The translations under genes were made by a program, and so were the position numbers. A DNA stretch of 64,000 nt from Streptomyces sp. NBC_01217 (lineage in GTDB: Bacteria > Actinomycetota > Actinomycetes > Streptomycetales > Streptomycetaceae): NCBI RefSeq assembly GCF_035994185.1, contig NZ_CP108538.1, positions 8,435,501 through 8,499,500 on the forward strand, read 5' to 3'. Of the stretch, positions 1-64,000 are shown in pieces. Under the pieces are notes generated by a model, which was not told where the DNA came from, made no database searches, and was given only the letters and a program-made list of their open reading frames with translations. Numbering within the stretch: position 1 is the first letter of the stretch; each line of letters opens with the position of its first letter.

Positions 1-102
1 GAAGGTGGTCTCGGTGGTGGCTAGCAGCCGTTCGAGAACGGCCCGGGTGGCGTAGTGGGCCTGGCCTATGACCTGGCCGTTGACGGTCGGTGTGGCAGTC
101 AT
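1..102 (-). CDS. Hypothetical protein, N-terminal part only
   Basis: The first 34 codons of a gene that runs off the left edge of the window; the protein begins MTATPTVNGQVIGQAHYATR. It starts two bases after the stop codon of the MarR-family gene, so the two are almost certainly co-transcribed and translationally coupled. MarR regulators often control the gene beside them, so this protein may be a target of that regulator. Too little is visible to assign a family. Confidence 0.6.
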   Translation of the reverse strand, partial: MTATPTVNGQVIGQAHYATRAVLERLLATTETTF

Positions 103-104
103 GG

Positions 105-593
105 CTACTCCTTGTCCGGAACTTTCGACTTATTCGCAACTGCGGGGACCGGTACGTCCAGAAGCGTTGTCAATGTGCGGATGAACGCCCCGGTGTCCGC
201 ACCGTCCAGCCCGCCCAGCGGGGCCAGTTGCTGGTCGAGGAGCTCTCGTACGACATCGACCGCGCGGAGTGTGACCCTGTGCCCTTCCTCGGTGAGGGAG
301 AGCTGAACTGCCCGGGTGTCACCGGGATCGGGGGTGCGCTCGACGAGACCGGCGGTCTCCAGGGTGCGGGCCAGCTTCGACACATAGAGCGGTTCGAGCC
401 CGGTGTGGTCGGCGAGCCGGCGCTGACTGGGCCGCAGCCCCGACCGCTGCATCCCGAGCAGTGACCCCAGCAGGGAGTACTGCGCATGTGTCAGACCGAG
501 CGGGCCGATCGCCCGGTCGACGGCCACCCGCCACTTCATCGACAGGCGCCAGACCAGGAAGCCGGGGGTCGGTCCCGCAGGAGCGTTGCTCAT
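105..593 (-). CDS. MarR-family transcriptional regulator
   Basis: A 162-residue protein of the size usual for MarR dimers. The winged-helix region is about residues 45-105: a recognition-helix segment with GLEPLYVSKLARTLE, followed by a wing with GLVERTPDPGDTRAVQLSLT, which carries the D-x-R signature of the family wing. The C-terminal helices would form the dimer interface. It is first in a two-gene unit with the truncated gene downstream. A repeated decamer just upstream of its start is a candidate autoregulatory site. The ligand cannot be told from sequence. Confidence 0.88.
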   Translation of the reverse strand: MSNAPAGPTPGFLVWRLSMKWRVAVDRAIGPLGLTHAQYSLLGSLLGMQRSGLRPSQRRLADHTGLEPLYVSKLARTLETAGLVERTPDPGDTRAVQLSLTEEGHRVTLRAVDVVRELLDQQLAPLGGLDGADTGAFIRTLTTLLDVPVPAVANKSKVPDKE

Positions 594-604
594 GACAGAT
601 AGAG

Positions 605-629
605 TACATGGCTACTATATACATGGCTA
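605..629. promoter_or_regulatory. Direct-repeat candidate operator upstream of the MarR gene
   Basis: The decamer TACATGGCTA occurs at 605-614 and again at 620-629, 15 bases apart, just upstream of the MarR start at 593. The AT-rich stretch around it is unusual for this genome and probably overlaps the promoter. MarR operators are usually inverted repeats, so binding by MarR itself is an inference. Confidence 0.4.
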
Positions 630-666
630 TTAAATCCCCTGAGCGAGGGCAGGATGCGCGGGAAGC

Positions 667-885
667 GTGCTGAAGCCGCTGCTCTGCCTTCCCGGCGGAC
701 CCATGCGCGCCACCGCGCACCTCGGCGATCTCGATGGACTGTCGAAGCGGCGTCGGCTGATCATGCTCGATCTGCGGGGCACCGGTGACTCCGCCGTCCC
801 GGCAGACCCGGCCACATACCGCTGTGATCGCCAGGTCGCGGACATCTACGCGTCCGGCGGCGCTTTCGACCCCGAGGCGACGCGC
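667..885 (+). pseudogene. Remnant of a proline-iminopeptidase-like alpha/beta hydrolase
   Basis: The first 60 codons read like the N-terminus of a proline iminopeptidase-type hydrolase: the oxyanion region LLCLPGGP and the strand RRLIMLDLRGTGDSAVPADP. At residue 61 the frame passes directly into YASGGAFDPEATR, which matches the late part of that family, before its Asp/His region. The nucleophile-elbow serine, the cap and the C-terminus are missing. I read this as an internal deletion plus loss of the 3' end. The open frame continues to 2070, but only as the antisense of the XRE-TPR gene. Confidence 0.6.
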
Positions 886-957
886 ACCGCTGAGTGGGCA
901 TCGGCCCGCTTCACCGAATCGCGGCGGACCGATGTGCTGAACCGACCCGGACGGCGC

Positions 958-2370
958 TCAGATGGTGGGCGGCCGCACCGGCGCCGGTCCCAGCGTGGTG
1001 CTGCCGGGAGCGGCCCGGTGTCCGAGCCCCGTCCGGTAGGCGTCCATCGCCGCCTCGGTCCGCCCCAGGCGCCGCAGCAGATCGCCCAGGAGCCTGCAGA
1101 TGTCCGCGAGATCACCCGCGGCTCCCGCCCGCTCCAGCAGGGACAGCGCGTTGACGTAGTGCTCCTCGGCGGAATCGAGCTCGCCCCGGTCCTCGTGGAT
1201 GAGGCCGAGCAGCCGGTGCGCGCCTGCGGCGTGGACCGAGCCCCGTTCGGGGTGCAGTTCGCCGAGGAGGCGGTGCAGGAGCTCCTGGGCTTCGGCCGTC
1301 TTGTCGCGCCGGCGCAGCACATCGGCAAGCTCCACCTCGACCTGCGACGTGTACAGGGCGGCCCGTTTCGATGCCAGCATGTCGCGGGCGGCCCGCAGTT
1401 CGGTCTCGGCGCCGGACAGATCACCGTCCTGTGCGTGGACATAGCCGCGCATCCAGTGGCAGTGCGCCAACTCCGTACGGATCTGCAGCTGTTGGTAGAT
1501 CTCGGCCGCCTTGGCGAGGGAGGCGTCCGCCTCCGCGGTGCGGCCCGCCGCTATGAGCGTGCGGGCGACGCTCCGGTGCAGCCCGGCGATCAGCTCCGGA
1601 TCGGACACCTGTGGGGCGAGAGCCAGCGCCAGTTCGCCCGCCTGGGCCGCGCGGGCATGGGCGCCCATGTCCATGTACGGCGCGATCGCGGCCGTGTACA
1701 GCAGCAGGAGTGCGCCGGGGTCCTGCAGTCCGGAGGCGTTGAGCTCGTCGATGGCGCTCTCCAGCAGGTAGCAGGAGTAGCGGAGTTCACCGGCCAGGAG
1801 GTGGGCTACGGCCCGGCCGCGGATGGCCGGGGCGCGCCGGGGGAGCGGTGCGTCGGCGAGCAGCTTCTCCGCGGCCTCGAAGTGCCCACGGGCCACGGGC
1901 AGATCGCCCGTCTCCAGCGCGCACTGGCCGAGCCCGAGCCGGGCCGTGGCGCGTTCGCCGTCGAGGCCGTGCCGGTCGGCATCGGCGAGCAGCCGGGTGT
2001 AGGCGGCCGCGGCGTCCTCGGCGGCGCCGGTGGCCAGCGTCCGCTGGGCCTCGACGAGCTTCAGCCGTAGATCGGTGGCGAGATGGGCGGGGCGTCCCGT
2101 CGCCAGCTCCTCGTACGTCACGCCGAGCCGCTCCGCGAGGTGGCGCACGGCCGCTTCCGAAGGGCGGACCCGGCCCGCCTCCAGGGTGGAGATGTAGGCG
2201 GGGGTGTAAGCGGGTTCGGCGAGCTGGCGTTGCGTCAATCCGAGCTGTGTACGCAGGCGTTGTACGCGACGCCCGACAGCTCCGGGGTCGCCGTGCGGGC
2301 CGTGCGGGGATTCCGGTCCGTGCGCGGGGTCCGTTCCGGTACCTCGTCCCGTCGTGCGCTTCTCGCTCAT
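958..2370 (-). CDS. XRE-family regulator with TPR repeats
   Basis: A 470-residue protein. An HTH_3 domain lies near residues 30-85 (GLTQRQLAEPAYTPAYISTL, then EAGRVRPSEAAVRHLAERLG), followed by a long alpha-helical region of TPR-like repeats with Ala/Leu/Gly periodicity. This XRE-TPR layout is common in Streptomyces regulators that respond to peptides or small signals. The start at 2370 was chosen over a longer frame to 2448 because AGAAGGGG lies 8 bases upstream. It is divergent from the M64 peptidase gene, which makes that secreted enzyme a possible target. Confidence 0.85.
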   Translation of the reverse strand: MSEKRTTGRGTGTDPAHGPESPHGPHGDPGAVGRRVQRLRTQLGLTQRQLAEPAYTPAYISTLEAGRVRPSEAAVRHLAERLGVTYEELATGRPAHLATDLRLKLVEAQRTLATGAAEDAAAAYTRLLADADRHGLDGERATARLGLGQCALETGDLPVARGHFEAAEKLLADAPLPRRAPAIRGRAVAHLLAGELRYSCYLLESAIDELNASGLQDPGALLLLYTAAIAPYMDMGAHARAAQAGELALALAPQVSDPELIAGLHRSVARTLIAAGRTAEADASLAKAAEIYQQLQIRTELAHCHWMRGYVHAQDGDLSGAETELRAARDMLASKRAALYTSQVEVELADVLRRRDKTAEAQELLHRLLGELHPERGSVHAAGAHRLLGLIHEDRGELDSAEEHYVNALSLLERAGAAGDLADICRLLGDLLRRLGRTEAAMDAYRTGLGHRAAPGSTTLGPAPVRPPTI

Positions 2371-2489
2371 CGCGCAGCCCCTTCTGTCTCGCCCGGCCTC
2401 GGAATGCGGTCCGTGCATCGTAAACGCCTGGTTACGAGTCTCAACCACTCGGTTCCCGGGCCTTGTTCGAGGGCCCGCATCCTTCTAGG

Positions 2490-2505
2490 TTAAGCGCCAC
2501 CTTAA
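2490..2505. promoter_or_regulatory. Short inverted repeat between the XRE-TPR gene and the M64 peptidase gene
   Basis: TTAAG and CTTAA are separated by six bases (2490-2494 and 2501-2505) in the divergent intergenic region, about 60 bases before the peptidase start. It is a candidate operator, but the arms are short and chance is possible. Confidence 0.25.
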
Positions 2506-2563
2506 GTCTGCTTACCCCATGAGTTATGTCACGGTCCTGCCGCAGGACCCGAAGGAGTTCCCC

Positions 2564-3967
2564 ATGCGCATACGCCCCCACGCGCGCCGAACAGCAGGAC
2601 CGGTGGCGGGACTGGCTCTCGCCGGCCTCCTGGCGGCGACCGCCGCCCCCGCGTCGGCCACCCCCACCGACACCGACGGTGGCCGACGCATCGAGGCCGA
2701 GTACTTCCCCGACCCCGGCGGCCCGGGCCGGACCGTGGAGGTCCCCGCCGCGCCCGCGCAGCGGGGACCTAGCGCCGCCGCCCCGCTGAGCGCCGCCGAG
2801 GCCGCCCTCGACGGCACGGTGGGGAAGCAGTCCGTGACCGGCCCCACCGACGACCGCCTGGACGTCGTGATCATCGGCGACGGCTACACGGCCGGCCAGC
2901 AGGGCGACTTCCACGCGGACGCCACCGCCAAGTGGGTCGGCATCACCGCGCTGGAGCCGTACAAGAGCTATCAGGGCCTGTTCAACGTGTGGACCGTCGA
3001 CGCGGTCTCCAACGAGTCCGGCATAAGCGGCGACCCCGGAGCGGACACGGTGAGGGACACCGCACTCGGCAGCTACTTCTGGTGCGCGGACACGGAGCGG
3101 CTGATCTGCACCGACATCGACAAGGTGGACGCGTACGCCGCGATGGCCCCGGCCGCCGATCTCGTGGTCGTCATCGCCAACTCCACCAAGTACGGCGGCG
3201 CAGGCTACTCCGGGCTCCAGGCCGAGGGCTACCCCTTCAACGGAGTCTCCACGCTCTCCTCCGACCACGCCTCGTCCGGTCTGATCGCCGCTCATGAGAT
3301 CGGGCACTCGGTGGGCCTGCTCGAAGACGAGTACACCTACGACGCGTACGGCACCTGGACCGGGGGCGAGCCGGGCGGCATCAACTCCACCACCCACACA
3401 GCCGAGCAGCTCACCGAGAAGCAGGCCAAGTGGTACCGCTGGCTGGGGCAGAGCGATCCGGCGGGCGGCACCGTCGGCACGTACGAGGGCAGCGCCTACT
3501 ACCCGTTCGGCATCTACCGCCCGACCACGTCATCGATCATGCGCGAGCTCAGCAACACGGAGTTCAACCTGCCGGGACGCGAGGCGATGATCGCCGGGTT
3601 CTACCGCGCGGGCAACGCACTGAGCAGCACCGTCGACACGGGCGTCACCGTCGGACCCGGTCGCCGCATCACGGTGGCCCGGGCCGCTCTCGGGACCGTC
3701 GGCGCCAAGCCCCACGCGCACCGGCCCGGCACCGGCACCGGCCTCGCCAGGACCGAACTGCGCTGGTACGTGGACGGCGTCGAGAGGGTCTTCGCCCGGG
3801 GACGCACCTCCGTCACCGCGGCCTCGCTCGGGGTCCACGCGGACGGCCGCGGCCACAAGGTGACCGCCCAGGCCGTGGACCGTACGGCGGCCATCCGCGA
3901 CCCCGCCGTCCGCGCCCTGGCCACCGACACCCTCACCTGGAGCATCAGGGCGACCGGGCACCGGTAG
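2564..3967 (+). CDS. Secreted M64-family metallopeptidase (IgA-peptidase-like)
   Basis: A 467-residue exported zinc peptidase. A signal peptide covers about residues 1-30 (Arg-rich start, Ala/Leu core, ASA end). The zinc motif HEIGHSVGL begins at residue 244, with a nearby downstream E-D-E-Y. The preceding stretch LDVVIIGDGYTAG is typical of peptidase family M64 (IgA peptidase M64 domain). A beta-rich C-terminal region of about 100 residues follows. The ATG at 2564 is preceded by GAAGGAG. Streptomyces homologues are secreted proteases of unknown natural substrate; immunoglobulin cleavage should not be assumed. It converges with the encapsulin gene, with only 7 bases between stops. Confidence 0.9.
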   Translation: MRIRPHARRTAGPVAGLALAGLLAATAAPASATPTDTDGGRRIEAEYFPDPGGPGRTVEVPAAPAQRGPSAAAPLSAAEAALDGTVGKQSVTGPTDDRLDVVIIGDGYTAGQQGDFHADATAKWVGITALEPYKSYQGLFNVWTVDAVSNESGISGDPGADTVRDTALGSYFWCADTERLICTDIDKVDAYAAMAPAADLVVVIANSTKYGGAGYSGLQAEGYPFNGVSTLSSDHASSGLIAAHEIGHSVGLLEDEYTYDAYGTWTGGEPGGINSTTHTAEQLTEKQAKWYRWLGQSDPAGGTVGTYEGSAYYPFGIYRPTTSSIMRELSNTEFNLPGREAMIAGFYRAGNALSSTVDTGVTVGPGRRITVARAALGTVGAKPHAHRPGTGTGLARTELRWYVDGVERVFARGRTSVTAASLGVHADGRGHKVTAQAVDRTAAIRDPAVRALATDTLTWSIRATGHR

Positions 3968-3974
3968 CAGCCGG

Positions 3975-4772
3975 TCAGGCGATGATCGGGACCACGGCCT
4001 CGGGCGTCAGCATCCGGAAGGTGAACGACTGATGGAAGTAGAGCCGGATGCTGGTCGCGTCGTGGTCCTGGTAGCCGATCGACAGATCCTGCCCCAGGCT
4101 CAGCTCGAAGTCGCCGCCCCGGGTGGAGAGCAGCACACCGCCCGCGACGGCGGGCGCCCACAGGATCTGGTCGTCGAGCAGCCGGGCCAGATGGGTCGCC
4201 ACCGGATATCCGTGGTCCGAGGTCTCCGTCGCCTCGGTGTAGGCGTCGGCACCCAGCAGCAGCCGGTACGGTCCGTCGACACCGGCCAGCCGCAGCTGGG
4301 TCAGCGCCTGGCTGACGGCGGCCGGATAGTCGCGGGCGTCGGCCGGCAGCGGCAGCGGGGTGTGCGAGGAACCGTCCCGGAGCCCGGTGATCCCGGCCGA
4401 GGCATACCCGTCGATGATCGCCATGTCCTCGGCGAACGCACAGGTGCGGGCCGCGTCCTTGACGGGCTGCCAGTCGCTGTCGTCGGATCCGCGCTCGACG
4501 TCGTCCACGGCCGCCCGGGTCACCGTGAACGGCACCCGCCAGTCGATGACGGGCACCGAGGTGCGGGCCCGGGCGATCACGTCCGGCGTCGGCGGATCGA
4601 TGTCGCGCAGATGCCCGTCACCGATGGCCGCCAGTTCGGGGCCGTCCGGGCCGGCGACATCGACGACACGGCGGCCCGCCACATGGCGGCTGAAGGTGCG
4701 CCGGGCCTCTTCTTCGATCTGGTCCCAGGCGGATTCCGTGACAGGGGCGAGTTCGCGGTGGAGGTTGTTCAT
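3975..4772 (-). CDS. Encapsulin shell protein (family 1, DyP-associated)
   Basis: A 265-residue protein with the HK97-fold encapsulin signature: the N-terminal arm HRELAPVTESAWDQIEEEA, then TFSRHVAGRRVVDVAGPDG, and a C-terminus with YFHQSFTFRMLTPEAVV. Shells of this type assemble into a roughly 20-30 nm icosahedral compartment that holds a cargo enzyme. Its ATG shares one base with the stop codon of the DyP peroxidase upstream, so shell and cargo are translationally coupled. Length is standard for the family. Confidence 0.95.
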   Translation of the reverse strand: MNNLHRELAPVTESAWDQIEEEARRTFSRHVAGRRVVDVAGPDGPELAAIGDGHLRDIDPPTPDVIARARTSVPVIDWRVPFTVTRAAVDDVERGSDDSDWQPVKDAARTCAFAEDMAIIDGYASAGITGLRDGSSHTPLPLPADARDYPAAVSQALTQLRLAGVDGPYRLLLGADAYTEATETSDHGYPVATHLARLLDDQILWAPAVAGGVLLSTRGGDFELSLGQDLSIGYQDHDATSIRLYFHQSFTFRMLTPEAVVPIIA

Positions 4773-5845
4773 CACTGGGCGCTTTCTTGCAGGCTGCCGA
4801 TGTGCAGCGAGCCATCGCCCGGACCGGCCGGGACCGGGGCCTGTGCCGCCACCGGCGCGGACGCCGGTGCCGGCAGGGCCTCGGCCGCGGTCGCGGCGGG
4901 CGAAGGCGGCGGGGCGTCGAAGAAGTCGGCGCTGGGGGTGTAGAAGAGCGTGCCGGTGACCGCGGTCGAGAAGTCGAGGATGCGGTCGTGCGTGGCGGGC
5001 GGACTGCCGAGGAACATATTGCGGAGCATCTGCTCGGTCACGCCCGGATCGGCGGCGTAGCCGATGAAGTACGTGCCGAATTCGCCCTGCTCGAAGCTGC
5101 CGAACGGCATGTTGGCCCGCAGGATCTCGCGCGATGTGCCGTCCGGTTCGGTGATCGTGTTGAGAGCGACATGGGAGTCGGCGGGCTTGATGTCGTCGGG
5201 GAACTCGACATCGTTGAACTTCGTACGGCCGATGACCCGCTCCTGCGCCTCGGTGCTCAGCGCGTTCCAGGACGTGAGGTCGTGTACGTACTTCTGCACG
5301 ATGACGTAGCTGCCGCCCGCGAACCCCGGGTCCTCGTCGCCGACCAGGGCCGCCGACAGCGCGCCTGCACCCAAGGGGTTCTCGGTGCCGTCGACGAAGC
5401 CGAGCAGATCCCGGTGGTCGAAGTAACGGAACCCCTGCGTCTCGTCGACGATCTTCACCGCGCTGCCGAGGCGGTCGAGCAGCTGCGCCGCCCACTCGTA
5501 ACAGACGTCCATCCGCTCGGCCCGGATGTGGAACAGCAGATCCCCCGGGGTGGCGGGGGCGTGGTGGCGGGGGCCGTGCAGTTCCTGGAACGGGTGAAGC
5601 CCCGCCGGCCGCTCCCCGGCGAACAGCCGGTCCCATGCCTCGGAGCCGAAGCCGATCACCGGGGCCAGGTCGGCGCCCGGGAACCGGAATCCGATGGAGC
5701 GGGCGATCGCCACCAGATCCGGCAGCACTTCGCGTACGACGGGCTCACCGCCGGACTCGATCGTGGCGACCAGGATCAGGGCGGCGCTGGTCAGCGGCGC
5801 GACGACGGGCTGGGCCGCGGCCGGATCCGGCGTTGCGTCGGGCAT
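4772..5845 (-). CDS. DyP-type haem peroxidase, encapsulin cargo
   Basis: A 357-residue dye-decolorising peroxidase. The family motif GFVDG is at residues 149-153 (distal Asp152), the probable proximal haem ligand is His225 in DSHVALN, and the distal arginine is Arg243 in EILRANMPFG. After the catalytic domain a Pro/Ala linker (about 311-343) leads to DGSLHIGSLQ at 344-353, which matches the C-terminal encapsulin-targeting peptide. There is no signal peptide, so it acts inside the cytosolic shell. The start at 5845 has GGAG 8 bases upstream; a longer frame to 5935 has no better site. It likely protects against peroxide or oxidises an unknown substrate. Confidence 0.95.
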   Translation of the reverse strand: MPDATPDPAAAQPVVAPLTSAALILVATIESGGEPVVREVLPDLVAIARSIGFRFPGADLAPVIGFGSEAWDRLFAGERPAGLHPFQELHGPRHHAPATPGDLLFHIRAERMDVCYEWAAQLLDRLGSAVKIVDETQGFRYFDHRDLLGFVDGTENPLGAGALSAALVGDEDPGFAGGSYVIVQKYVHDLTSWNALSTEAQERVIGRTKFNDVEFPDDIKPADSHVALNTITEPDGTSREILRANMPFGSFEQGEFGTYFIGYAADPGVTEQMLRNMFLGSPPATHDRILDFSTAVTGTLFYTPSADFFDAPPPSPAATAAEALPAPASAPVAAQAPVPAGPGDGSLHIGSLQESAQ

Positions 5846-6117
5846 ACGAGGGCTCCATGGGGCGTCAGCGGTGCGGAACGGCAGTGGGCCCACGATCAAT
5901 GTGACGGCAGCGGGCTCACGGGGGCGGGGCGACAAGAGGGCCCGCTGCTACTTACGCACACGCGCGGCGCCGCCGCACCCCGGGGCACCCGCCCGGGCGA
6001 CACGGTGCCCGCCGAAGGCGTGCCGCCAGGAGCGTCGGTCGATGGGCGGGTCCTCGGCGTAATCGATCAGCGCTACGCCGGGCAGCCCAGCGGGCCGGAC
6101 GAGAGGTGTCCCACTCG

Positions 6118-7560
6118 TCAGCCCGCTGTGACCTCCGAGCGGTCGCCGCCCCAGAGCGTGTGGAAGGAGCCCTCGCGGTCCGTGCGCCGGTAGGTGTGCG
6201 CACCGAAGAAGTCGCGCTGCCCCTGGGTGAGGGCCGCGGGCAGCCGGTCCGCGCGCAGCCCGTCGTAGTACGAGAGCGCGGCCGCGAACCCGGGCGTCGG
6301 CACCCCCTGCCGCACCGCCTCGGCGACCACCGTGCGCCAGTCGTCCTGCGCCGCCCCGATCTCCTCGGCGAACTGCGCGTCCGAGAGCAGACTCAGCAGG
6401 TCGGGGCGGGTGTCGTAGGCCGCCCGGATCCGGTCCAGGAACGCGGCCCGGATGATGCACCCGGCCCGCCAGATCGACGCCACCGCGCCGAGGTCGATGT
6501 TCCAGTCGTACGTCTCGCTGCCCGCCCGGATCTGGTGGAACCCCTGCGTGTACGAGACGATCTTGGACGCGTACAGAGCCTGCTCCACCCGGTCCGCGAA
6601 GGCGGCCGCCTCCGCCTCGCCGAGGGCCTTGGGCGACGGGCCCGCCAGGTCCTTCGCCGCCTCGCGCAGATCCGCGTGGCCGGACAGCGAGCGGGCGAAG
6701 ACGGCCTCCGCGATGCCGGAGACGGGCACCCCCAGGTCCAGCGCGATCTGCACGGTCCAGCGGCCCGTGCCCTTCTGCTCGGCACGGTCCTGCACGATGT
6801 CGACGAACGGCTTACCGGTGGCCGCGTCCGTGTGGGCGAGGACCTCAGCCGTGATCTCGATCAGGTAGGAGTCGAGGCGGCCGGTGTTCCAGCTGCGGAA
6901 GGTCTCGGCGATCTTCGCGGGGGAGTAGCCCGCCACGGTGCGCAGCAGGTCGTACGCCTCCGCGATCAGCTGCATGTCCGCGTACTCGATGCCGTTGTGG
7001 ACCATCTTCACGAAGTGCCCGGCCCCGTCGGGACCGATGTGGGTGGTGCACGGGGTGCCGTCCTTCGCCTTGGCGGCGATCTTCTCCAGCAGCGGCCCCA
7101 GCGACTCGTAGGACCGGGACGAGCCGCCCGGCATGATACTCGGCCCGTTCAGCGCGCCCTCCTCGCCGCCCGAGATGCCGACGCCCACGAAATGAATGCC
7201 GTGCTCGCGCAGCTCCTTCTCGCGGCGGCGGGTGTCCTCGAAGTGCGCGTTGCCGCCGTCGATGATGACGTCGCCGTCCTCCAGGAGCGGCGCGAACTCC
7301 TGGATCACGGCGTCCGTCGGATCGCCCGCCTTCACCATGATGACCAGCCGGCGCGGACGCTCCAGCGCCGCGACGAACTCCTGCGGCGTGCGCGCGGCCA
7401 CGAAGGATCCCTCGTCGCCGAATTCTTTGACCAGGGCGTCCGTCTTCGCGGTGGTCCGGTTGTGCACGGCGACGGTGAAGCCGTTGCGGGCGAAGTTACG
7501 GGCGAGATTGCGGCCCATGACCGCGAGTCCTGTGACGCCGATCTGCGCAGTGCCGCTCAT
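6118..7560 (-). CDS. gndA: 6-phosphogluconate dehydrogenase, decarboxylating
   Basis: A 480-residue enzyme converting 6-phosphogluconate plus NADP to ribulose 5-phosphate and CO2 in the oxidative pentose phosphate pathway. The N-terminal Rossmann segment GVTGLAVMGRNLARN and the substrate-loop motif GISGGEEGA are both present, and VKMVHNGIEYADMQLI carries the catalytic Lys and the substrate-binding residues. Length fits the long bacterial Gnd form. It stands alone, reading away from the small gene at 7966-8157. The Shine-Dalgarno site is weak. Confidence 0.95.
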   Translation of the reverse strand: MSGTAQIGVTGLAVMGRNLARNFARNGFTVAVHNRTTAKTDALVKEFGDEGSFVAARTPQEFVAALERPRRLVIMVKAGDPTDAVIQEFAPLLEDGDVIIDGGNAHFEDTRRREKELREHGIHFVGVGISGGEEGALNGPSIMPGGSSRSYESLGPLLEKIAAKAKDGTPCTTHIGPDGAGHFVKMVHNGIEYADMQLIAEAYDLLRTVAGYSPAKIAETFRSWNTGRLDSYLIEITAEVLAHTDAATGKPFVDIVQDRAEQKGTGRWTVQIALDLGVPVSGIAEAVFARSLSGHADLREAAKDLAGPSPKALGEAEAAAFADRVEQALYASKIVSYTQGFHQIRAGSETYDWNIDLGAVASIWRAGCIIRAAFLDRIRAAYDTRPDLLSLLSDAQFAEEIGAAQDDWRTVVAEAVRQGVPTPGFAAALSYYDGLRADRLPAALTQGQRDFFGAHTYRRTDREGSFHTLWGGDRSEVTAG

Positions 7561-7965
7561 CTGTCGCTCTGCAATCTGTGTCGGGGATGCCGGAATCTCC
7601 AGTATGGATACGGCGAGAGGGGGCGGCCTGTTCAGCGTGGGCCGTACGAGGCCACAGGGGCGCCGCCCCGATTCCGGACCCAGGAAGAGTCGACTGAGCC
7701 ACATTGGCGACACGATGGCATCACGGACCGCACGCCGTATGCCGACGGACCACTGTCCGGGGTCGACCCCGAGATCGTGGTGACACCACCGCCGGGCCGC
7801 GGACGCCACGGGGCAGGGGGGGCTCTCGGTCGATGCCGGGCTCGCACGGGCGGTCGCCATGGCCCCGGAGCCCGGCCCGATCCGAACGAAAGGCCCTGAC
7901 TCACCTGCCAGGGCGGCAAGTTGCCGGCCTACGGCCTTCGACCGCGACCGAGCCGTGTTCCGGGG
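7561..7965. other. 405-base intergenic region upstream of gndA
   Basis: It must hold the gndA promoter on the minus strand; CATACT near 7601-7606 is a possible -10 element, but no clear -35 partner is seen. Open frames across it have no ribosome-binding site or recognisable product. I see no RNA gene or strong hairpin. Confidence 0.4.
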
Positions 7966-8157
7966 TCAGCGGTCGGCGATGTCCTCGCGGAGGCCGTCGG
8001 AGAACTCCCACCACGACAGCGGAAGCCAGTCTCCGTTGACGAAGGCATCGACAGTCGCGCCACGACCACGGACCGTCACCGTGGTTCCGGGCGGGTAGGT
8101 GGTACCGGACAGACCGGGTACCGGGACGAGTAGGGTCCCGAGCCGTTGTGCTGCCAC
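7966..8157 (-). CDS. Small hypothetical protein, 63 aa
   Basis: Starts with GTG at 8157, preceded by a strong AAGGAGGG site about 7 bases upstream, which is the main reason to accept it. The soluble product is short, with Gly/Thr/Val-rich strands at the front (PPGTTVTVRGRGATVDAFV) and an aromatic cluster GDWLPLSWWEF near the end, suggesting a compact beta-domain. I do not recognise the family. It is divergent from the formaldehyde-dehydrogenase-like gene and shares a 166-base promoter region with it. Confidence 0.6.
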   Translation of the reverse strand: MAAQRLGTLLVPVPGLSGTTYPPGTTVTVRGRGATVDAFVNGDWLPLSWWEFSDGLREDIADR

Positions 8158-8323
8158 TTCCCGCCCTCCTTTTCCTTTTCCATTTTCCGGTGCAACACCG
8201 GGGCGGATATGGGATGGATATTTCTCCCGAGATTACCGGCTTGTCTGTTGGTGCCGGCCGGAGAATCATGAGAGATGGGTCACGCGAAAACCGTATGTGC
8301 TTTGCCGAGCGGAGGAGGCAGCC

Positions 8324-9457
8324 ATGAAGGCCGTCGTGTACAAGGGACCGTTCACCGTGGCGGTCGAAGACGTCGAGAAGCCCAGGATCCAGCACCCGAA
8401 CGATGTGATCGTACGGATCACATCCACCGCGATCTGCGGCTCCGACCTGCACATGTACGAGGGCCGCACGGCTGCCGAGCCCGGCATCGTCTTCGGCCAC
8501 GAGAACATGGGAATCATCGAGGAGATCGGCCAGGGCGTCACCCTGCTCAAGGAGGGCGACCGAGTGGTCATGCCCTTCAATGTCGCCTGTGGATTCTGCA
8601 TCAATTGCGTCGAGGGATTCACCGGATTCTGTCAGACCGTCAATCCCGGTTTCGCCGGCGGTGCTTACGGTTATGTCGCCATGGGGCCCTGGCCGGGCGG
8701 CCAGGCGGAATACCTGCGCGTGCCCTACGCCGACTTCAACTGCCTGAAGCTGCCGCCGGGGAACGAGCACGAGACCGACTTCATGCTGCTTGCCGACATC
8801 TTCCCCACCGGCTATCACGGCTGTGAACTCGCCGACGTCCGCCCGGGCGAGAGCGTCGCCGTGTACGGCGGCGGGCCGGTCGGGCTCATGTCCGCCTACT
8901 CGGCCCTGCTGCGCGGCGCGAAGAAGGTGTTCGTCGTGGACCGGGTCCCCGAGCGGCTGGAGAAGGCCCGGGAGATCGGCGCGATTCCGATCAACTTCGC
9001 CGAGGGCGATCCCGTGCAGCAGATCAAGGACCGGACCGAGGGCATCGGCACGGACAAGGGCGTGGACGCCGTCGGCTACCAGGCGACGGCGCAGGGCACG
9101 GACCGCGAGGAACCGGCGACCGTCCTGAACTCGCTCGTCGACACGGTCCGCGCCACCGGAGCGCTCGGCGTGCCGGGCCTCTACGTCCCGTCCGACCCCG
9201 GAGGCCCCGACGAGCAGGCCAAGCACGGCATGCTCCTCGTCTCGATCGGCAAGCTCTTCGAAAAGGGCCTGCGGATGGGTACGGGGCAGTGCAACGTGAA
9301 GCGCTACAACCGGTACCTGCGCGACATGATCATCGAGGGCCGGGCGACGCCGAGCTTCGTCGTCTCGCATGAACTGCCCCTGGACCAGGCGTCGTCGGCG
9401 TACGACAAGTTCGACAAGCGGATCGAGGGCTACACCAAGGTCGTGCTGCATCCGTGA
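8324..9457 (+). CDS. Glutathione-independent formaldehyde dehydrogenase-like zinc alcohol dehydrogenase
   Basis: A 377-residue medium-chain dehydrogenase. The catalytic zinc ligands are Cys38 (AICGSDLHM) and His59-Glu60 (FGHENMG). The structural-zinc lobe is CGFCINCVEGFTGFC, and the NAD-binding loop is VYGGGPVGLMSAYSALL. The insertion pattern and the phrase PGFAGGAYGYVAMGPWPGGQ fit the glutathione-independent formaldehyde dehydrogenase (dismutase-like) group. The ATG has an excellent GGAGGAGG site. Substrate specificity within the group, formaldehyde or another aldehyde/alcohol, is inferred from family resemblance only. Confidence 0.88.
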   Translation: MKAVVYKGPFTVAVEDVEKPRIQHPNDVIVRITSTAICGSDLHMYEGRTAAEPGIVFGHENMGIIEEIGQGVTLLKEGDRVVMPFNVACGFCINCVEGFTGFCQTVNPGFAGGAYGYVAMGPWPGGQAEYLRVPYADFNCLKLPPGNEHETDFMLLADIFPTGYHGCELADVRPGESVAVYGGGPVGLMSAYSALLRGAKKVFVVDRVPERLEKAREIGAIPINFAEGDPVQQIKDRTEGIGTDKGVDAVGYQATAQGTDREEPATVLNSLVDTVRATGALGVPGLYVPSDPGGPDEQAKHGMLLVSIGKLFEKGLRMGTGQCNVKRYNRYLRDMIIEGRATPSFVVSHELPLDQASSAYDKFDKRIEGYTKVVLHP

Positions 9458-9462
9458 GGAAG

Positions 9463-9483
9463 CGTCCGTCACATCAACGGACG
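9463..9483. terminator. Weak hairpin between two converging genes
   Basis: CGTCCGT (9463-9469) pairs with ACGGACG (9477-9483) across a seven-base loop. It sits between the dehydrogenase stop and the regulator stop and slightly overlaps the latter. It may act in both directions; there is no T tract. Confidence 0.35.
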
Positions 9484-10577
9484 GCTCTCCTTGGCGTCGG
9501 GGCGGGTCCGCACGACGCGCGGACCCGCAACTCCGGAAGCAGCTCAAGGTGTTGGCGGGGTGCCGGGGTCCGTTCCGATCCGCGCTCGTCGAGCCGCTGC
9601 AGCAGCAGCTTCGCGGCCAGCTCGCCCACCGCCCGCTTCGGCGGTGCGACGGCCGTCAGCGGCACCTCCGCCAGACCCGCCACCTCGTCGTCGTACGCGA
9701 TCAGCGCCAGATCACCCGGCACGCTGACGCCCCGCGCCCGCAGCCCGGGCACCAGCACGATCGCGTCCTCGTCGCTGTGGACGAGGGCGGCCGTCACACC
9801 CTCCTCCCGGACGGCCCGCACCAGCCGGCCGACCGTTCCCTCGTACTCGCCATGGGCGCGGACCACCGGGGATCCCGTCACGGGCGCGAGCCCCAGCGAC
9901 TGCGACGCGGCCAGATATCCCGCGGTGATCTGCGCGGCGTGCGGCCCCTCCTGGAGCACCGCGATGATCGACCGATGGCCCAGTTCCGCCAGATGACCGA
10001 CCGCCACCGCGGCGCCGTGCGCCCGGTCGGTACGTACCCGGTCCAGCCCTGCCGCGGGATTGCCCGCCGGTGCCGAGCGCTCGACGAGCACGGCGGGCAC
10101 CGGGCACTTGAGCAGCCACCTCTCCTGCCCGTCGGCGGGCACCCCGCCGAACCAGCTGGGCGCGACGAGCAGCCCCTCGGCCCCGACCGCCAGCAGATGC
10201 TCCGCCCGCACCGGGTCCTCGGTGTCGACGTACCCCGACATGCCCAGGACCAGCCTGCCGCCCCGGGACTCCACGGCCTCACGGGCCCCGCGCACGATGT
10301 CCGCGAAGATGAAGTTGGTGGTCGGCACGATCATTCCGATCACGGCCCTTTCGGCGGGCGCCGGTTTCACCGGAGCCCCGGCGGTCCGCTCGCCCGGCCA
10401 GGCCACCGCGCCGTGCAGCCGCCGCACCCGTCCCTGGGCCGCCAGGATCTCCACGTCACGCCTCAACGTCACTGCGGAGACCCCGATTTCGGCCACGAGC
10501 TCGGTGACCCGGAGGCTGCCGCGCTCCCGGACGAGTTCGAGCACCCGCGCGTGGCGCTGGTCGACATGCAGTCGCAT
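9474..10577 (-). CDS. Hybrid regulator: DeoR-type HTH with LacI-type sensor domain (copy A)
   Basis: A 367-residue protein. Residues about 5-55 form a DeoR-type winged helix (RHARVLELVRERGSLRVTEL, then GVSAVTLRRDVEILAAQGRV). From about residue 75 the chain is a periplasmic-binding-protein fold of the LacI/GalR kind (IGMIVPTTNFIFADIVRGA, VLVERS, YDDEVAGL, PLTAVAPP). This pairing typifies sugar-responsive repressors that release DNA on effector binding. The start at 10577 has AAGGGGAAG upstream and aligns with copy B at 13168. It follows the 2-hydroxyacid dehydrogenase and GH29 genes on the same strand and has its own TTCGATC element upstream. Confidence 0.88.
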   Translation of the reverse strand: MRLHVDQRHARVLELVRERGSLRVTELVAEIGVSAVTLRRDVEILAAQGRVRRLHGAVAWPGERTAGAPVKPAPAERAVIGMIVPTTNFIFADIVRGAREAVESRGGRLVLGMSGYVDTEDPVRAEHLLAVGAEGLLVAPSWFGGVPADGQERWLLKCPVPAVLVERSAPAGNPAAGLDRVRTDRAHGAAVAVGHLAELGHRSIIAVLQEGPHAAQITAGYLAASQSLGLAPVTGSPVVRAHGEYEGTVGRLVRAVREEGVTAALVHSDEDAIVLVPGLRARGVSVPGDLALIAYDDEVAGLAEVPLTAVAPPKRAVGELAAKLLLQRLDERGSERTPAPRQHLELLPELRVRASCGPAPTPRRAVR

Positions 10578-10651
10578 CGGGCTTCCCCTTGGCGTGGCGG
10601 GCCGGGTGAACGCGGAGCGTGACTCCACGCCGGTCACTGTAGGCCCGCGGT

Positions 10652-10668
10652 CGATTCGATCGATTGCG
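10652..10668. promoter_or_regulatory. TTCGATC-type candidate operator before regulator A
   Basis: CGATTCGATCGATTG contains TTCGATCGA at 10655-10663, 75-90 bases upstream of regulator A. The same core recurs in tandem at 13053-13079 and 14309-14345, so this is a candidate autoregulatory site. Confidence 0.5.
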
Positions 10669-10699
10669 TTCAGCGCGATCGCCGGGAGACCGGCGCGGG

Positions 10700-11971
10700 T
10701 CAGCCCTCGCCGTGACCGCGGTAGAGGTCGACTTCGCCGTCGAGTTCGAGGGCGAGCACGGTGGCGTAGGGGTCACAGACACCCGGTGCGTCGATGCGGA
10801 CCACGCCCGGCACACCGCGGCTGGGGAAGCCGCCGACGACCCGGTGGCCGAGCCGCTCGCCGGTGCCGAGCACGGAGACGCCCTTGACGGTGTTGCGCAG
10901 GCCGCGGAGCTCGACGAAGGCACGGGGCGCGTCGAAGCAGACGAGGAAGAGCGTGCGGCGGTCCTTGGAGAGCATCGAGGGACCGTAGTGATGCCCGTAC
11001 GGGAGACCGCCTTCCGTCGGATACACGGCCTCTTGGTTGCGCCGGATCCAGCGGCCGAGGCCCTCCAGTCGCCGGGCGTGCTCGGACCGGATTCTGCCGT
11101 CCTCCTGCGGGCCGGTGTTGAGCAGTAGATTGCCGCCGTGGCCGATGGTCTCGGTGAAGACCCGCACCAGCTCGCGCACCGACTTGTGGTTGACGTCCTG
11201 GGGCTGGTACCCCCACATGTCGCCGATGGTGTAGCAGAGTTCCCAGTGGCCGTCCGGGCGCCGGATGGGCACGCCCAGTTCCGCGGTGGCGTAGTCGCCG
11301 TGGCCGAGCATGCGGCCGTTGAGCACGGTCCGGGGGCTCAGCCGGAGGATCTCCTCGCGGAGTTCCTTCATCCGCCACTGCCGCTCGTCGCGCTCCCAGG
11401 CGCCGTCGAACCACAGAAGATCGGGCCGGTACTCCTGGATCAACTCGCGGATCTGCCCGCGGTGCACGGTCTCCAGGTAGCGTTCCCAGCGCTCCGGGTC
11501 CTCCTGGCCGGGCGCCGGCATCGCGCGGCGGTTGTCGACCCAGGGCCTGTGCGGCTGCGCGGGCCGGACGCTGGGGTAGTCGGGATGGCTCCAGTCGTTG
11601 TGCGAGAAGTAGAGGCCGACACGCAGGTTCTGACGGCTCAGCGCTTCGGCGAACGGGCCGACCAGATCACGGGCTGCCGGACTGCGCCGGACGACGGACA
11701 GGTCCGTCTGCCGGGTGTCCCAGAGCGCGACGCCGTCGTGGTGCTTGGCGGTCAGCACGGCGTACCTGGCACCGGCCCCGGCGAAGAGCTTCGCCCAGTC
11801 GTCCGGGTCGTAGCGCGATGCCGTGAAGCCTCCCAACTGCTCCATGTACTCCTGGTGGGAGATGTCTCCGCCGAAGAACGACCAGGACTCCGCGACCCCC
11901 TTGACCGCGTAGATCCCCCAGTGGACGAAGATCCCGAGTTTGGCCTCGGGGAACCAGGGCTGCATCGTCAC
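10700..11971 (-). CDS. Cytosolic GH29 alpha-L-fucosidase (copy 1)
   Basis: A 423-residue GH29 enzyme with the family opening WFPEAKLGIFVHWGIYAV, the barrel segment YAVLTAKHHDGVALWDT, and the nucleophile Asp189 in LLWFDGAW. It would remove terminal alpha-L-fucose from oligosaccharides. No signal peptide is present, so it acts on imported material. It starts with GTG at 11971, overlapping the dehydrogenase stop by four bases (GTGA); an ATG two codons later at 11965 is the alternative. The copy at 24166-25437 has the same length, the same M-x-M-Q-P-W start and nucleophile position, so they are paralogues. Confidence 0.88.
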   Translation of the reverse strand: MTMQPWFPEAKLGIFVHWGIYAVKGVAESWSFFGGDISHQEYMEQLGGFTASRYDPDDWAKLFAGAGARYAVLTAKHHDGVALWDTRQTDLSVVRRSPAARDLVGPFAEALSRQNLRVGLYFSHNDWSHPDYPSVRPAQPHRPWVDNRRAMPAPGQEDPERWERYLETVHRGQIRELIQEYRPDLLWFDGAWERDERQWRMKELREEILRLSPRTVLNGRMLGHGDYATAELGVPIRRPDGHWELCYTIGDMWGYQPQDVNHKSVRELVRVFTETIGHGGNLLLNTGPQEDGRIRSEHARRLEGLGRWIRRNQEAVYPTEGGLPYGHHYGPSMLSKDRRTLFLVCFDAPRAFVELRGLRNTVKGVSVLGTGERLGHRVVGGFPSRGVPGVVRIDAPGVCDPYATVLALELDGEVDLYRGHGEG

Positions 11972-13029
11972 GCCGTACGCTCCAGCTCGTCGCGGTGCAC
12001 GGGGTGGGCGAACGGCAGCCCGGCCGCGTACCGGGCGATCTCGTCGACCGCCGAGTCGGCCATCCGCTGCACCTCGTTGCCGAAGGAGCCGGCGAAGTGC
12101 GGGGTGAGCAGCACATTGGGGAGTTCGTAAAGAGGAGATGATGCGGGCGGCACCTCGGGCTCGGTGACATCGAGCACGGCGTTCAGCCGACCGGACACCA
12201 ACTCCTCCGTGAGCGCGTCATGTTCGACGAGCGAGCCGCGCGCGGTGTTGATGAGCGTCGCTCCGTCCCGCATGAGGCCGAGCCGGCGGCGGTCGATCAT
12301 GCGGCGGGTCTCCGGCAGATCGGGGGCGTGCACGCTGATCACATCGGAGCTCGCGCAGAGCTCGTCGAGCCCGACGGTGCGGATGCCGAGCGCGTCGGCA
12401 TCGGCCACGCCCAGATAGGGATCATGGACGATGACCTTAAGGTCGTACGGGCGCAGGAGTTCGAGCACCCGACGGCCGATGCGCGAGGCGCCGACGATGC
12501 CGACGGTCCTGCGGTAGTTCCCGACGTCGGGGAAGGCCTCGCGCCAGTCGTGTTCCCCACGGATCCGGCGGTAGGCCTCGCGCACCTCCAGCAGGCGCTT
12601 GTTGGAGAGCAACACCGTGGCCACGGTGAACTCGGCGACGGGCAACGCATTGGCCGCCGCCGCCGAGGAGACGAGTATTCCGCGCTCCCAGCACGCCTCG
12701 GTGACATGTGACTTGACCGAGCCGGCCGCATGGACGACGGCCCGCAGCCGGGGCGCCGCGGTCAGAACGTAGTCGTCGACGGGAGGGCAGCCCCAGAAGG
12801 TCAAAAGCACCTCGGTGTCGCGCAGGGCCGCGAGCGCGTCGGCCCGGGAGAAGTCGTCGACGATGAGTTCCCGGTCCACCTCCGCCGTCTGCGCGAGCCT
12901 GTGGAGCGTGCGTGGACTGAGAAGCGTTGCGGTCACGGAGGGGTCCATCGCCAGCAGGGTGCGCGGGCGTCGGAGCGGCTGCGGACCCGGGAAGGACGAC
13001 TCGTCGGAGTCCGTGGTCGGGGCGGTCAT
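11968..13029 (-). CDS. D-isomer-specific 2-hydroxyacid dehydrogenase
   Basis: A 353-residue NAD-dependent oxidoreductase of the 2-hydroxyacid dehydrogenase/phosphoglycerate dehydrogenase fold. The nucleotide-binding loop GIVGASRIGRRVLELL lies near residue 175. The later motifs INTARGSLVEHDAL and LLTPHFAG supply the conserved Arg region and catalytic His. It is the first gene of the minus-strand operon with the GH29 fucosidase and faces the tandem TTCGATC operator. In this context it may process a sugar-derived 2-keto or hydroxy acid; the true substrate is not evident. Confidence 0.85.
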   Translation of the reverse strand: MTAPTTDSDESSFPGPQPLRRPRTLLAMDPSVTATLLSPRTLHRLAQTAEVDRELIVDDFSRADALAALRDTEVLLTFWGCPPVDDYVLTAAPRLRAVVHAAGSVKSHVTEACWERGILVSSAAAANALPVAEFTVATVLLSNKRLLEVREAYRRIRGEHDWREAFPDVGNYRRTVGIVGASRIGRRVLELLRPYDLKVIVHDPYLGVADADALGIRTVGLDELCASSDVISVHAPDLPETRRMIDRRRLGLMRDGATLINTARGSLVEHDALTEELVSGRLNAVLDVTEPEVPPASSPLYELPNVLLTPHFAGSFGNEVQRMADSAVDEIARYAAGLPFAHPVHRDELERTA

Positions 13030-13052
13030 GCGACGACCCTAGGGATCACTAT

Positions 13053-13079
13053 TTCGATCGTCAAGATCGAATGATCGAA
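13053..13079. promoter_or_regulatory. Operator array between the divergent dehydrogenase and regulator B genes
   Basis: TTCGATC (13053-13059), five bases, then GATCGAA (13065-13071) form a perfect 7-base inverted repeat; a third copy, GATCGAA, follows at 13073-13079. It sits about 25 bases before the dehydrogenase start and 90 bases before regulator B, so it can control both directions. Confidence 0.65.
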
Positions 13080-13167
13080 GAAGCGAAAATAGCTCAACCC
13101 GATCTTCATGATCGCCGGAGTAGTCTGAGCGGTACGAATGACGTCTCTACCAGCGCAGGAGCCCGGT

Positions 13168-14304
13168 GTGCGGTACACGGTCGACGAACGCCATGAGCGG
13201 ATCCTTGAACTGGTCCGTCTCCACGGCAGCCTGAGGGTCACCGACCTCGCACACCATCTGGGCATGTCCACGGTCACCCTGCGCCGCGATGTGGAGGCTC
13301 TCGCCGCCGCCGGGCGGCTGGACCGGACGCGGGGTGCGGTCTCATGGCCCGGTGCGTCGGCCGCCGCGTCCGTGCCGGGGCCGCAGCCGATTCCGGAAGC
13401 GGGGCCGCAGGGCCTGGCCGCCGGCGCGGGTGTCACCCTCGGCCTGGTGGTTCCGCAGTCTCAGTACTACTTCGGGGAGATCGTCCGAGGTGTGCGGGAG
13501 GAGGTCCAGTCGGCCGGCGGCAGGCTCGTGCTCGGCTTCTCGGGCTATGTTCCTGGCCAGGACGAGGAACAGGCGCGCAGGCTCCTGGACTCGGGTGTGG
13601 ACGGGCTGCTGCTGACTCCCGGGTGGATGCGGGACGGCTCCGAGGAGGACGCCCCCGACCTCGACTTCGGCGTCCCGACCGTCATGCTCGAACGCCGCGC
13701 GGCCGCCGGTACGCAGGCCGCCGAGTTCGACTCCGTCTGCTCGGACCACTACGCCGGAGTCGGGCTCGCGGTGCGTCATCTCGTCTCGCTCGGGCACCGC
13801 GACATCGCGCTGCTGGCCGGGACCAGCGCGACGGGTGTGCAGGTGCGGGCCGGGTACGAGGCGGCGCTGCGGTCCGCCGGGATCGCCCGGCCCCCGATCG
13901 AACCGATCGAGCTGTACGCGGGTGCGCTCGACAGGGACCGCCTGGAGCGGGCGGCGAAGAGGCTGGTCGGGGCCGTCGACGCGGGGAAGGTGAGTGCGGC
14001 GGTCGTGCTCAGCGACACGGATGCCATCCTCCTGCTGCAGATCCTGCGCGGCCTCGAACCGCAGCTCCAGGTACCGCAGGACCTGGCCCTCGTCGCGTAC
14101 GACGACGATGTGGCGGCCCTCTCCGACCTCCCGCTGACGGCGGTCGCACCGCCGAAGTACGAGGTCGGCCGGGAGGCCGTGCAACTGCTTCTCCGGCGCG
14201 TACGGGAGCGTCGGCAGGGGAGGCGGACCGATGCGAGACGGCACCTGGCCCTGCTGCCCGAGCTCCGTGTGCGGCAGTCCTGTGGAGTCGAGCTGAAGCG
14301 TTAG
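13168..14304 (+). CDS. Hybrid regulator: DeoR-type HTH with LacI-type sensor domain (copy B)
   Basis: A 378-residue paralogue of the protein at 9474-10577. The HTH spans about residues 5-55 (RHERILELVRLHGSLRVTDL, then GMSTVTLRRDVEALAAAGRL). A LacI-type ligand domain follows, with GLVVPQSQYYFGEIVRGV, VMLERR, LGHRDIALLAG and LPLTAVAPPKYE. The GTG start at 13168 has AGGAG six bases upstream and aligns with copy A; an ATG ten codons earlier has no such site. It is transcribed divergently from the dehydrogenase-fucosidase operon and lies directly before the importer genes. It is probably the sensor for the imported oligosaccharide or its product. Confidence 0.88.
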   Translation: MRYTVDERHERILELVRLHGSLRVTDLAHHLGMSTVTLRRDVEALAAAGRLDRTRGAVSWPGASAAASVPGPQPIPEAGPQGLAAGAGVTLGLVVPQSQYYFGEIVRGVREEVQSAGGRLVLGFSGYVPGQDEEQARRLLDSGVDGLLLTPGWMRDGSEEDAPDLDFGVPTVMLERRAAAGTQAAEFDSVCSDHYAGVGLAVRHLVSLGHRDIALLAGTSATGVQVRAGYEAALRSAGIARPPIEPIELYAGALDRDRLERAAKRLVGAVDAGKVSAAVVLSDTDAILLLQILRGLEPQLQVPQDLALVAYDDDVAALSDLPLTAVAPPKYEVGREAVQLLLRRVRERRQGRRTDARRHLALLPELRVRQSCGVELKR

Positions 14305-14308
14305 TTAA

Positions 14309-14345
14309 TTCGATCGAAATGATCGAAGGATCGAAACTTCGATCC
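14309..14345. promoter_or_regulatory. Operator array before the ABC importer operon
   Basis: Three elements: the palindrome TTCGATCGAA (14309-14318), GATCGAA (14321-14327), and a perfect 8-base inverted repeat GGATCGAA-AC-TTCGATCC (14328-14345). It starts five bases after the regulator B stop and about 190 bases before the permease start. The density of copies makes it the strongest candidate binding region in the locus. Confidence 0.7.
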
Positions 14346-14531
14346 TCGCCTCTTGACTGCGATCGGAACGCTCGCCAGTATTCGGAACGTCGCCGCAACG
14401 TGGACGACATCCGGAGCGCGCGGCGAGCGGCTCCTGTGCTCCCGTACCCCTCACGCGCCATGCCCCCTGGGCCGACGTGTGCGCCGGGCCGGGCACGCGG
14501 AGTACGCCGGACGCATGGAGAGGGGAGCAGC

Positions 14532-15518
14532 ATGTCGGTGGCGGTCAAGGAACCGGAGGCGCGCCGGCGAATACGGACAGCCCTCGGCCGGCCCGCAACG
14601 AGCAGTCCGCCCACAGCCGGTCTGTGGACTCGGATACGCAGGGACCGCGCACTCCTGCTGCTGATGGCACCGGGCGTTCTCTTCTTCCTGGTCTTCCAGT
14701 ATCTGGCTCTGTTCGGGAACGTCATCGCGTTCAAGGACTACATGCCGTTCCTCGGAGTGAAGGACAGCCCGTGGGTCGGCTTCGCCAACTTCCAGGCCCT
14801 GTTCGGGGAGCCGGCGTTCTGGCACGCGGCGTCGAACACCGTGGTCATCTCGCTGGCGCAACTCGTCTTCTACTTCCCCGTCCCGCTGGCGCTGGCACTG
14901 CTTCTGCACAGCCTGGTCCAGGGGCGGGTGCGCAGGTTCGTACAGAGCGTGGTGTATCTGCCGCACTTCATCTCATGGGTGATCGTGGTCGCTCTCTTCC
15001 AGCAGGTGCTGGGGGCGGACGGCGTGCTCAACGGCGCGCTGGGCGGATCCGACGGTCACCTGGTCGACGTCATCGGCAATCCGGACCTGTTCAAGCCCCT
15101 GATGGTGCTGGAGCTGATCTGGAAGGAGTGCGGCTGGGGCACCATCATCTTCCTCGCCGCGCTGGCCCAGGTCGACGAGGGCCTGTACGAGGCGGCGGCC
15201 CTGGACGGGGCGGGTCCGTGGCGAAGGTTCTGGCACGTGACGCTCCCCGGGCTGCGCGCGGTGATCTTTCTGCTGCTGATCCTCCGGCTCGGCGACATCC
15301 TCTCGGTCGGCTTCGAGCAGATCCTGCTGCAGCGTGACGCCTTCGGGCCCGATGTCTCCGAGGTCATCGACACCTACGTCTTCTACCACGGCATCCGCGA
15401 CCAGAACTGGGGGGTGGCCGCTGCCGCCGCACTGTTCAAGGGCGTGATCGGTGCATGTCTCGTCCTCGCCGCGAACAAGATCGCCCACCGCATGGGTGAG
15501 CAGGGGGTGTACCGCTGA
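14532..15518 (+). CDS. Oligosaccharide ABC transporter permease, LplB/YteP type
   Basis: A 328-residue inner-membrane protein with six predicted membrane segments, the first near residues 40-62 (LLLLMAPGVLFFLVFQYLAL). The cytoplasmic loop EAAALDGAGPWRRFWHVTLP is the EAA motif that contacts the ATPase. FKDYMPFLGVKDSPWVGFAN is characteristic of the LplB/YteP group, which imports complex plant or microbial oligosaccharides. The start has GAGGGGAGCAG upstream. Its stop shares a base with the start of the next permease. Confidence 0.93.
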   Translation: MSVAVKEPEARRRIRTALGRPATSSPPTAGLWTRIRRDRALLLLMAPGVLFFLVFQYLALFGNVIAFKDYMPFLGVKDSPWVGFANFQALFGEPAFWHAASNTVVISLAQLVFYFPVPLALALLLHSLVQGRVRRFVQSVVYLPHFISWVIVVALFQQVLGADGVLNGALGGSDGHLVDVIGNPDLFKPLMVLELIWKECGWGTIIFLAALAQVDEGLYEAAALDGAGPWRRFWHVTLPGLRAVIFLLLILRLGDILSVGFEQILLQRDAFGPDVSEVIDTYVFYHGIRDQNWGVAAAAALFKGVIGACLVLAANKIAHRMGEQGVYR

Positions 15519-16423
15519 TGAGTGCTGCTGCCACGGAGCGCCCGGCCTGGATGGAGAGACCGAAGCCGGTCACCCGGGGGGCCAGGGGACTGGCCCTGAT
15601 CGTTACCGTCCTGGTGGTGCTGGTCCCGTTCTGGGTCGTGGTCGCGACCAGCTTCGCCCCCGACCAGCAGGTGATCGCCAACGGCGGCTACGCGCTCTGG
15701 CCGGACGAATGGACCCTCAGGGCGTACGAACTGGTCTTCTCCGGCGGACAGATCCTGCGGGCGCTCGCGGTCTCGGGCCTGATCACCCTGGTCGGTACGG
15801 CGTTCAGCCTGGCGTGCACCGTGATGCTGGCGTACGCCCTGGCCCGCCCCGGTGTCGTCGGCGGCAAGCCGGTGATGCTGATGATCCTGTTCACCTTTCT
15901 CTTCCCGGCCGGAATGATCCCCAGCTTCCTCGTGGTCAACGGCCTGCATCTGCGCAACACCTACTGGGCACTGTTCCTCCCCGTCCTGATCAGCGCGTTC
16001 AACCTCGTGGTGATGCGCGGCTTCTTCCAGGGCATCCCGGCCGAACTCTTCGAGTCGGCCAGGATCGACGGCGCCGGTGAGCTGCGGATCCTGCTGACGA
16101 TCGTCCTTCCGCTCTCCAAAGCGGTCGTCGCGGTGGTCGGGCTGTTCTACGCGGTGGGCTACTGGAACGACTTCTTCCGGGCGATCCTGTACACCGACCA
16201 GTCGACGATGTGGCCTCTGCAGACCTGGATGCGCACCTATGTCGTGCAGAGCCAGAACAGCCTCATCCAGGTCCAGGGCGGCGTCGGCGAGCAGATCCAG
16301 TTCGCCCCGCAGACCGTGAACATGGCCGTCGTGGTGCTCGCCACCGTGCCCATCCTCTGCGTGTACCCCTTCATCCAGCGCTACTTCACCAAGGGCGTCC
16401 TCACCGGCGCCGTCAAGAGCTGA
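15518..16423 (+). CDS. Oligosaccharide ABC transporter permease, LplC/YtcP type
   Basis: A 301-residue partner permease with six predicted membrane segments. The signature regions are PFWVVVATSFAPDQQV near residues 34-49, YALARPGVVGGKP, and the EAA loop ESARIDGAGELRILLTIVLP. It overlaps the previous gene by one base (TGATG), so the pair is coupled. No ATP-binding subunit is encoded in this operon. Streptomyces often energise sugar importers with the shared ATPase MsiK, which would have to be encoded elsewhere. Confidence 0.93.
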   Translation: MSAAATERPAWMERPKPVTRGARGLALIVTVLVVLVPFWVVVATSFAPDQQVIANGGYALWPDEWTLRAYELVFSGGQILRALAVSGLITLVGTAFSLACTVMLAYALARPGVVGGKPVMLMILFTFLFPAGMIPSFLVVNGLHLRNTYWALFLPVLISAFNLVVMRGFFQGIPAELFESARIDGAGELRILLTIVLPLSKAVVAVVGLFYAVGYWNDFFRAILYTDQSTMWPLQTWMRTYVVQSQNSLIQVQGGVGEQIQFAPQTVNMAVVVLATVPILCVYPFIQRYFTKGVLTGAVKS

Positions 16424-16497
16424 CCGACTCCCGCGCTTCCTCAGCCATCGGCCCACCCCGCCCCTGTCCGGGGCTCCTCATGAAGGATCGGTTCGTC

Positions 16498-18168
16498 ATG
16501 TCTTCCGGCATCTCCCGCAGAACTGTCCTGCGCACGATAGGCATCGGCACGGCGCTGGCCGCCACCGGCGCATCACTGTCCGCCTGCTCCGCCTCGGCGG
16601 ACGGCGGGGCCCTGAGCAACGAGGGGAAGAAGCTGGCACCGTGGCCGGACTACGTCCCGCACCCGGACGCACCGGAGCCGGACCTTGCCCCGAGCGAGAA
16701 GGGCGTACAGCCCGGGTACACCGCGTATCCGAGCGAGCTGAAGCAGTCGGTCGCCGAGAAGCCGGGCGACGGCTCCAGGGTGACGGTATGGACGATCACC
16801 TGGGGCGCGCCGCCGAAGGCCAAGGAGAAGCACCGGCTTTGGCAGGCGCTGAACAAGCAGCTCGGCGTCGACCTCGACCTCGTCGTGGTGCCGGCCATGG
16901 AGAGCCAGCAGAAGTTCGCGACCCTGGTCGCAGGCGGTGAACTGCCGGACATCATCGCCGTCGCGCAGAATCTGCCCGACCCCACCGAGCTGATCGCGGC
17001 CAAGTGCCAGGACCTGACCGAATTCCTGTCGGGTGACGCCGTCAGGGAATACCCGAACCTGGCCGCCATCCCCACCTATGCGTGGAAGGCCGCAGGGCAC
17101 ATCGGCGGCAGGCTCTACCGCTTCCCGGTCGAGCGCTCACGCATCGGCCACTCCCTCTACGCCAATGTGGAGCGGTTCAAGCAGGCCGGGATCTGGGTGC
17201 CGGAGACGGCCGGGATCGCGGTCGACGATTTCACCGAGGGCCTGGCGCAGATCTCCGGCAGGCAGAAGTGGGCGATGGGCGCGGCCGGCACGGGCGCGTT
17301 CGGATACAACACCGTGGCACCCGCGTTCGGGGCACCCAACTGGTGGTCGGTGAAGGACGGCCAGTTCACCGGCGCCGTGGAGTCCGATGAATTCAAGGCC
17401 GGTATCGAGCAGCTGGCCAAGTGGCAGAAGGCGGGCGCGTTCCGGGCGGACCCGCTGTCCCACGACGCCACGCTGAGCACCGACTTCCAGACCGGCGTCA
17501 CCGCGAGCGTGTCGCAGTCCAATGTCTCCTTCACAGGCTTCGAGATCGCTGTGAAGGACGGATTCACACTCGACACGGTCCGCCCCTTCAAGCCGTCGAA
17601 CGGGGCGCGGCCCGGACACTGGTTCTCGCCGGGCGCCGACTACTTCACCGTGCTGAAGAAGGCCCCGAAGGCGCGCATCAGGCTGCTGCTGCGGGTGATG
17701 GACTTCCTGGCCGCACCGTTCGGCACCAAGGAGTGGGAGCTCGTCAACTACGGCGCCGAAGGCACCCACTTCACCCGCGGGGACGACGGCAGCCCGGTCC
17801 AGACCCAGCTCGCCCTCGACGGCGACAACAAGGACACCCTGGGCATCGCCTTCATCGCGACCGGCCAGCAGGTGCTCTTCATGCCCGCGGGTGTCACCGG
17901 CGGCGCCGATGCCGTCGGACGCCGTCACGCCTTCCAGGCCGAGATCGCCGAGATCGGCATCGCCGACCCGTCGGTGGGGCTGCTGTCCAGGACCTGGCTC
18001 GCCAAGTACAACGAGCTGCTGCTTCTTAAGGAGGACGCCATCAAGGCGGTCGTCATGGGCCGCAAGCCCCTCTCGTACCTGGACTCCATGGCGAAGGACT
18101 GGAAGGCCAGGGGCGGCGACCGGGCCGCCGACGAATTCTCCAAGGCGTATGCCTCGGCCGAGGCATAG
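16498..18168 (+). CDS. Solute-binding lipoprotein of the oligosaccharide importer
   Basis: A 556-residue extracellular substrate-binding protein. The N-terminus combines a twin-arginine motif (SRRTVLR) with a lipobox ending in LSAC, so it is probably exported folded by Tat and lipid-anchored. The mature chain shows SBP features such as VTVWTITWGAPP and FATLVAGGELPDIIAV. Its length, longer than mono- or disaccharide binders, matches LipO-like proteins partnered with LplB/LplC permeases. The start at 16498 follows GAAGGA; an in-frame ATG at 16480 lacks a site. Confidence 0.92.
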   Translation: MSSGISRRTVLRTIGIGTALAATGASLSACSASADGGALSNEGKKLAPWPDYVPHPDAPEPDLAPSEKGVQPGYTAYPSELKQSVAEKPGDGSRVTVWTITWGAPPKAKEKHRLWQALNKQLGVDLDLVVVPAMESQQKFATLVAGGELPDIIAVAQNLPDPTELIAAKCQDLTEFLSGDAVREYPNLAAIPTYAWKAAGHIGGRLYRFPVERSRIGHSLYANVERFKQAGIWVPETAGIAVDDFTEGLAQISGRQKWAMGAAGTGAFGYNTVAPAFGAPNWWSVKDGQFTGAVESDEFKAGIEQLAKWQKAGAFRADPLSHDATLSTDFQTGVTASVSQSNVSFTGFEIAVKDGFTLDTVRPFKPSNGARPGHWFSPGADYFTVLKKAPKARIRLLLRVMDFLAAPFGTKEWELVNYGAEGTHFTRGDDGSPVQTQLALDGDNKDTLGIAFIATGQQVLFMPAGVTGGADAVGRRHAFQAEIAEIGIADPSVGLLSRTWLAKYNELLLLKEDAIKAVVMGRKPLSYLDSMAKDWKARGGDRAADEFSKAYASAEA

Positions 18169-18199
18169 CCGCCCGCATCACTCACACAAAGGAGTCTGA

Positions 18200-19087
18200 G
18201 TGAACACCACAGGATCTGCCTCCCCCCGCATCCTCCACGCCCCGACGGCGCTTGCCGTCGCAGGACTGCTGACTGCCGCACTGCTGTGCGCCCCGGCCGC
18301 GGACGCGGCCGGGACTTCCTCCACCGCCCTCGTCGACCCCAGCACCCCGGCGGGTGTACGGCCCAATGGCGGCAGCTCGCACGGCACGCTCGTCTTCAGC
18401 GACGAGTTCACGGGAACCTCGCTCGACTCCTCGAAGTGGAGCTCCGTCGATGCCCTGCGCCGAACCGGCACGTACTTCGACGCGTACTGGAAGCCGTCCA
18501 ACGTCAGGGTCAACCCCAACCCGGACTCGGTCAACGGCGGCAATCTGTGGATCTCGCTCTCCCGGCCGGGCGAGGACCAGTACGCCACGGGTGAGATCGA
18601 GGGCCGCGGAAAATTCGACTTCACCTACGGAACCGTGGAATGGCGGGCTCAAATGCCGCCCACCGACGACCACTTCGGCGCGCTGTGGCTGATGCCGACC
18701 GGCGGCACGGGCGGCGTGGACGGCACGGCGCGTGACGGCGGCGAGTACGACGTCATCGAGAGCACCCAGAAGGCCGACGCGTACGGCAACACCATCCACT
18801 ACGACGGCTACGGCGCCGACCACAAGGCGTCCTCCGTCAATGTCAGCGCACCTGGCCTGCACAGCGGTTACCACACCTACGCCATCGAGTGGAAACCGGC
18901 TCAGATCATCTACCGCTACGACGGCGGCGTGGTCCACACGATCAACGATCCTGCCCTCATCAGCCAGGTGCCCATGTTCCCGGTCATCTCCCACGAGGCC
19001 GCCGAATGGGCGGACGGCAGCATCTACGACGCGCCCCTGGACTACCGCTCCAACATGTACGTCGACTACATCCGCGTCTGGCAGTAG
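18200..19087 (+). CDS. Secreted GH16 endo-glycosidase
   Basis: A 295-residue secreted enzyme with a signal peptide of about 36 residues (ADAAG end). The GH16 jelly-roll is recognised by FSDEFTGTSLDSSKW and the catalytic motif E182-Y-D184-V-I-E187. GH16 enzymes cleave beta-1,3/1,4-glucans, galactans (agarase, carrageenase, porphyranase) or related polymers; the subgroup cannot be fixed here. The GTG start at 18200 has AAAGGAG upstream. It lies 31 bases after the binding protein, so it is co-transcribed with the importer and should release its substrate. Confidence 0.9.
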   Translation: MNTTGSASPRILHAPTALAVAGLLTAALLCAPAADAAGTSSTALVDPSTPAGVRPNGGSSHGTLVFSDEFTGTSLDSSKWSSVDALRRTGTYFDAYWKPSNVRVNPNPDSVNGGNLWISLSRPGEDQYATGEIEGRGKFDFTYGTVEWRAQMPPTDDHFGALWLMPTGGTGGVDGTARDGGEYDVIESTQKADAYGNTIHYDGYGADHKASSVNVSAPGLHSGYHTYAIEWKPAQIIYRYDGGVVHTINDPALISQVPMFPVISHEAAEWADGSIYDAPLDYRSNMYVDYIRVWQ

Positions 19088-19133
19088 CGCACAGTCCCCA
19101 CACCCCCCGAGGAAATTCCGCACCGGAGGATCC

Positions 19134-22001
19134 ATGCCCAGATCTGCCTCGCCACGCCTGACCCGCATCTCCATCGTCGGCGCGGCCCTCGCCGGCACCC
19201 TCGCCGTGGCCGTGCCCGCACCCTCGTACGCCGCCGGACTCGTCACCAACGGCGACTTCGAGCAGGTCGCCGCCGACGGCAGCATCGTCGGCTGGCCGCA
19301 GAGCGAGAACCGGGCCAGTGGCCGCGCCACCATCGTGGACGGCGCGGGCCCCGACGGCAGCCGGGCCCTTGCCCTCGACCTCGGCGACCCGGGTGACAAG
19401 GCCGCGGTCGGCCAGGACATCCCCATCGCCGACAGCACCACCCTCCAGGCGTACCGGATCACCTTCGACGAACGCGCCGCCGGCCTCTCCGGCTACGGCG
19501 GCGACCTGTGGGCCCGCAACTTCGGCCACGACGCCGTCATCGGCCGGATCACCGGCGACACGGGCTGGCGCAGGGCCAACGCCGTGGTCCTCGCCCGGCC
19601 CGGCACCAAGGCCGTCAATCTGCTCCTCGCCCTCGAACAGACCACCGGCCGCATGCTCATCGACAACGTCGAGGTCGAGCGCATCGCGGGCAACGCCGTG
19701 GGCGCCAACGTGCAGCCCACCGGCGCCGTGCAGCTCACCTGGCACTTCGCCGCGACCGACGGCACCCCGGCCTCGTACGAGGTGCACCGCTCGACCCGCG
19801 CGGACTTCATTCCGAGCGAGAGGACACTGATCCGCGAGGTCCCCGGCGCGTGGACCGCGGAGGACGGTTCGGCCCGGCCCGGCCGGCGCTACACCTACAA
19901 GGCCGTCGCCCTCGCCGCGGACGGCACGAAGCTGGCCACCACCGGTCCCGAGACCATCACCACGCCCCCGGCCTTCCTGGACGAGCAGCAGACCGATGTG
20001 CTGACGGCGACCGAGCACGGCCGGGCGGTCCGCCTCGCGTGGCGGCTCAAGGCCGGAACCAAGGGCCCGGTGACGCTGTACGCGGGCGGCCCCGAAGTCG
20101 CCGAGGGCAAGCTCCACAAGGCCCGCAAGGTCGGTACGTACAGCGGCAACACCACCACCGGCGGCACCACGCTGCCGGACAGGGACCGACGCGGCGCCAC
20201 CGGGTTCGCGGTCGTCGGACGGGGCGGCAAGGTCCTCGCCACCGCGAGCGCCGCGAGCCTGCAGCACCCGCGGATGGGGGTCAGCGACGACAGGCTCGCC
20301 GCGATCCGCGCCGCGATCCAGCAGGACGGCACCCCCAAGTCGACGTACGACAGCATCGTGAACCGGGTCGCCAAGGGCCTGCCGGCCTACAACTACCGCC
20401 CGGGCGAGGCGCAGGCGTCCTGGGCCCAGGACGCCGCGGTCCTCTACCAGGTCAGCCAGGACCCGGCCTACGCGCAGACCGCGTACGACGCGCTCATCGA
20501 GTCCGGCCGGACCATGCCGTACGTCAACGGCACCTCGGCCGCCGGAGCCGCCGCTCTGGAGACCGCCAACGCCGCCGCGCCCCTGGCCGCCGCATACGAC
20601 TGGGCCTACCAGGGCTGGACACCCGGCCAGCGCGCCGAGGCACAGAGGGTGCTGCAACGCGTCGCCGCCTATCTGGAGGTTTCGTACCACCCGAACTTCG
20701 ACCTGCCGACCAAGCAGAGCAACTGGACCGCGGTGGTGCGCGGCGCCGAGCTGTCCCTGCGACTCGCGGTGCGCGGCGACGGCCCGTTCGATCTGCAGGA
20801 GTACCGCATTGCGCAGTTGATCGACGCGCTCGGCAGGCACCTGGACACCGCCTATTCCGACGCGGGCTGGGACCAGGAGGGCCTGGACTACTTCGGGTAC
20901 GGACTCGGCGTCGGAGCGCCCGGTGTCGTCGGCTCCATCGACGCCGGGATCGGGGTGCTCAGGGCGAAGTGGCAGCGGCCCGCATTTGCCGGTCTGGTGA
21001 TGCACAGCGCCTCGGCGCAGCCCGACGGCGCCCGGCTGCAGTGGGGTGTCGCCTCCGCCACCGGTGCCGTGCCCATCGCGGGCCTGATCTTCACCCAGGT
21101 ACCCGCGGATCAACGGGCGGCGTGGCTGTGGCAGTACGAGAAGACGGTCGGCGGCGGGGGCGGTGCCTACGGCCTGCTGGACTACCCGTACGGGGTGACC
21201 CCGCAGGACCCCGACGAGGGCCCGGCGGCCGTTCGTCAGGCGCTGCTCGACGACCACGGCGGCTCGTACCTCTTCCGCAGCCGCTACCAGGACAGGGACG
21301 ACGTGCTGGTCGGCGCCCAGAACCGCAACGACAACCACATCGGCTGGGGCGGATTCGACACCTTCGCCCTGTCGCTGGTCGGCCAGGACGTGACCTGGGC
21401 CAGGCAGCCCGCCAAGGACTACGCCAAGCGCGAGCTGTTCTCCAAGCCGCTGATCGACGGCTTCCCCGAGAAGCGCAGCACGGACAGCATCGCGGGCAAG
21501 GGCGAGACCCTGGAGTCCCGGGCATACGCAGGCCAGGGCGGCGGCTTCGTCTCGCTCGACGGCCACCTCAACTACGAGCTGGCCAAGGCCCACCGCGACC
21601 TGGCGGTCGACCTGCGCCCGGTCGGCGGAGCGGACTCCGTCATCGCCGTCCACGACGTGTTCGCGGACTCCGCCTCGCACCGCTACGACTGGCAACTGTC
21701 CCCCGAGGCCGGCACGGCGATCACCTTCGGTGCGAGCGAGTCGGGCGTGAAGACCTTCCTCTTCAAGAAGGGGGAGGGGTACCTCAAGGGCTGGGTCCTG
21801 GCTCCCGACGGAGCCGAACTCTCCACCGACAAGGGAGCGTTCAAGGTCACCCGCAGCGGCACCGGCGCCGACTTCAAGATCGTTCTGGCCGTGGGCAAGG
21901 GCACCCCACCCACGGCCACCACGGTCGGCGACGCACTGACGATCGGTGACACCACCTACGACCTCGGCGCTCTCAAGGGCTTCAGCCCGGCCGGGGGCTG
22001 A
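19134..22001 (+). CDS. Large secreted heparinase II/III-like protein, putative polysaccharide lyase
   Basis: A 955-residue exported protein with a signal peptide of about 33 residues. In order I see a carbohydrate-binding-like jelly-roll (about 35-180, LVTNGDFEQ), a fibronectin-III-like segment (about 195-275, VQLTWHFAATDGTPASYEVH), an alpha/alpha-toroid (about 375-690, with NWTAVVRGAELSLRLAVRGD) and a C-terminal beta-sandwich (from about 690, with NRNDNHIGWGGFDTFALSL). The toroid-plus-sandwich layout is that of heparinase II/III-type lyases that act on uronate polymers, but I cannot assign a PL family or prove the catalytic residues. The ATG follows CGGAGGA. It is co-directional with GH16 and the importer. 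Confidence 0.7.
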   Translation: MPRSASPRLTRISIVGAALAGTLAVAVPAPSYAAGLVTNGDFEQVAADGSIVGWPQSENRASGRATIVDGAGPDGSRALALDLGDPGDKAAVGQDIPIADSTTLQAYRITFDERAAGLSGYGGDLWARNFGHDAVIGRITGDTGWRRANAVVLARPGTKAVNLLLALEQTTGRMLIDNVEVERIAGNAVGANVQPTGAVQLTWHFAATDGTPASYEVHRSTRADFIPSERTLIREVPGAWTAEDGSARPGRRYTYKAVALAADGTKLATTGPETITTPPAFLDEQQTDVLTATEHGRAVRLAWRLKAGTKGPVTLYAGGPEVAEGKLHKARKVGTYSGNTTTGGTTLPDRDRRGATGFAVVGRGGKVLATASAASLQHPRMGVSDDRLAAIRAAIQQDGTPKSTYDSIVNRVAKGLPAYNYRPGEAQASWAQDAAVLYQVSQDPAYAQTAYDALIESGRTMPYVNGTSAAGAAALETANAAAPLAAAYDWAYQGWTPGQRAEAQRVLQRVAAYLEVSYHPNFDLPTKQSNWTAVVRGAELSLRLAVRGDGPFDLQEYRIAQLIDALGRHLDTAYSDAGWDQEGLDYFGYGLGVGAPGVVGSIDAGIGVLRAKWQRPAFAGLVMHSASAQPDGARLQWGVASATGAVPIAGLIFTQVPADQRAAWLWQYEKTVGGGGGAYGLLDYPYGVTPQDPDEGPAAVRQALLDDHGGSYLFRSRYQDRDDVLVGAQNRNDNHIGWGGFDTFALSLVGQDVTWARQPAKDYAKRELFSKPLIDGFPEKRSTDSIAGKGETLESRAYAGQGGGFVSLDGHLNYELAKAHRDLAVDLRPVGGADSVIAVHDVFADSASHRYDWQLSPEAGTAITFGASESGVKTFLFKKGEGYLKGWVLAPDGAELSTDKGAFKVTRSGTGADFKIVLAVGKGTPPTATTVGDALTIGDTTYDLGALKGFSPAGG

Positions 22002-22007
22002 CGAAGC

Positions 22008-22051
22008 TCCGCGGGAGTCACCGATACCTGACGATCGGCGGCTCCCGCGGA
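22008..22051 (+). terminator. Hairpin after the importer-lyase genes
   Basis: TCCGCGGGAG (22008-22017) pairs with CTCCCGCGGA (22042-22051) over a 24-base loop, starting seven bases after the lyase-like gene. It may end or attenuate the operon before the next secreted protein. No T tract follows. Confidence 0.5.
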
Positions 22052-22139
22052 ATCAGGACCGGGATTCGATCCCCCACGATCCACCGGTCCGTCGTCGGCG
22101 GCGGGCCGGTGTCCCCCCACCCCAACACGAGGAGGAAAG

Positions 22140-23315
22140 TTGCAGATCCTCAACTTCCGGTCAATCCGGCGTCTCGTCCGCATACCCACGCTCATCCGCA
22201 GGGCCACGGTCCTCGCGGCCGCCCTGCTGGTGGCCGCGGTGCCCGCCATCAGCACGCCGGCGGCCGCCGCGGCGAGCTTCCCCGTCTTCGTCAACGAACG
22301 CGGCGCGAACCGGCCGGCCCTGGAGCAGTACGGCTCGACCCGCTCCACAGTCGTGTACGACGTCTTCGCCTTCACCTGCGACACGGCGGGCTGCTATTCG
22401 AACGGCGGGGCGCTCCCGTCCGAGGCCACGTACGAGGCCAAGGTCAAGGAGTACATGGGCGCGAGCCAGTTCGGTGGTGCGGCCACCGCTCCGGTCGTGC
22501 TCGACTTCGAGTCGATCGAGCTCACCCAGGTACCGACGGGCCAGGCGGCGACCAACGCGTACAACCTCTGGCGTCAGCTGCTGACCTGGACCCACACCGC
22601 CGCCCCACAGGCGCCGGTCTGCCACTACGGCTACGACTGGCTGACCCAGAACCAGAACCTGATCAAGCAGTTGCACACGGACAGCCTGCTCAACTGCTTC
22701 GCACCCAGGGCGTACTTCTACGACGGCCAGGCGCTGACCAGCTGGGACAGCAATCTCGACCAGTCCGTCGCCCGCGACCGGGCCATGGCGCCGAGCCACC
22801 CGATCTACCCGTACGTCAACCCGACGTCCTTCCAGTCGGAGAGCTATGTGCCCGGCAGCACCTGGGCGCACATGTTCGCCAAGGTGAAGGCAGTGGCGGA
22901 CGGCGTTGTCATCTGGGAGCCCAGCGTCGAGAACGCCAATGCCTGCGCATGGATCTCACAGCATTCGTACGAGATGGGGGTCATTACCGGCACCAGCAGC
23001 AGCGGTCCGTTGAAGGCCACGGCCGCACCACCGAGCGGCAACTGCACAGTGACCCGCGGGACCACCACCACCGTGCCGGTCACCCTCACCAACACCTCCG
23101 GCTCCACCACCGCCGCCACCCAGATGCAGAGCTTCGCCGGCACTGCGGGTTTCTCCGGCAGCTGGCAGTACTGGAACGTGCCCTCGCTCGCACCGGGCGC
23201 GAGCTGGTCCACGTCCCTGCCCATGGCGATCGCATCGACGCAGACGGCCGGTACGGCGCTGCTGCACATCCGCACCGGCCTCAGCGACACCCGCTGGGCG
23301 GTGATCGTCCAATGA
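22140..23315 (+). CDS. Secreted protein of unknown family, possibly a TIM-barrel glycosidase
   Basis: A 391-residue exported protein with a long Arg-rich signal peptide ending near residue 46 (PAAAAAS). The TTG start at 22140 is chosen because GAGGAGG lies four bases upstream and no ATG or GTG is available in frame. The main domain has alternating strand/helix segments; APVVLDFESIELTQ looks like a barrel strand with acidic residues, and HYGYDWLTQNQ and IYPYVNPTSF are similar. Residues about 290-391 form a Thr/Ser-rich beta domain. A hyaluronidase-like or other glycosidase role is possible but not proven. Its position suggests action on the same polymer as its neighbours. Confidence 0.75.
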   Translation: MQILNFRSIRRLVRIPTLIRRATVLAAALLVAAVPAISTPAAAAASFPVFVNERGANRPALEQYGSTRSTVVYDVFAFTCDTAGCYSNGGALPSEATYEAKVKEYMGASQFGGAATAPVVLDFESIELTQVPTGQAATNAYNLWRQLLTWTHTAAPQAPVCHYGYDWLTQNQNLIKQLHTDSLLNCFAPRAYFYDGQALTSWDSNLDQSVARDRAMAPSHPIYPYVNPTSFQSESYVPGSTWAHMFAKVKAVADGVVIWEPSVENANACAWISQHSYEMGVITGTSSSGPLKATAAPPSGNCTVTRGTTTTVPVTLTNTSGSTTAATQMQSFAGTAGFSGSWQYWNVPSLAPGASWSTSLPMAIASTQTAGTALLHIRTGLSDTRWAVIVQ

Positions 23316-23368
23316 CCGCAGCCCGGAGCAACCGGATCGAGGCGAAGCCCTGCTGGTAGTTTTTCATC

Positions 23369-24163
23369 ATGCGCACAGCTGTGATGACCGGGTCGCTCGT
23401 CCAGGTGTGCCTGGACGAGCCGCCCCGTGTCGCGAGCGTCGGCGTCGGTGTGCACGGAACGGAGAGCCTGCGTGATGTGTTCCGGCTGCCGGATCTGTGG
23501 CAACTGCATCTGTACCGGTACGCGGGCGAACTGACCGTCGACGGCGAGGCGCACGAGATCCGGCCGGGGTACGTGAGCCTGACGCCGCCCGGGGCGTTGG
23601 TGCGCTACCGCTACCGAGGGCGGTCCGAACATCTCTACGCGCACCTGGAACTTCCGCGGACCGGCGATCGGTTGACCGTACCCGTGATGCAGAGCGCCGG
23701 TGCGCAGGCGCCGATGCTGTCCGGCCTGTTGCAACAGGCCGTCGCGGTGGCGCCGCGCAGCCACGCCCGGGCCTCCGCCGAGGTGTGGGCCGCTCTGTGG
23801 CGGGTCGCCGCACTCGCGGCGACCCGCGAGGGGGATGCCGAGCGGGCGCACAGCCCGGTCGCCGCGGCCGTCGCCCATGTCGAGGCCAACCTGGCGGGGC
23901 CGCTCTCCGTGCCCGAAGTCGCCGAGGCCGCCGGGGTTTCGCACAACCACCTCATCCGGTTGTTCCGGGCGGAGACCGGCGCCACCGTCGTCGCGTACAT
24001 CCGGCGGCGCAGGATGGAGCAGGCCCGGCACCTGCTGCGCGAGTCGACGCTGTCGATCCCCGCCATCGCGGCCTCGGTCGGCATCGGCGATCTGCAGGCC
24101 TTCAACAAGGCGTGCCGGCGCGAACTGGGCGCGTCACCGCGCGCGGTCCGCGCCGGAGGCTGA
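23369..24163 (+). CDS. AraC-family transcriptional regulator
   Basis: A 264-residue activator-type regulator. An N-terminal cupin-like sensor (about 10-140) contains LHLYRYAGELTVDGEAHEI. Two C-terminal helix-turn-helix motifs (about 170-264) contain LSVPEVAEAAGVSHNHLIRL and IPAIAASVGIGDLQAFNKAC. No Shine-Dalgarno is visible; TAGTTT at 23357-23362 lies just before the ATG, so the message may be leaderless. It converges with the second GH29 gene, two bases apart, and is a likely sugar sensor for the locus. Confidence 0.88.
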   Translation: MRTAVMTGSLVQVCLDEPPRVASVGVGVHGTESLRDVFRLPDLWQLHLYRYAGELTVDGEAHEIRPGYVSLTPPGALVRYRYRGRSEHLYAHLELPRTGDRLTVPVMQSAGAQAPMLSGLLQQAVAVAPRSHARASAEVWAALWRVAALAATREGDAERAHSPVAAAVAHVEANLAGPLSVPEVAEAAGVSHNHLIRLFRAETGATVVAYIRRRRMEQARHLLRESTLSIPAIAASVGIGDLQAFNKACRRELGASPRAVRAGG

Positions 24164-24165
24164 CC

Positions 24166-25437
24166 TCAGTCGCGGCCGGTGCCGCGGTACAGGTCGAGCT
24201 CACCGTCGAGCTCCACGGCCAGCACGGTGGCGTACTCGTCCACATCCGCGTCCGTCGGGGCGTCGATCCACAGGACTCCGGGCACCTCACCCAGGCCGCC
24301 GATGATCCGGTGGCCGAGCCCGGTGCCGGGGCCGACCACGCTCACGCGCTTGACCGGGGTCCGCAGACCGCGGAGTGCGATGCTCTCGCGCGGCGTGTCG
24401 AAGCAGATCAGATAGAGGGTGCGGCGGTCCGCGGACAGGGTGCTCGGACCGTAGTGGTGCCCCGCGGGGAGCCCCGCCACCGTGCCGTACACGGCGCCGC
24501 GGTGCCTGTCGATCCAGCGGCCGAGTCCTTCGAGGCGCTCGACCTGCTCGGCCGGGATCGTGCCGTCCTCCATCGGGCCGACGTCGAGGAGCAGATTGCC
24601 GCCCGTGCCGATGGTCTCGGTGAAGTAGCGCACCAACTGGCGCACCGACTTGTGGTTGTTGTCGTGGTGCTGGTAGCCCCAGGAGTCGTTGACCGTCAGA
24701 CACAGCTCCCACGGCCCGTCGGGGGCCCGCAGCGGCACGCCCTGCTCGGGCGTGGCGTAGTCGCCGTAACTCAGCATCCGTGCGTTGAGGACGGTGTCCG
24801 GGTTGCCCGCCAGGATCTCCTCGGACAGCTCCCGCATCTTCCACTGCTGCTCGCTGCGCTCCCACTCGCCGTCGAACCACAGGAGATCCGGACAAAAGCG
24901 CTCGACGAGCTCGCCGACCTGGGCATTGCGGTACGCGAGGAAGCGGGCCCAGGCCTCGGGGTCCTCCTTTCCGGGCGCGGCCGAGGCGTAACGGTTGCCG
25001 ACGACCTCTTCGTTCGGCGGGTCGGTGTGCACCGTGCTCGCGTAGTCGGGGTGGTTCCAGTCCGAGTGCGAGTAGTACAGGCCGACCTTGAGGCCGTGCT
25101 CACGCAGCGCTTCCGCGTACCCGGAGAGGAGGTCGCGGCCGGCGGGCGTGTGCCGTACGACGTTCAGGTCGCCGTGTGCTGTGTCCCAGAGGGCGACGCC
25201 GTCGTGGTGGCGGGCGGTCAGCACCGCGTACCTGGCGCCCACGCGGGCGAACAGCTCGGCCCAGGCCTTCGGGTCGTACTTGGAGGCGGTGAAGCCGTCG
25301 AGCTGCCTCATGTACTGCTCGTGCGGGACCTTTCCGGAGTAGAAGGACCAGGACTCGGGCACGCCGTCGACGGCGTAGATCCCGTAGTGGATGAAGATGC
25401 CCAGCTTGGCATCGGAGAACCAGGGTTGCATCGGCAT
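24166..25437 (-). CDS. Cytosolic GH29 alpha-L-fucosidase (copy 2)
   Basis: A 423-residue paralogue of the enzyme at 10700-11971, with the same layout: WFSDAKLGIFIHYGIYAV, YAVLTARHHDGVALWDT, and nucleophile Asp189 in LLWFDGEW. No signal peptide. The two copies share length and motif spacing but differ through the substrate-facing loops around residues 135-160, which hints at different aglycone preference. It is monocistronic, facing AraC at the 3' end and divergent from the Rpf-like gene. No TTCGATC element is seen upstream, so its control differs from copy 1. Confidence 0.88.
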   Translation of the reverse strand: MPMQPWFSDAKLGIFIHYGIYAVDGVPESWSFYSGKVPHEQYMRQLDGFTASKYDPKAWAELFARVGARYAVLTARHHDGVALWDTAHGDLNVVRHTPAGRDLLSGYAEALREHGLKVGLYYSHSDWNHPDYASTVHTDPPNEEVVGNRYASAAPGKEDPEAWARFLAYRNAQVGELVERFCPDLLWFDGEWERSEQQWKMRELSEEILAGNPDTVLNARMLSYGDYATPEQGVPLRAPDGPWELCLTVNDSWGYQHHDNNHKSVRQLVRYFTETIGTGGNLLLDVGPMEDGTIPAEQVERLEGLGRWIDRHRGAVYGTVAGLPAGHHYGPSTLSADRRTLYLICFDTPRESIALRGLRTPVKRVSVVGPGTGLGHRIIGGLGEVPGVLWIDAPTDADVDEYATVLAVELDGELDLYRGTGRD

Positions 25438-25656
25438 GCCATCAAGCTAGGCGGGGGTGCCCCGTCCGCGCGTGGGGCGCAGTCACCACTGCTGGTCCGT
25501 TTTCACCCTGTGGGTGACCGACGAATGATGTGCGAGGCGGTGTCGGCCGATCCGCCCGTGTTGGGTGGGCTGTTGCGGCTCTCTTGTCATCGGCCTTTGC
25601 CTGCCCATAAGTTGGGCGCTTGCGACGTGTCCTACTGCCAGTGGGGGAGCCAAGTC

Positions 25657-26925
25657 ATGGCCGCGAACGGACGGCACCGCAGATATCAGCCCAGCCGGCT
25701 CAACCGTGCCTCGCTCACGGTCACCGCCGGAGGCGCGGGCATCGCGCTCCCGCTCATCGCCACCGCCTCGGCAGGCGCCGCGTCGACGGATGTCTGGGAG
25801 AAGGTAGCCGCCTGCGAGTCCACCGGCAACTGGCACATCAACAGCGGTAACGGCTACTTCGGCGGTCTGCAGTTCACCCGGTCGACGTGGGCGGCGTACG
25901 GCGGTACGGTTTACGCCCCGCGCGCCGATCTGGCCACCAAGGACCAGCAGATAGCCATTGCCGAGAAGGTGCTCGAAGGGCAGGGGCCCGGCGCCTGGCC
26001 GCACTGCTCGACACGGGCGGGGCTGACCCGGGGCGGGGACGCCCCCGGCATCGAGCCGCAGTCGCAGGGGACCAGCCGGGCGAAGGCGCCCGGGAAGGCC
26101 GCCGCGGGGAAGCCGGAGGCGAAGACGAAGCGGACGTCCGCGCCCGCCACGCCGACCACCGTGCCCGGCAAGCGCGATGCGTACACCGTGGCCCGTGGCG
26201 ACTCGCTCTCCGCGATCGCGGCGACCGAGCGTGTCCGGGGCGGCTGGCAGAACCTGTACGCGGCCAACCGCGAGATCGTGGGGGACGACCCGGATCTCAT
26301 CCTTCCCGGGCAGCGTCTGAGCCTCGACGTGGCCCGGGCGCCCAAGACGGACTCCAGGACGGGCTCGACGGCGGCAGCGAAGCCGAAGGCGAGGCCGGGT
26401 GCGCAGGCCGCCCCGCACCGCAAGGCAGAGCCGAAACATCAGCCCAAGCAGCAGCACAAACAGCACCCGAAGCAGGTCGAGAAGGCCGGGAGCCACAAGC
26501 CGGAGCGGGTGGAGAGGCACTCCGGCGGCCTCGTGGCACCGGTCGCGGCGCGCATCGGCACCCCGTACCACCAGGCTGGTGCCTGGGCAAGCGGCTATCA
26601 CACCGGTGTCGATTTCCCAGTCCCGACGGGCACGTCGGTGAAGGCCGTCGATTCCGGCACGGTCGTCTCGGCGGGCTGGGCGGGGGCGTACGGATACCAG
26701 ATCGTCATCCGGCACAGCGACGGCAAGTACAGCCAGTACGCGCATCTGTCCGCGGTTCATGTGCGCGAGGGCCGGCACGTCGCCGCGGGTCAGCGGATCG
26801 CGCGGTCGGGTTCCACCGGGAACGTCACCGGTCCGCACCTGCACTTCGAGATCCGTACCGGCCCCGGGTACGGATCCGACATCGACCCCCTGGCCTACCT
26901 CAGGGCGGGCGGCGTCAGCGTCTGA
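25657..26925 (+). CDS. Secreted cell-wall hydrolase: Rpf transglycosylase, LysM and M23 peptidase
   Basis: A 422-residue exported protein with three recognisable domains. An Rpf/transglycosylase domain covers about 44-120, with the catalytic Glu54 in ACESTGNWHINSGNGYFGG. A LysM peptidoglycan-binding domain lies at about 174-222 (YTVARGDSLSAIAATERV). After a Lys/His/Gln/Pro-rich linker comes an M23 endopeptidase with zinc ligands His315, Asp319 and the HLH at 394-396. Such enzymes cut glycan and peptide bonds during spore germination and growth. The ATG follows GGGGGAG. I looked for, and did not see, the ydaO (c-di-AMP) riboswitch that precedes some Streptomyces rpf genes. Its 3' end overlaps the next gene by 31 bases. 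Confidence 0.92.
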   Translation: MAANGRHRRYQPSRLNRASLTVTAGGAGIALPLIATASAGAASTDVWEKVAACESTGNWHINSGNGYFGGLQFTRSTWAAYGGTVYAPRADLATKDQQIAIAEKVLEGQGPGAWPHCSTRAGLTRGGDAPGIEPQSQGTSRAKAPGKAAAGKPEAKTKRTSAPATPTTVPGKRDAYTVARGDSLSAIAATERVRGGWQNLYAANREIVGDDPDLILPGQRLSLDVARAPKTDSRTGSTAAAKPKARPGAQAAPHRKAEPKHQPKQQHKQHPKQVEKAGSHKPERVERHSGGLVAPVAARIGTPYHQAGAWASGYHTGVDFPVPTGTSVKAVDSGTVVSAGWAGAYGYQIVIRHSDGKYSQYAHLSAVHVREGRHVAAGQRIARSGSTGNVTGPHLHFEIRTGPGYGSDIDPLAYLRAGGVSV

Positions 26926-28046
26926 ACGGTCCCCCGGGGCCCGGCCGCATCCGCCGGTGCGACGGGCCCCGCGGCAACGCCGCCCCGCCGTGGTGCGGTG
27001 TCGGTGCGGGACGACCGCCCGGGCCCGAACTCCATCTGCCCGAGCCGACGCTCCTGCGGCAGCGTCACAGGCATCGGCCGGGCCTGCGAGAACGTTTCCG
27101 CAATGGCTTCGACGGCCCCGGCGGGCGTCGTCGGTACGAGCTCGGGCCGGACGACGACCGTCCGCGTCCCGGCCGGCAGCACCGGATCTGGGGCCGGTTC
27201 CGCGGCACCTCCGACGCCGGGTTCCGCTTCCGGGCCCTGCGTCCCGTCCCCCGGAACGGCGGGGCGCTCACTCCCGGCCGGCTGCCCGGCCCGCTGCTCC
27301 GCGCCGAGCCGCTCCGTCGTGAGAAGGATCAGCCCGCCCGCGGCGACCACGCCGGAGGCCAGCGCGAGCATGGTGCCCGCCGTGCCGTACCGGAACTGCT
27401 CATCGAACATGGTGATGCCGACCGCCGCGGCTATCACCGGATTCACCACCGTCACCGTGGCCAGTGGCGCGGTCAGCCCGGCGCCCCGGTACGCGGCCTG
27501 GGAGAGCAGCAGCCCGGCAGTCGCGAAACCGGCGATCGCCAGCAGCGCAGGCATTCCGGCCTCCGCCGCGCCGGAGGTCCACTGCACAGCCACCGTCTTC
27601 GTGAACACCGAGGCGATACCGAAGGCGATGCCCGCGGCCCCGGCCAGGATCACGCTCCGTACCACCGGCCGGTGCAAGCCCTTGGAGATCAGGAGGAGCA
27701 CCGCGACGCCACCGATCGTCACACCGGCGAGCGTCAGCTGATCCGGGCCGGCCCCTGCCCGGCGGCGTACGAAGAGCGCCGCCATCGGCAGGGCGAAGAC
27801 GATGGTCAGCGCACCGAGCGGCTGGACGAGACTGAGCGGGCCGTAGGCCAGGGCCGCGACATGCAGGACCGCGCCCACGCCGTTGAGCGCCACGGCGCCC
27901 CACCAGACACGGTTGCGCAGGGGAGCGAGCGAGCGGCCGTCTCCAGCCGTGGCCACGCGCTCCTGGACGATCGCCCCGGCCGCGTAGGCGACCGCGGAGA
28001 CCAGTGACAGGAGCACGGACAGCGCGAGGGAACTCATGTACACCAC
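26895..28046 (-). CDS. EamA/DMT-superfamily membrane transporter with long cytosolic tail
   Basis: A 383-residue membrane protein with about nine hydrophobic segments between residues 5 and 265, in the two-fold repeat pattern of drug/metabolite transporters (for example YGPLSLVQPLGALTIVFALP and ATVTVVNPVIAAAVGITMFD). Residues about 270-383 form a Pro/Gly/Thr-rich hydrophilic tail with no recognised domain, unusual for the family. Start codons GTG 28046, GTG 28043 and ATG 28037 are all possible; GAAGGGA best fits 28046. Its last 31 bases are antisense to the end of the Rpf-like gene. Substrate unknown. Confidence 0.82.
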   Translation of the reverse strand: MVYMSSLALSVLLSLVSAVAYAAGAIVQERVATAGDGRSLAPLRNRVWWGAVALNGVGAVLHVAALAYGPLSLVQPLGALTIVFALPMAALFVRRRAGAGPDQLTLAGVTIGGVAVLLLISKGLHRPVVRSVILAGAAGIAFGIASVFTKTVAVQWTSGAAEAGMPALLAIAGFATAGLLLSQAAYRGAGLTAPLATVTVVNPVIAAAVGITMFDEQFRYGTAGTMLALASGVVAAGGLILLTTERLGAEQRAGQPAGSERPAVPGDGTQGPEAEPGVGGAAEPAPDPVLPAGTRTVVVRPELVPTTPAGAVEAIAETFSQARPMPVTLPQERRLGQMEFGPGRSSRTDTAPRRGGVAAGPVAPADAAGPRGTVQTLTPPALR

Positions 28047-28454
28047 GATGTCCCTTCAAAGCGGCCGCGTCGTCGTCCTTGAGGCGGCAATCCCGCGTAC
28101 TGCCTTGGTAGTACGGAAGTGGTCCCGATGTCCTCCTCCCGACGGTAGTCCTCCCTTCGGTGAACTCCGGAGAGCTCCCGAGAGGTGACTGCGAGGAGTC
28201 ACGGTGAGTGGCGGGTTCCCGGCGGCCCTGACCGGCCGCTTCCCCGGTCTCCGGAGCAGGCCTGTGACCGGCGCGGCGGCCGGTCGGGTGGGTGTTGCGT
28301 CTGTGGTTGTCGGTGGTCGGGGCGGCTCTCGCCTTGCTTTGTCATGCACCTGGACAGCGGATCGGGTGTCGTGCTGTCATGCCAACGGCCATTCCTTCCA
28401 ACGTTGTACATCCTGTTGCAACGAGCCGCCACCCTTCCTCAGCAAGGAGGATCC
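28047..28454. other. 408-base divergent intergenic region
   Basis: It separates the EamA-type gene from the GH2 gene. It contains a CAACGTTG palindrome near the GH2 start and a small inverted repeat around CGTACT/AGTACG. Short frames in it lack convincing sites or recognisable products. Confidence 0.4.
28399..28406. promoter_or_regulatory. LacI-type palindrome before the GH2 gene
   Basis: CAACGTTG is a perfect 8-base palindrome 49 bases upstream of the GH2 start codon, and the extended site is CCAACGTTGT. The same core appears upstream of the neighbouring GH92 gene, so both are probably controlled by one LacI-family repressor encoded elsewhere. Confidence 0.5.
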
Positions 28455-31064
28455 GTGCGCATCAGAAAGAAACTGGTTCTACTGCTCGCTGCCGTTCTCG
28501 GCACAGCGGGCCTGTACGCCGTGCCCACCGCTTCGGCCGCCCCGGACCCCGGGAGTGCCGTCGAAGTGCATGGCCTGAAGGGCGAGTACTACACCCAGTC
28601 CGCACCCGGTGCCTTTGACTTCGGGCAGCTCAAGGCCACCGGATTCGACCCGGACATCGACTTCCCGACGCTTGAGTCCCGGCTGAGTTCGGCCACCGGG
28701 CAGAACGACGACGTCAGCGTCCGGTGGACCGGGAAGATCGTGCCGGAGAAGACCGGCTCCCATGTCTTCTCGATGATCGGGGACAACGGCTTCCGTCTCT
28801 GGGTCGACGGGAAGCCGGTCATCGACCACTGGGTCGACGACTGGGAGAAGGAACAGACCTCGCAGCCGGTCGAGTTGACCGCAGGCCAGGCGTACGACCT
28901 CAAGGTCGAGTTCTTCGAGCACCAGGGAGGCTCCAACCTCCATCTCAAGTGGACCGAACCCGGCGGCAGCAAGGTGCCGGTGCCGCAGTCGGCCTTCCGG
29001 CTCCCCGACGGCTTCGCGTACGACGGAGCCATCGGCGCCACCGTGCTCGCCGACGGCCGCACCCTCAAGCTGGACTTCGCGCAGAAGCTCGCGCCGCTGC
29101 CCGCCGGGCTGGTGAACCACCTCGACGCCGTCATCGGCGGTGCGAAGTGGCCGCTCGGCAGCGTCGAGGCGGACCCGGCCGACCCGCGCAGCCTCACCGT
29201 CGCGCTCAAGGAACCCGTCGTCGGCAACAAGGCCGGAAACGCCAAGGGGCTTGCCGACATCCGCTACGACGGCGCGGGGGCGCTGGCGGGTGAGGACCAG
29301 AAGGCCGTCGGGGCCTTCTGGTCCAGCGGGCCGAACCGCTCCACGTACGAGCTGCGCACCGAGTGGGCCGACGAGGTGGGTCCGGGCAACGCGCTGCCCG
29401 AGTACCCGCGGCCCCAGCTCACCCGTGACGACTGGCAGAACCTGAACGGCTCCTGGGAGTTCGCCGCGGCCGAGGCGGGGGAGCAGCCCCCGGTCGGCAG
29501 GAAGCTCGGTGAGAAGATCCTCGTCCCGTATCCGGTCGAGTCGCAGCTCTCCGGGATTCAGCGGCACGAGGACCGGATGTGGTACCGCCGCACCTTCACC
29601 GTCCCCAAGGACTGGAAGGTCGCTTCGGCCAAGCGGCTTCAGCTGAACTTCGGGGCCGTCGACTGGCAGTCCGAGGTGTACGTCAACGGCACGAAGGTCG
29701 CCGAACACAAGGGCGGCTACGACAAGTTCAGTGCCGACATCACCGACGCGCTGAAGCCCGGCCGCACCCAGGAGCTGATCGTCGGCGTCTACGACCCGAC
29801 CGACGCGGCGAACGGCGAGAACCCGCCGATGGGCAAGCAGCGCCTCGACCCGAGCGGCATCTGGTACACCCCGTCATCCGGGATCTGGCAGACGGTGTGG
29901 ATGGAGCCGGTCGCCGCCGACCACGCGGACTCGCTCAAGCTCACCCCCGACGTCCCGGGCGGGAAGCTCGCCGTCGAGGTGCGCGGGGTGCGGGACGGGG
30001 TGCCCGTCACGGCGACCGTGTACGACGGCGGGCGCAAGGTCGGGACGGCCGCCGGCCGCACCGGATCGCCGCTGAACGTGCGCGTGCCGAATCCGCATCT
30101 GTGGTCCGCGGACGATCCGCATCTGTACAAGCTGAAGGTCGGCGTCGGATCGGACCGGGTGGGCAGCTACTTCGGGATGCGGTCCATCGCCGTCGAGAAG
30201 GTGAACGGCACCCCGCGCACCGTACTCAACGGCAAGCCGGTCTTCCTGATGGCCACCCTCGACCAGGGCTTCTGGCCCGACGGGCTGCACACCGCGCCCA
30301 CCGACGAGGCCCTCGCGTACGACCTGAGGATGCACAAGGCGATGGGGTTCAACTCCGTCCGCAAGCACATCAAGGTCGAGCCCGACCGCTGGTTCTACTG
30401 GGCCGACAAGCTGGGCCTGCTGGTCTGGCAGGACATGCCGGCGATGAACACGGTCAACCCGTCCACCGCCGCCCGGGCCGAGTACGAGCGAGAGATGAAG
30501 GAGATGATCGACGAACACTCCAGCCATCCGTCCGTCGTCATGTGGGTCACCTTCAACGAGGGCTGGGGCCAGTACGACCAGGCCCGCATCGCCGACCAGG
30601 CCAAGTCCTGGGACCCGACCCGGCTGGTCAACAACATGAGCGGCCTCAACTGCTGCGGTGCGGTGGACGGCGGCAACGGTGACATCGCCGACGCGCACGG
30701 CTACCCGAGCCCCGCGCTTCCCCAGCCGGACGGCGAACGCGCCCTGGTCAGCGGCGAGTACGGGGGGCTCGGCCTGGCCGTTCCGGGACACGCCTGGGCC
30801 GTACAGCAGTCGTACATCGCGGTCGACCCGGCCACGTACACCGACGACTATCTGGTCAAGCTCGACGAGGTGCGCAGGCTCGCCTGCATGGGCAGCAACG
30901 GCGCCGTCTACACCCAGATCTCGGACGTCGAAGGGGAGTTGAACGGGCTCCTCACCTATGACCGACGGGTCGTCAAACCCGATGTGAAGCGGATCAGGGC
31001 GGCGCAGGACGCACTCGTCCGCGATGCGTCGAAACCGGTCGTGGCGGGCTGCCCCGCCGCCTGA
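28455..31064 (+). CDS. Secreted GH2-family glycosidase with PA14 domain
   Basis: An 869-residue exported enzyme. The GTG start at 28455 has AAGGAGG four bases upstream. A signal peptide of about 30 residues is followed by a PA14 sugar-binding domain (about 38-165, GLKGEYYTQSAPGAFDF). The GH2 jelly-roll, immunoglobulin and barrel domains start near residue 320 (PQLTRDDWQNLNGSWEF). The acid/base is Glu702 in FNEGW and the nucleophile Glu768 in SGEYGG. GH2 covers beta-galactosidase, beta-mannosidase and beta-glucuronidase; the precise sugar cannot be decided here. It would trim a polymer outside the cell. Confidence 0.9.
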   Translation: MRIRKKLVLLLAAVLGTAGLYAVPTASAAPDPGSAVEVHGLKGEYYTQSAPGAFDFGQLKATGFDPDIDFPTLESRLSSATGQNDDVSVRWTGKIVPEKTGSHVFSMIGDNGFRLWVDGKPVIDHWVDDWEKEQTSQPVELTAGQAYDLKVEFFEHQGGSNLHLKWTEPGGSKVPVPQSAFRLPDGFAYDGAIGATVLADGRTLKLDFAQKLAPLPAGLVNHLDAVIGGAKWPLGSVEADPADPRSLTVALKEPVVGNKAGNAKGLADIRYDGAGALAGEDQKAVGAFWSSGPNRSTYELRTEWADEVGPGNALPEYPRPQLTRDDWQNLNGSWEFAAAEAGEQPPVGRKLGEKILVPYPVESQLSGIQRHEDRMWYRRTFTVPKDWKVASAKRLQLNFGAVDWQSEVYVNGTKVAEHKGGYDKFSADITDALKPGRTQELIVGVYDPTDAANGENPPMGKQRLDPSGIWYTPSSGIWQTVWMEPVAADHADSLKLTPDVPGGKLAVEVRGVRDGVPVTATVYDGGRKVGTAAGRTGSPLNVRVPNPHLWSADDPHLYKLKVGVGSDRVGSYFGMRSIAVEKVNGTPRTVLNGKPVFLMATLDQGFWPDGLHTAPTDEALAYDLRMHKAMGFNSVRKHIKVEPDRWFYWADKLGLLVWQDMPAMNTVNPSTAARAEYEREMKEMIDEHSSHPSVVMWVTFNEGWGQYDQARIADQAKSWDPTRLVNNMSGLNCCGAVDGGNGDIADAHGYPSPALPQPDGERALVSGEYGGLGLAVPGHAWAVQQSYIAVDPATYTDDYLVKLDEVRRLACMGSNGAVYTQISDVEGELNGLLTYDRRVVKPDVKRIRAAQDALVRDASKPVVAGCPAA

Positions 31065-31076
31065 CCCGTGCACGGT

Positions 31077-31110
31077 GCTCCGGCCCGTCCCGCCCGGGAC
31101 GGGCCGGAGC
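31077..31110 (+). terminator. Intrinsic-type hairpin after the GH2 gene
   Basis: A perfect 15-base stem (31077-31091 with 31096-31110) closes on a four-base GCCC loop, 13 bases after the GH2 stop. Stability is very high; no T tract, as is common in this genus. It separates GH2 from the GH92 transcription unit. Confidence 0.75.
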
Positions 31111-31166
31111 GTGTTCGTCCGAACCCTTGACGCGCACCACCCCGGAACCAAGAATGATCGCGCTCT

Positions 31167-31178
31167 GACAACGTTGTC
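31167..31178. promoter_or_regulatory. LacI-type palindrome before the GH92 gene
   Basis: GACAACGTTGTC is a perfect 12-base palindrome 17 bases before the GH92 start codon and directly before its AAGGAGGAG site. A bound repressor here would block transcription or early elongation. The core matches the site before GH2. Confidence 0.6.
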
Positions 31179-31194
31179 CAAGGAGGAGTACCCC

Positions 31195-33552
31195 ATGCAC
31201 CGGACTCGGACCCCACGGCCGCGACTGCGCGGCCCGGCGGCCGTACTCGCCGCCGTCGCGCTCCTCGGCGGTGTCCTCACCACCGGGGCCACGGCCCAGG
31301 CCGCGCCCCGTACCGACGGACAACTGACCGACCTGGTCAACCCGTTCATCGGCACCCAGAACGAGGGCAACACCTACCCCGGCGCCTCCGTGCCCTTCGG
31401 CATGGTGCAGCTCTCCCCGGACACCGGCCACAACACCGGCTACGACTACGGCGAGAACCACATCCGCGGATTCTCCGCCGTCCATCTCTCCGGCGTCGGC
31501 TGCGGCCTGGGCGGCGATCTGCCGACCCTGCCCACCACCGGAGACATCACGCAGACCGACTACGCCAAGTACGCGGCGGAGTTCAGCCACGACGACGAGA
31601 AGGCGAGCCCCGGCTACTACCGCGTCGGGCTGAAGACCGGGATCGACGCCGAACTCACCGCGAGCAGGCGCACCGGCGTACAGCGCTACACCTTCCCCGC
31701 CACCGACAAGGCCAACGTCCTGCTCAACGCGGGCCAGTCGCTGCACCGGACGCTCTCGTCCAGGGTCGAGATCCTCGACAGCCGGACGGTACGGACCGCG
31801 ATCACCGGCAGCGGCTTCTGCCAGGACACCAAGCCGTACACGCTCTACACGATCACCCGCTTCGACCGGCCGTTCACCACCTCCGGCACCTGGAACGGCG
31901 ACACCGTCACCGAGGGCTCCAAGGAGTCCTCGGCCACCGGCGCCCGCAACGGCGCCTGGCTGCGCTTCGACACCACCGAGGACCGCACCGTCGAGGCCAC
32001 CACCGCCCTGAGCTACGTCGACGCCAGGGGCGCCGCGCTCAACCTCCGCGCCGAGGGCGGCCGGAGCTTCGACCGGGTCGAGCGCGCCGCCCGGCAGACC
32101 TGGGAGAAGCGGCTCGAAGGCGTGAAGGCGCAGGGCGGCAGCGACCACCTCCGCCGCACCTTCTACTCCTCCCTCTACCGGTCCTTCCTCGCTCCCAACA
32201 TCGGCAGCGACGTCGACGGCCGCTACACCGGCTGGGACCAGAAGATCCACCACGTCAAGGGCTTCACCTACTACCAGAACTGGTCCCTCTGGGACACCTA
32301 CCGCACCCAGGCCCAGCTCCTCTCGCTGCTCGCCCCGCGCGAATCGCGCGACATGGCGATCTCGGTCCTGCGCATCGACGCCGAGAGCGGCTGGCTGCCC
32401 AAGTGGGGCTACGGCACGGTCGAGACCAACATCATGACCGGCGACCCGGTCACCCCCTTCCTCACCAACGCCTACCAGCAGGGGCTGCTGAAGGGGTACG
32501 AGGAAGAGGCGTACCGGGCCCTGAAGAAGAACGCCGACGGTGTGCCGCCCACCGACTCCGCACCCGTCGGCCGTGAGGCCAACGTCCAGTATCTGAAGGA
32601 CGGCTTCGCCCCGTACATCAAGGACCGTCCGCACGCCAAGCCCGGCGACTCGGACTTCGACCACGGCGCCTCCGCCACCCTGGAGTACGCCCTCTCCGAC
32701 GCGATGCTCGGCGAGATGGCCCGCGACCTCGGCCATGACGCCGACGCGAAGCGCTACGAGGACCGCGCCCAGAACTACCGGAAGATCTTCGACTCCACGA
32801 CCGGCTTCTTCCGCGCCCGCGACGCCGCCGGGGCCTTCACCGGACCCGCCGACCCGGCCCAGAGCGAGGGCTTCCACGAGGGCACGTCCTGGCAGTACCA
32901 GTGGCTCGTACCGCAGGACCTGCCCGGCATGGTCTCCCTGATCGGCGGGAAGGACGCCGCCAACCAGCGGCTCGACTCCTTCTTCGCGTACGACAAGCTG
33001 CTCGCCGATCCTGCGAGGACCGCCCGCGAGGTCTGGGTCAACGGCCCGTACGCGTACTACAACGCCGACAAGTACAACCCGCAGAACGAGCCCGATCTGA
33101 TCGCCCCGTACACCTATCTCTCCACCGGCCAGCCGTGGAAGACCACCGATGTGGTGCACGCGGCCCTCACCCTGTTCACCGACACCCCGACCGGCATGAC
33201 GGGCAACGACGACCTCGGCACCATGTCCGCCTGGATGGTGCTGTCCTCCATCGGCGTCTTCCCGGTCCAGCCGGGCACCGACACCTGGGGACTGTCCACG
33301 CCCGCCTTCGAACGCGTCGACATCGCGCTCGACCGCCGCTACTACCCGCGCGGATCGCTGACCGTCAGCGCACCCGGCACCTCGGGCACCGACCGCTACA
33401 TCCAGTCGGCCCGGCTCGACGGCACGGCGCAGTCCCGCACCTACCTCACCACCGATGACATCCGCTCGGCCCGCTCGCTCTCCTTCACGGTGGGCAGCGA
33501 GCCGTCGGCCTGGGGCACCTCGGCCGCGGACGCCCCGCCCGCACTGGGCTGA
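31195..33552 (+). CDS. Secreted GH92 alpha-mannosidase
   Basis: A 785-residue exported enzyme with a signal peptide of about 37 residues (AQAAP end). The GH92 signature begins LVNPFIGTQNEGNTYPGASV, then PFGMVQLSPDTG and GFSAVHLSGVGCGLGGDLP. The catalytic (alpha/alpha)6 barrel follows from about residue 300, with YYQNWSLWDTYRTQAQLLSL and a C-terminal NDDLGTMSAWMVLSSIGVFP. GH92 members are calcium-dependent exo-acting alpha-mannosidases. The substrate could be fungal or bacterial mannan, or mannose side chains of another polymer. Start supported by AAGGAGGAG. Confidence 0.95.
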   Translation: MHRTRTPRPRLRGPAAVLAAVALLGGVLTTGATAQAAPRTDGQLTDLVNPFIGTQNEGNTYPGASVPFGMVQLSPDTGHNTGYDYGENHIRGFSAVHLSGVGCGLGGDLPTLPTTGDITQTDYAKYAAEFSHDDEKASPGYYRVGLKTGIDAELTASRRTGVQRYTFPATDKANVLLNAGQSLHRTLSSRVEILDSRTVRTAITGSGFCQDTKPYTLYTITRFDRPFTTSGTWNGDTVTEGSKESSATGARNGAWLRFDTTEDRTVEATTALSYVDARGAALNLRAEGGRSFDRVERAARQTWEKRLEGVKAQGGSDHLRRTFYSSLYRSFLAPNIGSDVDGRYTGWDQKIHHVKGFTYYQNWSLWDTYRTQAQLLSLLAPRESRDMAISVLRIDAESGWLPKWGYGTVETNIMTGDPVTPFLTNAYQQGLLKGYEEEAYRALKKNADGVPPTDSAPVGREANVQYLKDGFAPYIKDRPHAKPGDSDFDHGASATLEYALSDAMLGEMARDLGHDADAKRYEDRAQNYRKIFDSTTGFFRARDAAGAFTGPADPAQSEGFHEGTSWQYQWLVPQDLPGMVSLIGGKDAANQRLDSFFAYDKLLADPARTAREVWVNGPYAYYNADKYNPQNEPDLIAPYTYLSTGQPWKTTDVVHAALTLFTDTPTGMTGNDDLGTMSAWMVLSSIGVFPVQPGTDTWGLSTPAFERVDIALDRRYYPRGSLTVSAPGTSGTDRYIQSARLDGTAQSRTYLTTDDIRSARSLSFTVGSEPSAWGTSAADAPPALG

Positions 33553-33560
33553 CCGTGGTC

Positions 33561-33590
33561 GTGGGGCGGGCGGCGTCCCGCCCGCCCCAC
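33561..33590. terminator. Bidirectional hairpin between converging genes
   Basis: A perfect 13-base stem (33561-33573 with 33578-33590) has a four-base loop. It lies between the GH92 stop and the stop of the anti-sigma-like ATPase gene, so it can end both transcripts. Confidence 0.7.
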
Positions 33591-33593
33591 AGC

Positions 33594-34049
33594 TCAGCTG
33601 CTCAGCTCGAACTCGGCCCGGATGCGCTTGCCCACCGGCACGCGCTCCGCGGTCAGCCGGTCGCACAGCGCCACGACGATCTCCATGCCGTGGCCACCGG
33701 GGCGCGCCGGGTCGGGCGAGCAGAACAGCGGCAGGGCCGTGCTGGAGTCGTACACCGTGACGCTGACGCGCTCCGCGGTGCCCTCCAGCTCCAGCAGATA
33801 CGGGCCCTGGCTGTAGCGGTCCGCATTGGTGACCAGTTCGCTCACGGCCAGTATCAGATCGCCCCGGGTGCGGTCGCCGAACACCGCGAGCCGCTCGGCG
33901 GCCAGCCGGACCAGGAAGCGGTCGGCCAGGGCCCGGGCCTGCGCGATGCAGCCGGGCCGTCCGTCGAACACCTCGGCGCTGTGCAGAACCTCCATGGGCC
34001 GGCCCGCGCAGGGTCGGCCGGCCGCTCGCGAGGTGACCTGTTCCTTCAT
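33594..34049 (-). CDS. RsbW/SpoIIAB-like ATP-binding regulatory protein
   Basis: A 151-residue protein with a GHKL ATPase fold. The N box is LILAVSELVTNADRYSQ and the G box GGHGMEIVVAL, with the HATPase_c_2 spacing typical of Streptomyces anti-sigma or anti-anti-sigma kinases. Proteins like this bind sigma factors or phosphorylate STAS partners. No partner is adjacent; the PP2C switch protein at 48119 and the ECF sigma at 60265 are distant. It may be one of the many orphan copies found in the genus. Confidence 0.82.
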   Translation of the reverse strand: MKEQVTSRAAGRPCAGRPMEVLHSAEVFDGRPGCIAQARALADRFLVRLAAERLAVFGDRTRGDLILAVSELVTNADRYSQGPYLLELEGTAERVSVTVYDSSTALPLFCSPDPARPGGHGMEIVVALCDRLTAERVPVGKRIRAEFELSS

Positions 34050-34355
34050 GTGCTCCAGCCCGGGCGACGCAGGGGTGTTCGATGACAGCTGTCCGACGTC
34101 CGCCTACCCGCGACGAACGGTCCCACTCCGGGAAAACCCGGCAGATCTCCGGCGCGCGTGAGCGAGCGTCTCACAACGGGCAGCCGCACAGGGACGCCGG
34201 CCATGCACATGAGCGCCCGCGAAGGGCGGCGAACACCTGGGAAGTCACGCGAACGGAGCAGCATCCGGTGCATGGCAGACTTGATCGGGGCGTTCGGCCC
34301 GGCAGGACCGTGTGTGCGGTCGGCGCCACGAGTGACAAGCGACAGAGGAACGGCA
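34050..34355. other. 306-base divergent intergenic region
   Basis: It separates the RsbW-like gene from the zinc-ribbon SDR gene. The SDR frame stays open upstream to 34158, but the real start with AGAGGAA is at 34356. I see no strong hairpin or recognised operator. Confidence 0.4.
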
Positions 34356-35840
34356 ATGACGGTGACAGAGGACAGCCAGGAGCTCGCTCCCGGTACTGAG
34401 GAGTTCGGTCCCGGTATCGACCCGGAGCGGCTGGCCGTCTGCCTGAGCGTGCTCGACGAACTCGACGCGATCGAGGTCGACCACCCGGACGCCATCGCCG
34501 TGCGCCGCGCCACGGCCGGGATCTACCGGACCGTGAAGCAGCGCCGCCGTCAGGAGCGCCGCGCCGCCAAGACCGCGCACGACAAGGCCGTCACCGAGGC
34601 CACCGCGACCGGCTCGGCCGACCGCATCGACGACGAGACCCAGGGCGTCCTGCCCTCGTCCACGGCCCGTGCCGAGATCGCGGGCGTTCTCCAGCGCCCC
34701 CGGTCCTGCTACATCTGCAAGACCCGGTACGTCGAGGTGGACGCCTTCTACCACCAGCTCTGCCAGCAGTGCGCCACGAAGAACCGCTCCCGCCGCGACG
34801 CGCGGACCGACCTGACCGGCCGGCGCGCCCTCCTCACCGGCGGCCGGGCCAAGATCGGCATGTACATCGCGCTGCGGCTGCTGCGCGACGGCGCGCACAC
34901 CACCATCACCACCCGGTTCCCCAACGACGCGATCCGCCGCTTCAAGGCGATGCCGGACAGCGACGCGTGGATCCACCGGCTGAAGATCGTCGGCATCGAT
35001 CTCCGCGACCCCGCCCAGGTCGTCGCGCTCGCCGACTCGGTCGCGGCCGAGGGCCCGCTGGACATCCTGATCAACAACGCGGCACAGACCGTGCGCCGCT
35101 CCGCGAACGCGTACAGCGAACTGGTCAATGCCGAGTCCGCCCCGCTCCCGGCGGGTGAGCTGCCCGCCGCCGAGGTCATCGGCACCTTCGGCAGCGGCAC
35201 CGTCGACCGTGTCGCGGCCCTGCCGGCCGCACGCAAGGAGGGCCTGAGCGCGCAGGACGTCACCGGGCTCGCCCTGGTCACCGGCTCCGCCTCGCTGGAG
35301 CGGATCGCCGCCGGAACGGCGATCGACGCGGGCGGTCTCGTACCCGACCTGCACGACACCAACAGCTGGATCCAGACGGTCGAAGAGGTCGAACCGATCG
35401 AGCTGCTGGAAGTCCAGCTCTGCAACTCCACCGCGCCGTTCATCCTGATCAGCCGCCTCCGCCCGGCGATGGCCGCGACCGCCGCCAAGCGTGCCTATGT
35501 GGTCAACGTCTCCGCGATGGAGGGCGTGTTCGGCCGTGGCTACAAGGGCGCGGGCCACCCGCACACCAACATGGCCAAGGCCGCGCTGAACATGCTCACC
35601 CGCACCAGCGCCCAGGAGATGTTCGAGAAGGACGGCATCCTGATGACCGCCGTCGACACCGGCTGGATCACCGACGAGCGCCCGCACCCGGACAAGATCC
35701 GCCTTGCCGAGGAGGGTTTCCACGCCCCGCTCGACCTGGTCGACGGCGCCGCCCGCGTCTACGACCCGATCGTGCGCGGCGAGGAGGGCGAGGACCTGTA
35801 CGGCTGCTTCCTCAAGGACTACGCGCCCGCCAACTGGTAG
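34356..35840 (+). CDS. SDR-fold protein with N-terminal zinc ribbon
   Basis: A 494-residue protein. Residues 1-110 are helical and charged. Residues 118-139 carry two CxxC pairs (C118, C121, C136, C139) that should bind zinc. From about residue 155 a Rossmann fold follows, with RALLTGGRAKIGMYIALRLL and ILINNAAQT. The active-site serine region VVNVSAMEG is kept, but the usual YxxxK is T404-N-M-A-K408, so the catalytic tyrosine is missing. It may be a degenerate reductase used as a sensor or scaffold, or it may use another acid. The start has AGAGGAA upstream. Confidence 0.8.
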   Translation: MTVTEDSQELAPGTEEFGPGIDPERLAVCLSVLDELDAIEVDHPDAIAVRRATAGIYRTVKQRRRQERRAAKTAHDKAVTEATATGSADRIDDETQGVLPSSTARAEIAGVLQRPRSCYICKTRYVEVDAFYHQLCQQCATKNRSRRDARTDLTGRRALLTGGRAKIGMYIALRLLRDGAHTTITTRFPNDAIRRFKAMPDSDAWIHRLKIVGIDLRDPAQVVALADSVAAEGPLDILINNAAQTVRRSANAYSELVNAESAPLPAGELPAAEVIGTFGSGTVDRVAALPAARKEGLSAQDVTGLALVTGSASLERIAAGTAIDAGGLVPDLHDTNSWIQTVEEVEPIELLEVQLCNSTAPFILISRLRPAMAATAAKRAYVVNVSAMEGVFGRGYKGAGHPHTNMAKAALNMLTRTSAQEMFEKDGILMTAVDTGWITDERPHPDKIRLAEEGFHAPLDLVDGAARVYDPIVRGEEGEDLYGCFLKDYAPANW

Positions 35841-36187
35841 TCAACCGGTTGCGCAGTGTTCGTGCGGCGCCGTGGACCCGGCCCGGGACTCGTTCCCGGC
35901 CGGGTCTTTTCCATGCTCGATGGCCGAAAGTGATCCAGCGCACACCTTCCATCGAGCGGGAACGCGCTCATTTGGTTACTCTGATGCGAACGGACGTCAT
36001 CGAGGAGTCCACGAAACCTCCTCGACCGTCCTGGGACAGGCTTGCCAACCGAGTCGCCGTCCCGCCCCGTACCCGGCGCCACCGCGACCGAACTGTTCTT
36101 GCCCCTGCCCTCGCGGGTGGTCGACTTCCGGCAATGAGGCCGGAGCGTCGGCGACGCCGGGGGTTACGCGACACGAAGGAGTGCGCG
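35841..36187. other. 347-base intergenic region before the small peptide gene
   Basis: It holds a strong terminator at 35875-35910 and must hold the promoter of the peptide gene at 36188. The AT-richer patch around 35970-35985 (TTTGGTTACTCTG) is a possible promoter element. The open frame running into the peptide gene from 35849 has no site until 36188. Confidence 0.4.
35875..35910 (+). terminator. Rho-independent terminator after the SDR gene
   Basis: Left arm 35875-35888 and right arm 35894-35906 form a 13-base-pair stem with one bulged base and a five-base loop, followed by TTTT at 35907-35910. It starts 34 bases after the SDR stop. Confidence 0.85.
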
Positions 36188-36364
36188 GTGACAACACCAG
36201 AACTGACGAAGGACGAGAAGCAACCGGCCGAGCGGTCCGGAGAACGGGCTCGCGGGCCCGAGAAGCTCCGGAACATCGAGGTCTGGGCCAGGTCCGCACC
36301 GATCCGGCTGGCCGGCTACGAGGACGACCTCGCCGAGCCGCACATCCTGCCCGGCATCGACTGA
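36188..36364 (+). CDS. Orphan 58-residue peptide, possible RiPP precursor
   Basis: GTG start at 36188 with a perfect GAAGGAG site six bases upstream. The product has a polar, charged N-terminal half (Lys/Glu/Arg-rich, residues 1-27) and a C-terminal part with W33, Y44 and a Pro-Gly-Ile-Asp end. W33-A-R35 and Y44-E-D46 have the aromatic-x-residue spacing used by three-residue cyclophane peptides; leader/core division is inference. No radical SAM enzyme, lanthipeptide synthetase or protease is nearby, so a modifying enzyme, if any, acts in trans. It is bounded by two strong hairpins, so it is its own transcript. It could simply be a small regulator. Confidence 0.65.
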   Translation: MTTPELTKDEKQPAERSGERARGPEKLRNIEVWARSAPIRLAGYEDDLAEPHILPGID

Positions 36365-36389
36365 CCTTCCCGGTCTCGGGCCCGCACGG

Positions 36390-36413
36390 CTTCACAGCTT
36401 CACAGCTTCACGT
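36390..36413. repeat. Triple 8-base repeat after the peptide gene
   Basis: CTTCACAG is repeated at 36390-36397 and 36398-36405, with a third, imperfect copy (CTTCACGT) at 36406-36413. It lies between the peptide stop and the 52-base palindrome. The period of 8 is not a codon multiple, consistent with non-coding slippage. Confidence 0.7.
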
Positions 36414-36417
36414 TTTT

Positions 36418-36469
36418 ACGGCCGAGCTCCGGCCCACCCCTCGCGAGGGGTGGGCCGGAGCTCGGCCGT
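36418..36469. terminator. 52-base perfect palindrome, probable terminator
   Basis: Two perfectly complementary 26-base arms meet at CTCGCGAG with no unpaired base beyond the minimal loop. It lies 53 bases after the peptide stop, and its flanks have only short T or A runs. Termination is the simple reading; a longer-range regulatory or processing role is possible because perfection at this length is unusual. Confidence 0.7.
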
Positions 36470-36571
36470 TTGCGGCGTCCGCAGCCCGGGAGTTGCCCGG
36501 CGCCGGCCTCAAGTCCTCCCAGTCATCGGATGGTTGCGGGAAAAGGGTTTCCTTCTGTCTGGAAGATTGCA

Positions 36572-36600
36572 TTGACAGGTTCGCGTCGGACTCCAATCAT
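36572..36600 (+). promoter_or_regulatory. Promoter of the secreted GH29 gene, probably leaderless
   Basis: TTGACA at 36572-36577, 17 bases, then AATCAT at 36595-36600, eight bases before the ATG at 36609. Transcription would begin at or next to the start codon, and no Shine-Dalgarno is present, as expected for a leaderless message. Confidence 0.55.
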
Positions 36601-36608
36601 CGGACGTC

Positions 36609-38975
36609 ATGACCGAACTTCCCAGGCGCCATGTACTCGGAATGACGGCAGGGGCGGCAGTCGGCGCCGCCCTGCTCACCCCCGCCACCGCCGATGCGGC
36701 CCCGCGAGCCGGAGCCGTGCAGGTACACCCTGAGACCGGTGCGCAGGACAGCGACTGGGGCCCCGTCCCCGCCGCTGTCACCGTCCCCCTCGACCAGTGG
36801 TTCGACAACGACGGCATCGACACCGCCGATGCCCGCGGCGGCGACTTCGACGGCTCCGGCTACACCTTCCCCGGCGAGGAACTCCCCGCCGGAGAACGGG
36901 AGATCGACGGCACCGCGTTCCTCTTCCCCGCCTCCGGAGCGGGTGCCAAGAACAACATCGTCGCCCTAGGCCAGCGCATCGACCTCCCGCCCGGCCGCTA
37001 TCTCAGCGGCCTCGTCCTCACCGCGTGCAGCTACGGCGCCGCATCCGGGAAGGCCACGGTCCACTACGCCGACGGCACCACATCGACCCCGGTCCTCGGC
37101 GGCCCCGACTGGTACTCCGGAAGCGGCGCCCTCACCGCCGCGTACCGCTACACGCCGGGCGGCGACAAGGACCAGCACCAGGTCTCCATGGCCATCAGCG
37201 AGATCGCGCTCGACCCGGCCAAGGAGGCCGTCGCACTCACCCTGCCCACCACCCAGCCCGCCGAGGCCAACAAGTCGTCCCTGCACATCTTCGCGCTCTC
37301 CCTCCAACCGGCCGCCCAGGGAAGGGCGTTGACACTCCGCGACGCCCACTGCACCACCTCGCTGCTGGACTCCGGCGCCCAGAGCGTCGAGGCCACCGTC
37401 GTCAACGCCGGCACGGTCGGCATCCTGGCCGCCGACGGCCTCACCCTCTCGGTCGACGTGCCCGGAGCCCGTACCGTCGCACCCGCCCGCATCACCCGGC
37501 TCGCCCCGGGCGACCAGGCCCGCGTCCGCATCGGCATCCGCAACAGACCGGGCACCGCACCCGGCACCGCCCGCGACGGCAACGTTGTCGCACGAGGACG
37601 CGGACAGCAGGCCGCCACCGTCCGGCGCTCGCTCACCCTCGGCGTCCCCGACTACACCCCGACGGACGACTCCCTCACCACCCATCAGGCGCCGTACTGG
37701 TTCCAGGAGGCGAAGTTCGGCATCTTCATCCACTGGGGGGTCTACTCCGTACCGGCCTGGGCTCCGGTCGGCACGCAGTACGCCGAGTGGTACTGGAATC
37801 AGATGCAGGACCCCAACAACCCCACCCACACCCACCACCGCGACACCTACGGCGAGTCCTTCGCCTACGACGACTTCATCCCGCAGTTCCGCGCCGAACG
37901 CTTCGACCCGCGCTCCTGGGTGGAACTCTTCCGGGACGCGGGCGCGCAGTACCACGTCCTCACCTCCAAGCACCACGAGGGCTTCGCGCTCTGGGACACC
38001 AAGCTCTCCGACCGCAACTCGGTGAAGATGGGGCCGAAGCGCGATCTGATCAAGGAGCTCTTCGACGCCTCGCGCCGCTACACCCCGCAGCTGCACCGAG
38101 GGCTGTACTTCTCGATGCCCGAGTGGTTCAACCCCGACAACCCGTGGATGGGCCACGCCCCGCGCAATCCGTACACCCTGGAGCCGGTCCCGTACACCGG
38201 ATACACGGCGGGCAAGGACTATGTCACCGGGTTCCAGGGCCCGCAGATGCTGGAGCTGATCCACGGCTACGACCCCGAGATTCTCTGGTGCGACATCGGC
38301 GGCGACAACGACAGCCACCGGGTGCTGGCCGAGTACTTCAACCATGCCAAGAACCGGGCCCGCCCGATCGAGGTCACCGTCAACAACCGCTCCGGGATCG
38401 GGCCGCACGACTTCACGACGCCCGAGTACACGACGTACGACCAGATCGTCACCGCGAAGTGGGAGTCCAGCCGCGGCCTCGACCCGTTCAGCTACGGCTA
38501 CAACGCCCAGACACCGGACGAGAAGTACATGAGTGCCGAGGAGATCGTGCACTCGCTCGTCGACATCGTCTCCAAGAACGGCAACTTCCTGCTCGACATC
38601 GGACCGAAGGCGGACGGCACGATCCCCGACATCATGCAGCGCAGGCTGCGCGAGACGGGGGAGTGGCTGAAGACCAACGGGGAGGCGATCTACGACACCA
38701 CGTACTGGGCACGGATGCCGCAGCTCGGCGAGGATCTGAGGTTCACCGTCCGGCCGGACAAGGCGTTCTACATCCACTCCCTGGCACAGCCGGGCTCGAC
38801 CCTCACCGTCGAGGCCCCGGTGCCGGTCCGCAGCGGTGACCGGGTCACCCTGCTCGGCCACGACCGGCCGCTCAGCTGGCGCACCACGGGCGGCTCGCTG
38901 GTGATCGACGTACCGGCGGCGGCCCGCAGGACCGGGAAGCACGCCTGGGTGTTCAAGATCGCCTGGTCGGACTGA
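36609..38975 (+). CDS. Tat-secreted GH29 alpha-L-fucosidase with N-terminal accessory domains
   Basis: A 788-residue enzyme. PRRHVLGMTAGAAVGAALL at the front is a twin-arginine signal, so it is exported folded. Residues about 50-235 form a beta-sandwich accessory domain (DQWFDNDGIDTADARGGDFD), then a beta linker domain. GH29 begins near residue 365 with QAPYWFQEAKFGIFIHWGVY and has the nucleophile Asp562 in LWCDIGGD. It is much longer than and only distantly similar to the two cytosolic GH29 enzymes in this window. It should release fucose from polymers outside the cell. Its last 23 bases overlap the converging gene. Confidence 0.92.
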   Translation: MTELPRRHVLGMTAGAAVGAALLTPATADAAPRAGAVQVHPETGAQDSDWGPVPAAVTVPLDQWFDNDGIDTADARGGDFDGSGYTFPGEELPAGEREIDGTAFLFPASGAGAKNNIVALGQRIDLPPGRYLSGLVLTACSYGAASGKATVHYADGTTSTPVLGGPDWYSGSGALTAAYRYTPGGDKDQHQVSMAISEIALDPAKEAVALTLPTTQPAEANKSSLHIFALSLQPAAQGRALTLRDAHCTTSLLDSGAQSVEATVVNAGTVGILAADGLTLSVDVPGARTVAPARITRLAPGDQARVRIGIRNRPGTAPGTARDGNVVARGRGQQAATVRRSLTLGVPDYTPTDDSLTTHQAPYWFQEAKFGIFIHWGVYSVPAWAPVGTQYAEWYWNQMQDPNNPTHTHHRDTYGESFAYDDFIPQFRAERFDPRSWVELFRDAGAQYHVLTSKHHEGFALWDTKLSDRNSVKMGPKRDLIKELFDASRRYTPQLHRGLYFSMPEWFNPDNPWMGHAPRNPYTLEPVPYTGYTAGKDYVTGFQGPQMLELIHGYDPEILWCDIGGDNDSHRVLAEYFNHAKNRARPIEVTVNNRSGIGPHDFTTPEYTTYDQIVTAKWESSRGLDPFSYGYNAQTPDEKYMSAEEIVHSLVDIVSKNGNFLLDIGPKADGTIPDIMQRRLRETGEWLKTNGEAIYDTTYWARMPQLGEDLRFTVRPDKAFYIHSLAQPGSTLTVEAPVPVRSGDRVTLLGHDRPLSWRTTGGSLVIDVPAAARRTGKHAWVFKIAWSD

Positions 38976-40389
38976 GCCAGGAGGGCCCGAGCGAGACCGG
39001 GGGCATGAACTCCCGCACATAGGTGCGGTGCCACCACCGTCCGGTGGCCCGCAGTTCGCGCCAGGTCGTGTACCGGTAGCGGTACACCCTGGCGCGGACA
39101 TGTGCGGGAGGTGTCCGGGGGAACGGGTTGTGACGCAGCAGCCGCAGCGTGTCCCGGTCGTTCTCCAGCAGCCGCTCCACGAACGGGCCGAACCAGGCGC
39201 GTGCGTACGCCGGGGAGAGCGCCGCGAACCACATCAGCCAGTCGAGCCGCAGATGGTACGGGGCGAACTGGCGGGGCAGCCGGTGCGGATCGCCCGGTTT
39301 GCCGCGGAAGCCGTACTCCTGCCAGAGCGTGCCGTCGTGGAGCTCCCGCTCGTCCGTGCCCTCGACCACCACCTCCAGCCGGACCCGGCTGATGCTGCCG
39401 AAAGCACCATAGGTGTTGACCAGATGCAGCGGGTCGAACGAGCGGTTCATCACCTGACGGCGGGAGACCAGATTGCGCGCGGGGCGGTAGCTGAGGAACA
39501 CGACCAGCGCCGTGACCGCGATGACGACGATCTCGTACCAGAGCGGCGGCGCGGACTGCGCGGGCGGCTCGGAGACCAGCGACCAGTCGACGGCGGACAG
39601 GGCGAGGGCGATCGTCAGCCAGTTCAGCCAGGCGAAGTTCCCCGAGACGACCAGCCACAGCTGGGTGACGATCATCAGCCCCGCGGCCGCGCTCGCCACC
39701 GGCTGCGGAGTGAAGAGGAGAACCGGCACGAGGAGTTGAGTGACATGGTTGGCCGCGACCTCCACCCGGTGGACGGGCTTCGGCAGCCGGTGGAAGAACC
39801 AGCTCAGCGGTCCCGGCATCGGCTGGGTCTCATGGTGGAAGTACAGACACGTCAGCCTGCGCCAGCACTCGTCGCCGCGGATCTTGATCAGTCCGGCGCC
39901 GAACTCCACCCGGAACAGCACCCAGCGCAGCAGCCACAGCACCAGTACGGGCGGGGCCGTGTGCGCGTTGCCGAGGAAGACGGCCAGGAAGCCGGTCTCC
40001 AGCAGCAGGGACTCCCAGCCGAAGCTGTACCAGGTCTGGCCGACCTGGACGATCGACAGATACAGCGCCCAGGGAAGTGCCCAGAGCACCATCGCCGCCC
40101 AGAGCGGAACGTAGGAGTCCGCGCCCGCGAGCAGGGCGACAGCGAGCGCGCAGCCGGTCCAGGCGACGAGGGCGAAGAAGCGGTCGGAGTAGTGGAGCCG
40201 GAAGAGGCCGGGCGCGCTGCGCCAGTCCGTACGCCGCAGGAAGTCGGGCACCGGGAGCATGCCGCGTTCGCCGATCAGCGCCCGGAACTGGAGCGCGGCG
40301 GCAAGGAACGCGACCAGGTAGATGCCGGCCAGCGCCCGCTGGAAGATCAGCCGGCTGAGCCAGTACCCGTCTGCGGTGAACCACTCCAT
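38953..40389 (-). CDS. Lipase maturation factor family membrane protein
   Basis: A 478-residue integral membrane protein with about ten hydrophobic segments, beginning RLIFQRALAGIYLVAFLAAA. The family-defining central stretch includes WYSFGWESLLLETGFLAVFL, FRVEFGAGLIKIRGDECWR and LYFHHETQPMPGPLSWFFH. The soluble C-terminal part contains LRLDWLMWFAALSPAY. In animals LMF1 helps fold lipases; bacterial members are of unknown role. It converges on, and overlaps by 23 bases, the secreted GH29 gene. Confidence 0.88.
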   Translation of the reverse strand: MEWFTADGYWLSRLIFQRALAGIYLVAFLAAALQFRALIGERGMLPVPDFLRRTDWRSAPGLFRLHYSDRFFALVAWTGCALAVALLAGADSYVPLWAAMVLWALPWALYLSIVQVGQTWYSFGWESLLLETGFLAVFLGNAHTAPPVLVLWLLRWVLFRVEFGAGLIKIRGDECWRRLTCLYFHHETQPMPGPLSWFFHRLPKPVHRVEVAANHVTQLLVPVLLFTPQPVASAAAGLMIVTQLWLVVSGNFAWLNWLTIALALSAVDWSLVSEPPAQSAPPLWYEIVVIAVTALVVFLSYRPARNLVSRRQVMNRSFDPLHLVNTYGAFGSISRVRLEVVVEGTDERELHDGTLWQEYGFRGKPGDPHRLPRQFAPYHLRLDWLMWFAALSPAYARAWFGPFVERLLENDRDTLRLLRHNPFPRTPPAHVRARVYRYRYTTWRELRATGRWWHRTYVREFMPPVSLGPSWLSPTRRS

Positions 40390-40426
40390 CGACTCCAGTA
40401 TCGGCCCGGTGGCGCGGCTCAGCCCC

Positions 40427-40957
40427 TCAGGCGTGCGCCGTGCAGTGCCGGGAGTGTTCGACGATCCGGCGCAGCGTGGTGCCGAGCCGGCGGGCGTATC
40501 CCTTCTGGAGTACCGGTACGACGGGCCCCGCGAGCCGGGCGTACCAGGCGGCCGGCCGGCTGAACGCCATGACGGTGAACCACACCGTCCCGTCGTCCGC
40601 CAGCTCCACCACGAAGGACTCCTCCCCGGACTCGGGGTGCCGGACGAGTGTTCCGTAGGCGAATCCGATGCGGTCCTTCCCGTACACCGCCCAGACGACC
40701 TGGCAGGGTGCGGTGAACCGGAAGGGGCCGATGCCCAGCGACACCCGCAGGAGCACTCCGGCCCCGGCGCGGGCCGCGGAGGCGCGGACCCGGGCCCCGC
40801 TGGTGCGGTGCATGCGCCACCCGGTGACCGCCGCGCCCGCTGCCTCGAAGTCGGCCCGGCCGCGACCGACCCGGGTCCGGTGGTGGAGGTGGTGGTAGCC
40901 GTCGGGGAGCGGGCCGAGTCGGGTGGCTCCGGCCTCGGGGTAGGTGAGGGGGCTCAT
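40427..40957 (-). CDS. DUF1990-family protein
   Basis: A 176-residue soluble protein with DUF1990-like features: YHHLHHRTRVGRGRADFEAA at the front, CQVVWAVYGKDRIGFAYGTL, and a central HPESGEESFVVELADDGTVW. The fold resembles a ligand-binding barrel of the START/polyketide-cyclase kind. Its ATG overlaps the YndJ stop by four bases, so the two are coupled. Bacillus YndJ genes pair with DUF1990 genes as well, supporting a shared unknown function. Confidence 0.8.
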   Translation of the reverse strand: MSPLTYPEAGATRLGPLPDGYHHLHHRTRVGRGRADFEAAGAAVTGWRMHRTSGARVRASAARAGAGVLLRVSLGIGPFRFTAPCQVVWAVYGKDRIGFAYGTLVRHPESGEESFVVELADDGTVWFTVMAFSRPAAWYARLAGPVVPVLQKGYARRLGTTLRRIVEHSRHCTAHA

Positions 40958-41808
40958 GCGGTCCTGCCTTCGTGGTCGGTGGGGTTCTGGAGCCTGCGCC
41001 AGGCGAGTACGGAGCAGAGTGCGAAGCCGAGTGCGTTGCCGAGACCATGGGTGGCGGCCATCCAGGTCAGTGTGGGGTGCGGGAGCCCGGTGGCCTCGCC
41101 GAGCGCCCAGCTCAGTGCGAGCACCATGGTGACCACGAGTACGACGGACGAGGTGGCGAGCAGCAGCCGGGTGATCCGGTCCCGCCGCGCGACGCGGACC
41201 GACTGCCAGGTGAGCAGGGCGACTGTCCACATTCCCGCCGTCAGAACGACTGCCCCGGCCAGCTCGGCCCAGTCCCCGATGAAGTAGCCGATCATGACGA
41301 GCAGGGTGCCGAGCGGCACGCTCAGCGCGGCGAACCGGCCCGCGGCGCTGTCGGCGATCCGGCAGACGAGCCCCGCGACCAGCGCGGCGGCGAACCCGGC
41401 GAAGTGGAAGTGCGGCACGGTCAGCGCCAGGATGCCGAGCCCGAAGCCGAAGAGTGTGTGCCCCGAACGTTCGGCGACCAGGGCGAGGGCGGCGATCGAC
41501 GGGGTGACCAGAGCGGTGACCAGCGCGATCTCGGCAGGCGCCACGGCGCGGCTTCCCCGCGCCGCGAGGGTGCGGAGCAGCCGTGGTGGGGCGTGCAAGG
41601 CGAGGAGTACGGCCCCGAGCGCATAGCAGGCGGCGAGGGCGGTGGCGGGCACGCCGCGCGGCAGCCAGAGCGATACGGCACCGGGCACGGCGAAGAGCGG
41701 CCACATGCGGCGCATCCGGTCCAGCTCGGTCGCTCCGGCCAGTCGCAGCCCCATCGGGACCACCACCAGCATGCCCAGCATCACGATCAGAGCTACCAGT
41801 ACGGACAT
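40954..41808 (-). CDS. YndJ-family membrane protein
   Basis: A 284-residue membrane protein with about eight hydrophobic segments; HTLFGFGLGILALTVPHFHF and WMAATHGLGNALGFALCSVL, with conserved histidines, fit YndJ-like proteins. The ATG at 41808 is preferred over a TTG two codons earlier because GGGGGG ends six bases upstream. It overlaps the DUF1990 gene. A tandem TTGAAC operator lies directly upstream, so a repressor, probably TetR- or LacI-type encoded elsewhere, is likely to control the pair. Confidence 0.8.
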   Translation of the reverse strand: MSVLVALIVMLGMLVVVPMGLRLAGATELDRMRRMWPLFAVPGAVSLWLPRGVPATALAACYALGAVLLALHAPPRLLRTLAARGSRAVAPAEIALVTALVTPSIAALALVAERSGHTLFGFGLGILALTVPHFHFAGFAAALVAGLVCRIADSAAGRFAALSVPLGTLLVMIGYFIGDWAELAGAVVLTAGMWTVALLTWQSVRVARRDRITRLLLATSSVVLVVTMVLALSWALGEATGLPHPTLTWMAATHGLGNALGFALCSVLAWRRLQNPTDHEGRTA

Positions 41809-41823
41809 CGCCAACCCCCCGAC

Positions 41824-41837
41824 TTGAACGTGTTCAA
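41824..41837. promoter_or_regulatory. Palindromic operator, proximal copy
   Basis: TTGAAC-GT-GTTCAA, a 6-base inverted repeat with a two-base centre, lies 16 bases upstream of the YndJ start. An identical pair of half-sites occurs 44 bases further out. Confidence 0.6.
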
Positions 41838-41857
41838 CTGTGCTCGGAGATGACTCT

Positions 41858-41891
41858 ACGGCCTCCCTTGAACACGTTCAAGGGAGGCCGT
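41858..41891. promoter_or_regulatory. Palindromic operator, distal copy, inside a 34-base inverted repeat
   Basis: The core TTGAAC-AC-GTTCAA (41868-41881) is extended to 16-base perfect arms (41858-41873 and 41876-41891). The core repeats the proximal operator; the extended stem could also terminate transcripts. Confidence 0.6.
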
Positions 41892-41957
41892 GGGGCGAGG
41901 GGGGAAAGGGGACGGGCGGTGAGCCGGTGAAGGGGGTCGGCGGCGGCTGCCGGTGGG

Positions 41958-43022
41958 TCAGAGAACTCCCCGGCGCCACTCCCGTACCAGCAGATAGCCG
42001 AGGTACACGCCCCCGATGGCCATCGTGTAGATGCCGACGGGCAGGTTCTCGAACAGCGGCAGTTGCTGGGCGCAGAGATCCGCGAGCACCAGCAGCAGCG
42101 CGCCGGCCAGGGCCGACAGCAGCAGGTGCGGTCCCGATACCCTGGTGAGCCGCTTCGCGATCTGCGGGGCCGTCAGCGAGATGAACGCGATGGGCCCGGC
42201 GACGCTGACGGCTCCCGCCGAGAGCACGATCGCGAGGACGATGGCGATCGATTTCGTACGGCGCGGCTCGGATCCGAGCGCGCCCGCGATGTCGTCGCCC
42301 ATCTCCCCGATGTCCAGCCGCCGTGCGACCAGGGCGGTGAGCGGGGCCGCGACCAGCAGCACGAGCCAGATGGTGGTGGCGTCGTCCCAGGACCGTGCCG
42401 ACAGGCTGCCGTTGACATAGGCGGTGAGCACGGCGGCCCGGTCCCGTTCCATCGCGTAGACGATGTACTGGGTGACCGCCGTGCCGATCGCGGCGACGCC
42501 GATCCCGGCGATGACGAGCCGGGCCGGGTTACGGAATCCGGTGCCGGTCGACACATAGACCAGGGCCATGGCAAGGAGGGCACCGATCAACGCGCCGAGG
42601 GCCACCGGCACGGTGTCCGGGAACATCAGCGCGGTGATCGCGGCGCCCGCACCGGCGCCGGAGGCCAGCCCGATCACATCCGGGCTGCCGAGCGGATTGC
42701 GGGTGACGGACTGGAACAGCGCCCCCGAGAGACCGAGCGCCCCGCCGGTGCCGATGGCGACGACCAGACGCGGGCCGCGCAGGCGTTCCAGGACGAAGGC
42801 GTTCTTGCCCTCGGCGCCGCCCGTCAGCGCCCCGGTGAGCTCGGCGAGCGGAATGCCCAGCCGCCCCAGCGACAGCGTGGCGACGGCGGTCACCACGAGC
42901 AGCACGAACAGGACGACCGCCGTCAGCAGGGACACCCGCCGCAGCGGCAGTGCCACAATCCGGCCGATCGTCAGGAACCCCCTGGGCGGGGAGGTACGGA
43001 ATCCGGCCTGATGCGACGTCAT
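41958..43022 (-). CDS. Iron-siderophore ABC permease (FecCD family), second subunit
   Basis: A 354-residue membrane protein with about nine to ten predicted segments. FecCD signatures are GALFQSVTRNPLGSPDVIGL near the first third and AGPIAFISLTAPQIAKRLTR near the end. It overlaps the upstream permease by four bases (ATGA), so the two are coupled and probably form a heterodimer. No ATPase follows; the strand ends here, and the nearest downstream gene belongs to another unit. Confidence 0.93.
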   Translation of the reverse strand: MTSHQAGFRTSPPRGFLTIGRIVALPLRRVSLLTAVVLFVLLVVTAVATLSLGRLGIPLAELTGALTGGAEGKNAFVLERLRGPRLVVAIGTGGALGLSGALFQSVTRNPLGSPDVIGLASGAGAGAAITALMFPDTVPVALGALIGALLAMALVYVSTGTGFRNPARLVIAGIGVAAIGTAVTQYIVYAMERDRAAVLTAYVNGSLSARSWDDATTIWLVLLVAAPLTALVARRLDIGEMGDDIAGALGSEPRRTKSIAIVLAIVLSAGAVSVAGPIAFISLTAPQIAKRLTRVSGPHLLLSALAGALLLVLADLCAQQLPLFENLPVGIYTMAIGGVYLGYLLVREWRRGVL

Positions 43023-44056
43023 GCGTTGCCCCTCATCCTGCGTACGGCAATGAGCAGCGCGGGCGCCCCGATGAACGCGGTCACGACACCGACCATCAGC
43101 TCCTGCGGCTGCATGACCACACGGCCCACCACGTCCGCGAGGAGCAGCAGCGCGGGACCGACCAGCGCCGAGAAGACGATCTGCACACGGAAGTCGACGC
43201 CGACCAGGGCCCGCACCACATGCGGAACGGCCAGGCCGACGAAGGCGATCGGGCCGACCGCCGCCGTGGCCGCGGCGCTCAGCAGCGTGGCCGAGAGCAG
43301 CCCGCCCGCCCGCACCAGGGCGGGATTCGATCCGAGGGACGCCGCCGTGGAGTCGCCGAGCGCGAGCGCGTTGAGGCCGGGCCCCAGCACCGCCGCTATC
43401 GCCAGGCCGACCGCGGCGAACGGCAGAACCGACAGGAAGACGTCGAAGTCCCTGCCGCCGAGGGCGCCGACGACCCAGTAACGGTAGCTGTCGAACACCT
43501 GCGGCCGGCTCAGGGTCACCGCCTGGATGAACGCCATCAGGACGGCGGAGAGCACCGCGCCGGCGAGCACGAGCCGTATCGGTCCGCTGCCCGAGCCCGC
43601 CGATCCGATGGCATGGACGAGCAGACCGGCGATCAGCGCACCGGGCAGCGCCCACCACATGGTGTCCGTACTGCCCGAGGCTCCCAGGAAGGCCGTCGCG
43701 GCGACGATGCTCGCGGAGGCGCCCGCATTGATCCCGAGGAGACCGGGGTCGGCCAGCGGATTGCGGGTCACGCCCTGCATGAGCGTGCCCGCGACGGCCA
43801 GGCAGAGACCGGCGAGTATCCCGAGCGCGGTCCTGGGGTAGCGGCTCTCGACGATGGTGGTGACATTCGGATCGGCGGCGCTGGACAGGACGTTGAGCAC
43901 ATCGCTGATCGAGGTGGTACGGCTGCCGAACATGACGCTCGCGAACACGGCGAGAACGAGGACGGCGACCGCGAGGACGAGGGAATACGCCCGCCGAGCG
44001 GTGCCGGACCGTGAGGTTCCGGCACCGCTCGGCGGTGCGTGCGTGGTGGTGGCCAT
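43019..44056 (-). CDS. Iron-siderophore ABC permease (FecCD family), first subunit
   Basis: A 345-residue membrane protein with about nine predicted segments; GTLMQGVTRNPLADPGLLGI and VGPIAFVGLAVPHVVRALVG are the FecCD signature regions. The start at 44056 gives the usual family length; a longer frame to 44137 has no convincing site. It lies 17 bases downstream of the binding-protein gene and is coupled to the second permease. Expected function: passage of ferric siderophore across the inner membrane. Confidence 0.93.
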   Translation of the reverse strand: MATTTHAPPSGAGTSRSGTARRAYSLVLAVAVLVLAVFASVMFGSRTTSISDVLNVLSSAADPNVTTIVESRYPRTALGILAGLCLAVAGTLMQGVTRNPLADPGLLGINAGASASIVAATAFLGASGSTDTMWWALPGALIAGLLVHAIGSAGSGSGPIRLVLAGAVLSAVLMAFIQAVTLSRPQVFDSYRYWVVGALGGRDFDVFLSVLPFAAVGLAIAAVLGPGLNALALGDSTAASLGSNPALVRAGGLLSATLLSAAATAAVGPIAFVGLAVPHVVRALVGVDFRVQIVFSALVGPALLLLADVVGRVVMQPQELMVGVVTAFIGAPALLIAVRRMRGNA

Positions 44057-44073
44057 GTATGCGGTGGTCGGCC

Positions 44074-45123
44074 TCAGCCGTTGTCGGCGGCCTTGACGGC
44101 CTTGTCGATCAGCGGCAGGTAGCGGTCGATCACCCACGGCACGGTGAGCGGGTTGATGATCGAGGAGGCCGTGACGAAGGAGTTGTCCTTGCCGGCGACC
44201 ACGGCGCCGCTCTTGACCGCGGGGATCGCCGCGTACAGCGGCTGGGCCTCGATCTCCTTGCGGGACTTGTCATCCATGTAGAAGGTGAAGACCAGGTCGC
44301 TGTCCTTCAGCTTCTCGGCGTTCTCCAGGCCGATGAGCGCCGAGTCGGTGCCCTCGGTCTCCTTGAAGGTGTTCACCACCGGGTCGACGGTGAGGCCGAG
44401 GGAGGAGACCATCTTGACGCGCTGCTCGTCGGGCTTGAACACGCCGAGGGTGCCGGGGCCGGTGTTGTAGATGTACGAGAACTTGTAGTTCTTGTAGTCC
44501 GGCCGGGTCGCCGCCGCGTCGGCCAGCTGCTTCTCGACCTTCGAGACGAGACCCTTCGCCTCGTCCTCCTGTCCCAGCGCCTTGCCGATGAGGTCGATCT
44601 GCTGGTCCCAGTCCGTGCTCCACGGCAGGTCGGGGTAGGCGACGGTGGGGGCGATGTCCTTGAGGATGTCGTAGTCCTTCTGCGTGATCCCGGACCACGG
44701 CGCGAGGATGACATCCGGCTCCAGTTCGGTGATGGCCTCGAAGTCGATGTCCTCACCACCGGTGAACTGGGTCGGCAGCTTCTTGCCGGACTTCGTCACC
44801 GCCTCGTGGATCCAGGGCAGATAACCGGTCTTGTCGGCGCCCCACGCATAGGTCTCCATGCCCACCGGGGTGTGGCCGAGCGCGATGGCGGTCTCGGCCG
44901 AGCCCTGGCCAAGGGTGACGATGCGTTCGGGCTGCTTCTTGATCTCGGCCGTACCCAGTGCGCTCTTGATCGAGACGGGGAACGCGCCGCCGCTCTTCCC
45001 GGATGCGCCGGTGCTCTCCTTGCCGTCATCGCTCGACGAACAACCACCGAGAACGAGAACGAAAGCTGCGGCGGTGGCAGTTGCGGCGAGCGTCCGGCGA
45101 CGCACGCGGGTGAACCGGGACAT
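44074..45123 (-). CDS. Iron-siderophore solute-binding lipoprotein
   Basis: A 349-residue lipoprotein with a lipobox ending LGGC near residue 28 and a Ser/Gly-rich spacer. The mature region has FecB/PeripBP_2 features: QPERIVTLGQGSAETAIALG, LEPDVILAPWSGITQ and TFYMDDKSRKEI. It captures ferric siderophores and delivers them to the FecCD permeases downstream. The gene begins about 60 bases after a DmdR1-type iron box, so expression is probably induced by iron starvation. The identity of the siderophore is unknown. Confidence 0.93.
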   Translation of the reverse strand: MSRFTRVRRRTLAATATAAAFVLVLGGCSSSDDGKESTGASGKSGGAFPVSIKSALGTAEIKKQPERIVTLGQGSAETAIALGHTPVGMETYAWGADKTGYLPWIHEAVTKSGKKLPTQFTGGEDIDFEAITELEPDVILAPWSGITQKDYDILKDIAPTVAYPDLPWSTDWDQQIDLIGKALGQEDEAKGLVSKVEKQLADAAATRPDYKNYKFSYIYNTGPGTLGVFKPDEQRVKMVSSLGLTVDPVVNTFKETEGTDSALIGLENAEKLKDSDLVFTFYMDDKSRKEIEAQPLYAAIPAVKSGAVVAGKDNSFVTASSIINPLTVPWVIDRYLPLIDKAVKAADNG

Positions 45124-45181
45124 GGATGTTCCTCAGGGGTTGATAAACGAAGCTGTTGAATCCCGCGCAGATCGCGAAGGT

Positions 45182-45200
45182 TTAGGTAAGCCTAAGCTAA
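45182..45200 (-). promoter_or_regulatory. Iron box (DmdR1/DtxR-type operator)
   Basis: On the minus strand the 19-base site reads TTAGCTTAGGCTTACCTAA and differs from the Streptomyces iron-box consensus at two positions. It is placed to repress the siderophore importer when iron is plentiful. Confidence 0.8.
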
Positions 45201-45246
45201 GTCAACTTCCGACTACAACCGGCCTCTGTTTGTGGCCGTCGCCGTC

Positions 45247-45287
45247 GGTCCAGACCTATTGACGAATGGTCTGGACCAATCTAATGT
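45247..45287 (+). promoter_or_regulatory. Chitinase promoter with two DasR-type sites
   Basis: GGTCCAGACC (45247-45256) and TGGTCTGGACCA (45267-45278) resemble DasR-responsive elements and the paired repeats known upstream of Streptomyces chitinase genes. TTGACG (45259-45264) lies between them and TAATGT (45282-45287) follows at 17 bases, so bound DasR would cover the promoter. Confidence 0.7.
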
Positions 45288-45338
45288 TTGTCGGGGCCAT
45301 GACAGTCATCGTTCGATTCGCCCGGGAGGGAACGGAAC

Positions 45339-46394
45339 ATGAGCGGTCGGACATCGCGCCTGCTGGGGCTCGGCCTCGCGGCAGCCTGTGTCGTACAGAT
45401 GCTGGTCGGATCGACGGCCGGCGCCGCCGCGCAGCAGGACACGTGTGCGGTCAAGTCGAAGCCCTCGGGCAAGGTGCTCCAGGGGTACTGGGAGAACTGG
45501 GACGGCGCGTCCAACGGCGTTCATCCGCCGCTCGGCTGGATTCCGGTCACCGACAGCCGCATCACGGGTCACGGCTACAACGTGATCAACGCGGCCTTCC
45601 CCGTCATCCTCCCGGACGGCACCGTCCTGTGGGAGGACGGGATGGACTCCACCGTGAAGGTCCCGACCCCGGCCGAGATGTGTCAGGCGAAGGACGCCGG
45701 ACTCACCACCCTGATGTCCATCGGCGGTGCGACCGCGGGTATCGACCTCAGCTCCAGCGCCGTCGCCGACCGGTTCGTCGACACGGTGGTGCCGATCCTG
45801 CAGGAGTACAACTTCGACGGGATCGACATCGACATCGAGACCGGTCTGACGGGCAGCGGCAATATCAACCAGCTGTCCGCCTCGCAGGCCAACCTGATCC
45901 GCATCATCGACGGTGTGCTCGCCAGGATGCCCTCCAGCTTCGGCCTCACGATGGCGCCGGAGACGGCCTATGTGACCGGCGGGAGCGTCGCGTACGGCTC
46001 GATCTGGGGCGCCTACCTGCCCATCGTGAAGAAGTACGCGGACAACGGCCGCCTGTGGTGGCTGAACATGCAGTACTACAACGGCAGCATGTACGGGTGC
46101 GTGGGCGACTCGTACTCCGCCGGTACCGTCGAGGGGTTCATCGCGCAGACCGACTGCCTGAACAACGGTCTTGTCATCCAGGGCACCACGATCAAGGTCC
46201 CCTACGACAAGCAGGTTCCGGGACTCCCTGCCCAACCGGGGGCCGGGGGCGGCTATATGACGCCGAGTCAGGTGTCGCAGGCGTGGAACCACTACGGCAA
46301 CGGCCTCAAGGGCCTGATGACCTGGTCGCTCAACTGGGACGGGTCCAAGGGCTGGACATTCGGGGACAACGTCAAGGCGCTGCAGGGACGTTGA
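45339..46394 (+). CDS. Secreted GH18 chitinase
   Basis: A 351-residue exported enzyme with a signal peptide of about 31 residues. The GH18 barrel carries TTLMSIGGATAG (the SxGG strand) and FDGIDIDIE with the catalytic Glu167. A mid-chain MQYYN and a late GLMTWSLNWD complete the family pattern. There is no separate chitin-binding domain, so it consists of the catalytic module only. The start has GGAGGGAACGG. DasR-type sites upstream link it to N-acetylglucosamine control. Confidence 0.93.
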   Translation: MSGRTSRLLGLGLAAACVVQMLVGSTAGAAAQQDTCAVKSKPSGKVLQGYWENWDGASNGVHPPLGWIPVTDSRITGHGYNVINAAFPVILPDGTVLWEDGMDSTVKVPTPAEMCQAKDAGLTTLMSIGGATAGIDLSSSAVADRFVDTVVPILQEYNFDGIDIDIETGLTGSGNINQLSASQANLIRIIDGVLARMPSSFGLTMAPETAYVTGGSVAYGSIWGAYLPIVKKYADNGRLWWLNMQYYNGSMYGCVGDSYSAGTVEGFIAQTDCLNNGLVIQGTTIKVPYDKQVPGLPAQPGAGGGYMTPSQVSQAWNHYGNGLKGLMTWSLNWDGSKGWTFGDNVKALQGR

Positions 46395-46408
46395 CCCGAT
46401 CACGAGCC

Positions 46409-46471
46409 GGGCAGCTCTGCCGAGGTGGACGGAGCTGCCCTTCCGGCCGGCCGCCGGTGGCGGCCGGCCGG
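46409..46471. terminator. Two tandem hairpins between converging genes
   Basis: First hairpin: GGGCAGCTC (46409-46417) with GAGCTGCCC (46432-46440). Second: a perfect 13-base stem 46443-46455 with 46459-46471 and a three-base loop. They lie between the chitinase and ferredoxin-NADP reductase stops and can serve both. Confidence 0.65.
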
Positions 46472-46491
46472 GCCATCATCACCGCATACCG

Positions 46492-47859
46492 TCAGGCACG
46501 GGGATCGGAGGCGTCCAGCATGGCCTCGCGCTCCACGACCTTGATCCTCTCGCGTCCCTGCTCCGCGCCCAGCGCCTGCTCGTGCGCGTCCAGGCGGTAC
46601 CAGCCCTCGCGGGTGGTGTAGCGCACGCCGCGCTCCTCCAGGAAGGCGGTGACGGCATCGGGCCCGGGCTGCGCCGGGGCGGGCAGCCGGCCCGCGGCGT
46701 GGTCCTCCAGGAGGCAGGCGACCGTCTCATTGGCATCGCCCTTGGTGTGACCGATCAGGCCGATCGGACCGCGCTTGATCCACCCCGTGACGTACACCGA
46801 CTGCATGGGCTCCTCGCCGTCGAGGACGCGTCCCGCTGCGTGCGGAACGGTGCCGGAGGCCACGTCGAACGGGAGCTTGGGGAGCTCCTGCGAGTAGTAG
46901 CCGACCGCGCGGTAGACGCTCTGGACGTCCCAGTCCGTGAAGCGTCCGGTGCCCTTGACGTTCCCGGTGCCGTCCAGCTCGGTGCGCTCGGTGCGCAGAG
47001 CGACGACCCGGCCGTCCTCGCCGAGGATCTCCGCCGGGGACTCGAAGAAGTGCAGGAACAGCTTGTGCGACCGGTCTCCGACATCGCGGATGGCCCAGTT
47101 CTCCAGCGTGGAGGCGACCATGTTGGCCTGCTTGTTGCCCCGCCGGGTCTCGATCGAACCCGCGTCGTACTCGATGTCCTCGGGATTGACGATGACCTCG
47201 ATGTTCGGCGAGTGGTCGAGCTCCCGCAGCTCCATCGGGCTGAACTTGGCCTGCGCGGGACCTCGGCGCCCGAAGACGTGCACTTCCAGGGCCTTGTTGG
47301 CCTTGAGGCCCTCATGGACGTTCGCGGGGATCTCGGTCGGCAGCAGTTCGTCCGCCGTCTTGGCGAGGATGCGTGCCACGTCCAGGGCCACATTGCCCAC
47401 CCCGAGCACGGCGACCTTCTCCGCCTCCAGCGGCCAGGTACGGGGCACATCGGGGTGTCCGTCGTACCAGGAGACGAAGTCGGCGGCGCCGTGGGAGCCG
47501 TCCAGGGAGCTGCCGGGGATGTCGAGCGCGCGGTCCGCGTCGGCGCCGGTGGAGAAGATCACCGCGTCGTAGAAGGACCGCAGGTCGTCCAGGTCGATGT
47601 CGGCGGGGTAGTCGACGTTGCCGAACAGCCGCAGCTGCGGCTTGTCGAGCACCTGGTGCAGCGCCTGGACGATGCCCTTGATCCGCGGGTGGTCGGGAGC
47701 CACTCCGTAACGGATCAGACCGAAGGGGGCGGGCATCCGCTCGAACAGGTCGATCGAAACCCCCGGGTCCTGGGCGGCCTCGGATTTCAGCAGCGCGTCC
47801 GCTGCGTAGATTCCGGCAGGGCCGGCTCCGACTATGGCGACGCGGACGGGGCGGGTCAT
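46492..47859 (-). CDS. Ferredoxin/adrenodoxin-NADP reductase, FprA-like
   Basis: A 455-residue flavoprotein of the adrenodoxin-reductase/FprA type. The FAD-binding loop VAIVGAGPAGIYAADALL is at the start, RYGVAPDHPRIKGIV follows, and the NADP loop is VAVLGVGNVALDVARIL; VTGWIKRGPIGLIGHTK is typical of FprA. It transfers electrons between NADPH and ferredoxin, for example to cytochromes P450 or iron-sulfur assembly. The start at 47859 gives the correct FAD-site distance; the open frame extends to 48024. Its position next to the siderophore importer may reflect iron metabolism. Confidence 0.92.
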   Translation of the reverse strand: MTRPVRVAIVGAGPAGIYAADALLKSEAAQDPGVSIDLFERMPAPFGLIRYGVAPDHPRIKGIVQALHQVLDKPQLRLFGNVDYPADIDLDDLRSFYDAVIFSTGADADRALDIPGSSLDGSHGAADFVSWYDGHPDVPRTWPLEAEKVAVLGVGNVALDVARILAKTADELLPTEIPANVHEGLKANKALEVHVFGRRGPAQAKFSPMELRELDHSPNIEVIVNPEDIEYDAGSIETRRGNKQANMVASTLENWAIRDVGDRSHKLFLHFFESPAEILGEDGRVVALRTERTELDGTGNVKGTGRFTDWDVQSVYRAVGYYSQELPKLPFDVASGTVPHAAGRVLDGEEPMQSVYVTGWIKRGPIGLIGHTKGDANETVACLLEDHAAGRLPAPAQPGPDAVTAFLEERGVRYTTREGWYRLDAHEQALGAEQGRERIKVVEREAMLDASDPRA

Positions 47860-47912
47860 GGAGTGCTGGTCCTTAGCTCGGGCTGACGCGGGCAGTGCGG
47901 CGCAGGGTAGTA

Positions 47913-47928
47913 GTAAGGCTTGGCTTAC
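47913..47928. promoter_or_regulatory. Short inverted repeat before the reductase gene
   Basis: GTAAG (47913-47917) and CTTAC (47924-47928) flank six bases, about 55 bases upstream of the reductase start. It does not fit the iron-box consensus well; function unknown. Confidence 0.25.
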
Positions 47929-48118
47929 CGTGCTCCACGGGACACGGTATCCGTTGCCGGTCTCCGGCCTCCGGGCGGGCGGCCCTCCGGGCCGTCCGGG
48001 GTGCTCTCGCCCGGTGCCCGGCACGGGTCACAAGGTGCCCCGGCCGAGCGGCACCGGATTCCCACGCCGGTGCGGGGTTCGCTCGAAGAATCGGACAAAT
48101 AATGGCAGAGTGACCCAC

Positions 48119-50185
48119 ATGGATGATCGGGTAGCGGGTGCCCTGTCACTCCCGGACGACTGGCCCGCCCACCCGGATCTCAGTCTCGCCCTGAACCGTA
48201 TGGGCAGCTTCGACTGGGATCTCGACAGTGGCCTGATGCACATGGACCCACCCGCACTCGATGTGTTCGACATGCGGGTGGAGGACTACGACGGCCGGCC
48301 GGAGACACTCAAGTCCAGAGTGCCGACGGACGAGGGCGTGCGGCTCGACGCCATGGTCGCGCAGGCCCTCAAGCGCGGGCAGCGCAACTACGGCGCGTAC
48401 TTCAGGATCCAGCGGCGCGACGGCACGCTGCGCTGGACCCACACCCAGGGCTTCGTCCAGCGCGACGAGTCCGGCCGCCCCCACCGCATCATCGGCATCG
48501 TCCGCGACGCCACCCAGGAGCTGGCCGACTCCACCGCCCGCCGCGAACTCGACACGGAGCGCCAGCGCCGCACCAGCCTGGTGGAGGGCACCACGGCCGC
48601 CCTGGCCCACGCCCGGACGGTCCGGGACGTCATCGAGGTGCTGAAGAACTCCCAGGGACTGGCGCATCTCGGTGCGACCAGCCTGGTCGTCGGGCTGATA
48701 GAGGCCGGGCGCATCCATCTGGTGGCGGACGGCCCGGAGGGTTCGTTCGTCCCCGGCACCCGCTACACCCGGACGGACGAGCCGTACCCGATGAGCGAAG
48801 TGGTCAGTACGCTCGCGCCCCGTTTCATCGAATCCGCCGCGGACTTCGCCACCTCCTACCCGATTCTGTGGCCCCACATCAGCCACCTCGGCATCACGTC
48901 CGCCGCCTATCTGCCGCTGATCGCCCAGGCCCGGCCCATCGGCGCGATCGGACTGCTCTACAGCAACAAGGACGGTTTCACCGGCGACGAACGCAATCTG
49001 CTCGTCGCGCTCGGCAGCTCCATCGCCCAGAGCCTGCAGCGGGCCATGCTGTACGAGCAGGAGCACGATCTGGCGGAGGGCCTCCAACAGGCCATGCTGC
49101 CGCGCCGGATTCCCGACGTGCCGGGCGCCCAGGTCGCCGTCCGCTACCGCTCGGCCCGGCTGGGCCGGGACATCGGGGGCGACTGGTACGACGTCATCCC
49201 GCTGCCCGGCGGCCGCGTCGGGGCCGTCATCGGGGACGTACAGGGCCATGACACGCATGCCGCGGCCGTCATGGGACAGCTGCGCATCGTGCTGCGCGCC
49301 TACGCGGCCGAGGGGCACAGCCCCGCCACGGTGATCGCCCGCGCCTCCGTCTTCCTGCACGAGCTGGACACCGACCGCTTCGCGACCTGCTCCTACGCCG
49401 AGGTCGACCTGACGACGGGAGTGGTGCAGCTGGTCCGGGCCGGCCATGTCGATCCGCTGGTGCGCGACACCGACGGCTGCTGCCGCAGACTGCCCGCGGA
49501 GGGCGGGCTGCCGCTGGGGCTCTCGGCCGAGTTCGGGCGGCTCGAATACCCCGTCAGCACGGTCGAGCTGGACCCCGGTCAGACGCTGATCCTGTTCACC
49601 GACGGTCTGGTGGAGCTGCCCGGCACCGATCTCGACGAGGGCATGCAACTGCTGACGTCCATGGTGCGCAACGGTCCGCAGGACCTCCAGATGCTGGCCG
49701 ATCAGCTCTGCGAGGAGGTCGACGAGCGAGGCGGCGAGGACGATGTGGCGGTTCTGATGCTGCGCCGCAAGGCCGCTCACGCACCCCAGCCGGGCGGCCG
49801 GCTCCAGCAGCAGGTCGCACAGGGTGACCCGGATGCGCTGAGTTCCGCGCGGCACATGATCCGGGCGGCGGTACGGGCCTGGGGGGCCAAGACACGGGCC
49901 GACGAGATCGAGCTGGCCGCCGACGAGCTGATCACCAATGCGCTGATGCACACCGACGGCGGGGCGATCGTCACCGTCCGGGTGCTCACGGGGCCCGAGC
50001 GGCGACTGCGGGTCGACGTGGAGGACCGCTCCAGCGCACTGCCCCGGCGCCGGGACGCGGGGCAGGCCGGGGTCTCCGGGCGGGGGCTGATGCTGGTGGA
50101 CCGGCTGACCGACCTCTGGGGTGTGGAGTCGCGCGGCAGCGGCAAGTGCGTGTGGTGCGAGTTCGTCATTCCCGAACGCGGATGA
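48119..50185 (+). CDS. PAS-GAF-PP2C phosphatase fused to an RsbW-like ATPase
   Basis: A 688-residue signalling protein. In order: a PAS domain (about 25-140, YGAYFRIQRRDGTLRWTHTQ), a GAF domain (about 160-320), a SpoIIE-type PP2C phosphatase (about 325-555, with GGDWYDVIPLPGG and GDVQGHDTHAA as metal sites), and a C-terminal HATPase_c_2 domain (about 570-688, AADELITNALMHTDGG). This is a partner-switch module with RsbU- and RsbW-like halves in one chain, typical of Streptomyces. The ligand and the STAS protein it acts on are not visible nearby. A GTG nine bases upstream is an alternative start. Confidence 0.88.
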   Translation: MDDRVAGALSLPDDWPAHPDLSLALNRMGSFDWDLDSGLMHMDPPALDVFDMRVEDYDGRPETLKSRVPTDEGVRLDAMVAQALKRGQRNYGAYFRIQRRDGTLRWTHTQGFVQRDESGRPHRIIGIVRDATQELADSTARRELDTERQRRTSLVEGTTAALAHARTVRDVIEVLKNSQGLAHLGATSLVVGLIEAGRIHLVADGPEGSFVPGTRYTRTDEPYPMSEVVSTLAPRFIESAADFATSYPILWPHISHLGITSAAYLPLIAQARPIGAIGLLYSNKDGFTGDERNLLVALGSSIAQSLQRAMLYEQEHDLAEGLQQAMLPRRIPDVPGAQVAVRYRSARLGRDIGGDWYDVIPLPGGRVGAVIGDVQGHDTHAAAVMGQLRIVLRAYAAEGHSPATVIARASVFLHELDTDRFATCSYAEVDLTTGVVQLVRAGHVDPLVRDTDGCCRRLPAEGGLPLGLSAEFGRLEYPVSTVELDPGQTLILFTDGLVELPGTDLDEGMQLLTSMVRNGPQDLQMLADQLCEEVDERGGEDDVAVLMLRRKAAHAPQPGGRLQQQVAQGDPDALSSARHMIRAAVRAWGAKTRADEIELAADELITNALMHTDGGAIVTVRVLTGPERRLRVDVEDRSSALPRRRDAGQAGVSGRGLMLVDRLTDLWGVESRGSGKCVWCEFVIPERG

Positions 50186-50305
50186 CGCAATGCTGCGCAC
50201 TACCAGGAGGTAACAGAACGTAACATGTCTGTGCTTGACCGTAACCGACCGCAGGCGATTGACTGCGACTCCGTCAGTCCTGTTTTTCGATGACATGAGG
50301 ATCCA

Positions 50306-51697
50306 TTGGGCACTGAGCTACTGGCACCGCTCGATCTGGCCTTCTGGCACCTCGAATCCGATGCCCACCCCATGCACCTCGGCGCGCTCGCCGTCTTCTC
50401 CCCTCATCCCGATCCGGCGCGCGGCGCCGGGACGGAGACCGTCCTGGAGCTGCTGGGCACCCGCGCGGCCGCGATTCCCCGGCTGCGGATGCGGGTCAGG
50501 GACGTACTGCTGCCGGTCGGAGGCGCGGCCTGGTTCGTGGACAAGGACTTCGATGTGCACCGGCACATCGAGCGGGTCCGGCTGACCGAGGCGGAGTCGC
50601 TCGGCGGGGACGACGGATTCATGGCGGGCGCCACCAGGCTCGCCGGTGAACTGATGGAGCGGCCGCTCGAACGTGGCCTGCCGCCCTGGCAGATGTATGT
50701 GATCGGCGGCGCCGACGGCGGCCCCTTCGCGGTGCTCGTCAAGCTCCACCACGCGCTCGCCGACGGCATGCGCGCGGTCGCCATCGGAGCCGGGATCTTC
50801 GACGAGATCGCCTCCGTCGCCGCCCGTGCCCGCGGTGGCGTGCCCTCACGCCGGGCCCGAACGGTCCCGCCCCGCTCCTGGATGCCGGGCCCCCGCCAGG
50901 TGGCCGGTCTCGCGCTGGGCCGGATCGAGGATCTCGGGCGGGCGTTCGGGGTCGGTGCCTCCATGGTGCGGGCCAGCCGCCTCGATCTGCGCGGTGCACC
51001 CGCACTCACCGCGAGCTCCAGCGGCACCCGCCGGCTGGTCACCGCGGACCTGGACCTCGACGCCGTCCGGCGGATCAGACGGGCCGCCGGAGGCACGACC
51101 AACGACATCCTGCTCGCGATCGTCGCCGGTGCACTGCGCCGCTGGATGCTGGAGCGCGGCGAACCGCTGCCCGCCGAGGACCCGCGCGCCCTGGTGCCGG
51201 TCTCCCGCCGCAGACCGGGCCGGCACGCCGCGACCGGGAACAAGCTCTCCGCCTATCTGCTCGGCCTCCCCGTCTCCGAACCCGATCCGTGGCAGCGGCT
51301 CCGTACCGTCAGCAGGGCCATGGACCGCAACAAGTCCGCAGGGCCCTTCCGCGGCGCCGGGGCGGTCGCCGTGCTCGCCGATCAACTGCCCTCACTGGCC
51401 CACCGCTTCGGCGCGCCGCTCGCCGGGAACGCGGCCAGGATGCTCTTCGACGTCCTGGTCACCAGCGTGCCCCTGCCGCGCTCGGCGCTCTCGCTCGGCG
51501 GCTGCCCGCTGCGGGCCGTCTACCCGATGGCGCCGCTGGCCCGCGGCCAGTCCCTGGCCATCGCCCTGTCCACCTACGGGGGCCGGGTGCAGGTCGGGCT
51601 GGTGGCCGACGGCAAGGCGCTGCCCGACCTGGACCGGCTGGCGCGCTGCGCCGACGACGAGGTGGCACAGCTGCTCGCGCTGCTGCCCCAGCCATAG
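50306..51697 (+). CDS. Wax ester synthase/diacylglycerol acyltransferase (WS/DGAT)
   Basis: A 463-residue acyltransferase. The catalytic motif HHALADG (His148, His149, Asp153) is the family signature; LAFWHLESDAHPMHLGALAV at the front and TTNDILLAIVAGALRRWML are typical. It condenses acyl-CoA with diacylglycerol or fatty alcohols to make storage lipid. The TTG start at 50306 has GAGG five bases upstream and no better codon in frame. It stands between the PP2C switch gene and the sugar-oxidation operon, with a separate promoter for the latter. Confidence 0.9.
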   Translation: MGTELLAPLDLAFWHLESDAHPMHLGALAVFSPHPDPARGAGTETVLELLGTRAAAIPRLRMRVRDVLLPVGGAAWFVDKDFDVHRHIERVRLTEAESLGGDDGFMAGATRLAGELMERPLERGLPPWQMYVIGGADGGPFAVLVKLHHALADGMRAVAIGAGIFDEIASVAARARGGVPSRRARTVPPRSWMPGPRQVAGLALGRIEDLGRAFGVGASMVRASRLDLRGAPALTASSSGTRRLVTADLDLDAVRRIRRAAGGTTNDILLAIVAGALRRWMLERGEPLPAEDPRALVPVSRRRPGRHAATGNKLSAYLLGLPVSEPDPWQRLRTVSRAMDRNKSAGPFRGAGAVAVLADQLPSLAHRFGAPLAGNAARMLFDVLVTSVPLPRSALSLGGCPLRAVYPMAPLARGQSLAIALSTYGGRVQVGLVADGKALPDLDRLARCADDEVAQLLALLPQP

Positions 51698-51745
51698 ATC
51701 GGACAGATCTCAGGGAAAGTGCCGTAGTTCGTGCTGTCCGGGGTG

Positions 51746-51774
51746 TTGACGCACCCAAGTGATCCGATGAATAT
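51746..51774 (+). promoter_or_regulatory. Promoter of the aldo/keto reductase operon
   Basis: TTGACG (51746-51751), 17 bases, then GAATAT (51769-51774), ending 42 bases before the ATG. This is a good SigA-type promoter for this genus and the only strong one between the WS/DGAT gene and the operon. Confidence 0.55.
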
Positions 51775-51816
51775 TCCTGTGTGCAGGAAGCGATCACTGG
51801 GGAGGGCGACGGAAGC

Positions 51817-52812
51817 ATGCGGCGCAACAGACTGGGCGGCAGCACGGTCGAGATCACCGAGCTGTCCTTCGGAGCGGCCGCCATCGGCAATCTCTTCAGC
51901 GCCGTCGACCCCGCGCAGGCCGCGGCCGCCGTCGACGCCGCATGGGAAGAGGGCATCCGCTACTTCGACACCGCACCGCACTACGGACTCGGCCTGTCCG
52001 AACGACGGCTCGGCGAGGCCCTGCGCACCAGACCCCGCGACTCGTACGTACTGTCCACCAAGGTGGGCCGGGTGCTCGACCCGCTGCCCCCCGGCACCGT
52101 CGCCGCCGACGAGAACGCAACCGGCACTCTCTCCGAAGGCTTCGCCGTACCGGCCACTCACCGCCGCCGCTGGGACTTCAGCGCCGACGGGGTACGCCGC
52201 AGCGTCGAGGACAGCCTGGAACGGCTCGGCCTCGACCGCATCGACATCGCGTATCTGCACGACCCGGACGACCACGCACAGGCCGCGTTCCACGAGGCCT
52301 ATCCGGAGCTGGAGAAACTGCGCGCGCAGGGTGTCATCGGCGCCATCGGCGCCGGCATGAACCAGACCGGGATGCTCACCCGCTTCCTGCGCGACACCGA
52401 TGTCGACGTCGTGCTCTGCGCGGGCCGTCACACCCTTCTCGACCAGTCCGCCCTGACCGAGCTGCTGCCCGAGGCGGCCGCCCGCGGCCGCAGCGTCGTC
52501 GTCGGCGGCGTATTCAACTCCGGGCTGCTCGCCGATCCGCGCCCCGGCGCCACCTACGACTACACGGCCGCGCCCCAGGACCTCCTGGACCGGGCGCTGC
52601 GCATCAAGGCCGTCACCGAGCGCCACGGCATCCCGCTGCGGGCCGCGGCCCTCCACTACCCGCTCGCGCACCCGGCCGTCGCCGGAGTGCTCGTCGGCAC
52701 CCGCTCCCCGGACGAGGTGCGCGACGCCGCCGCCCAGCTCCGCCGCGAGATCCCGGACGCCCTCTGGGACGACCTGCGCGCCGAGGGCCTGCTGACCGAG
52801 GACGGACACTGA
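51817..52812 (+). CDS. Aldo/keto reductase, candidate L-fucose or aldose dehydrogenase
   Basis: A 331-residue (beta/alpha)8 oxidoreductase. The catalytic tetrad is supplied by YFDTAPHYG (Asp and Tyr), VLSTKVGR (Lys) and AYLHDPDD (His). The layout and the Gly-rich opening RLGGSTVEITELSFGAAAIG match the group of D-threo-aldose/L-fucose dehydrogenases. It would oxidise the sugar at C1 to a lactone, the first step of a non-phosphorylating route. It is followed at one base by a mutarotase and then a lactonase, which supports that assignment. Confidence 0.82.
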   Translation: MRRNRLGGSTVEITELSFGAAAIGNLFSAVDPAQAAAAVDAAWEEGIRYFDTAPHYGLGLSERRLGEALRTRPRDSYVLSTKVGRVLDPLPPGTVAADENATGTLSEGFAVPATHRRRWDFSADGVRRSVEDSLERLGLDRIDIAYLHDPDDHAQAAFHEAYPELEKLRAQGVIGAIGAGMNQTGMLTRFLRDTDVDVVLCAGRHTLLDQSALTELLPEAAARGRSVVVGGVFNSGLLADPRPGATYDYTAAPQDLLDRALRIKAVTERHGIPLRAAALHYPLAHPAVAGVLVGTRSPDEVRDAAAQLRREIPDALWDDLRAEGLLTEDGH

Positions 52813-52813
52813 C

Positions 52814-53125
52814 ATGAGGATCGCCCTGCACACCAAGGTCCGTGCCGACCGCATCGAGGAGTACGAGGCCGCGCACCGCGAAGTCCCCGCCGCGCTCACC
52901 GCCGCGATCCGCGCGGCGGGAGCCACCTCCTGGACGATCTGGCGCAGCGGCACCGATCTCTTCCACGTCATCGACTGCGCGGACTACGCCGCACTCCTCG
53001 CCGAGCTGGAGAAGCTCCCCGTCAACGTCGCCTGGCAGGCCAGGATGGCCGAGCTCCTCGACGCCGCACACGACTACTCGCCCGGCGGCGGCGAAGCCGG
53101 TCTCCCGGTCGCCTGGGAGCTGTGA
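52814..53125 (+). CDS. L-rhamnose mutarotase family protein, candidate L-fucose mutarotase
   Basis: A 103-residue enzyme of the RhaM/mutarotase family: RADRIEEYEAAHREVPAAL with the conserved His, WTIWRSGTDLFHVIDC with the conserved aromatic and second His, and a C-terminal W. It converts between alpha and beta anomers so the dehydrogenase receives the correct form. One base separates it from the reductase stop and one base from the next start, so the three genes are an operon. Confidence 0.88.
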   Translation: MRIALHTKVRADRIEEYEAAHREVPAALTAAIRAAGATSWTIWRSGTDLFHVIDCADYAALLAELEKLPVNVAWQARMAELLDAAHDYSPGGGEAGLPVAWEL

Positions 53126-53126
53126 C

Positions 53127-53981
53127 ATGACCGGCCGGGAACGGATCGTCGACGCCCACCACCATGTGTGGGATCTCTCCGTGCGCGACCAGGACTGGAT
53201 CACCGGCGATGAACTCGCCCCGCTCCGGCGCACGTTCACCCTCGCCGACCTGGAGCCGGAGGCACGCGCCGCCGGGGTGTACGCCACCGTCCTCGTCCAG
53301 ACCGTCACCGTCCCCGGGGAAACCCCCGAGTTCCTGGCCCTCGCCCATGACAACGAGCTCGTCGCGGGCGTCGTCGGCTGGTGCGATCTCACGGCGCCGG
53401 ACATCGCCGACACCCTTGCCGCGCTGCGGGAACTCCCCGGCGGCGACCGGCTCGTCGGCATCCGCCACCAGGTCCAGGGCGAACCCGACCCCGCGTGGCT
53501 GCTGCGCCCCGACGTCCGGCGCGGACTGCGTGCCGTCGCCGACGCGGGACTCGTCTACGACCTCGTCGTCCAGGCCCCTCAGCTGCCCGCCACCGTCGAG
53601 GCCGCGGCCCTGCTGCCCGAGCTGACCTTCGTACTCGACCACGCCGGCAAGCCGCCCGTCGCCACCGGCCGGCTGCACCCCTGGGCCGACGACCTGCGGG
53701 CCCTCGCCGCCCGCCCCAACACCGTCTGCAAGCTCTCCGGCCTGGTCACCGAGGCCGATACACAATCCTGGAGCGTGAACGATCTGCGCCCGTACGCCGA
53801 CACCGCCCTGGACGCCTTCGGCCCCGGCCGGCTGATGTTCGGCTCGGACTGGCCGGTGTGCCGGCTCGCGGCGACGTATAGGGAGGTCGTCGACGTGGCA
53901 CACACCCTGACCCAATCCCTCACCGAGGACGAGCGCCGCCGTGTGTTCGCCACCACGGCCGAGCGCGTCTACGGCCTCTGA
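53127..53981 (+). CDS. Amidohydrolase-superfamily lactonase, candidate L-fucono-lactonase
   Basis: A 284-residue metal-dependent hydrolase. VDAHHHVWDL at residues 8-17 is the first metal-ligand/active-site strand of the COG3618 lactonases, GIRHQVQGEPDP and TFVLDHAGKPPV follow, and MFGSDWPVCRL near residue 250 is the last, with the conserved Asp. These enzymes hydrolyse L-fucono-, L-rhamnono- or related sugar lactones to the acid. With its two partners the set covers sugar to sugar acid. Downstream dehydratase and aldolase or dehydrogenase genes are not in the window. Confidence 0.87.
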   Translation: MTGRERIVDAHHHVWDLSVRDQDWITGDELAPLRRTFTLADLEPEARAAGVYATVLVQTVTVPGETPEFLALAHDNELVAGVVGWCDLTAPDIADTLAALRELPGGDRLVGIRHQVQGEPDPAWLLRPDVRRGLRAVADAGLVYDLVVQAPQLPATVEAAALLPELTFVLDHAGKPPVATGRLHPWADDLRALAARPNTVCKLSGLVTEADTQSWSVNDLRPYADTALDAFGPGRLMFGSDWPVCRLAATYREVVDVAHTLTQSLTEDERRRVFATTAERVYGL

Positions 53982-54017
53982 CAGGCATCGGGCCGACGGC
54001 TTTGGCAGTCTGGAACC

Positions 54018-54878
54018 ATGCCCGAATTGCCGGAAGCAGAAGCCCTGCGGGTCTTCCTCGACGACCATCTGGTCGGCAGGGAGATCGACCGCGTCCTGCC
54101 GCTCACCGTCAGCGTCCTCAAGACGTACGACCCACCCCTGAGCGCCCTGCACGGTGGCACGGTCACGGGCATCGCCCGGCACGGCAAGTTCCTGGACATC
54201 GGCGTCGGACCGCTGCACCTGATCACCCATCTCGCCCGGGCCGGCTGGCTGCGCTGGAAGGGCGGCTTCCCCGCCGCACCGCCGCGCCCCGGCAAGGGGC
54301 CCCTGGCGCTGCGTACCGTACTCACCGGCGGCGACGGCTTCGACCTCACCGAGGCGGGCACCACCAAACGCCTCTCCGTATATCTGGTGCACGACCCGGC
54401 CGAAGTGCCGGGCATCGCCCGCCTCGGCCCCGACCCGCTCGACGACTCCTTCGACCGTGCGGCGTTCGCCGCGCTGCTCGCCGGGGAACGCCGCCGGATC
54501 AAGGGCGCCCTGCGCGACCAGTCCCTGATCGCCGGGATCGGCAACGCCTACAGCGACGAGATCCTGCACGTCGCGAAGATGTCGCCGTACAAGCTCACCG
54601 CGAGCCTCACCGACGAGGAGATCACCCGGCTGCACACCGCGCTGCGCACCACGCTCCGCGACGCGGTCGCCCGCTCCAGCGGACTGGAGGCCGGAAAGCT
54701 CAAGGCCGAGAAGAAGAGCGGGATGCGCGTCCACGGACGCACCGGCGAGGCGTGCCCCGTCTGCGGGGACACCATCCGCGAGGTGTCCTTCAGCGACTCC
54801 TCGCTCCAGTACTGCCCGATCTGCCAGACCGGTGGCAAACCACTGGCCGACCGCCGAATGTCCAGACTGCTCAAGTAG
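54018..54878 (+). CDS. Fpg/Nei-family DNA glycosylase
   Basis: A 286-residue base-excision repair enzyme. It opens with the catalytic PELPE (Pro2 as nucleophile, Glu3), has the helix-two-turn-helix near residues 150-230 (GALRDQSLIAGIGNAYSDEI) and ends with a zinc finger (CPVCG then YCPICQ). This variant family, with a long central insertion, is common in actinobacteria. No Shine-Dalgarno is visible; CAGTCT lies six bases before the ATG, so the message may be leaderless. It removes oxidised bases and cleaves the resulting site. Confidence 0.92.
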   Translation: MPELPEAEALRVFLDDHLVGREIDRVLPLTVSVLKTYDPPLSALHGGTVTGIARHGKFLDIGVGPLHLITHLARAGWLRWKGGFPAAPPRPGKGPLALRTVLTGGDGFDLTEAGTTKRLSVYLVHDPAEVPGIARLGPDPLDDSFDRAAFAALLAGERRRIKGALRDQSLIAGIGNAYSDEILHVAKMSPYKLTASLTDEEITRLHTALRTTLRDAVARSSGLEAGKLKAEKKSGMRVHGRTGEACPVCGDTIREVSFSDSSLQYCPICQTGGKPLADRRMSRLLK

Positions 54879-54884
54879 CCCCGG

Positions 54885-55523
54885 TCACCGAGTGATCCGC
54901 AGCAGCCGCCGCCCGCCCGCCGTCCGCACCTCGAAGTGATCGATGGACTCCGGCCGCAGCGCGGCCCCGCCCCGTACCACCACGTGCTCCGGCCCCGGAC
55001 CGTGCACCGACCAGGTGGCCACCGTCTCCTCGCTCCCGTCCCGCCCCACCGCGACCAGTGCGCACACCCCCGCCACCGGCACCCGGGCCACATCGAGGCC
55101 GACCTCCGTGCCCCAGTCGCGCGCCCCGGTCGTCACCACGGCCGCAGCCCCCGAGGCCCGGTCCGCTCCCTCCCACCGCTGCGCCCCCGCCCCGCCGGGC
55201 ACCGTCAGCGCCCCGGTCACCGCGAGAACCACCGCGGCCGCCACCAGCACGATCCGCCGCCCCCGGCTCCGGCGCCGCCGGGCAACCGCCACGCCCACCA
55301 CACGCCCCAGCAGCTCCGGACCCGCCCGCTCCACCGGACCGACCCCCGGCGGTGTCAGCCGGGCGTACCGCCCCAGCACGGCGGCCACCCCGGCGAACTC
55401 CGCCGCCATGTCCCGGCACCGGGCACAGTCCGCCAGATGCTCCTCGAATCGGAAGGAATCCGCGGCGCCCAGTACACCCAGTGCATGGGCGCCGACATAG
55501 CGATGAGGTTCCAGGGTGCGCAT
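54885..55523 (-). CDS. Membrane anti-sigma factor with zinc-binding motif
   Basis: A 212-residue protein. The N-terminal zinc-binding anti-sigma domain has the HLADCARC signature (residues about 29-36). One membrane segment follows near residues 90-110 (RIVLVAAAVVLAVTGALTVP), and the C-terminal half is a secreted beta-rich domain with DWGTEVGLDVARVPVAGVCA. It should hold an ECF sigma factor until an external signal arrives. No sigma gene is adjacent; the only one in the window is 5 kb away. The start at 55523 has no clear site, and an upstream GTG in frame could extend it. Confidence 0.78.
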   Translation of the reverse strand: MRTLEPHRYVGAHALGVLGAADSFRFEEHLADCARCRDMAAEFAGVAAVLGRYARLTPPGVGPVERAGPELLGRVVGVAVARRRRSRGRRIVLVAAAVVLAVTGALTVPGGAGAQRWEGADRASGAAAVVTTGARDWGTEVGLDVARVPVAGVCALVAVGRDGSEETVATWSVHGPGPEHVVVRGGAALRPESIDHFEVRTAGGRRLLRITR

Positions 55524-55625
55524 GCCGTCGGGTACGGAAAGAACCGCTGAATCACTCAGCCCACCATCCCTCGGAAGCACCTGAGACCGACCGGCAAATG
55601 GGGGGCGGCGTCTAAACTCCGCCCC

Positions 55626-56378
55626 ATGCTGCGCGTACTCGCCGTCGACGACGAACAACCCGCCCTGGAGGAACTCCTCTACCTCCTGCGCGCCGACCCC
55701 CGAATCCGCAGCGCCGAGGGCGCCACCGGGGCCACCGAGGCGCTGCGCCGCATCGGCAGCGCCGTCGACGCCGGCCCCGACGACCCCTGCGCCATCGACG
55801 TCGTCTTCCTCGACATCCACATGGCGGGCCTCACCGGCCTCGACGTCGCCCAGCTGCTGGCCGGATTCGCCGCACCCCCGCTCATCGTCTTCGTCACCGC
55901 ACACGAGGGCTTCGCCGTCCACGCCTTCGACCTCAAGGCCGTCGACTACGTCCTCAAACCGGTACGCCGCGAACGCCTCGCCGAAGCGGTCCGCCGCGTC
56001 GCCGAACAGGTCGGCGACCGCTCCGCACCCGTACTCGACGCAGCCAACGACCAGATACCGGTGGAATTGGGCGGAGTGGTCCGGTTCATCCCGATCGACG
56101 ACATCGCCTACGCAGAGGCCCAGGGCGACTACGCCCGGCTGTACACCGACCACGGCAGCCACCTCGTCCGCGTACCCCTCACCACCCTGGAGGAGCGCTG
56201 GCGCTCCCGCGGCTTCGTACGCATCCACCGCCGCCATCTCGTCGCGCTGGGCCGGATCGACGAGCTCCGCCTCGACGCGGGCAGCATGAGCGTCCGCATC
56301 GGCACCGCGGAACTCGCCGTGAGCCGCCGCCACACCCGCGCGCTGCGCGATCTGCTGATGCGCCAGACCGGCCGCTGA
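55626..56378 (+). CDS. LytTR-family response regulator
   Basis: A 250-residue regulator. The receiver (about 1-120) has the acidic pair in AVDDEQPAL, the phospho-acceptor Asp63 in VVFLDIHM and the Lys in YVLKPVRR. The LytTR DNA-binding domain (about 145-250) has FIPIDDIAYAEAQGDYARLY and FVRIHRRHLVAL. It heads an operon with a membrane protein, a sodium/solute symporter and a LytS-like kinase. TAAACT at 55613-55618 just before the ATG suggests a leaderless message. Confidence 0.92.
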   Translation: MLRVLAVDDEQPALEELLYLLRADPRIRSAEGATGATEALRRIGSAVDAGPDDPCAIDVVFLDIHMAGLTGLDVAQLLAGFAAPPLIVFVTAHEGFAVHAFDLKAVDYVLKPVRRERLAEAVRRVAEQVGDRSAPVLDAANDQIPVELGGVVRFIPIDDIAYAEAQGDYARLYTDHGSHLVRVPLTTLEERWRSRGFVRIHRRHLVALGRIDELRLDAGSMSVRIGTAELAVSRRHTRALRDLLMRQTGR

Positions 56379-56442
56379 CCAGCGCCTACCCGCACACGGA
56401 CCCCTTCCCACGGGGGACCGGTGCTGCGTACACTCCGGGCCC

Positions 56443-56805
56443 ATGTCCGCAGAGCCAACACCCCGGCGTGAAGTGGTGACGGGGGAGCCCCGGCGGGTGC
56501 GCCCGCTGCCGCGCTACCGCACCCAGTCGGAGATCGACGAACAGACCGCACTGGGCGGCGCGTACGTCCGCTCGCTGATGCGCAGCCAGCTGCGCGCCGG
56601 ACTCACCGTGTTCCTCACCCTCGCCGTGATCGTCGGCACGCTGCCGCTGGTCTTCGAAGCCCTGCACAGCGCCGCGCTCGTCTGGGCCGTCCTCGGGTTC
56701 GCCGCCTATCCGCCGCTGACCCTGACCGCATGGTGGTACGTGCGACGGGCCGAGCGCAACGAACGCGACTTCGCCCGGCTCGTGGAAGGCCGCCCCGCAC
56801 AGTGA
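56443..56805 (+). CDS. Small membrane protein (DUF485-like) of the symporter operon
   Basis: A 120-residue protein with two membrane segments (about 55-75 and 80-100) and a hydrophilic N-terminal tail. Its size, topology and position directly before the symporter match the DUF485 partners that accompany acetate/pyruvate-type symporters. TACACT ends eight bases before the ATG, with no Shine-Dalgarno. Its stop overlaps the symporter start by four bases. Confidence 0.7.
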   Translation: MSAEPTPRREVVTGEPRRVRPLPRYRTQSEIDEQTALGGAYVRSLMRSQLRAGLTVFLTLAVIVGTLPLVFEALHSAALVWAVLGFAAYPPLTLTAWWYVRRAERNERDFARLVEGRPAQ

Positions 56806-58283
56806 GCCGCACGTACGCGGTGGCGGCCGTCGCCGTCGTCGTGGTCGCGACCGTCCTCGTCGGCGGTTTCGGGCTGCGCATATCCCGTACCACCTCCGAC
56901 TTCTACGTCGCCTCGCGCACGGTACGCCCCCGGCTCAACGCCGCCGCGATCAGCGGCGAATACCTCTCCGCCGCGTCCTTCCTCGGCATCGCCGGTCTGG
57001 TGCTCGTGCACGGCCCGGACATGCTCTGGTATCCGGTCGGATACACCGCGGGCTATCTCGTGCTGCTGGTCTTCGTCGCCGCGCCGCTGCGCCGCTCGGG
57101 GGCGTACACCCTGCCCGACTTCGCCGAGGGCCGGCTCGAATCGCGGCAGGTGCGCAGGCTGGTGAGCGTCTTCGTCGTCGCCGCGGGCTGGCTCTATCTC
57201 GTACCGCAGCTCCAGGGCGCGGGACTGACGCTGAAGATCCTGACCGGGGCCCCCGGCTGGCTCGGTGATGTGCTCGTGGCGTCCGTCGTCGTCATCGCCG
57301 TCGCCGCGGGCGGCATGCGCTCCATCACCTTCGTGCAGGTCTTCCAGTACTGGCTGAAACTGACCGCGCTCCTCGTCCCCGCGATCTTCCTGGTGCTCGC
57401 CTGGCAGGGCGACGGACGGCCCCGCGTCGCCTTCGACGAGCAGCTCTCCGTGTTCCGAGCGGACCATCCGCTGTACGCCACCTACGGGCTGATCGTCGCG
57501 ACCTTCCTCGGCACCATGGGCCTTCCGCATGTCGTCGTCCGCTTCTACACCAGCCCCAACGGCCGCGACGCCCGCCGCACGACGGTCGCCGTCCTCGCAC
57601 TGATCGGCGTGTTCTATCTGCTGCCGCCGGTCTACGGCGCACTGGGCAGGCTGTACGCCCCCGAGCTGATCCACGGCGGGGACGCGGACGCCGCCGTACT
57701 GCTGCTGCCGGACCGGGTCATCGGCGGACTCGGCGGGGATCTGCTCGGCGCGCTCATCGCCGGCGGCGCCTTCGCCGCGTTCCTGTCGACCGCCTCCGGC
57801 CTCACCATGGCCGTCGCCGGAGTCATCACCCAGGACGTCCTGCCCTCGCGCGGGGTACGCCATTTCCGGCTGGCCACCGTCCTTGCGATGTGTGTGCCGC
57901 TGGCCGGGTCGCTGATGGTCAGCCGGGTGCCGGTGGCCGACTCGGTAGGGATGGCCTTCTCCGTCTCCGCGTCCTCCTTCTGCCCGCTGCTGGTCCTCGG
58001 CATCTGGTGGCGGCGCCTCACCCCGCCCGGCGCGATCGCCGGGCTGCTGCTCGGCGGCGGCTCCGCGTTCCTGTCCGTCGCCATCACCGTCAGCGGCGCG
58101 GTACGCCCGCCCGGCTGGCCGCACGCCCTGCTCGCCTGGCCCGCCGTCTGGTCGGTGCCCGTCGGCTTCCTCGCCATGGGCCTGGTGTCCCTCGCCACGC
58201 CCGGCCGCATACCCCCCGGCACGAACGCCGCCATGACCCGCTTCCACCTGCCGGAAGCACTGATCTCGGGGAGACACCGATGA
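56802..58283 (+). CDS. Sodium:solute symporter (SSS family, acetate/pyruvate-type)
   Basis: A 493-residue transporter with about 13 membrane segments. The SSS pattern is seen in TTSDFYVASRTVRPRLNAAA, GEYLSAASFLGIAGLVLVHG and FLGTMGLPHVVVRFYTSPNG. This last phrase is typical of acetate/pyruvate-type (ActP-like) carriers. The GTG start at 56802 overlaps the previous gene by four bases, and its end overlaps the kinase gene by four. It may both import and report a small carboxylate for the two-component pair. Confidence 0.88.
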   Translation: MSRTYAVAAVAVVVVATVLVGGFGLRISRTTSDFYVASRTVRPRLNAAAISGEYLSAASFLGIAGLVLVHGPDMLWYPVGYTAGYLVLLVFVAAPLRRSGAYTLPDFAEGRLESRQVRRLVSVFVVAAGWLYLVPQLQGAGLTLKILTGAPGWLGDVLVASVVVIAVAAGGMRSITFVQVFQYWLKLTALLVPAIFLVLAWQGDGRPRVAFDEQLSVFRADHPLYATYGLIVATFLGTMGLPHVVVRFYTSPNGRDARRTTVAVLALIGVFYLLPPVYGALGRLYAPELIHGGDADAAVLLLPDRVIGGLGGDLLGALIAGGAFAAFLSTASGLTMAVAGVITQDVLPSRGVRHFRLATVLAMCVPLAGSLMVSRVPVADSVGMAFSVSASSFCPLLVLGIWWRRLTPPGAIAGLLLGGGSAFLSVAITVSGAVRPPGWPHALLAWPAVWSVPVGFLAMGLVSLATPGRIPPGTNAAMTRFHLPEALISGRHR

Positions 58284-59470
58284 CCGGGGCCGGATACGCC
58301 GTACTCGTCCTGCTCGTCCTCCTGCTGCTCGGCGCGGGCTTCCTGCTCGGCCGCCGCACCGCGCGCCCCGTCCGTCCCAGCGACGTCGGAACCCCCGTCG
58401 AGCACGCCACCTTCGAGACCCTGCACACCGCCTCGCTGGCCGCTCCCGCGCTGCGCGCCGGACTCACCGAGGAGAGCGCCCGCAAATCCGCCCGCAGGCT
58501 CCGCTCCCTGCTCGGCACCGACGCCCTCTGCCTCACCGACCGCGACCGGGTGCTCGTCTGGGACGGCGAGGGCGAACACCACGGCCGGCACGTGATGGAG
58601 CAGGTGCGGGGCCTCCTCGCCAGCGGCCGCGACACCGCCTTCCGCAGCGACTGCGACGACCTCGACTGCACGCTGCGCTGGGCCGTCGCCGTGCCCCTCA
58701 CCGTCGACCACCGGGTCCTGGGCACCCTCATCGCCTACGCCCCGCGCGAATCCGCGGTGCTGGCCAGAGCGGCCGGAGAGGTGGCCCGCTGGGTCTGCGT
58801 ACAGCTGGAACTCGCCGAACTCGACCGCTCCCGCACCCAGCTCATCGAGGCCGAGATCAGGGCCCTGCGCGCCCAGATATCCCCGCACTTCATCTTCAAC
58901 TCACTGGCCGCCATCGCCTCGTTCGTCCGCACCGACCCCGAGCAGGCCCGCGAACTCCTCCTGGAATTCGCCGACTTCACCCGCTACTCGTTCCGCAGCC
59001 ACGGCGACTTCACCACCCTTGCCGACGAACTCCACTCCATCGACCAGTACCTGGCACTCGTACGCGCCCGCTTCGGCGAACGGCTCGCGGTCACCCTCCA
59101 GGTCGCCCCCGAAGTGCTGCCCGTCTCCCTGCCGTTCCTCTGCCTCCAGCCCTTGGTCGAAAACGCCGTCAAGCACGGCCTCGAAGGAGCCGTCTCGCGC
59201 AGTCGCATCACCATCAGCGCACTCGACGCAGGCTCCGAGGCCGAGGTCGTCATCGAGGACGACGGCACCGGAATGGACCCCGAACACCTGCGTCACATCC
59301 TGCGCGGCGAGGGCGGCCACTCCACCGGAATCGGGCTGCTGAACGTCGACGAACGGCTGCGCCAGGTGTACGGGGACGACTACGGACTCGTCATCGAAAC
59401 GGGCGTCGGCGCCGGGATGAAGATCACCGTACGGCTGCCGAAGTACCGTGCGGGGGTGCATGGTTCCTGA
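58280..59470 (+). CDS. LytS-like sensor histidine kinase
   Basis: A 396-residue kinase with a single N-terminal membrane anchor (about 3-22) and a GAF-like sensor (about 45-180). The His_kinase region has QISPHFIFNSLAAIASFVRT, with phospho-acceptor His203, and the catalytic ATPase domain has PLVENAVKHGLEGA and GIGLLNVDERLRQVYG. It is coupled to the symporter gene by an ATGA overlap and pairs with the LytTR regulator at the head of the operon. In enteric bacteria, LytS/LytTR pairs that sense pyruvate control transporters; here the transporter lies inside the operon. Confidence 0.9.
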   Translation: MTGAGYAVLVLLVLLLLGAGFLLGRRTARPVRPSDVGTPVEHATFETLHTASLAAPALRAGLTEESARKSARRLRSLLGTDALCLTDRDRVLVWDGEGEHHGRHVMEQVRGLLASGRDTAFRSDCDDLDCTLRWAVAVPLTVDHRVLGTLIAYAPRESAVLARAAGEVARWVCVQLELAELDRSRTQLIEAEIRALRAQISPHFIFNSLAAIASFVRTDPEQARELLLEFADFTRYSFRSHGDFTTLADELHSIDQYLALVRARFGERLAVTLQVAPEVLPVSLPFLCLQPLVENAVKHGLEGAVSRSRITISALDAGSEAEVVIEDDGTGMDPEHLRHILRGEGGHSTGIGLLNVDERLRQVYGDDYGLVIETGVGAGMKITVRLPKYRAGVHGS

Positions 59471-59489
59471 CCACCGGACGGGGTCACGA

Positions 59490-60008
59490 TCAGTGGAGGT
59501 GGATCGCCAGATGTCCCAGCGGCAGGCCGAGCTGCCAGGCGGGTGTCCACACCTGGGCCGGCTCCTCCGCGTCGGCCTCGTCACCGACCGGTTCCCAGGG
59601 CGGCGGGCCGATCGCATCGAGGTCGGCCGCGAGCAGCTCGGTCTCCTCCAGCCACCGCCAGGCCGTCCGGGCCAGCGCCAGATCGGGGTCCGCGCCGCCC
59701 GCCCCGGGCCCCGGGGCCGCGTCCAGCGCGTCGAGCCGGTCACAGACCCAGCAGCGCCAGGCCGCCCCGTACGCCGTCAGCAGCCGCAGCTCGTCCATCC
59801 GGGCCGCGGGCAGGGCATCGGGCACCCCGCCGTCGGAGAGGAAGACGGTGAGCGCGAGCGCGTCCCGCCCCGCGCGGTACTCCAGCGTGGACGGCTCCAT
59901 CAGATCGCCGGTCCGCAGCAGATCGTCGGCGATGTACTCGGCGTACATCCAGGCCATCGGGACCAGCAGCCCGCCCCCACTGGTTCCATCCTGACGTTCC
60001 GGGCACAT
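59490..60008 (-). CDS. Hypothetical protein, 172 aa
   Basis: A soluble, Ala/Leu/Asp-rich protein with AWMYAEYIADDLLRTGDLME, RAGRDALALTVFLSDGGVPD and a Trp-rich C-terminal half. The codon usage is typical of genes here and the frame is intact, so I consider it real. The ATG at 60008 has a modest GAGGCGA site. Family not recognised. It converges with the LytS kinase, with 19 bases between stops, and is divergent from the small zinc protein at 60134. Confidence 0.65.
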   Translation of the reverse strand: MCPERQDGTSGGGLLVPMAWMYAEYIADDLLRTGDLMEPSTLEYRAGRDALALTVFLSDGGVPDALPAARMDELRLLTAYGAAWRCWVCDRLDALDAAPGPGAGGADPDLALARTAWRWLEETELLAADLDAIGPPPWEPVGDEADAEEPAQVWTPAWQLGLPLGHLAIHLH

Positions 60009-60133
60009 CCCGACTCGCCTCTTTCTCTTCTCGGCACCGGGCTTCACGGAGCATTGAACCGGGGGAGCGCGCCCCGCGTGGCCAGAAGGACAGGATCCGT
60101 CACGACCGGGTCCGTCCACGACACGAGGATGCG

Positions 60134-60331
60134 ATGACCGCCGATCCCGGGGAGGGCCCGCACGTGCGGCAGTTGCTCGGCGCCTATGTTCTCGACGCGC
60201 TCACGGCCGGCGAGACCCGCGCGGTCTGCCGCCATCTGCAGTACTGCGACCACTGCGCCGCCGACTACGTGGAGGTCGCGGAGGCCGTGTCGCTGCTCGC
60301 CCTGCTCAGCGAGGAGGACCTGCTGGAGTAG
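60134..60331 (+). CDS. Short zinc-finger anti-sigma-like protein
   Basis: A 65-residue protein that is essentially only a zinc-binding anti-sigma domain: LLGAYVLDALTAGETRAVCR and HLQYCDHC (the HxxxCxxC signature), ending in LLALLSEEDLLE. There is no membrane segment, so it is cytosolic. GAGG precedes the ATG. Its last 67 bases are antisense to the end of the ECF sigma gene, an unusual arrangement for a sigma/anti-sigma pair. It could regulate that sigma or another. Confidence 0.72.
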   Translation: MTADPGEGPHVRQLLGAYVLDALTAGETRAVCRHLQYCDHCAADYVEVAEAVSLLALLSEEDLLE

Positions 60332-60834
60332 CCCGGAAGGTTACGGGAGAGCTGACGCAGCGCGTAGTAGGACCGGGACTTGACCGTGCCCGCCGGAATG
60401 CCGAGCGCCTGCGCCGTCTCGCCCACGCTCAGCCCGCGGAAATATATCTGGACGAGGACCGCGCGGTGTTCCGGGCTGAGGGTGCGTACCGCATCGCGTA
60501 CGTCGAGGGCCGAGACCGTGGAATCGGCGGTGTCCCCCTCACCCGGGGCGGCCTGCAGCACGACGTCACTGACCTCGGCCGGCCGGGCCTGCCTGGAGCG
60601 GCGCGCATCGATCGCGAGGCGCCGCGCGACGGTGAAGAGCCAGGGCCGCATCGACTCGTACGGGGCATCGAAGGCCTCCGGGTGCTGCCAGGCCCGCACC
60701 AGCGTCTCCTGGAGCAGATCCTCAGCCCGCTGCCGGTCGCCGAAGGTGAGCCCGAGCAGGAAGTGGAACAGGGCGGGGCCGTGCTCCCGCTGGAGGTCCG
60801 CGAGGGCCCGCTCATCGGTCGTCGTGGTGGTCAT
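60265..60834 (-). CDS. ECF RNA polymerase sigma factor
   Basis: A 189-residue sigma factor. Region 2 (about 20-90) has DLLQETLVRAWQHPEAFDAP and SMRPWLFTVARRLAIDARRS; region 4 (about 115-170) has LSPEHRAVLVQIYFRGLSVG and ETAQALGIPAGTVKSRSYYA. The last 20 residues are Ser/Thr/Ala-rich and look non-structured; they are encoded by the stretch antisense to the small zinc protein. The start has AAGGG upstream. It probably acts with a ZAS anti-sigma; the small one converges with it. Confidence 0.92.
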   Translation of the reverse strand: MTTTTTDERALADLQREHGPALFHFLLGLTFGDRQRAEDLLQETLVRAWQHPEAFDAPYESMRPWLFTVARRLAIDARRSRQARPAEVSDVVLQAAPGEGDTADSTVSALDVRDAVRTLSPEHRAVLVQIYFRGLSVGETAQALGIPAGTVKSRSYYALRQLSRNLPGYSSRSSSLSRASSDTASATST

Positions 60835-61015
60835 CGTGAACGCCCTTCCCCGTGGTGGCCCCTGCGGCTTCGCTGCCGACTGGCGTATACGAACGCATTG
60901 GCGCGCGGAGGAACAGGCGACGAGCGGTTCCGTGCGACGAGCGGTCGCACAGTGCGGCGAATGGTGCGGTGAACGGTCGGGCGGCGGTCGGCGGAGTGTG
61001 CGTACGGGCGCCGGA

Positions 61016-62452
61016 TCAGCCTCCGTCCGCCTTCGGTGCCTTTGCCATCTCCGAATTCCGGTACGAGTAGCCGAAGTAGATCACCAGACCGACCAGGAAC
61101 CACACCACGAACCGCAGCCACGTCTGCCACTGCAGGAAGGTGATCAGCCAGACCGAGAACACCACCCCCAGGGCGGGCACGAACGGCATGCCGGGGGTAC
61201 GGAACGTACGCGGCAGCCCGGGCCGCTTGTAACGCAGCACGATCACCGCGATGCACACCACGACGAACGCCAGCAGAATGCCGATGTTCGTCAGCTCGGC
61301 GGCCTCGCCGATCGGCAGGAATCCGGCGATCACGGCGGACGCCGCGCCGACGATCCAGGTCACCCGGGTCGGCACGTGCCGGGTCGGGTGGGTCCTGGCG
61401 AACCACTTCGGCAGCAGCCCGTCGCGGCTCATGGAGAACCACACCCGGGTCACGCCGAGCATGAAGGTGAACATCACCGTGAGGATGCCGATGATCGCGC
61501 CCACCGCGATCACATCGGCGAGCCTGGTGAGCCCCACCGACTTGAAGGCCGTGGAGAATCCGGACTCCGGGTCGATGTCCTTGTAGCTCTGCATCCCCGT
61601 CAGCACCAGACACGCCGCCACATAGAGCACCATGGAGATCGCGAGGGAGTACAGGATCGCCTTCGGCATGTGCCGCTGGGCGTCCTTGGACTCCTCGGCG
61701 GCCGTCGACATGGCGTCGTACCCGAACACAGCGAAGAACACCGTGGCCGCACCGGTGAAGGCGCCGCTGACCCCGAACGGGAAGAAGGGGGCGTAGTTGG
61801 CGGTGTCGATGTGGAACACGCCGACGCCGATGACCAGCAGGACGACCAGGACCTTCAAGGCCACTACGACCGTCTCGAAGCGGGCCGCGTTCCTGATGCC
61901 CAGGGTCAGCAGATACGCCACGAGCAGACAGAGCAACGCGGCGAACAGGTCCACCCGGTGGCCCGCTCCGGTACCGGGCGCGCCCAGCATCCACTTCGGC
62001 AGTTCGAGCCCCGTCTCGCCGAGCAGAAAGCTGAAGTAGCCGGAGATGCCGATCGCGACCACGGCCACGATCGCCGTGTACTCCAGCAGCAGGTCCCAGC
62101 CGATGAACCAGCCCACCAGCTCGCCGAGCACCGCGTACCCGTAGGTGTAGGCGGAGCCGGCCTTCGGGATCAGGCCCGCGAACTCCGCGTAGCTGAACGC
62201 GGCCGCCGCGCTCGCCACACCCGCGATCAGGAAGGAGACGAGGACCGCGGGCCCGGCGGTGCCGTTGGCCACCGTGCCGGCGAGGGTGAAGATTCCGGCC
62301 CCGATGATGCCGCCCACGCCGATCGCCGTGAGCTGCCACAACCCGAGCGTTCTGGTCAGCTGGGTGGTGACGTCCCCCGTCGGGCCCGTCCCGTCGATCT
62401 GCTCGATCGGCTTGCGGCGCAGTACGCCCTCGCCCACTCGCAGCCCTGCCAT
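61016..62452 (-). CDS. APC-family cationic amino-acid permease
   Basis: A 478-residue membrane protein with about 12 to 14 segments. The APC pattern is clear in LWQLTAIGVGGIIGAGIFTL, AFSYAEFAGLIPKAGSAYTY and VFFAVFGYDAMSTAAEESKD. The CAT-like C-terminal segments are also present. It would import basic or neutral amino acids by proton or sodium coupling. GAGGTGACTC precedes the ATG. The universal stress protein gene ends 42 bases upstream on the same strand. Confidence 0.92.
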   Translation of the reverse strand: MAGLRVGEGVLRRKPIEQIDGTGPTGDVTTQLTRTLGLWQLTAIGVGGIIGAGIFTLAGTVANGTAGPAVLVSFLIAGVASAAAAFSYAEFAGLIPKAGSAYTYGYAVLGELVGWFIGWDLLLEYTAIVAVVAIGISGYFSFLLGETGLELPKWMLGAPGTGAGHRVDLFAALLCLLVAYLLTLGIRNAARFETVVVALKVLVVLLVIGVGVFHIDTANYAPFFPFGVSGAFTGAATVFFAVFGYDAMSTAAEESKDAQRHMPKAILYSLAISMVLYVAACLVLTGMQSYKDIDPESGFSTAFKSVGLTRLADVIAVGAIIGILTVMFTFMLGVTRVWFSMSRDGLLPKWFARTHPTRHVPTRVTWIVGAASAVIAGFLPIGEAAELTNIGILLAFVVVCIAVIVLRYKRPGLPRTFRTPGMPFVPALGVVFSVWLITFLQWQTWLRFVVWFLVGLVIYFGYSYRNSEMAKAPKADGG

Positions 62453-62493
62453 GAGTCACCTCTCCGCTGACGGCTGTCCCCGACGGGCGCTGA

Positions 62494-62955
62494 TCACGGA
62501 ACCACGGTGACGGGCCAGCGGCCCGCCTTCACCAGCCGGACCGCCACCGAACCGATGAACCGGTGCCCGGCCGACTCCGACGCACCCACCACGACGGCAT
62601 CGGCCTTCAGCTCCTGCGCCGCCGTCACGAGTCCGTTGTAGGGATCACCGTGGAAGGTGTGGAACTCCCAGCGCACATTCCATATGTCCTTCATCCGCTC
62701 CGTCCACTCGCGGATCTCGTTCACCAGCCCCTGTGCGACCTCTCCGGTCGCGTCGGCGACCGGTGCACCGAGCGCGGCTCCCGCGGGCAGCACGGGCTGG
62801 ACATAGACGAGGGCGAGCACGGCCCCCTGACGACGGGCGAGTCCGGCCGCGTACGCGGCGGCATGCATGGAGGAATCGGAGCCGTCGAGGCCTGCGACGA
62901 TCACTTTCGGGCCGTCTGTGCCACGTTCGAACCGGTGGGGCTGTTGGTCTGTCAC
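62494..62955 (-). CDS. Universal stress protein (UspA family)
   Basis: A 153-residue single-domain Usp with KVIVAGLDGSDSSMHAAAYA at the start and the ATP-binding pattern VVVGASESAGHRFIGSVAVR near the end (G-x2-G-x9-G[ST]-like). The GTG start at 62955 gives the normal length; the open frame extends far upstream without a site. It may modulate the amino-acid permease that follows, or respond to general stress. Confidence 0.85.
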   Translation of the reverse strand: MTDQQPHRFERGTDGPKVIVAGLDGSDSSMHAAAYAAGLARRQGAVLALVYVQPVLPAGAALGAPVADATGEVAQGLVNEIREWTERMKDIWNVRWEFHTFHGDPYNGLVTAAQELKADAVVVGASESAGHRFIGSVAVRLVKAGRWPVTVVP

Positions 62956-62965
62956 GGCAGTGAGG

Positions 62966-63196
62966 CTATCCGCTCCCGGTGCCGCCCTCCGCCCGGGCTG
63001 CGGCAGGGTCCCGGAGGGAGCCGTCGGTTGCCGCGGCACCGGTGAAGGCGACCGACGTGGTGGTGACCAGCTGCGGCGGGCCCAGGGAGAAGTCCGCTCC
63101 GTTCTTCGCCAGTGCCAGGCAGATGAGCACCACCAGGGCGAGGGCGCCCCAGGGCGAGCGCCCGGTCCGTTCGACGTGCCAGCTTTCCCGGCCCAT
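62966..63196 (-). CDS. Small membrane protein, 76 aa
   Basis: One membrane segment near residues 17-31 (WGALALVVLICLALA), a short N-terminal tail, and an Ala/Gly-rich C-terminal part. The ATG has a good GGGAG site, and the gene ends 10 bases before the Usp start, so they may share a transcript. Not recognised as a family member. Confidence 0.55.
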   Translation of the reverse strand: MGRESWHVERTGRSPWGALALVVLICLALAKNGADFSLGPPQLVTTTSVAFTGAAATDGSLRDPAAARAEGGTGSG

Positions 63197-63279
63197 GATT
63201 CTCCCTTTGTCGCGACGCCTGGAACGCTAGGCGCGGGGGAGCCGTGCGGCGATCGGGGAAGGGCGAACGGGTGGCACCC

Positions 63280-63340
63280 GCCCGATACGCCGGTCGCCCC
63301 GAGCCCTGTCACGGGACTCGGGGCGACCGGCGTATCGGGC
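63280..63340. terminator. Large terminator hairpin
   Basis: Twenty-four-base perfect arms (63280-63303 with 63317-63340) close on a 13-base loop that has its own CCC/GGG pairing. It begins 16 bases beyond the stop of the surface-protein gene on the minus strand and 84 bases before the small membrane protein, so it insulates the two. Confidence 0.8.
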
Positions 63341-63355
63341 CGCACTGCCCTGCGT

Positions 63356-63886
63356 TCAGTGCGGGCGGCTCTGCCTGCGCTCACGTACGACATAGATGGT
63401 GCCGGTGGCTGTGACCACCGCCAGCGCCGTTCCGGCGGCGATCTCCGCGGCGTTCATCCGGTCGTCTCCGCCCTCGGCTCCGCTCAGTACACCGGCGGGC
63501 GGGCCCGGGGTACCGGTGGGTGCGCCGGAGGGTGCGCCGACCGTGAGAGCGGCCTTCGCCGTGGAGCCGGGCGGGGCATTGCAGATGAACGTCACCTCGT
63601 AGGCGGCACCAGGTTTCGCGTCCCAGTCGACCGTGGCCGCGACGGCCTCGCCTCTGGGAATGGTGACCGTGTCGAACACTCCGGAGCCGGCTGTGGCGGT
63701 TGTGGAGCACCCCCGGGCGGCCAGGGTGACCTGGCTCCCCGGCGCGATCACCGACGGAGTGACGGTGTATCCGGTCGCGGAGGACGCGCCTCCCGACGTC
63801 TCGGCGTACGCGGTCGCAGCCGGGGCGGTCAGGGCGAGAGCGGCGGCGCCGAGCAGGGCGACGGGTGCGGCACCTATTGCGCGCAT
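63356..63886 (-). CDS. Secreted or surface-anchored protein
   Basis: A 176-residue protein with a signal peptide ending near residue 28 (ATAYAE). A compact beta domain follows (about 38-117, VTPSVIAPGSQVTLAARGCS, with Cys60 and Cys102 able to form a disulfide), then a Pro/Gly/Ala-rich stalk and a C-terminal membrane segment followed by RERRQSRPH. This layout is common among Streptomyces cell-surface proteins of unknown role. The start has GGAGG upstream. Confidence 0.7.
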   Translation of the reverse strand: MRAIGAAPVALLGAAALALTAPAATAYAETSGGASSATGYTVTPSVIAPGSQVTLAARGCSTTATAGSGVFDTVTIPRGEAVAATVDWDAKPGAAYEVTFICNAPPGSTAKAALTVGAPSGAPTGTPGPPAGVLSGAEGGDDRMNAAEIAAGTALAVVTATGTIYVVRERRQSRPH

Positions 63887-64000
63887 GGGTGAATCCTCCG
63901 AGTCCCCGAGGAGCAGTTGCGGAACCGATTTCCACAGTGCGTCAGAAATGCACCTCGATGCCCCAAACGCTAGAAGTCGCGTATTTCGCTCGCGATCGGA

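Follow-up and report, generated by a model that had tools for sequence, protein, structure and literature searches.

What does the 16-kb stretch at 9474..25437 degrade, and do its genes act as one system? These coordinates refer to the window, meaning the whole 64,000-nucleotide stretch of Streptomyces sp. NBC_01217 DNA that was analysed. A sequence-only reading had described a run of importer permeases, binding lipoprotein, GH16 and lyase-like enzyme flanked by two GH29 genes, all of which were found where it had placed them; it had proposed that a fucose-containing polymer is cut outside the cell, imported as oligomers and relieved of its fucose inside, in concert with secreted GH2, GH92 and GH29 enzymes further along. 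That interpretation is supported in part: the evidence favours a single co-inherited import-and-degradation cassette with shared operators, but does not support its link to the downstream enzymes. Our reading, which we consider probable, is that a glycan-utilisation cassette of patchy distribution and with its own regulation lies here, directed at an acidic polysaccharide in which alpha-L-fucose accompanies 4-linked uronic acid (probably glucuronic). Computation directly yielded the gene content and the folds, as well as the conservation of putative catalytic residues, of gene linkage and of operators.

Gene content of the cassette

The features referred to below are as follows.

9474..10637, minus: LacIa, accessory regulator in which a DeoR-type HTH is joined to a LacI-type sugar sensor (PF08220 and PF13377)
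10700..11971, minus: GH29a, GH29 protein, apparently cytosolic, from a clade specific to the cassette (PF01120, 276.7 bits)
11968..13029, minus: 2HADH, member of the D-2-hydroxyacid dehydrogenase family that overlaps GH29a and runs in the same direction (PF02826/PF00389)
13053..13071: operator TTCGATC-N5-GATCGAA, 2HADH-GH29a side (exact match)
13138..14304, plus: LacIb, probable cassette regulator in which a DeoR-type HTH is joined to a LacI-type sensor (PF08220 and PF13377)
14309..14344: operator TTCGATC-N5-GATCGAA (14309-14327, exact match) with three further half-sites, upstream of the permease genes
14532..15518, plus: permB, ABC sugar permease (PF00528, 56.1 bits; longer frame P0001)
15518..16423, plus: permC, ABC sugar permease (PF00528)
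16480..18168, plus: SBP, solute-binding lipoprotein (PF13416; lipobox Cys motif by eye)
18200..19087, plus: secreted GH16 (PF00722, 42.6 bits)
19134..22001, plus: secreted lyase-like protein with jelly-roll binding module, Fn3-like stretch, (alpha/alpha) toroid and beta-sandwich
22140..23315, plus: secreted GH56-fold (hyaluronidase-like) protein with C-terminal beta domain
23369..24163, plus: AraC-family regulator (PF12833)
24166..25437, minus: GH29b, GH29 protein, apparently cytosolic, from a clade that also occurs without the lyase (PF01120, 288.8 bits)
25492-26925, plus: transglycosylase/LysM/M23 gene, right edge of the cassette
51781-52812, plus: aldo/keto reductase, candidate L-fucose dehydrogenase outside the cassette (73% identity to the AKR adjoining GH29b in the related genome G065)
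52842-53981, plus: amidohydrolase, candidate L-fuconolactonase outside the cassette (best NCBIfam NF052480, L-fucono-1,5-lactonase, 236.6 bits, below the cut-off of 400)

Frames P0001, P0002 and P0003 have false N-termini, the start being called too early, as is probably also the case for frame 52842-53981. Two long open reading frames, 25483-26844 (minus) and 19508-21949 (plus), were translated and discarded as arginine-rich shadow frames. The secreted GH56-fold gene was absent from the earlier description. The closest NCBIfam model to permC is UgpE, with a score far under its cut-off.

Secreted enzymes and the polymer backbone

The lyase-like protein, which had been recognised as such from its sequence, has no Pfam match, and its predicted structure combines a toroid and a beta-sandwich in a uronate-lyase fold, as in the PL35 glycosaminoglycan (GAG) lyases (GAGases; PDB 8khv, 8khw, 9o3q). 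PL35 is also its top profile match (E 3.3e-7 to 8khw and 0.02 to 9o3q; E 0.0024 with a single sequence). Residues N530, Y586 and Y589 are kept in 24/24 rows and H735 in 23/24, with a spacing like that of the PL35 Asn/Tyr/His, the model being too weak for geometry at 577-585 and 734-739 (pLDDT <50). Unlike the PL35 enzymes, the cassette lyase has an extra N-terminal binding module and an Fn3-like stretch; identity in the structural alignments is 13-16%, and the fold score is tied with PL17 and PL21.

The GH56-fold protein is predicted to adopt the barrel of the hyaluronidases. GH56 enzymes carry a catalytic D-x-E together with residues of an acetamido pocket; in the cassette protein an invariant DFE would correspond to the D-x-E, and a Trp aligns with one of human HYAL1. 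Six residues (D122, E124, Y163, Y165, Y192 and W259) are invariant in 36 rows, of which only the W region was tool-aligned to GH56. In contrast to bee venom hyaluronidase, Ves v 2 and HYAL1, to which its identity is 12-16%, it is bacterial and secreted and bears a C-terminal beta domain; it matched no Pfam family at E 0.5, and because no GH56 family model matched, it is termed GH56-like and not a family member. In a 2024 review, GH56 is spoken of for mammalian and venom enzymes, and the microbial hyaluronan-degrading branches of its tree are PL8, PL16, GH16, GH84, PL29, GH88, PL17, PL33 and PL35, not GH56.

The third secreted enzyme belongs to GH16 (PF00722 cut-off 22), a family with the catalytic motif E-x-D-x-x-E; it contains GEYDVIE, and its closest solved chains are beta-1,3-glucanases/laminarinases (E 1e-12).

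One target that may be entertained, tentatively, is a GAG-like polymer of alternating glucuronic acid and N-acetylhexosamine with fucose branches, whether from animal matrix, bacterial capsule or another source. The PL8 hyaluronate lyase of Streptomyces coelicolor (ScPL8Hyal; 2wco) has relatives in two related loci, in one of them behind the same operator, whereas the window has none and the three PL8 matches of its genome lie elsewhere. The presence of PL8 alone was discarded as evidence, being found in 117/150 genomes. A second PL8 gene is present in locus L033.

At least two classes of polymer fit, mucoran among them; for the algal or plant glycans put forward earlier alongside it there is no specific support. 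It is a rather doubtful proposition that the target is specifically a glucuronan of Mucorales fungi that bears fucose (mucoran or extracellular polysaccharide), the cassette then serving for feeding on fungal walls. According to a review section, mucoran has 4-substituted glucuronic acid and 3-substituted mannose (GlcA:Fuc:Man 5:2:3), and the glycuronan of M. mucedo has Fuc:Man:Gal:GlcA of 5:1:1:6, so that uronate and fucose occur in the same polymer, matching the need of the core gene pair (PMC6433966). Against this, the aldobiouronic unit is described there as glucuronic acid alpha-linked to mannose, whereas the characterised PL35 and PL8 enzymes are described as cutting GAGs; moreover, the GH56 fold suggests N-acetylhexosamine, and the conserved core showed no mannosidase.

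GH29 proteins and the proposed route of fucose

Both GH29 proteins exceed the PF01120 cut-off of 25.2, no signal peptide is visible in either by eye, and their best solved matches are alpha-L-fucosidases (6gn6, E 1.5e-58 for GH29a and 3.5e-70 for GH29b). As in 6gn6 and T. maritima 1hl8, the catalytic pair and histidines are conserved; in GH29a the counterparts of the catalytic Asp and Glu of T. maritima are D189 and E231, kept in 20/20 and 19/20 rows, and GH29b likewise retains the aligned residues. The cassette enzymes differ from these fucosidases in being apparently cytosolic and, among the rows compared, in the confinement of the GH29a clade to lyase loci (7 rows, 94/100, bootstrap not settled). 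Relatives of GH29b occur in genomes without the lyase.

In G065, genes for FAA-hydrolase, MR_MLE, SDR and AKR adjoin GH29b and resemble an L-fucose oxidation pathway. Relatives of the MR_MLE and SDR genes occur at 1.83 Mb in the window genome, in addition to the two candidates at 51781-53981; these putative fucose genes are all outside the cassette, and their best-matching family models score below cut-off. The fucosidase assignment made earlier is supported by intact catalytic residues and by fucose-oxidation-like genes beside GH29b in G065 and partly elsewhere in the window.

It is unlikely that a different alpha-L-sugar, for example L-galactose, is what the GH29 proteins act on, which would leave the polymer without fucose: an exo-alpha-L-galactosidase chain (7ljj, E 7.5e-30) is among the matches and both proteins are distant from every solved chain, but the top matches are fucosidases and the gene neighbourhood in G065 fits an L-fucose pathway. 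The L-fuconolactonase-model match in the window weakens this alternative further and slightly strengthens the reading of a polymer with fucose and uronate.

GH29a was also considered as the remover of unsaturated uronate and discarded, since the GH29 residues are kept and the stereochemistry does not match, unsaturated uronate retaining D-gluco C2/C3 stereochemistry, opposite to L-fucose. The usual remover is GH88/GH105; PF07470 was not found in the window genome (a control search found it in 3/14 genomes), an absence that had made the idea about GH29a attractive and that leaves a gap in the route after lyase cleavage.

Operators and regulators

The operator TTCGATC-N5-GATCGAA has two exact sites in the 9.03-Mb genome, both in the cassette; with one mismatch allowed there are two additional matches elsewhere, and the backward control gave 0. 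Five half-sites in all cluster at 14309..14344, those of the operator included. LacIb, located between the two operators, is from its position the probable regulator of the cassette. The spacer of 13053..13071 holds on the minus strand a possible -35 (TTGACG) for 2HADH-GH29a, read by eye, as were all -35/-10 readings; the promoter scan did not call it and found no sigma-70-like promoter at threshold.

Both operators align with five relatives, and weakly with L036. The corresponding positions of L031, L032, L033, L036 and L038 carry copies with 0-2 mismatches; those of L034, L035, L037, L041 and L101 carry none. An exact copy precedes the PL8 gene of L033.

Conservation in related genomes

Linkage was counted in 11 fetched lyase loci from 10 genomes, the window included, with flanks of about 4 to 20 kb per side, within which the absences hold; further lyase genomes exist among the protein matches. 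L034 and L040 were counted once, as were L033 and L102, the contigs of each pair being equally long and giving matching hits; the L036 lyase, in two pieces in different frames, was scored present, the L032 dehydrogenase match of 51 residues was scored absent, and a regulator match in L035 (27%) was left out. Adjoining the lyase are a DeoR/LacI-type regulator in 10/11, a cytosolic GH29 in 8/11 (the exceptions, within the flanks, being L035, L041 and L101), close permeases in 7/11 and 2HADH in 6/11. The GH56-fold gene (5/11) and GH16 (4/11) occur in under half of the loci, which counts against the cassette reading.

Among 150 Streptomyces genomes of one set, three have the full lyase, the same three alone have the GH29a type (at least 78% identity), and the GH56-fold gene is in those three and one more. 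Partial lyase-profile matches were discarded as evidence, as 40 of the 43 matched genomes had the binding module or Fn3-like stretch only (best E 6.0e-7). The grouping exceeds chance, because it recurs in other genomes and all three whole-genome GH29 matches fall in the window.

Importer, endo- and exo-enzymes and regulator are kept together across related loci. The arrangement recalls the glycan-utilisation loci of Gram-positive bacteria that combine an ABC importer with a LacI-type repressor, which likewise have secreted endo-enzymes, cytosolic exo-enzymes, a local repressor and palindromic operators; this cassette's enzyme set and operator were not found in the literature on such loci, among the matches listed.

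That the cassette forms one system for a mannose- and fucose-rich glycan with the secreted enzymes at 28185-38975 (PA14-GH2, GH92 and a 788-aa GH29), which begin 2.7 kb from it, is very improbable, as the unrelated transglycosylase/M23 gene and a DMT-type transporter intervene, GH2 and GH92 are in 0/10 other lyase loci within the flanks, the secreted GH29 query matched only cytosolic GH29 places, and the operator has no match there even with 2 mismatches allowed.

Proposed pathway

For the fucose- and uronate-bearing target we infer the substrate and all enzyme activities, as well as the pairing of operator with regulator and the step assigned to the dehydrogenase. Extracellularly, the lyase would cleave at uronic acid by beta-elimination, and the GH56-fold protein and GH16 would cleave other backbone bonds. 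Oligosaccharides would then be imported by the lipoprotein and two permeases, driven by an ATPase encoded elsewhere, and alpha-L-fucose would be taken off in the cytosol by GH29a and GH29b. The freed fucose may be oxidised by the enzymes from elsewhere in the genome, and the 2-hydroxyacid dehydrogenase would reduce a 2-keto acid, possibly the one derived from unsaturated uronate. LacIb would act on the operators over divergent promoters and be released on binding of imported sugar.

Implications

The cassette, a self-contained gene set, probably serves to break an acidic, fucose-bearing polysaccharide down extracellularly, take up the fragments and remove fucose inside; two of its secreted enzymes so far lack a functional name. 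We would offer only as speculation that the lyase founds a new polysaccharide-lyase family, that the GH56-fold protein is a bacterial branch of substrate-assisted endo-hexosaminidases, and that with the GH29a clade they degrade a fucosylated glucuronic-acid/N-acetylhexosamine polysaccharide not hitherto reported from soil, control being exerted by a DeoR/LacI hybrid repressor that has an operator of its own. Two secreted protein families that lack a functional name are here assigned a predicted fold, a proposed pathway and putative catalytic residues. The operator offers a direct handle on the inducing sugar, and hence on the polymer eaten via the locus; if the target is fungal, the cassette would bear on how these bacteria attack the walls of Mucorales.

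Layout and Borders of the Cassette

The window lies at 8.44–8.50 Mb in a genome of 9.03 Mb, and the gene run that the sequence-only reading had noticed at 9474–25437 is sound. Its order is LacIa (−), GH29a (−), the D-2-hydroxyacid dehydrogenase 2HADH (−), LacIb (+), the permeases permB (+) and permC (+), a solute-binding lipoprotein, SBP (+), GH16 (+), a secreted lyase-like protein with a PL35-like fold (+), a secreted GH56-like protein with a hyaluronidase-like fold (+), AraC (+) and GH29b (−), both GH29 proteins being apparently cytosolic. Two cassette proteins have their closest named relatives in Streptomyces, at 89% and 93%. No transporter ATPase was seen among the genes of this run; one ATPase commonly serves several Streptomyces sugar importers. 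The right border proposed at 25437 is borne out as a natural one, since GH29b is followed by an unrelated-looking gene:

25492–26925, + strand, transglycosylase-like, LysM and M23 domains in a single frame, adjoining the right border

The window also holds a Zn-alcohol dehydrogenase (8099–9457; closest model glutathione-independent formaldehyde dehydrogenase, under cut-off), a protein of M64, the IgA peptidase family (2519–3967), and a tRNA-Pro (GGG) at 46842–46939.

Conservation in Other Genomes

Eleven fetched lyase loci from 10 genomes were compared (the window, L031, L032, L033, L034, L035, L036, L037, L038/L039, L041 and L101), and all neighbour counts apply within the fetched flanks. A cytosolic GH29 adjoins the lyase in 8/11 loci, the L037 copy being just 34–36% identical, and is absent beside it in L035, L041 and L101. 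DeoR/LacI-type regulators occur in 10/11 (identity 35–36% in L037 and L101), permeases at about 60% identity or more in seven, 2HADH in six, the GH56-like gene in five, GH16 and GH29b in four each, AraC in three, and PL8 in two, namely L036 and L033, the latter with a pair of PL8 genes. GH2 and GH92 are confined to the window. Of 150 Streptomyces genomes in a single set, three carry the full lyase; GH29a at ≥78% identity is found in the same three, the GH56-like protein in these plus one (4/150), and GH29 of this general kind (E 1e-60) in 41. The lyase catalytic domain occurs in 3/394 genomes of the class. The GH29a clade of the tree comprises seven rows, lyase-locus members only, with support of 94/100, just below the usual line, and an unsettled bootstrap.

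The Catellatospora lyase match (L036:9908–12729) is split into two pieces in different frames, and a Catellatospora protein of 484 aa is present in the protein database. Near the divergent lyase homologue of L101, whose C-terminal end weakly matches the chitinase A N-terminal domain, lie GH20 and GH78 genes (7253–8653 and 1369–4182).

Regulators and a Predicted Operator

LacIa (9474–10637) and LacIb (13138–14304) are paralogues, each a DeoR-type HTH joined to a LacI-type sensor; a TTCGATCGATTG stretch lies at 10655–10666, just upstream of LacIa. The palindrome TTCGATC-N5-GATCGAA, the proposed site of LacIb, flanks its gene exactly at 13053–13071 and 14309–14327 and has no other exact copy in the genome, where two further sites elsewhere carry one mismatch and the backward control gave no match. 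Allowing up to two mismatches, the window holds three matches, the third at 47740 with two, versus a mean of 0.12 in 100 shuffles. At the 13053 site, the operator encloses TTGACG on the minus strand, as a repressor site would be expected to; the promoter scan made no call for this TTGACG.

Copies with 0–2 mismatches stand at matching places in L031, L032, L033, L036 and L038, and one with three in L034; none was found there in L035, L037, L041 or L101. The Streptomyces sp. Je 1-79 locus carries two different PL8 genes (L033:4378–6774 and L102:4220–6508), with an exact operator upstream of the first only, accompanied by an adjacent half-site and TTGACT in a layout like that of the permB promoter. 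This PL8 lyase is thus predicted to belong to the same regulon as the cassette.

The Fucose Part of the Proposed Substrate

The fucose reading draws on the GH29 catalytic residues, on four sugar-acid genes (FAA hydrolase, MR_MLE, SDR and AKR) directly adjoining GH29b in another genome, G065 (L038:2968–7308), and on a pair in the window:

51781–53981, AKR then amidohydrolase, side by side, 26 kb from the cassette

This AKR is 73% identical to that of G065, the best model for the amidohydrolase is L-fucono-1,5-lactonase, under cut-off, and the pair is a candidate for the first two steps of L-fucose oxidation. Relatives of MR_MLE and SDR (71% and 74%) lie at 1.83 Mb. Since the best named models for these putative enzymes are under cut-off, the oxidation pathway is a reading. 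The genome has three GH29 matches, all within the window. A separate set at 28185–38975 comprises a PA14-GH2, a GH92 and a GH29 of 788 aa with an N-terminal leader (by eye).

The Uronate Part of the Proposed Substrate

Because PL8 is common in the genus (117/150 genomes), what counts as evidence is where it sits and its operator alone. The closest structure to the L036 PL8 is 2wco, which we take to be ScPL8Hyal of S. coelicolor. The substrates of ScPL8Hyal listed in a review are HA, C4S and C6S (PMC11669647). PL35 enzymes degrade GAGs that contain GlcA, and one of them acts on alginate as well (PMC12088678). In other loci, GH20 adjoins the lyase (L101), and PL8 has a GH56-like gene within about 8 kb (L096), or GH29b, AraC and 2HADH within about 11 kb (L090). 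Together with the PL35 likeness and the PL8 position and operator, these neighbours point to a uronate polymer, perhaps one with N-acetylhexosamine. Near the PL8 of L090 (G083), a very divergent GH29-type protein (3689–4960) has S aligned with the catalytic Glu, in an unsure alignment.

A mucoran-type polymer could be the target instead of this GlcA/N-acetylhexosamine, GAG-like class: section 6 of PMC6433966 gives mucoran both 4-linked GlcA and fucose, but its uronic unit there is alpha-GlcA-mannose, and neither class is preferred.

GH88/GH105 was not found in the window genome. As a guess, 2HADH may act after lyase cutting, because a free unsaturated uronate in its open form is a 2-keto acid, reducible by such an enzyme.

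Overall Reading

Among the matches listed, judged by title and abstract start, no published account of the locus appeared in literature on bacterial, Streptomyces or actinobacterial GH56, on GH29 and lyases in Streptomyces, or on fucosidase/hyaluronate-lyase regulons, subscription papers lying mostly outside the search. The locus forms a coherent and unusual utilisation cassette: two of its enzyme families are uncharacterised, its operator is predicted, and its target is most likely a fucose-bearing uronate polymer.
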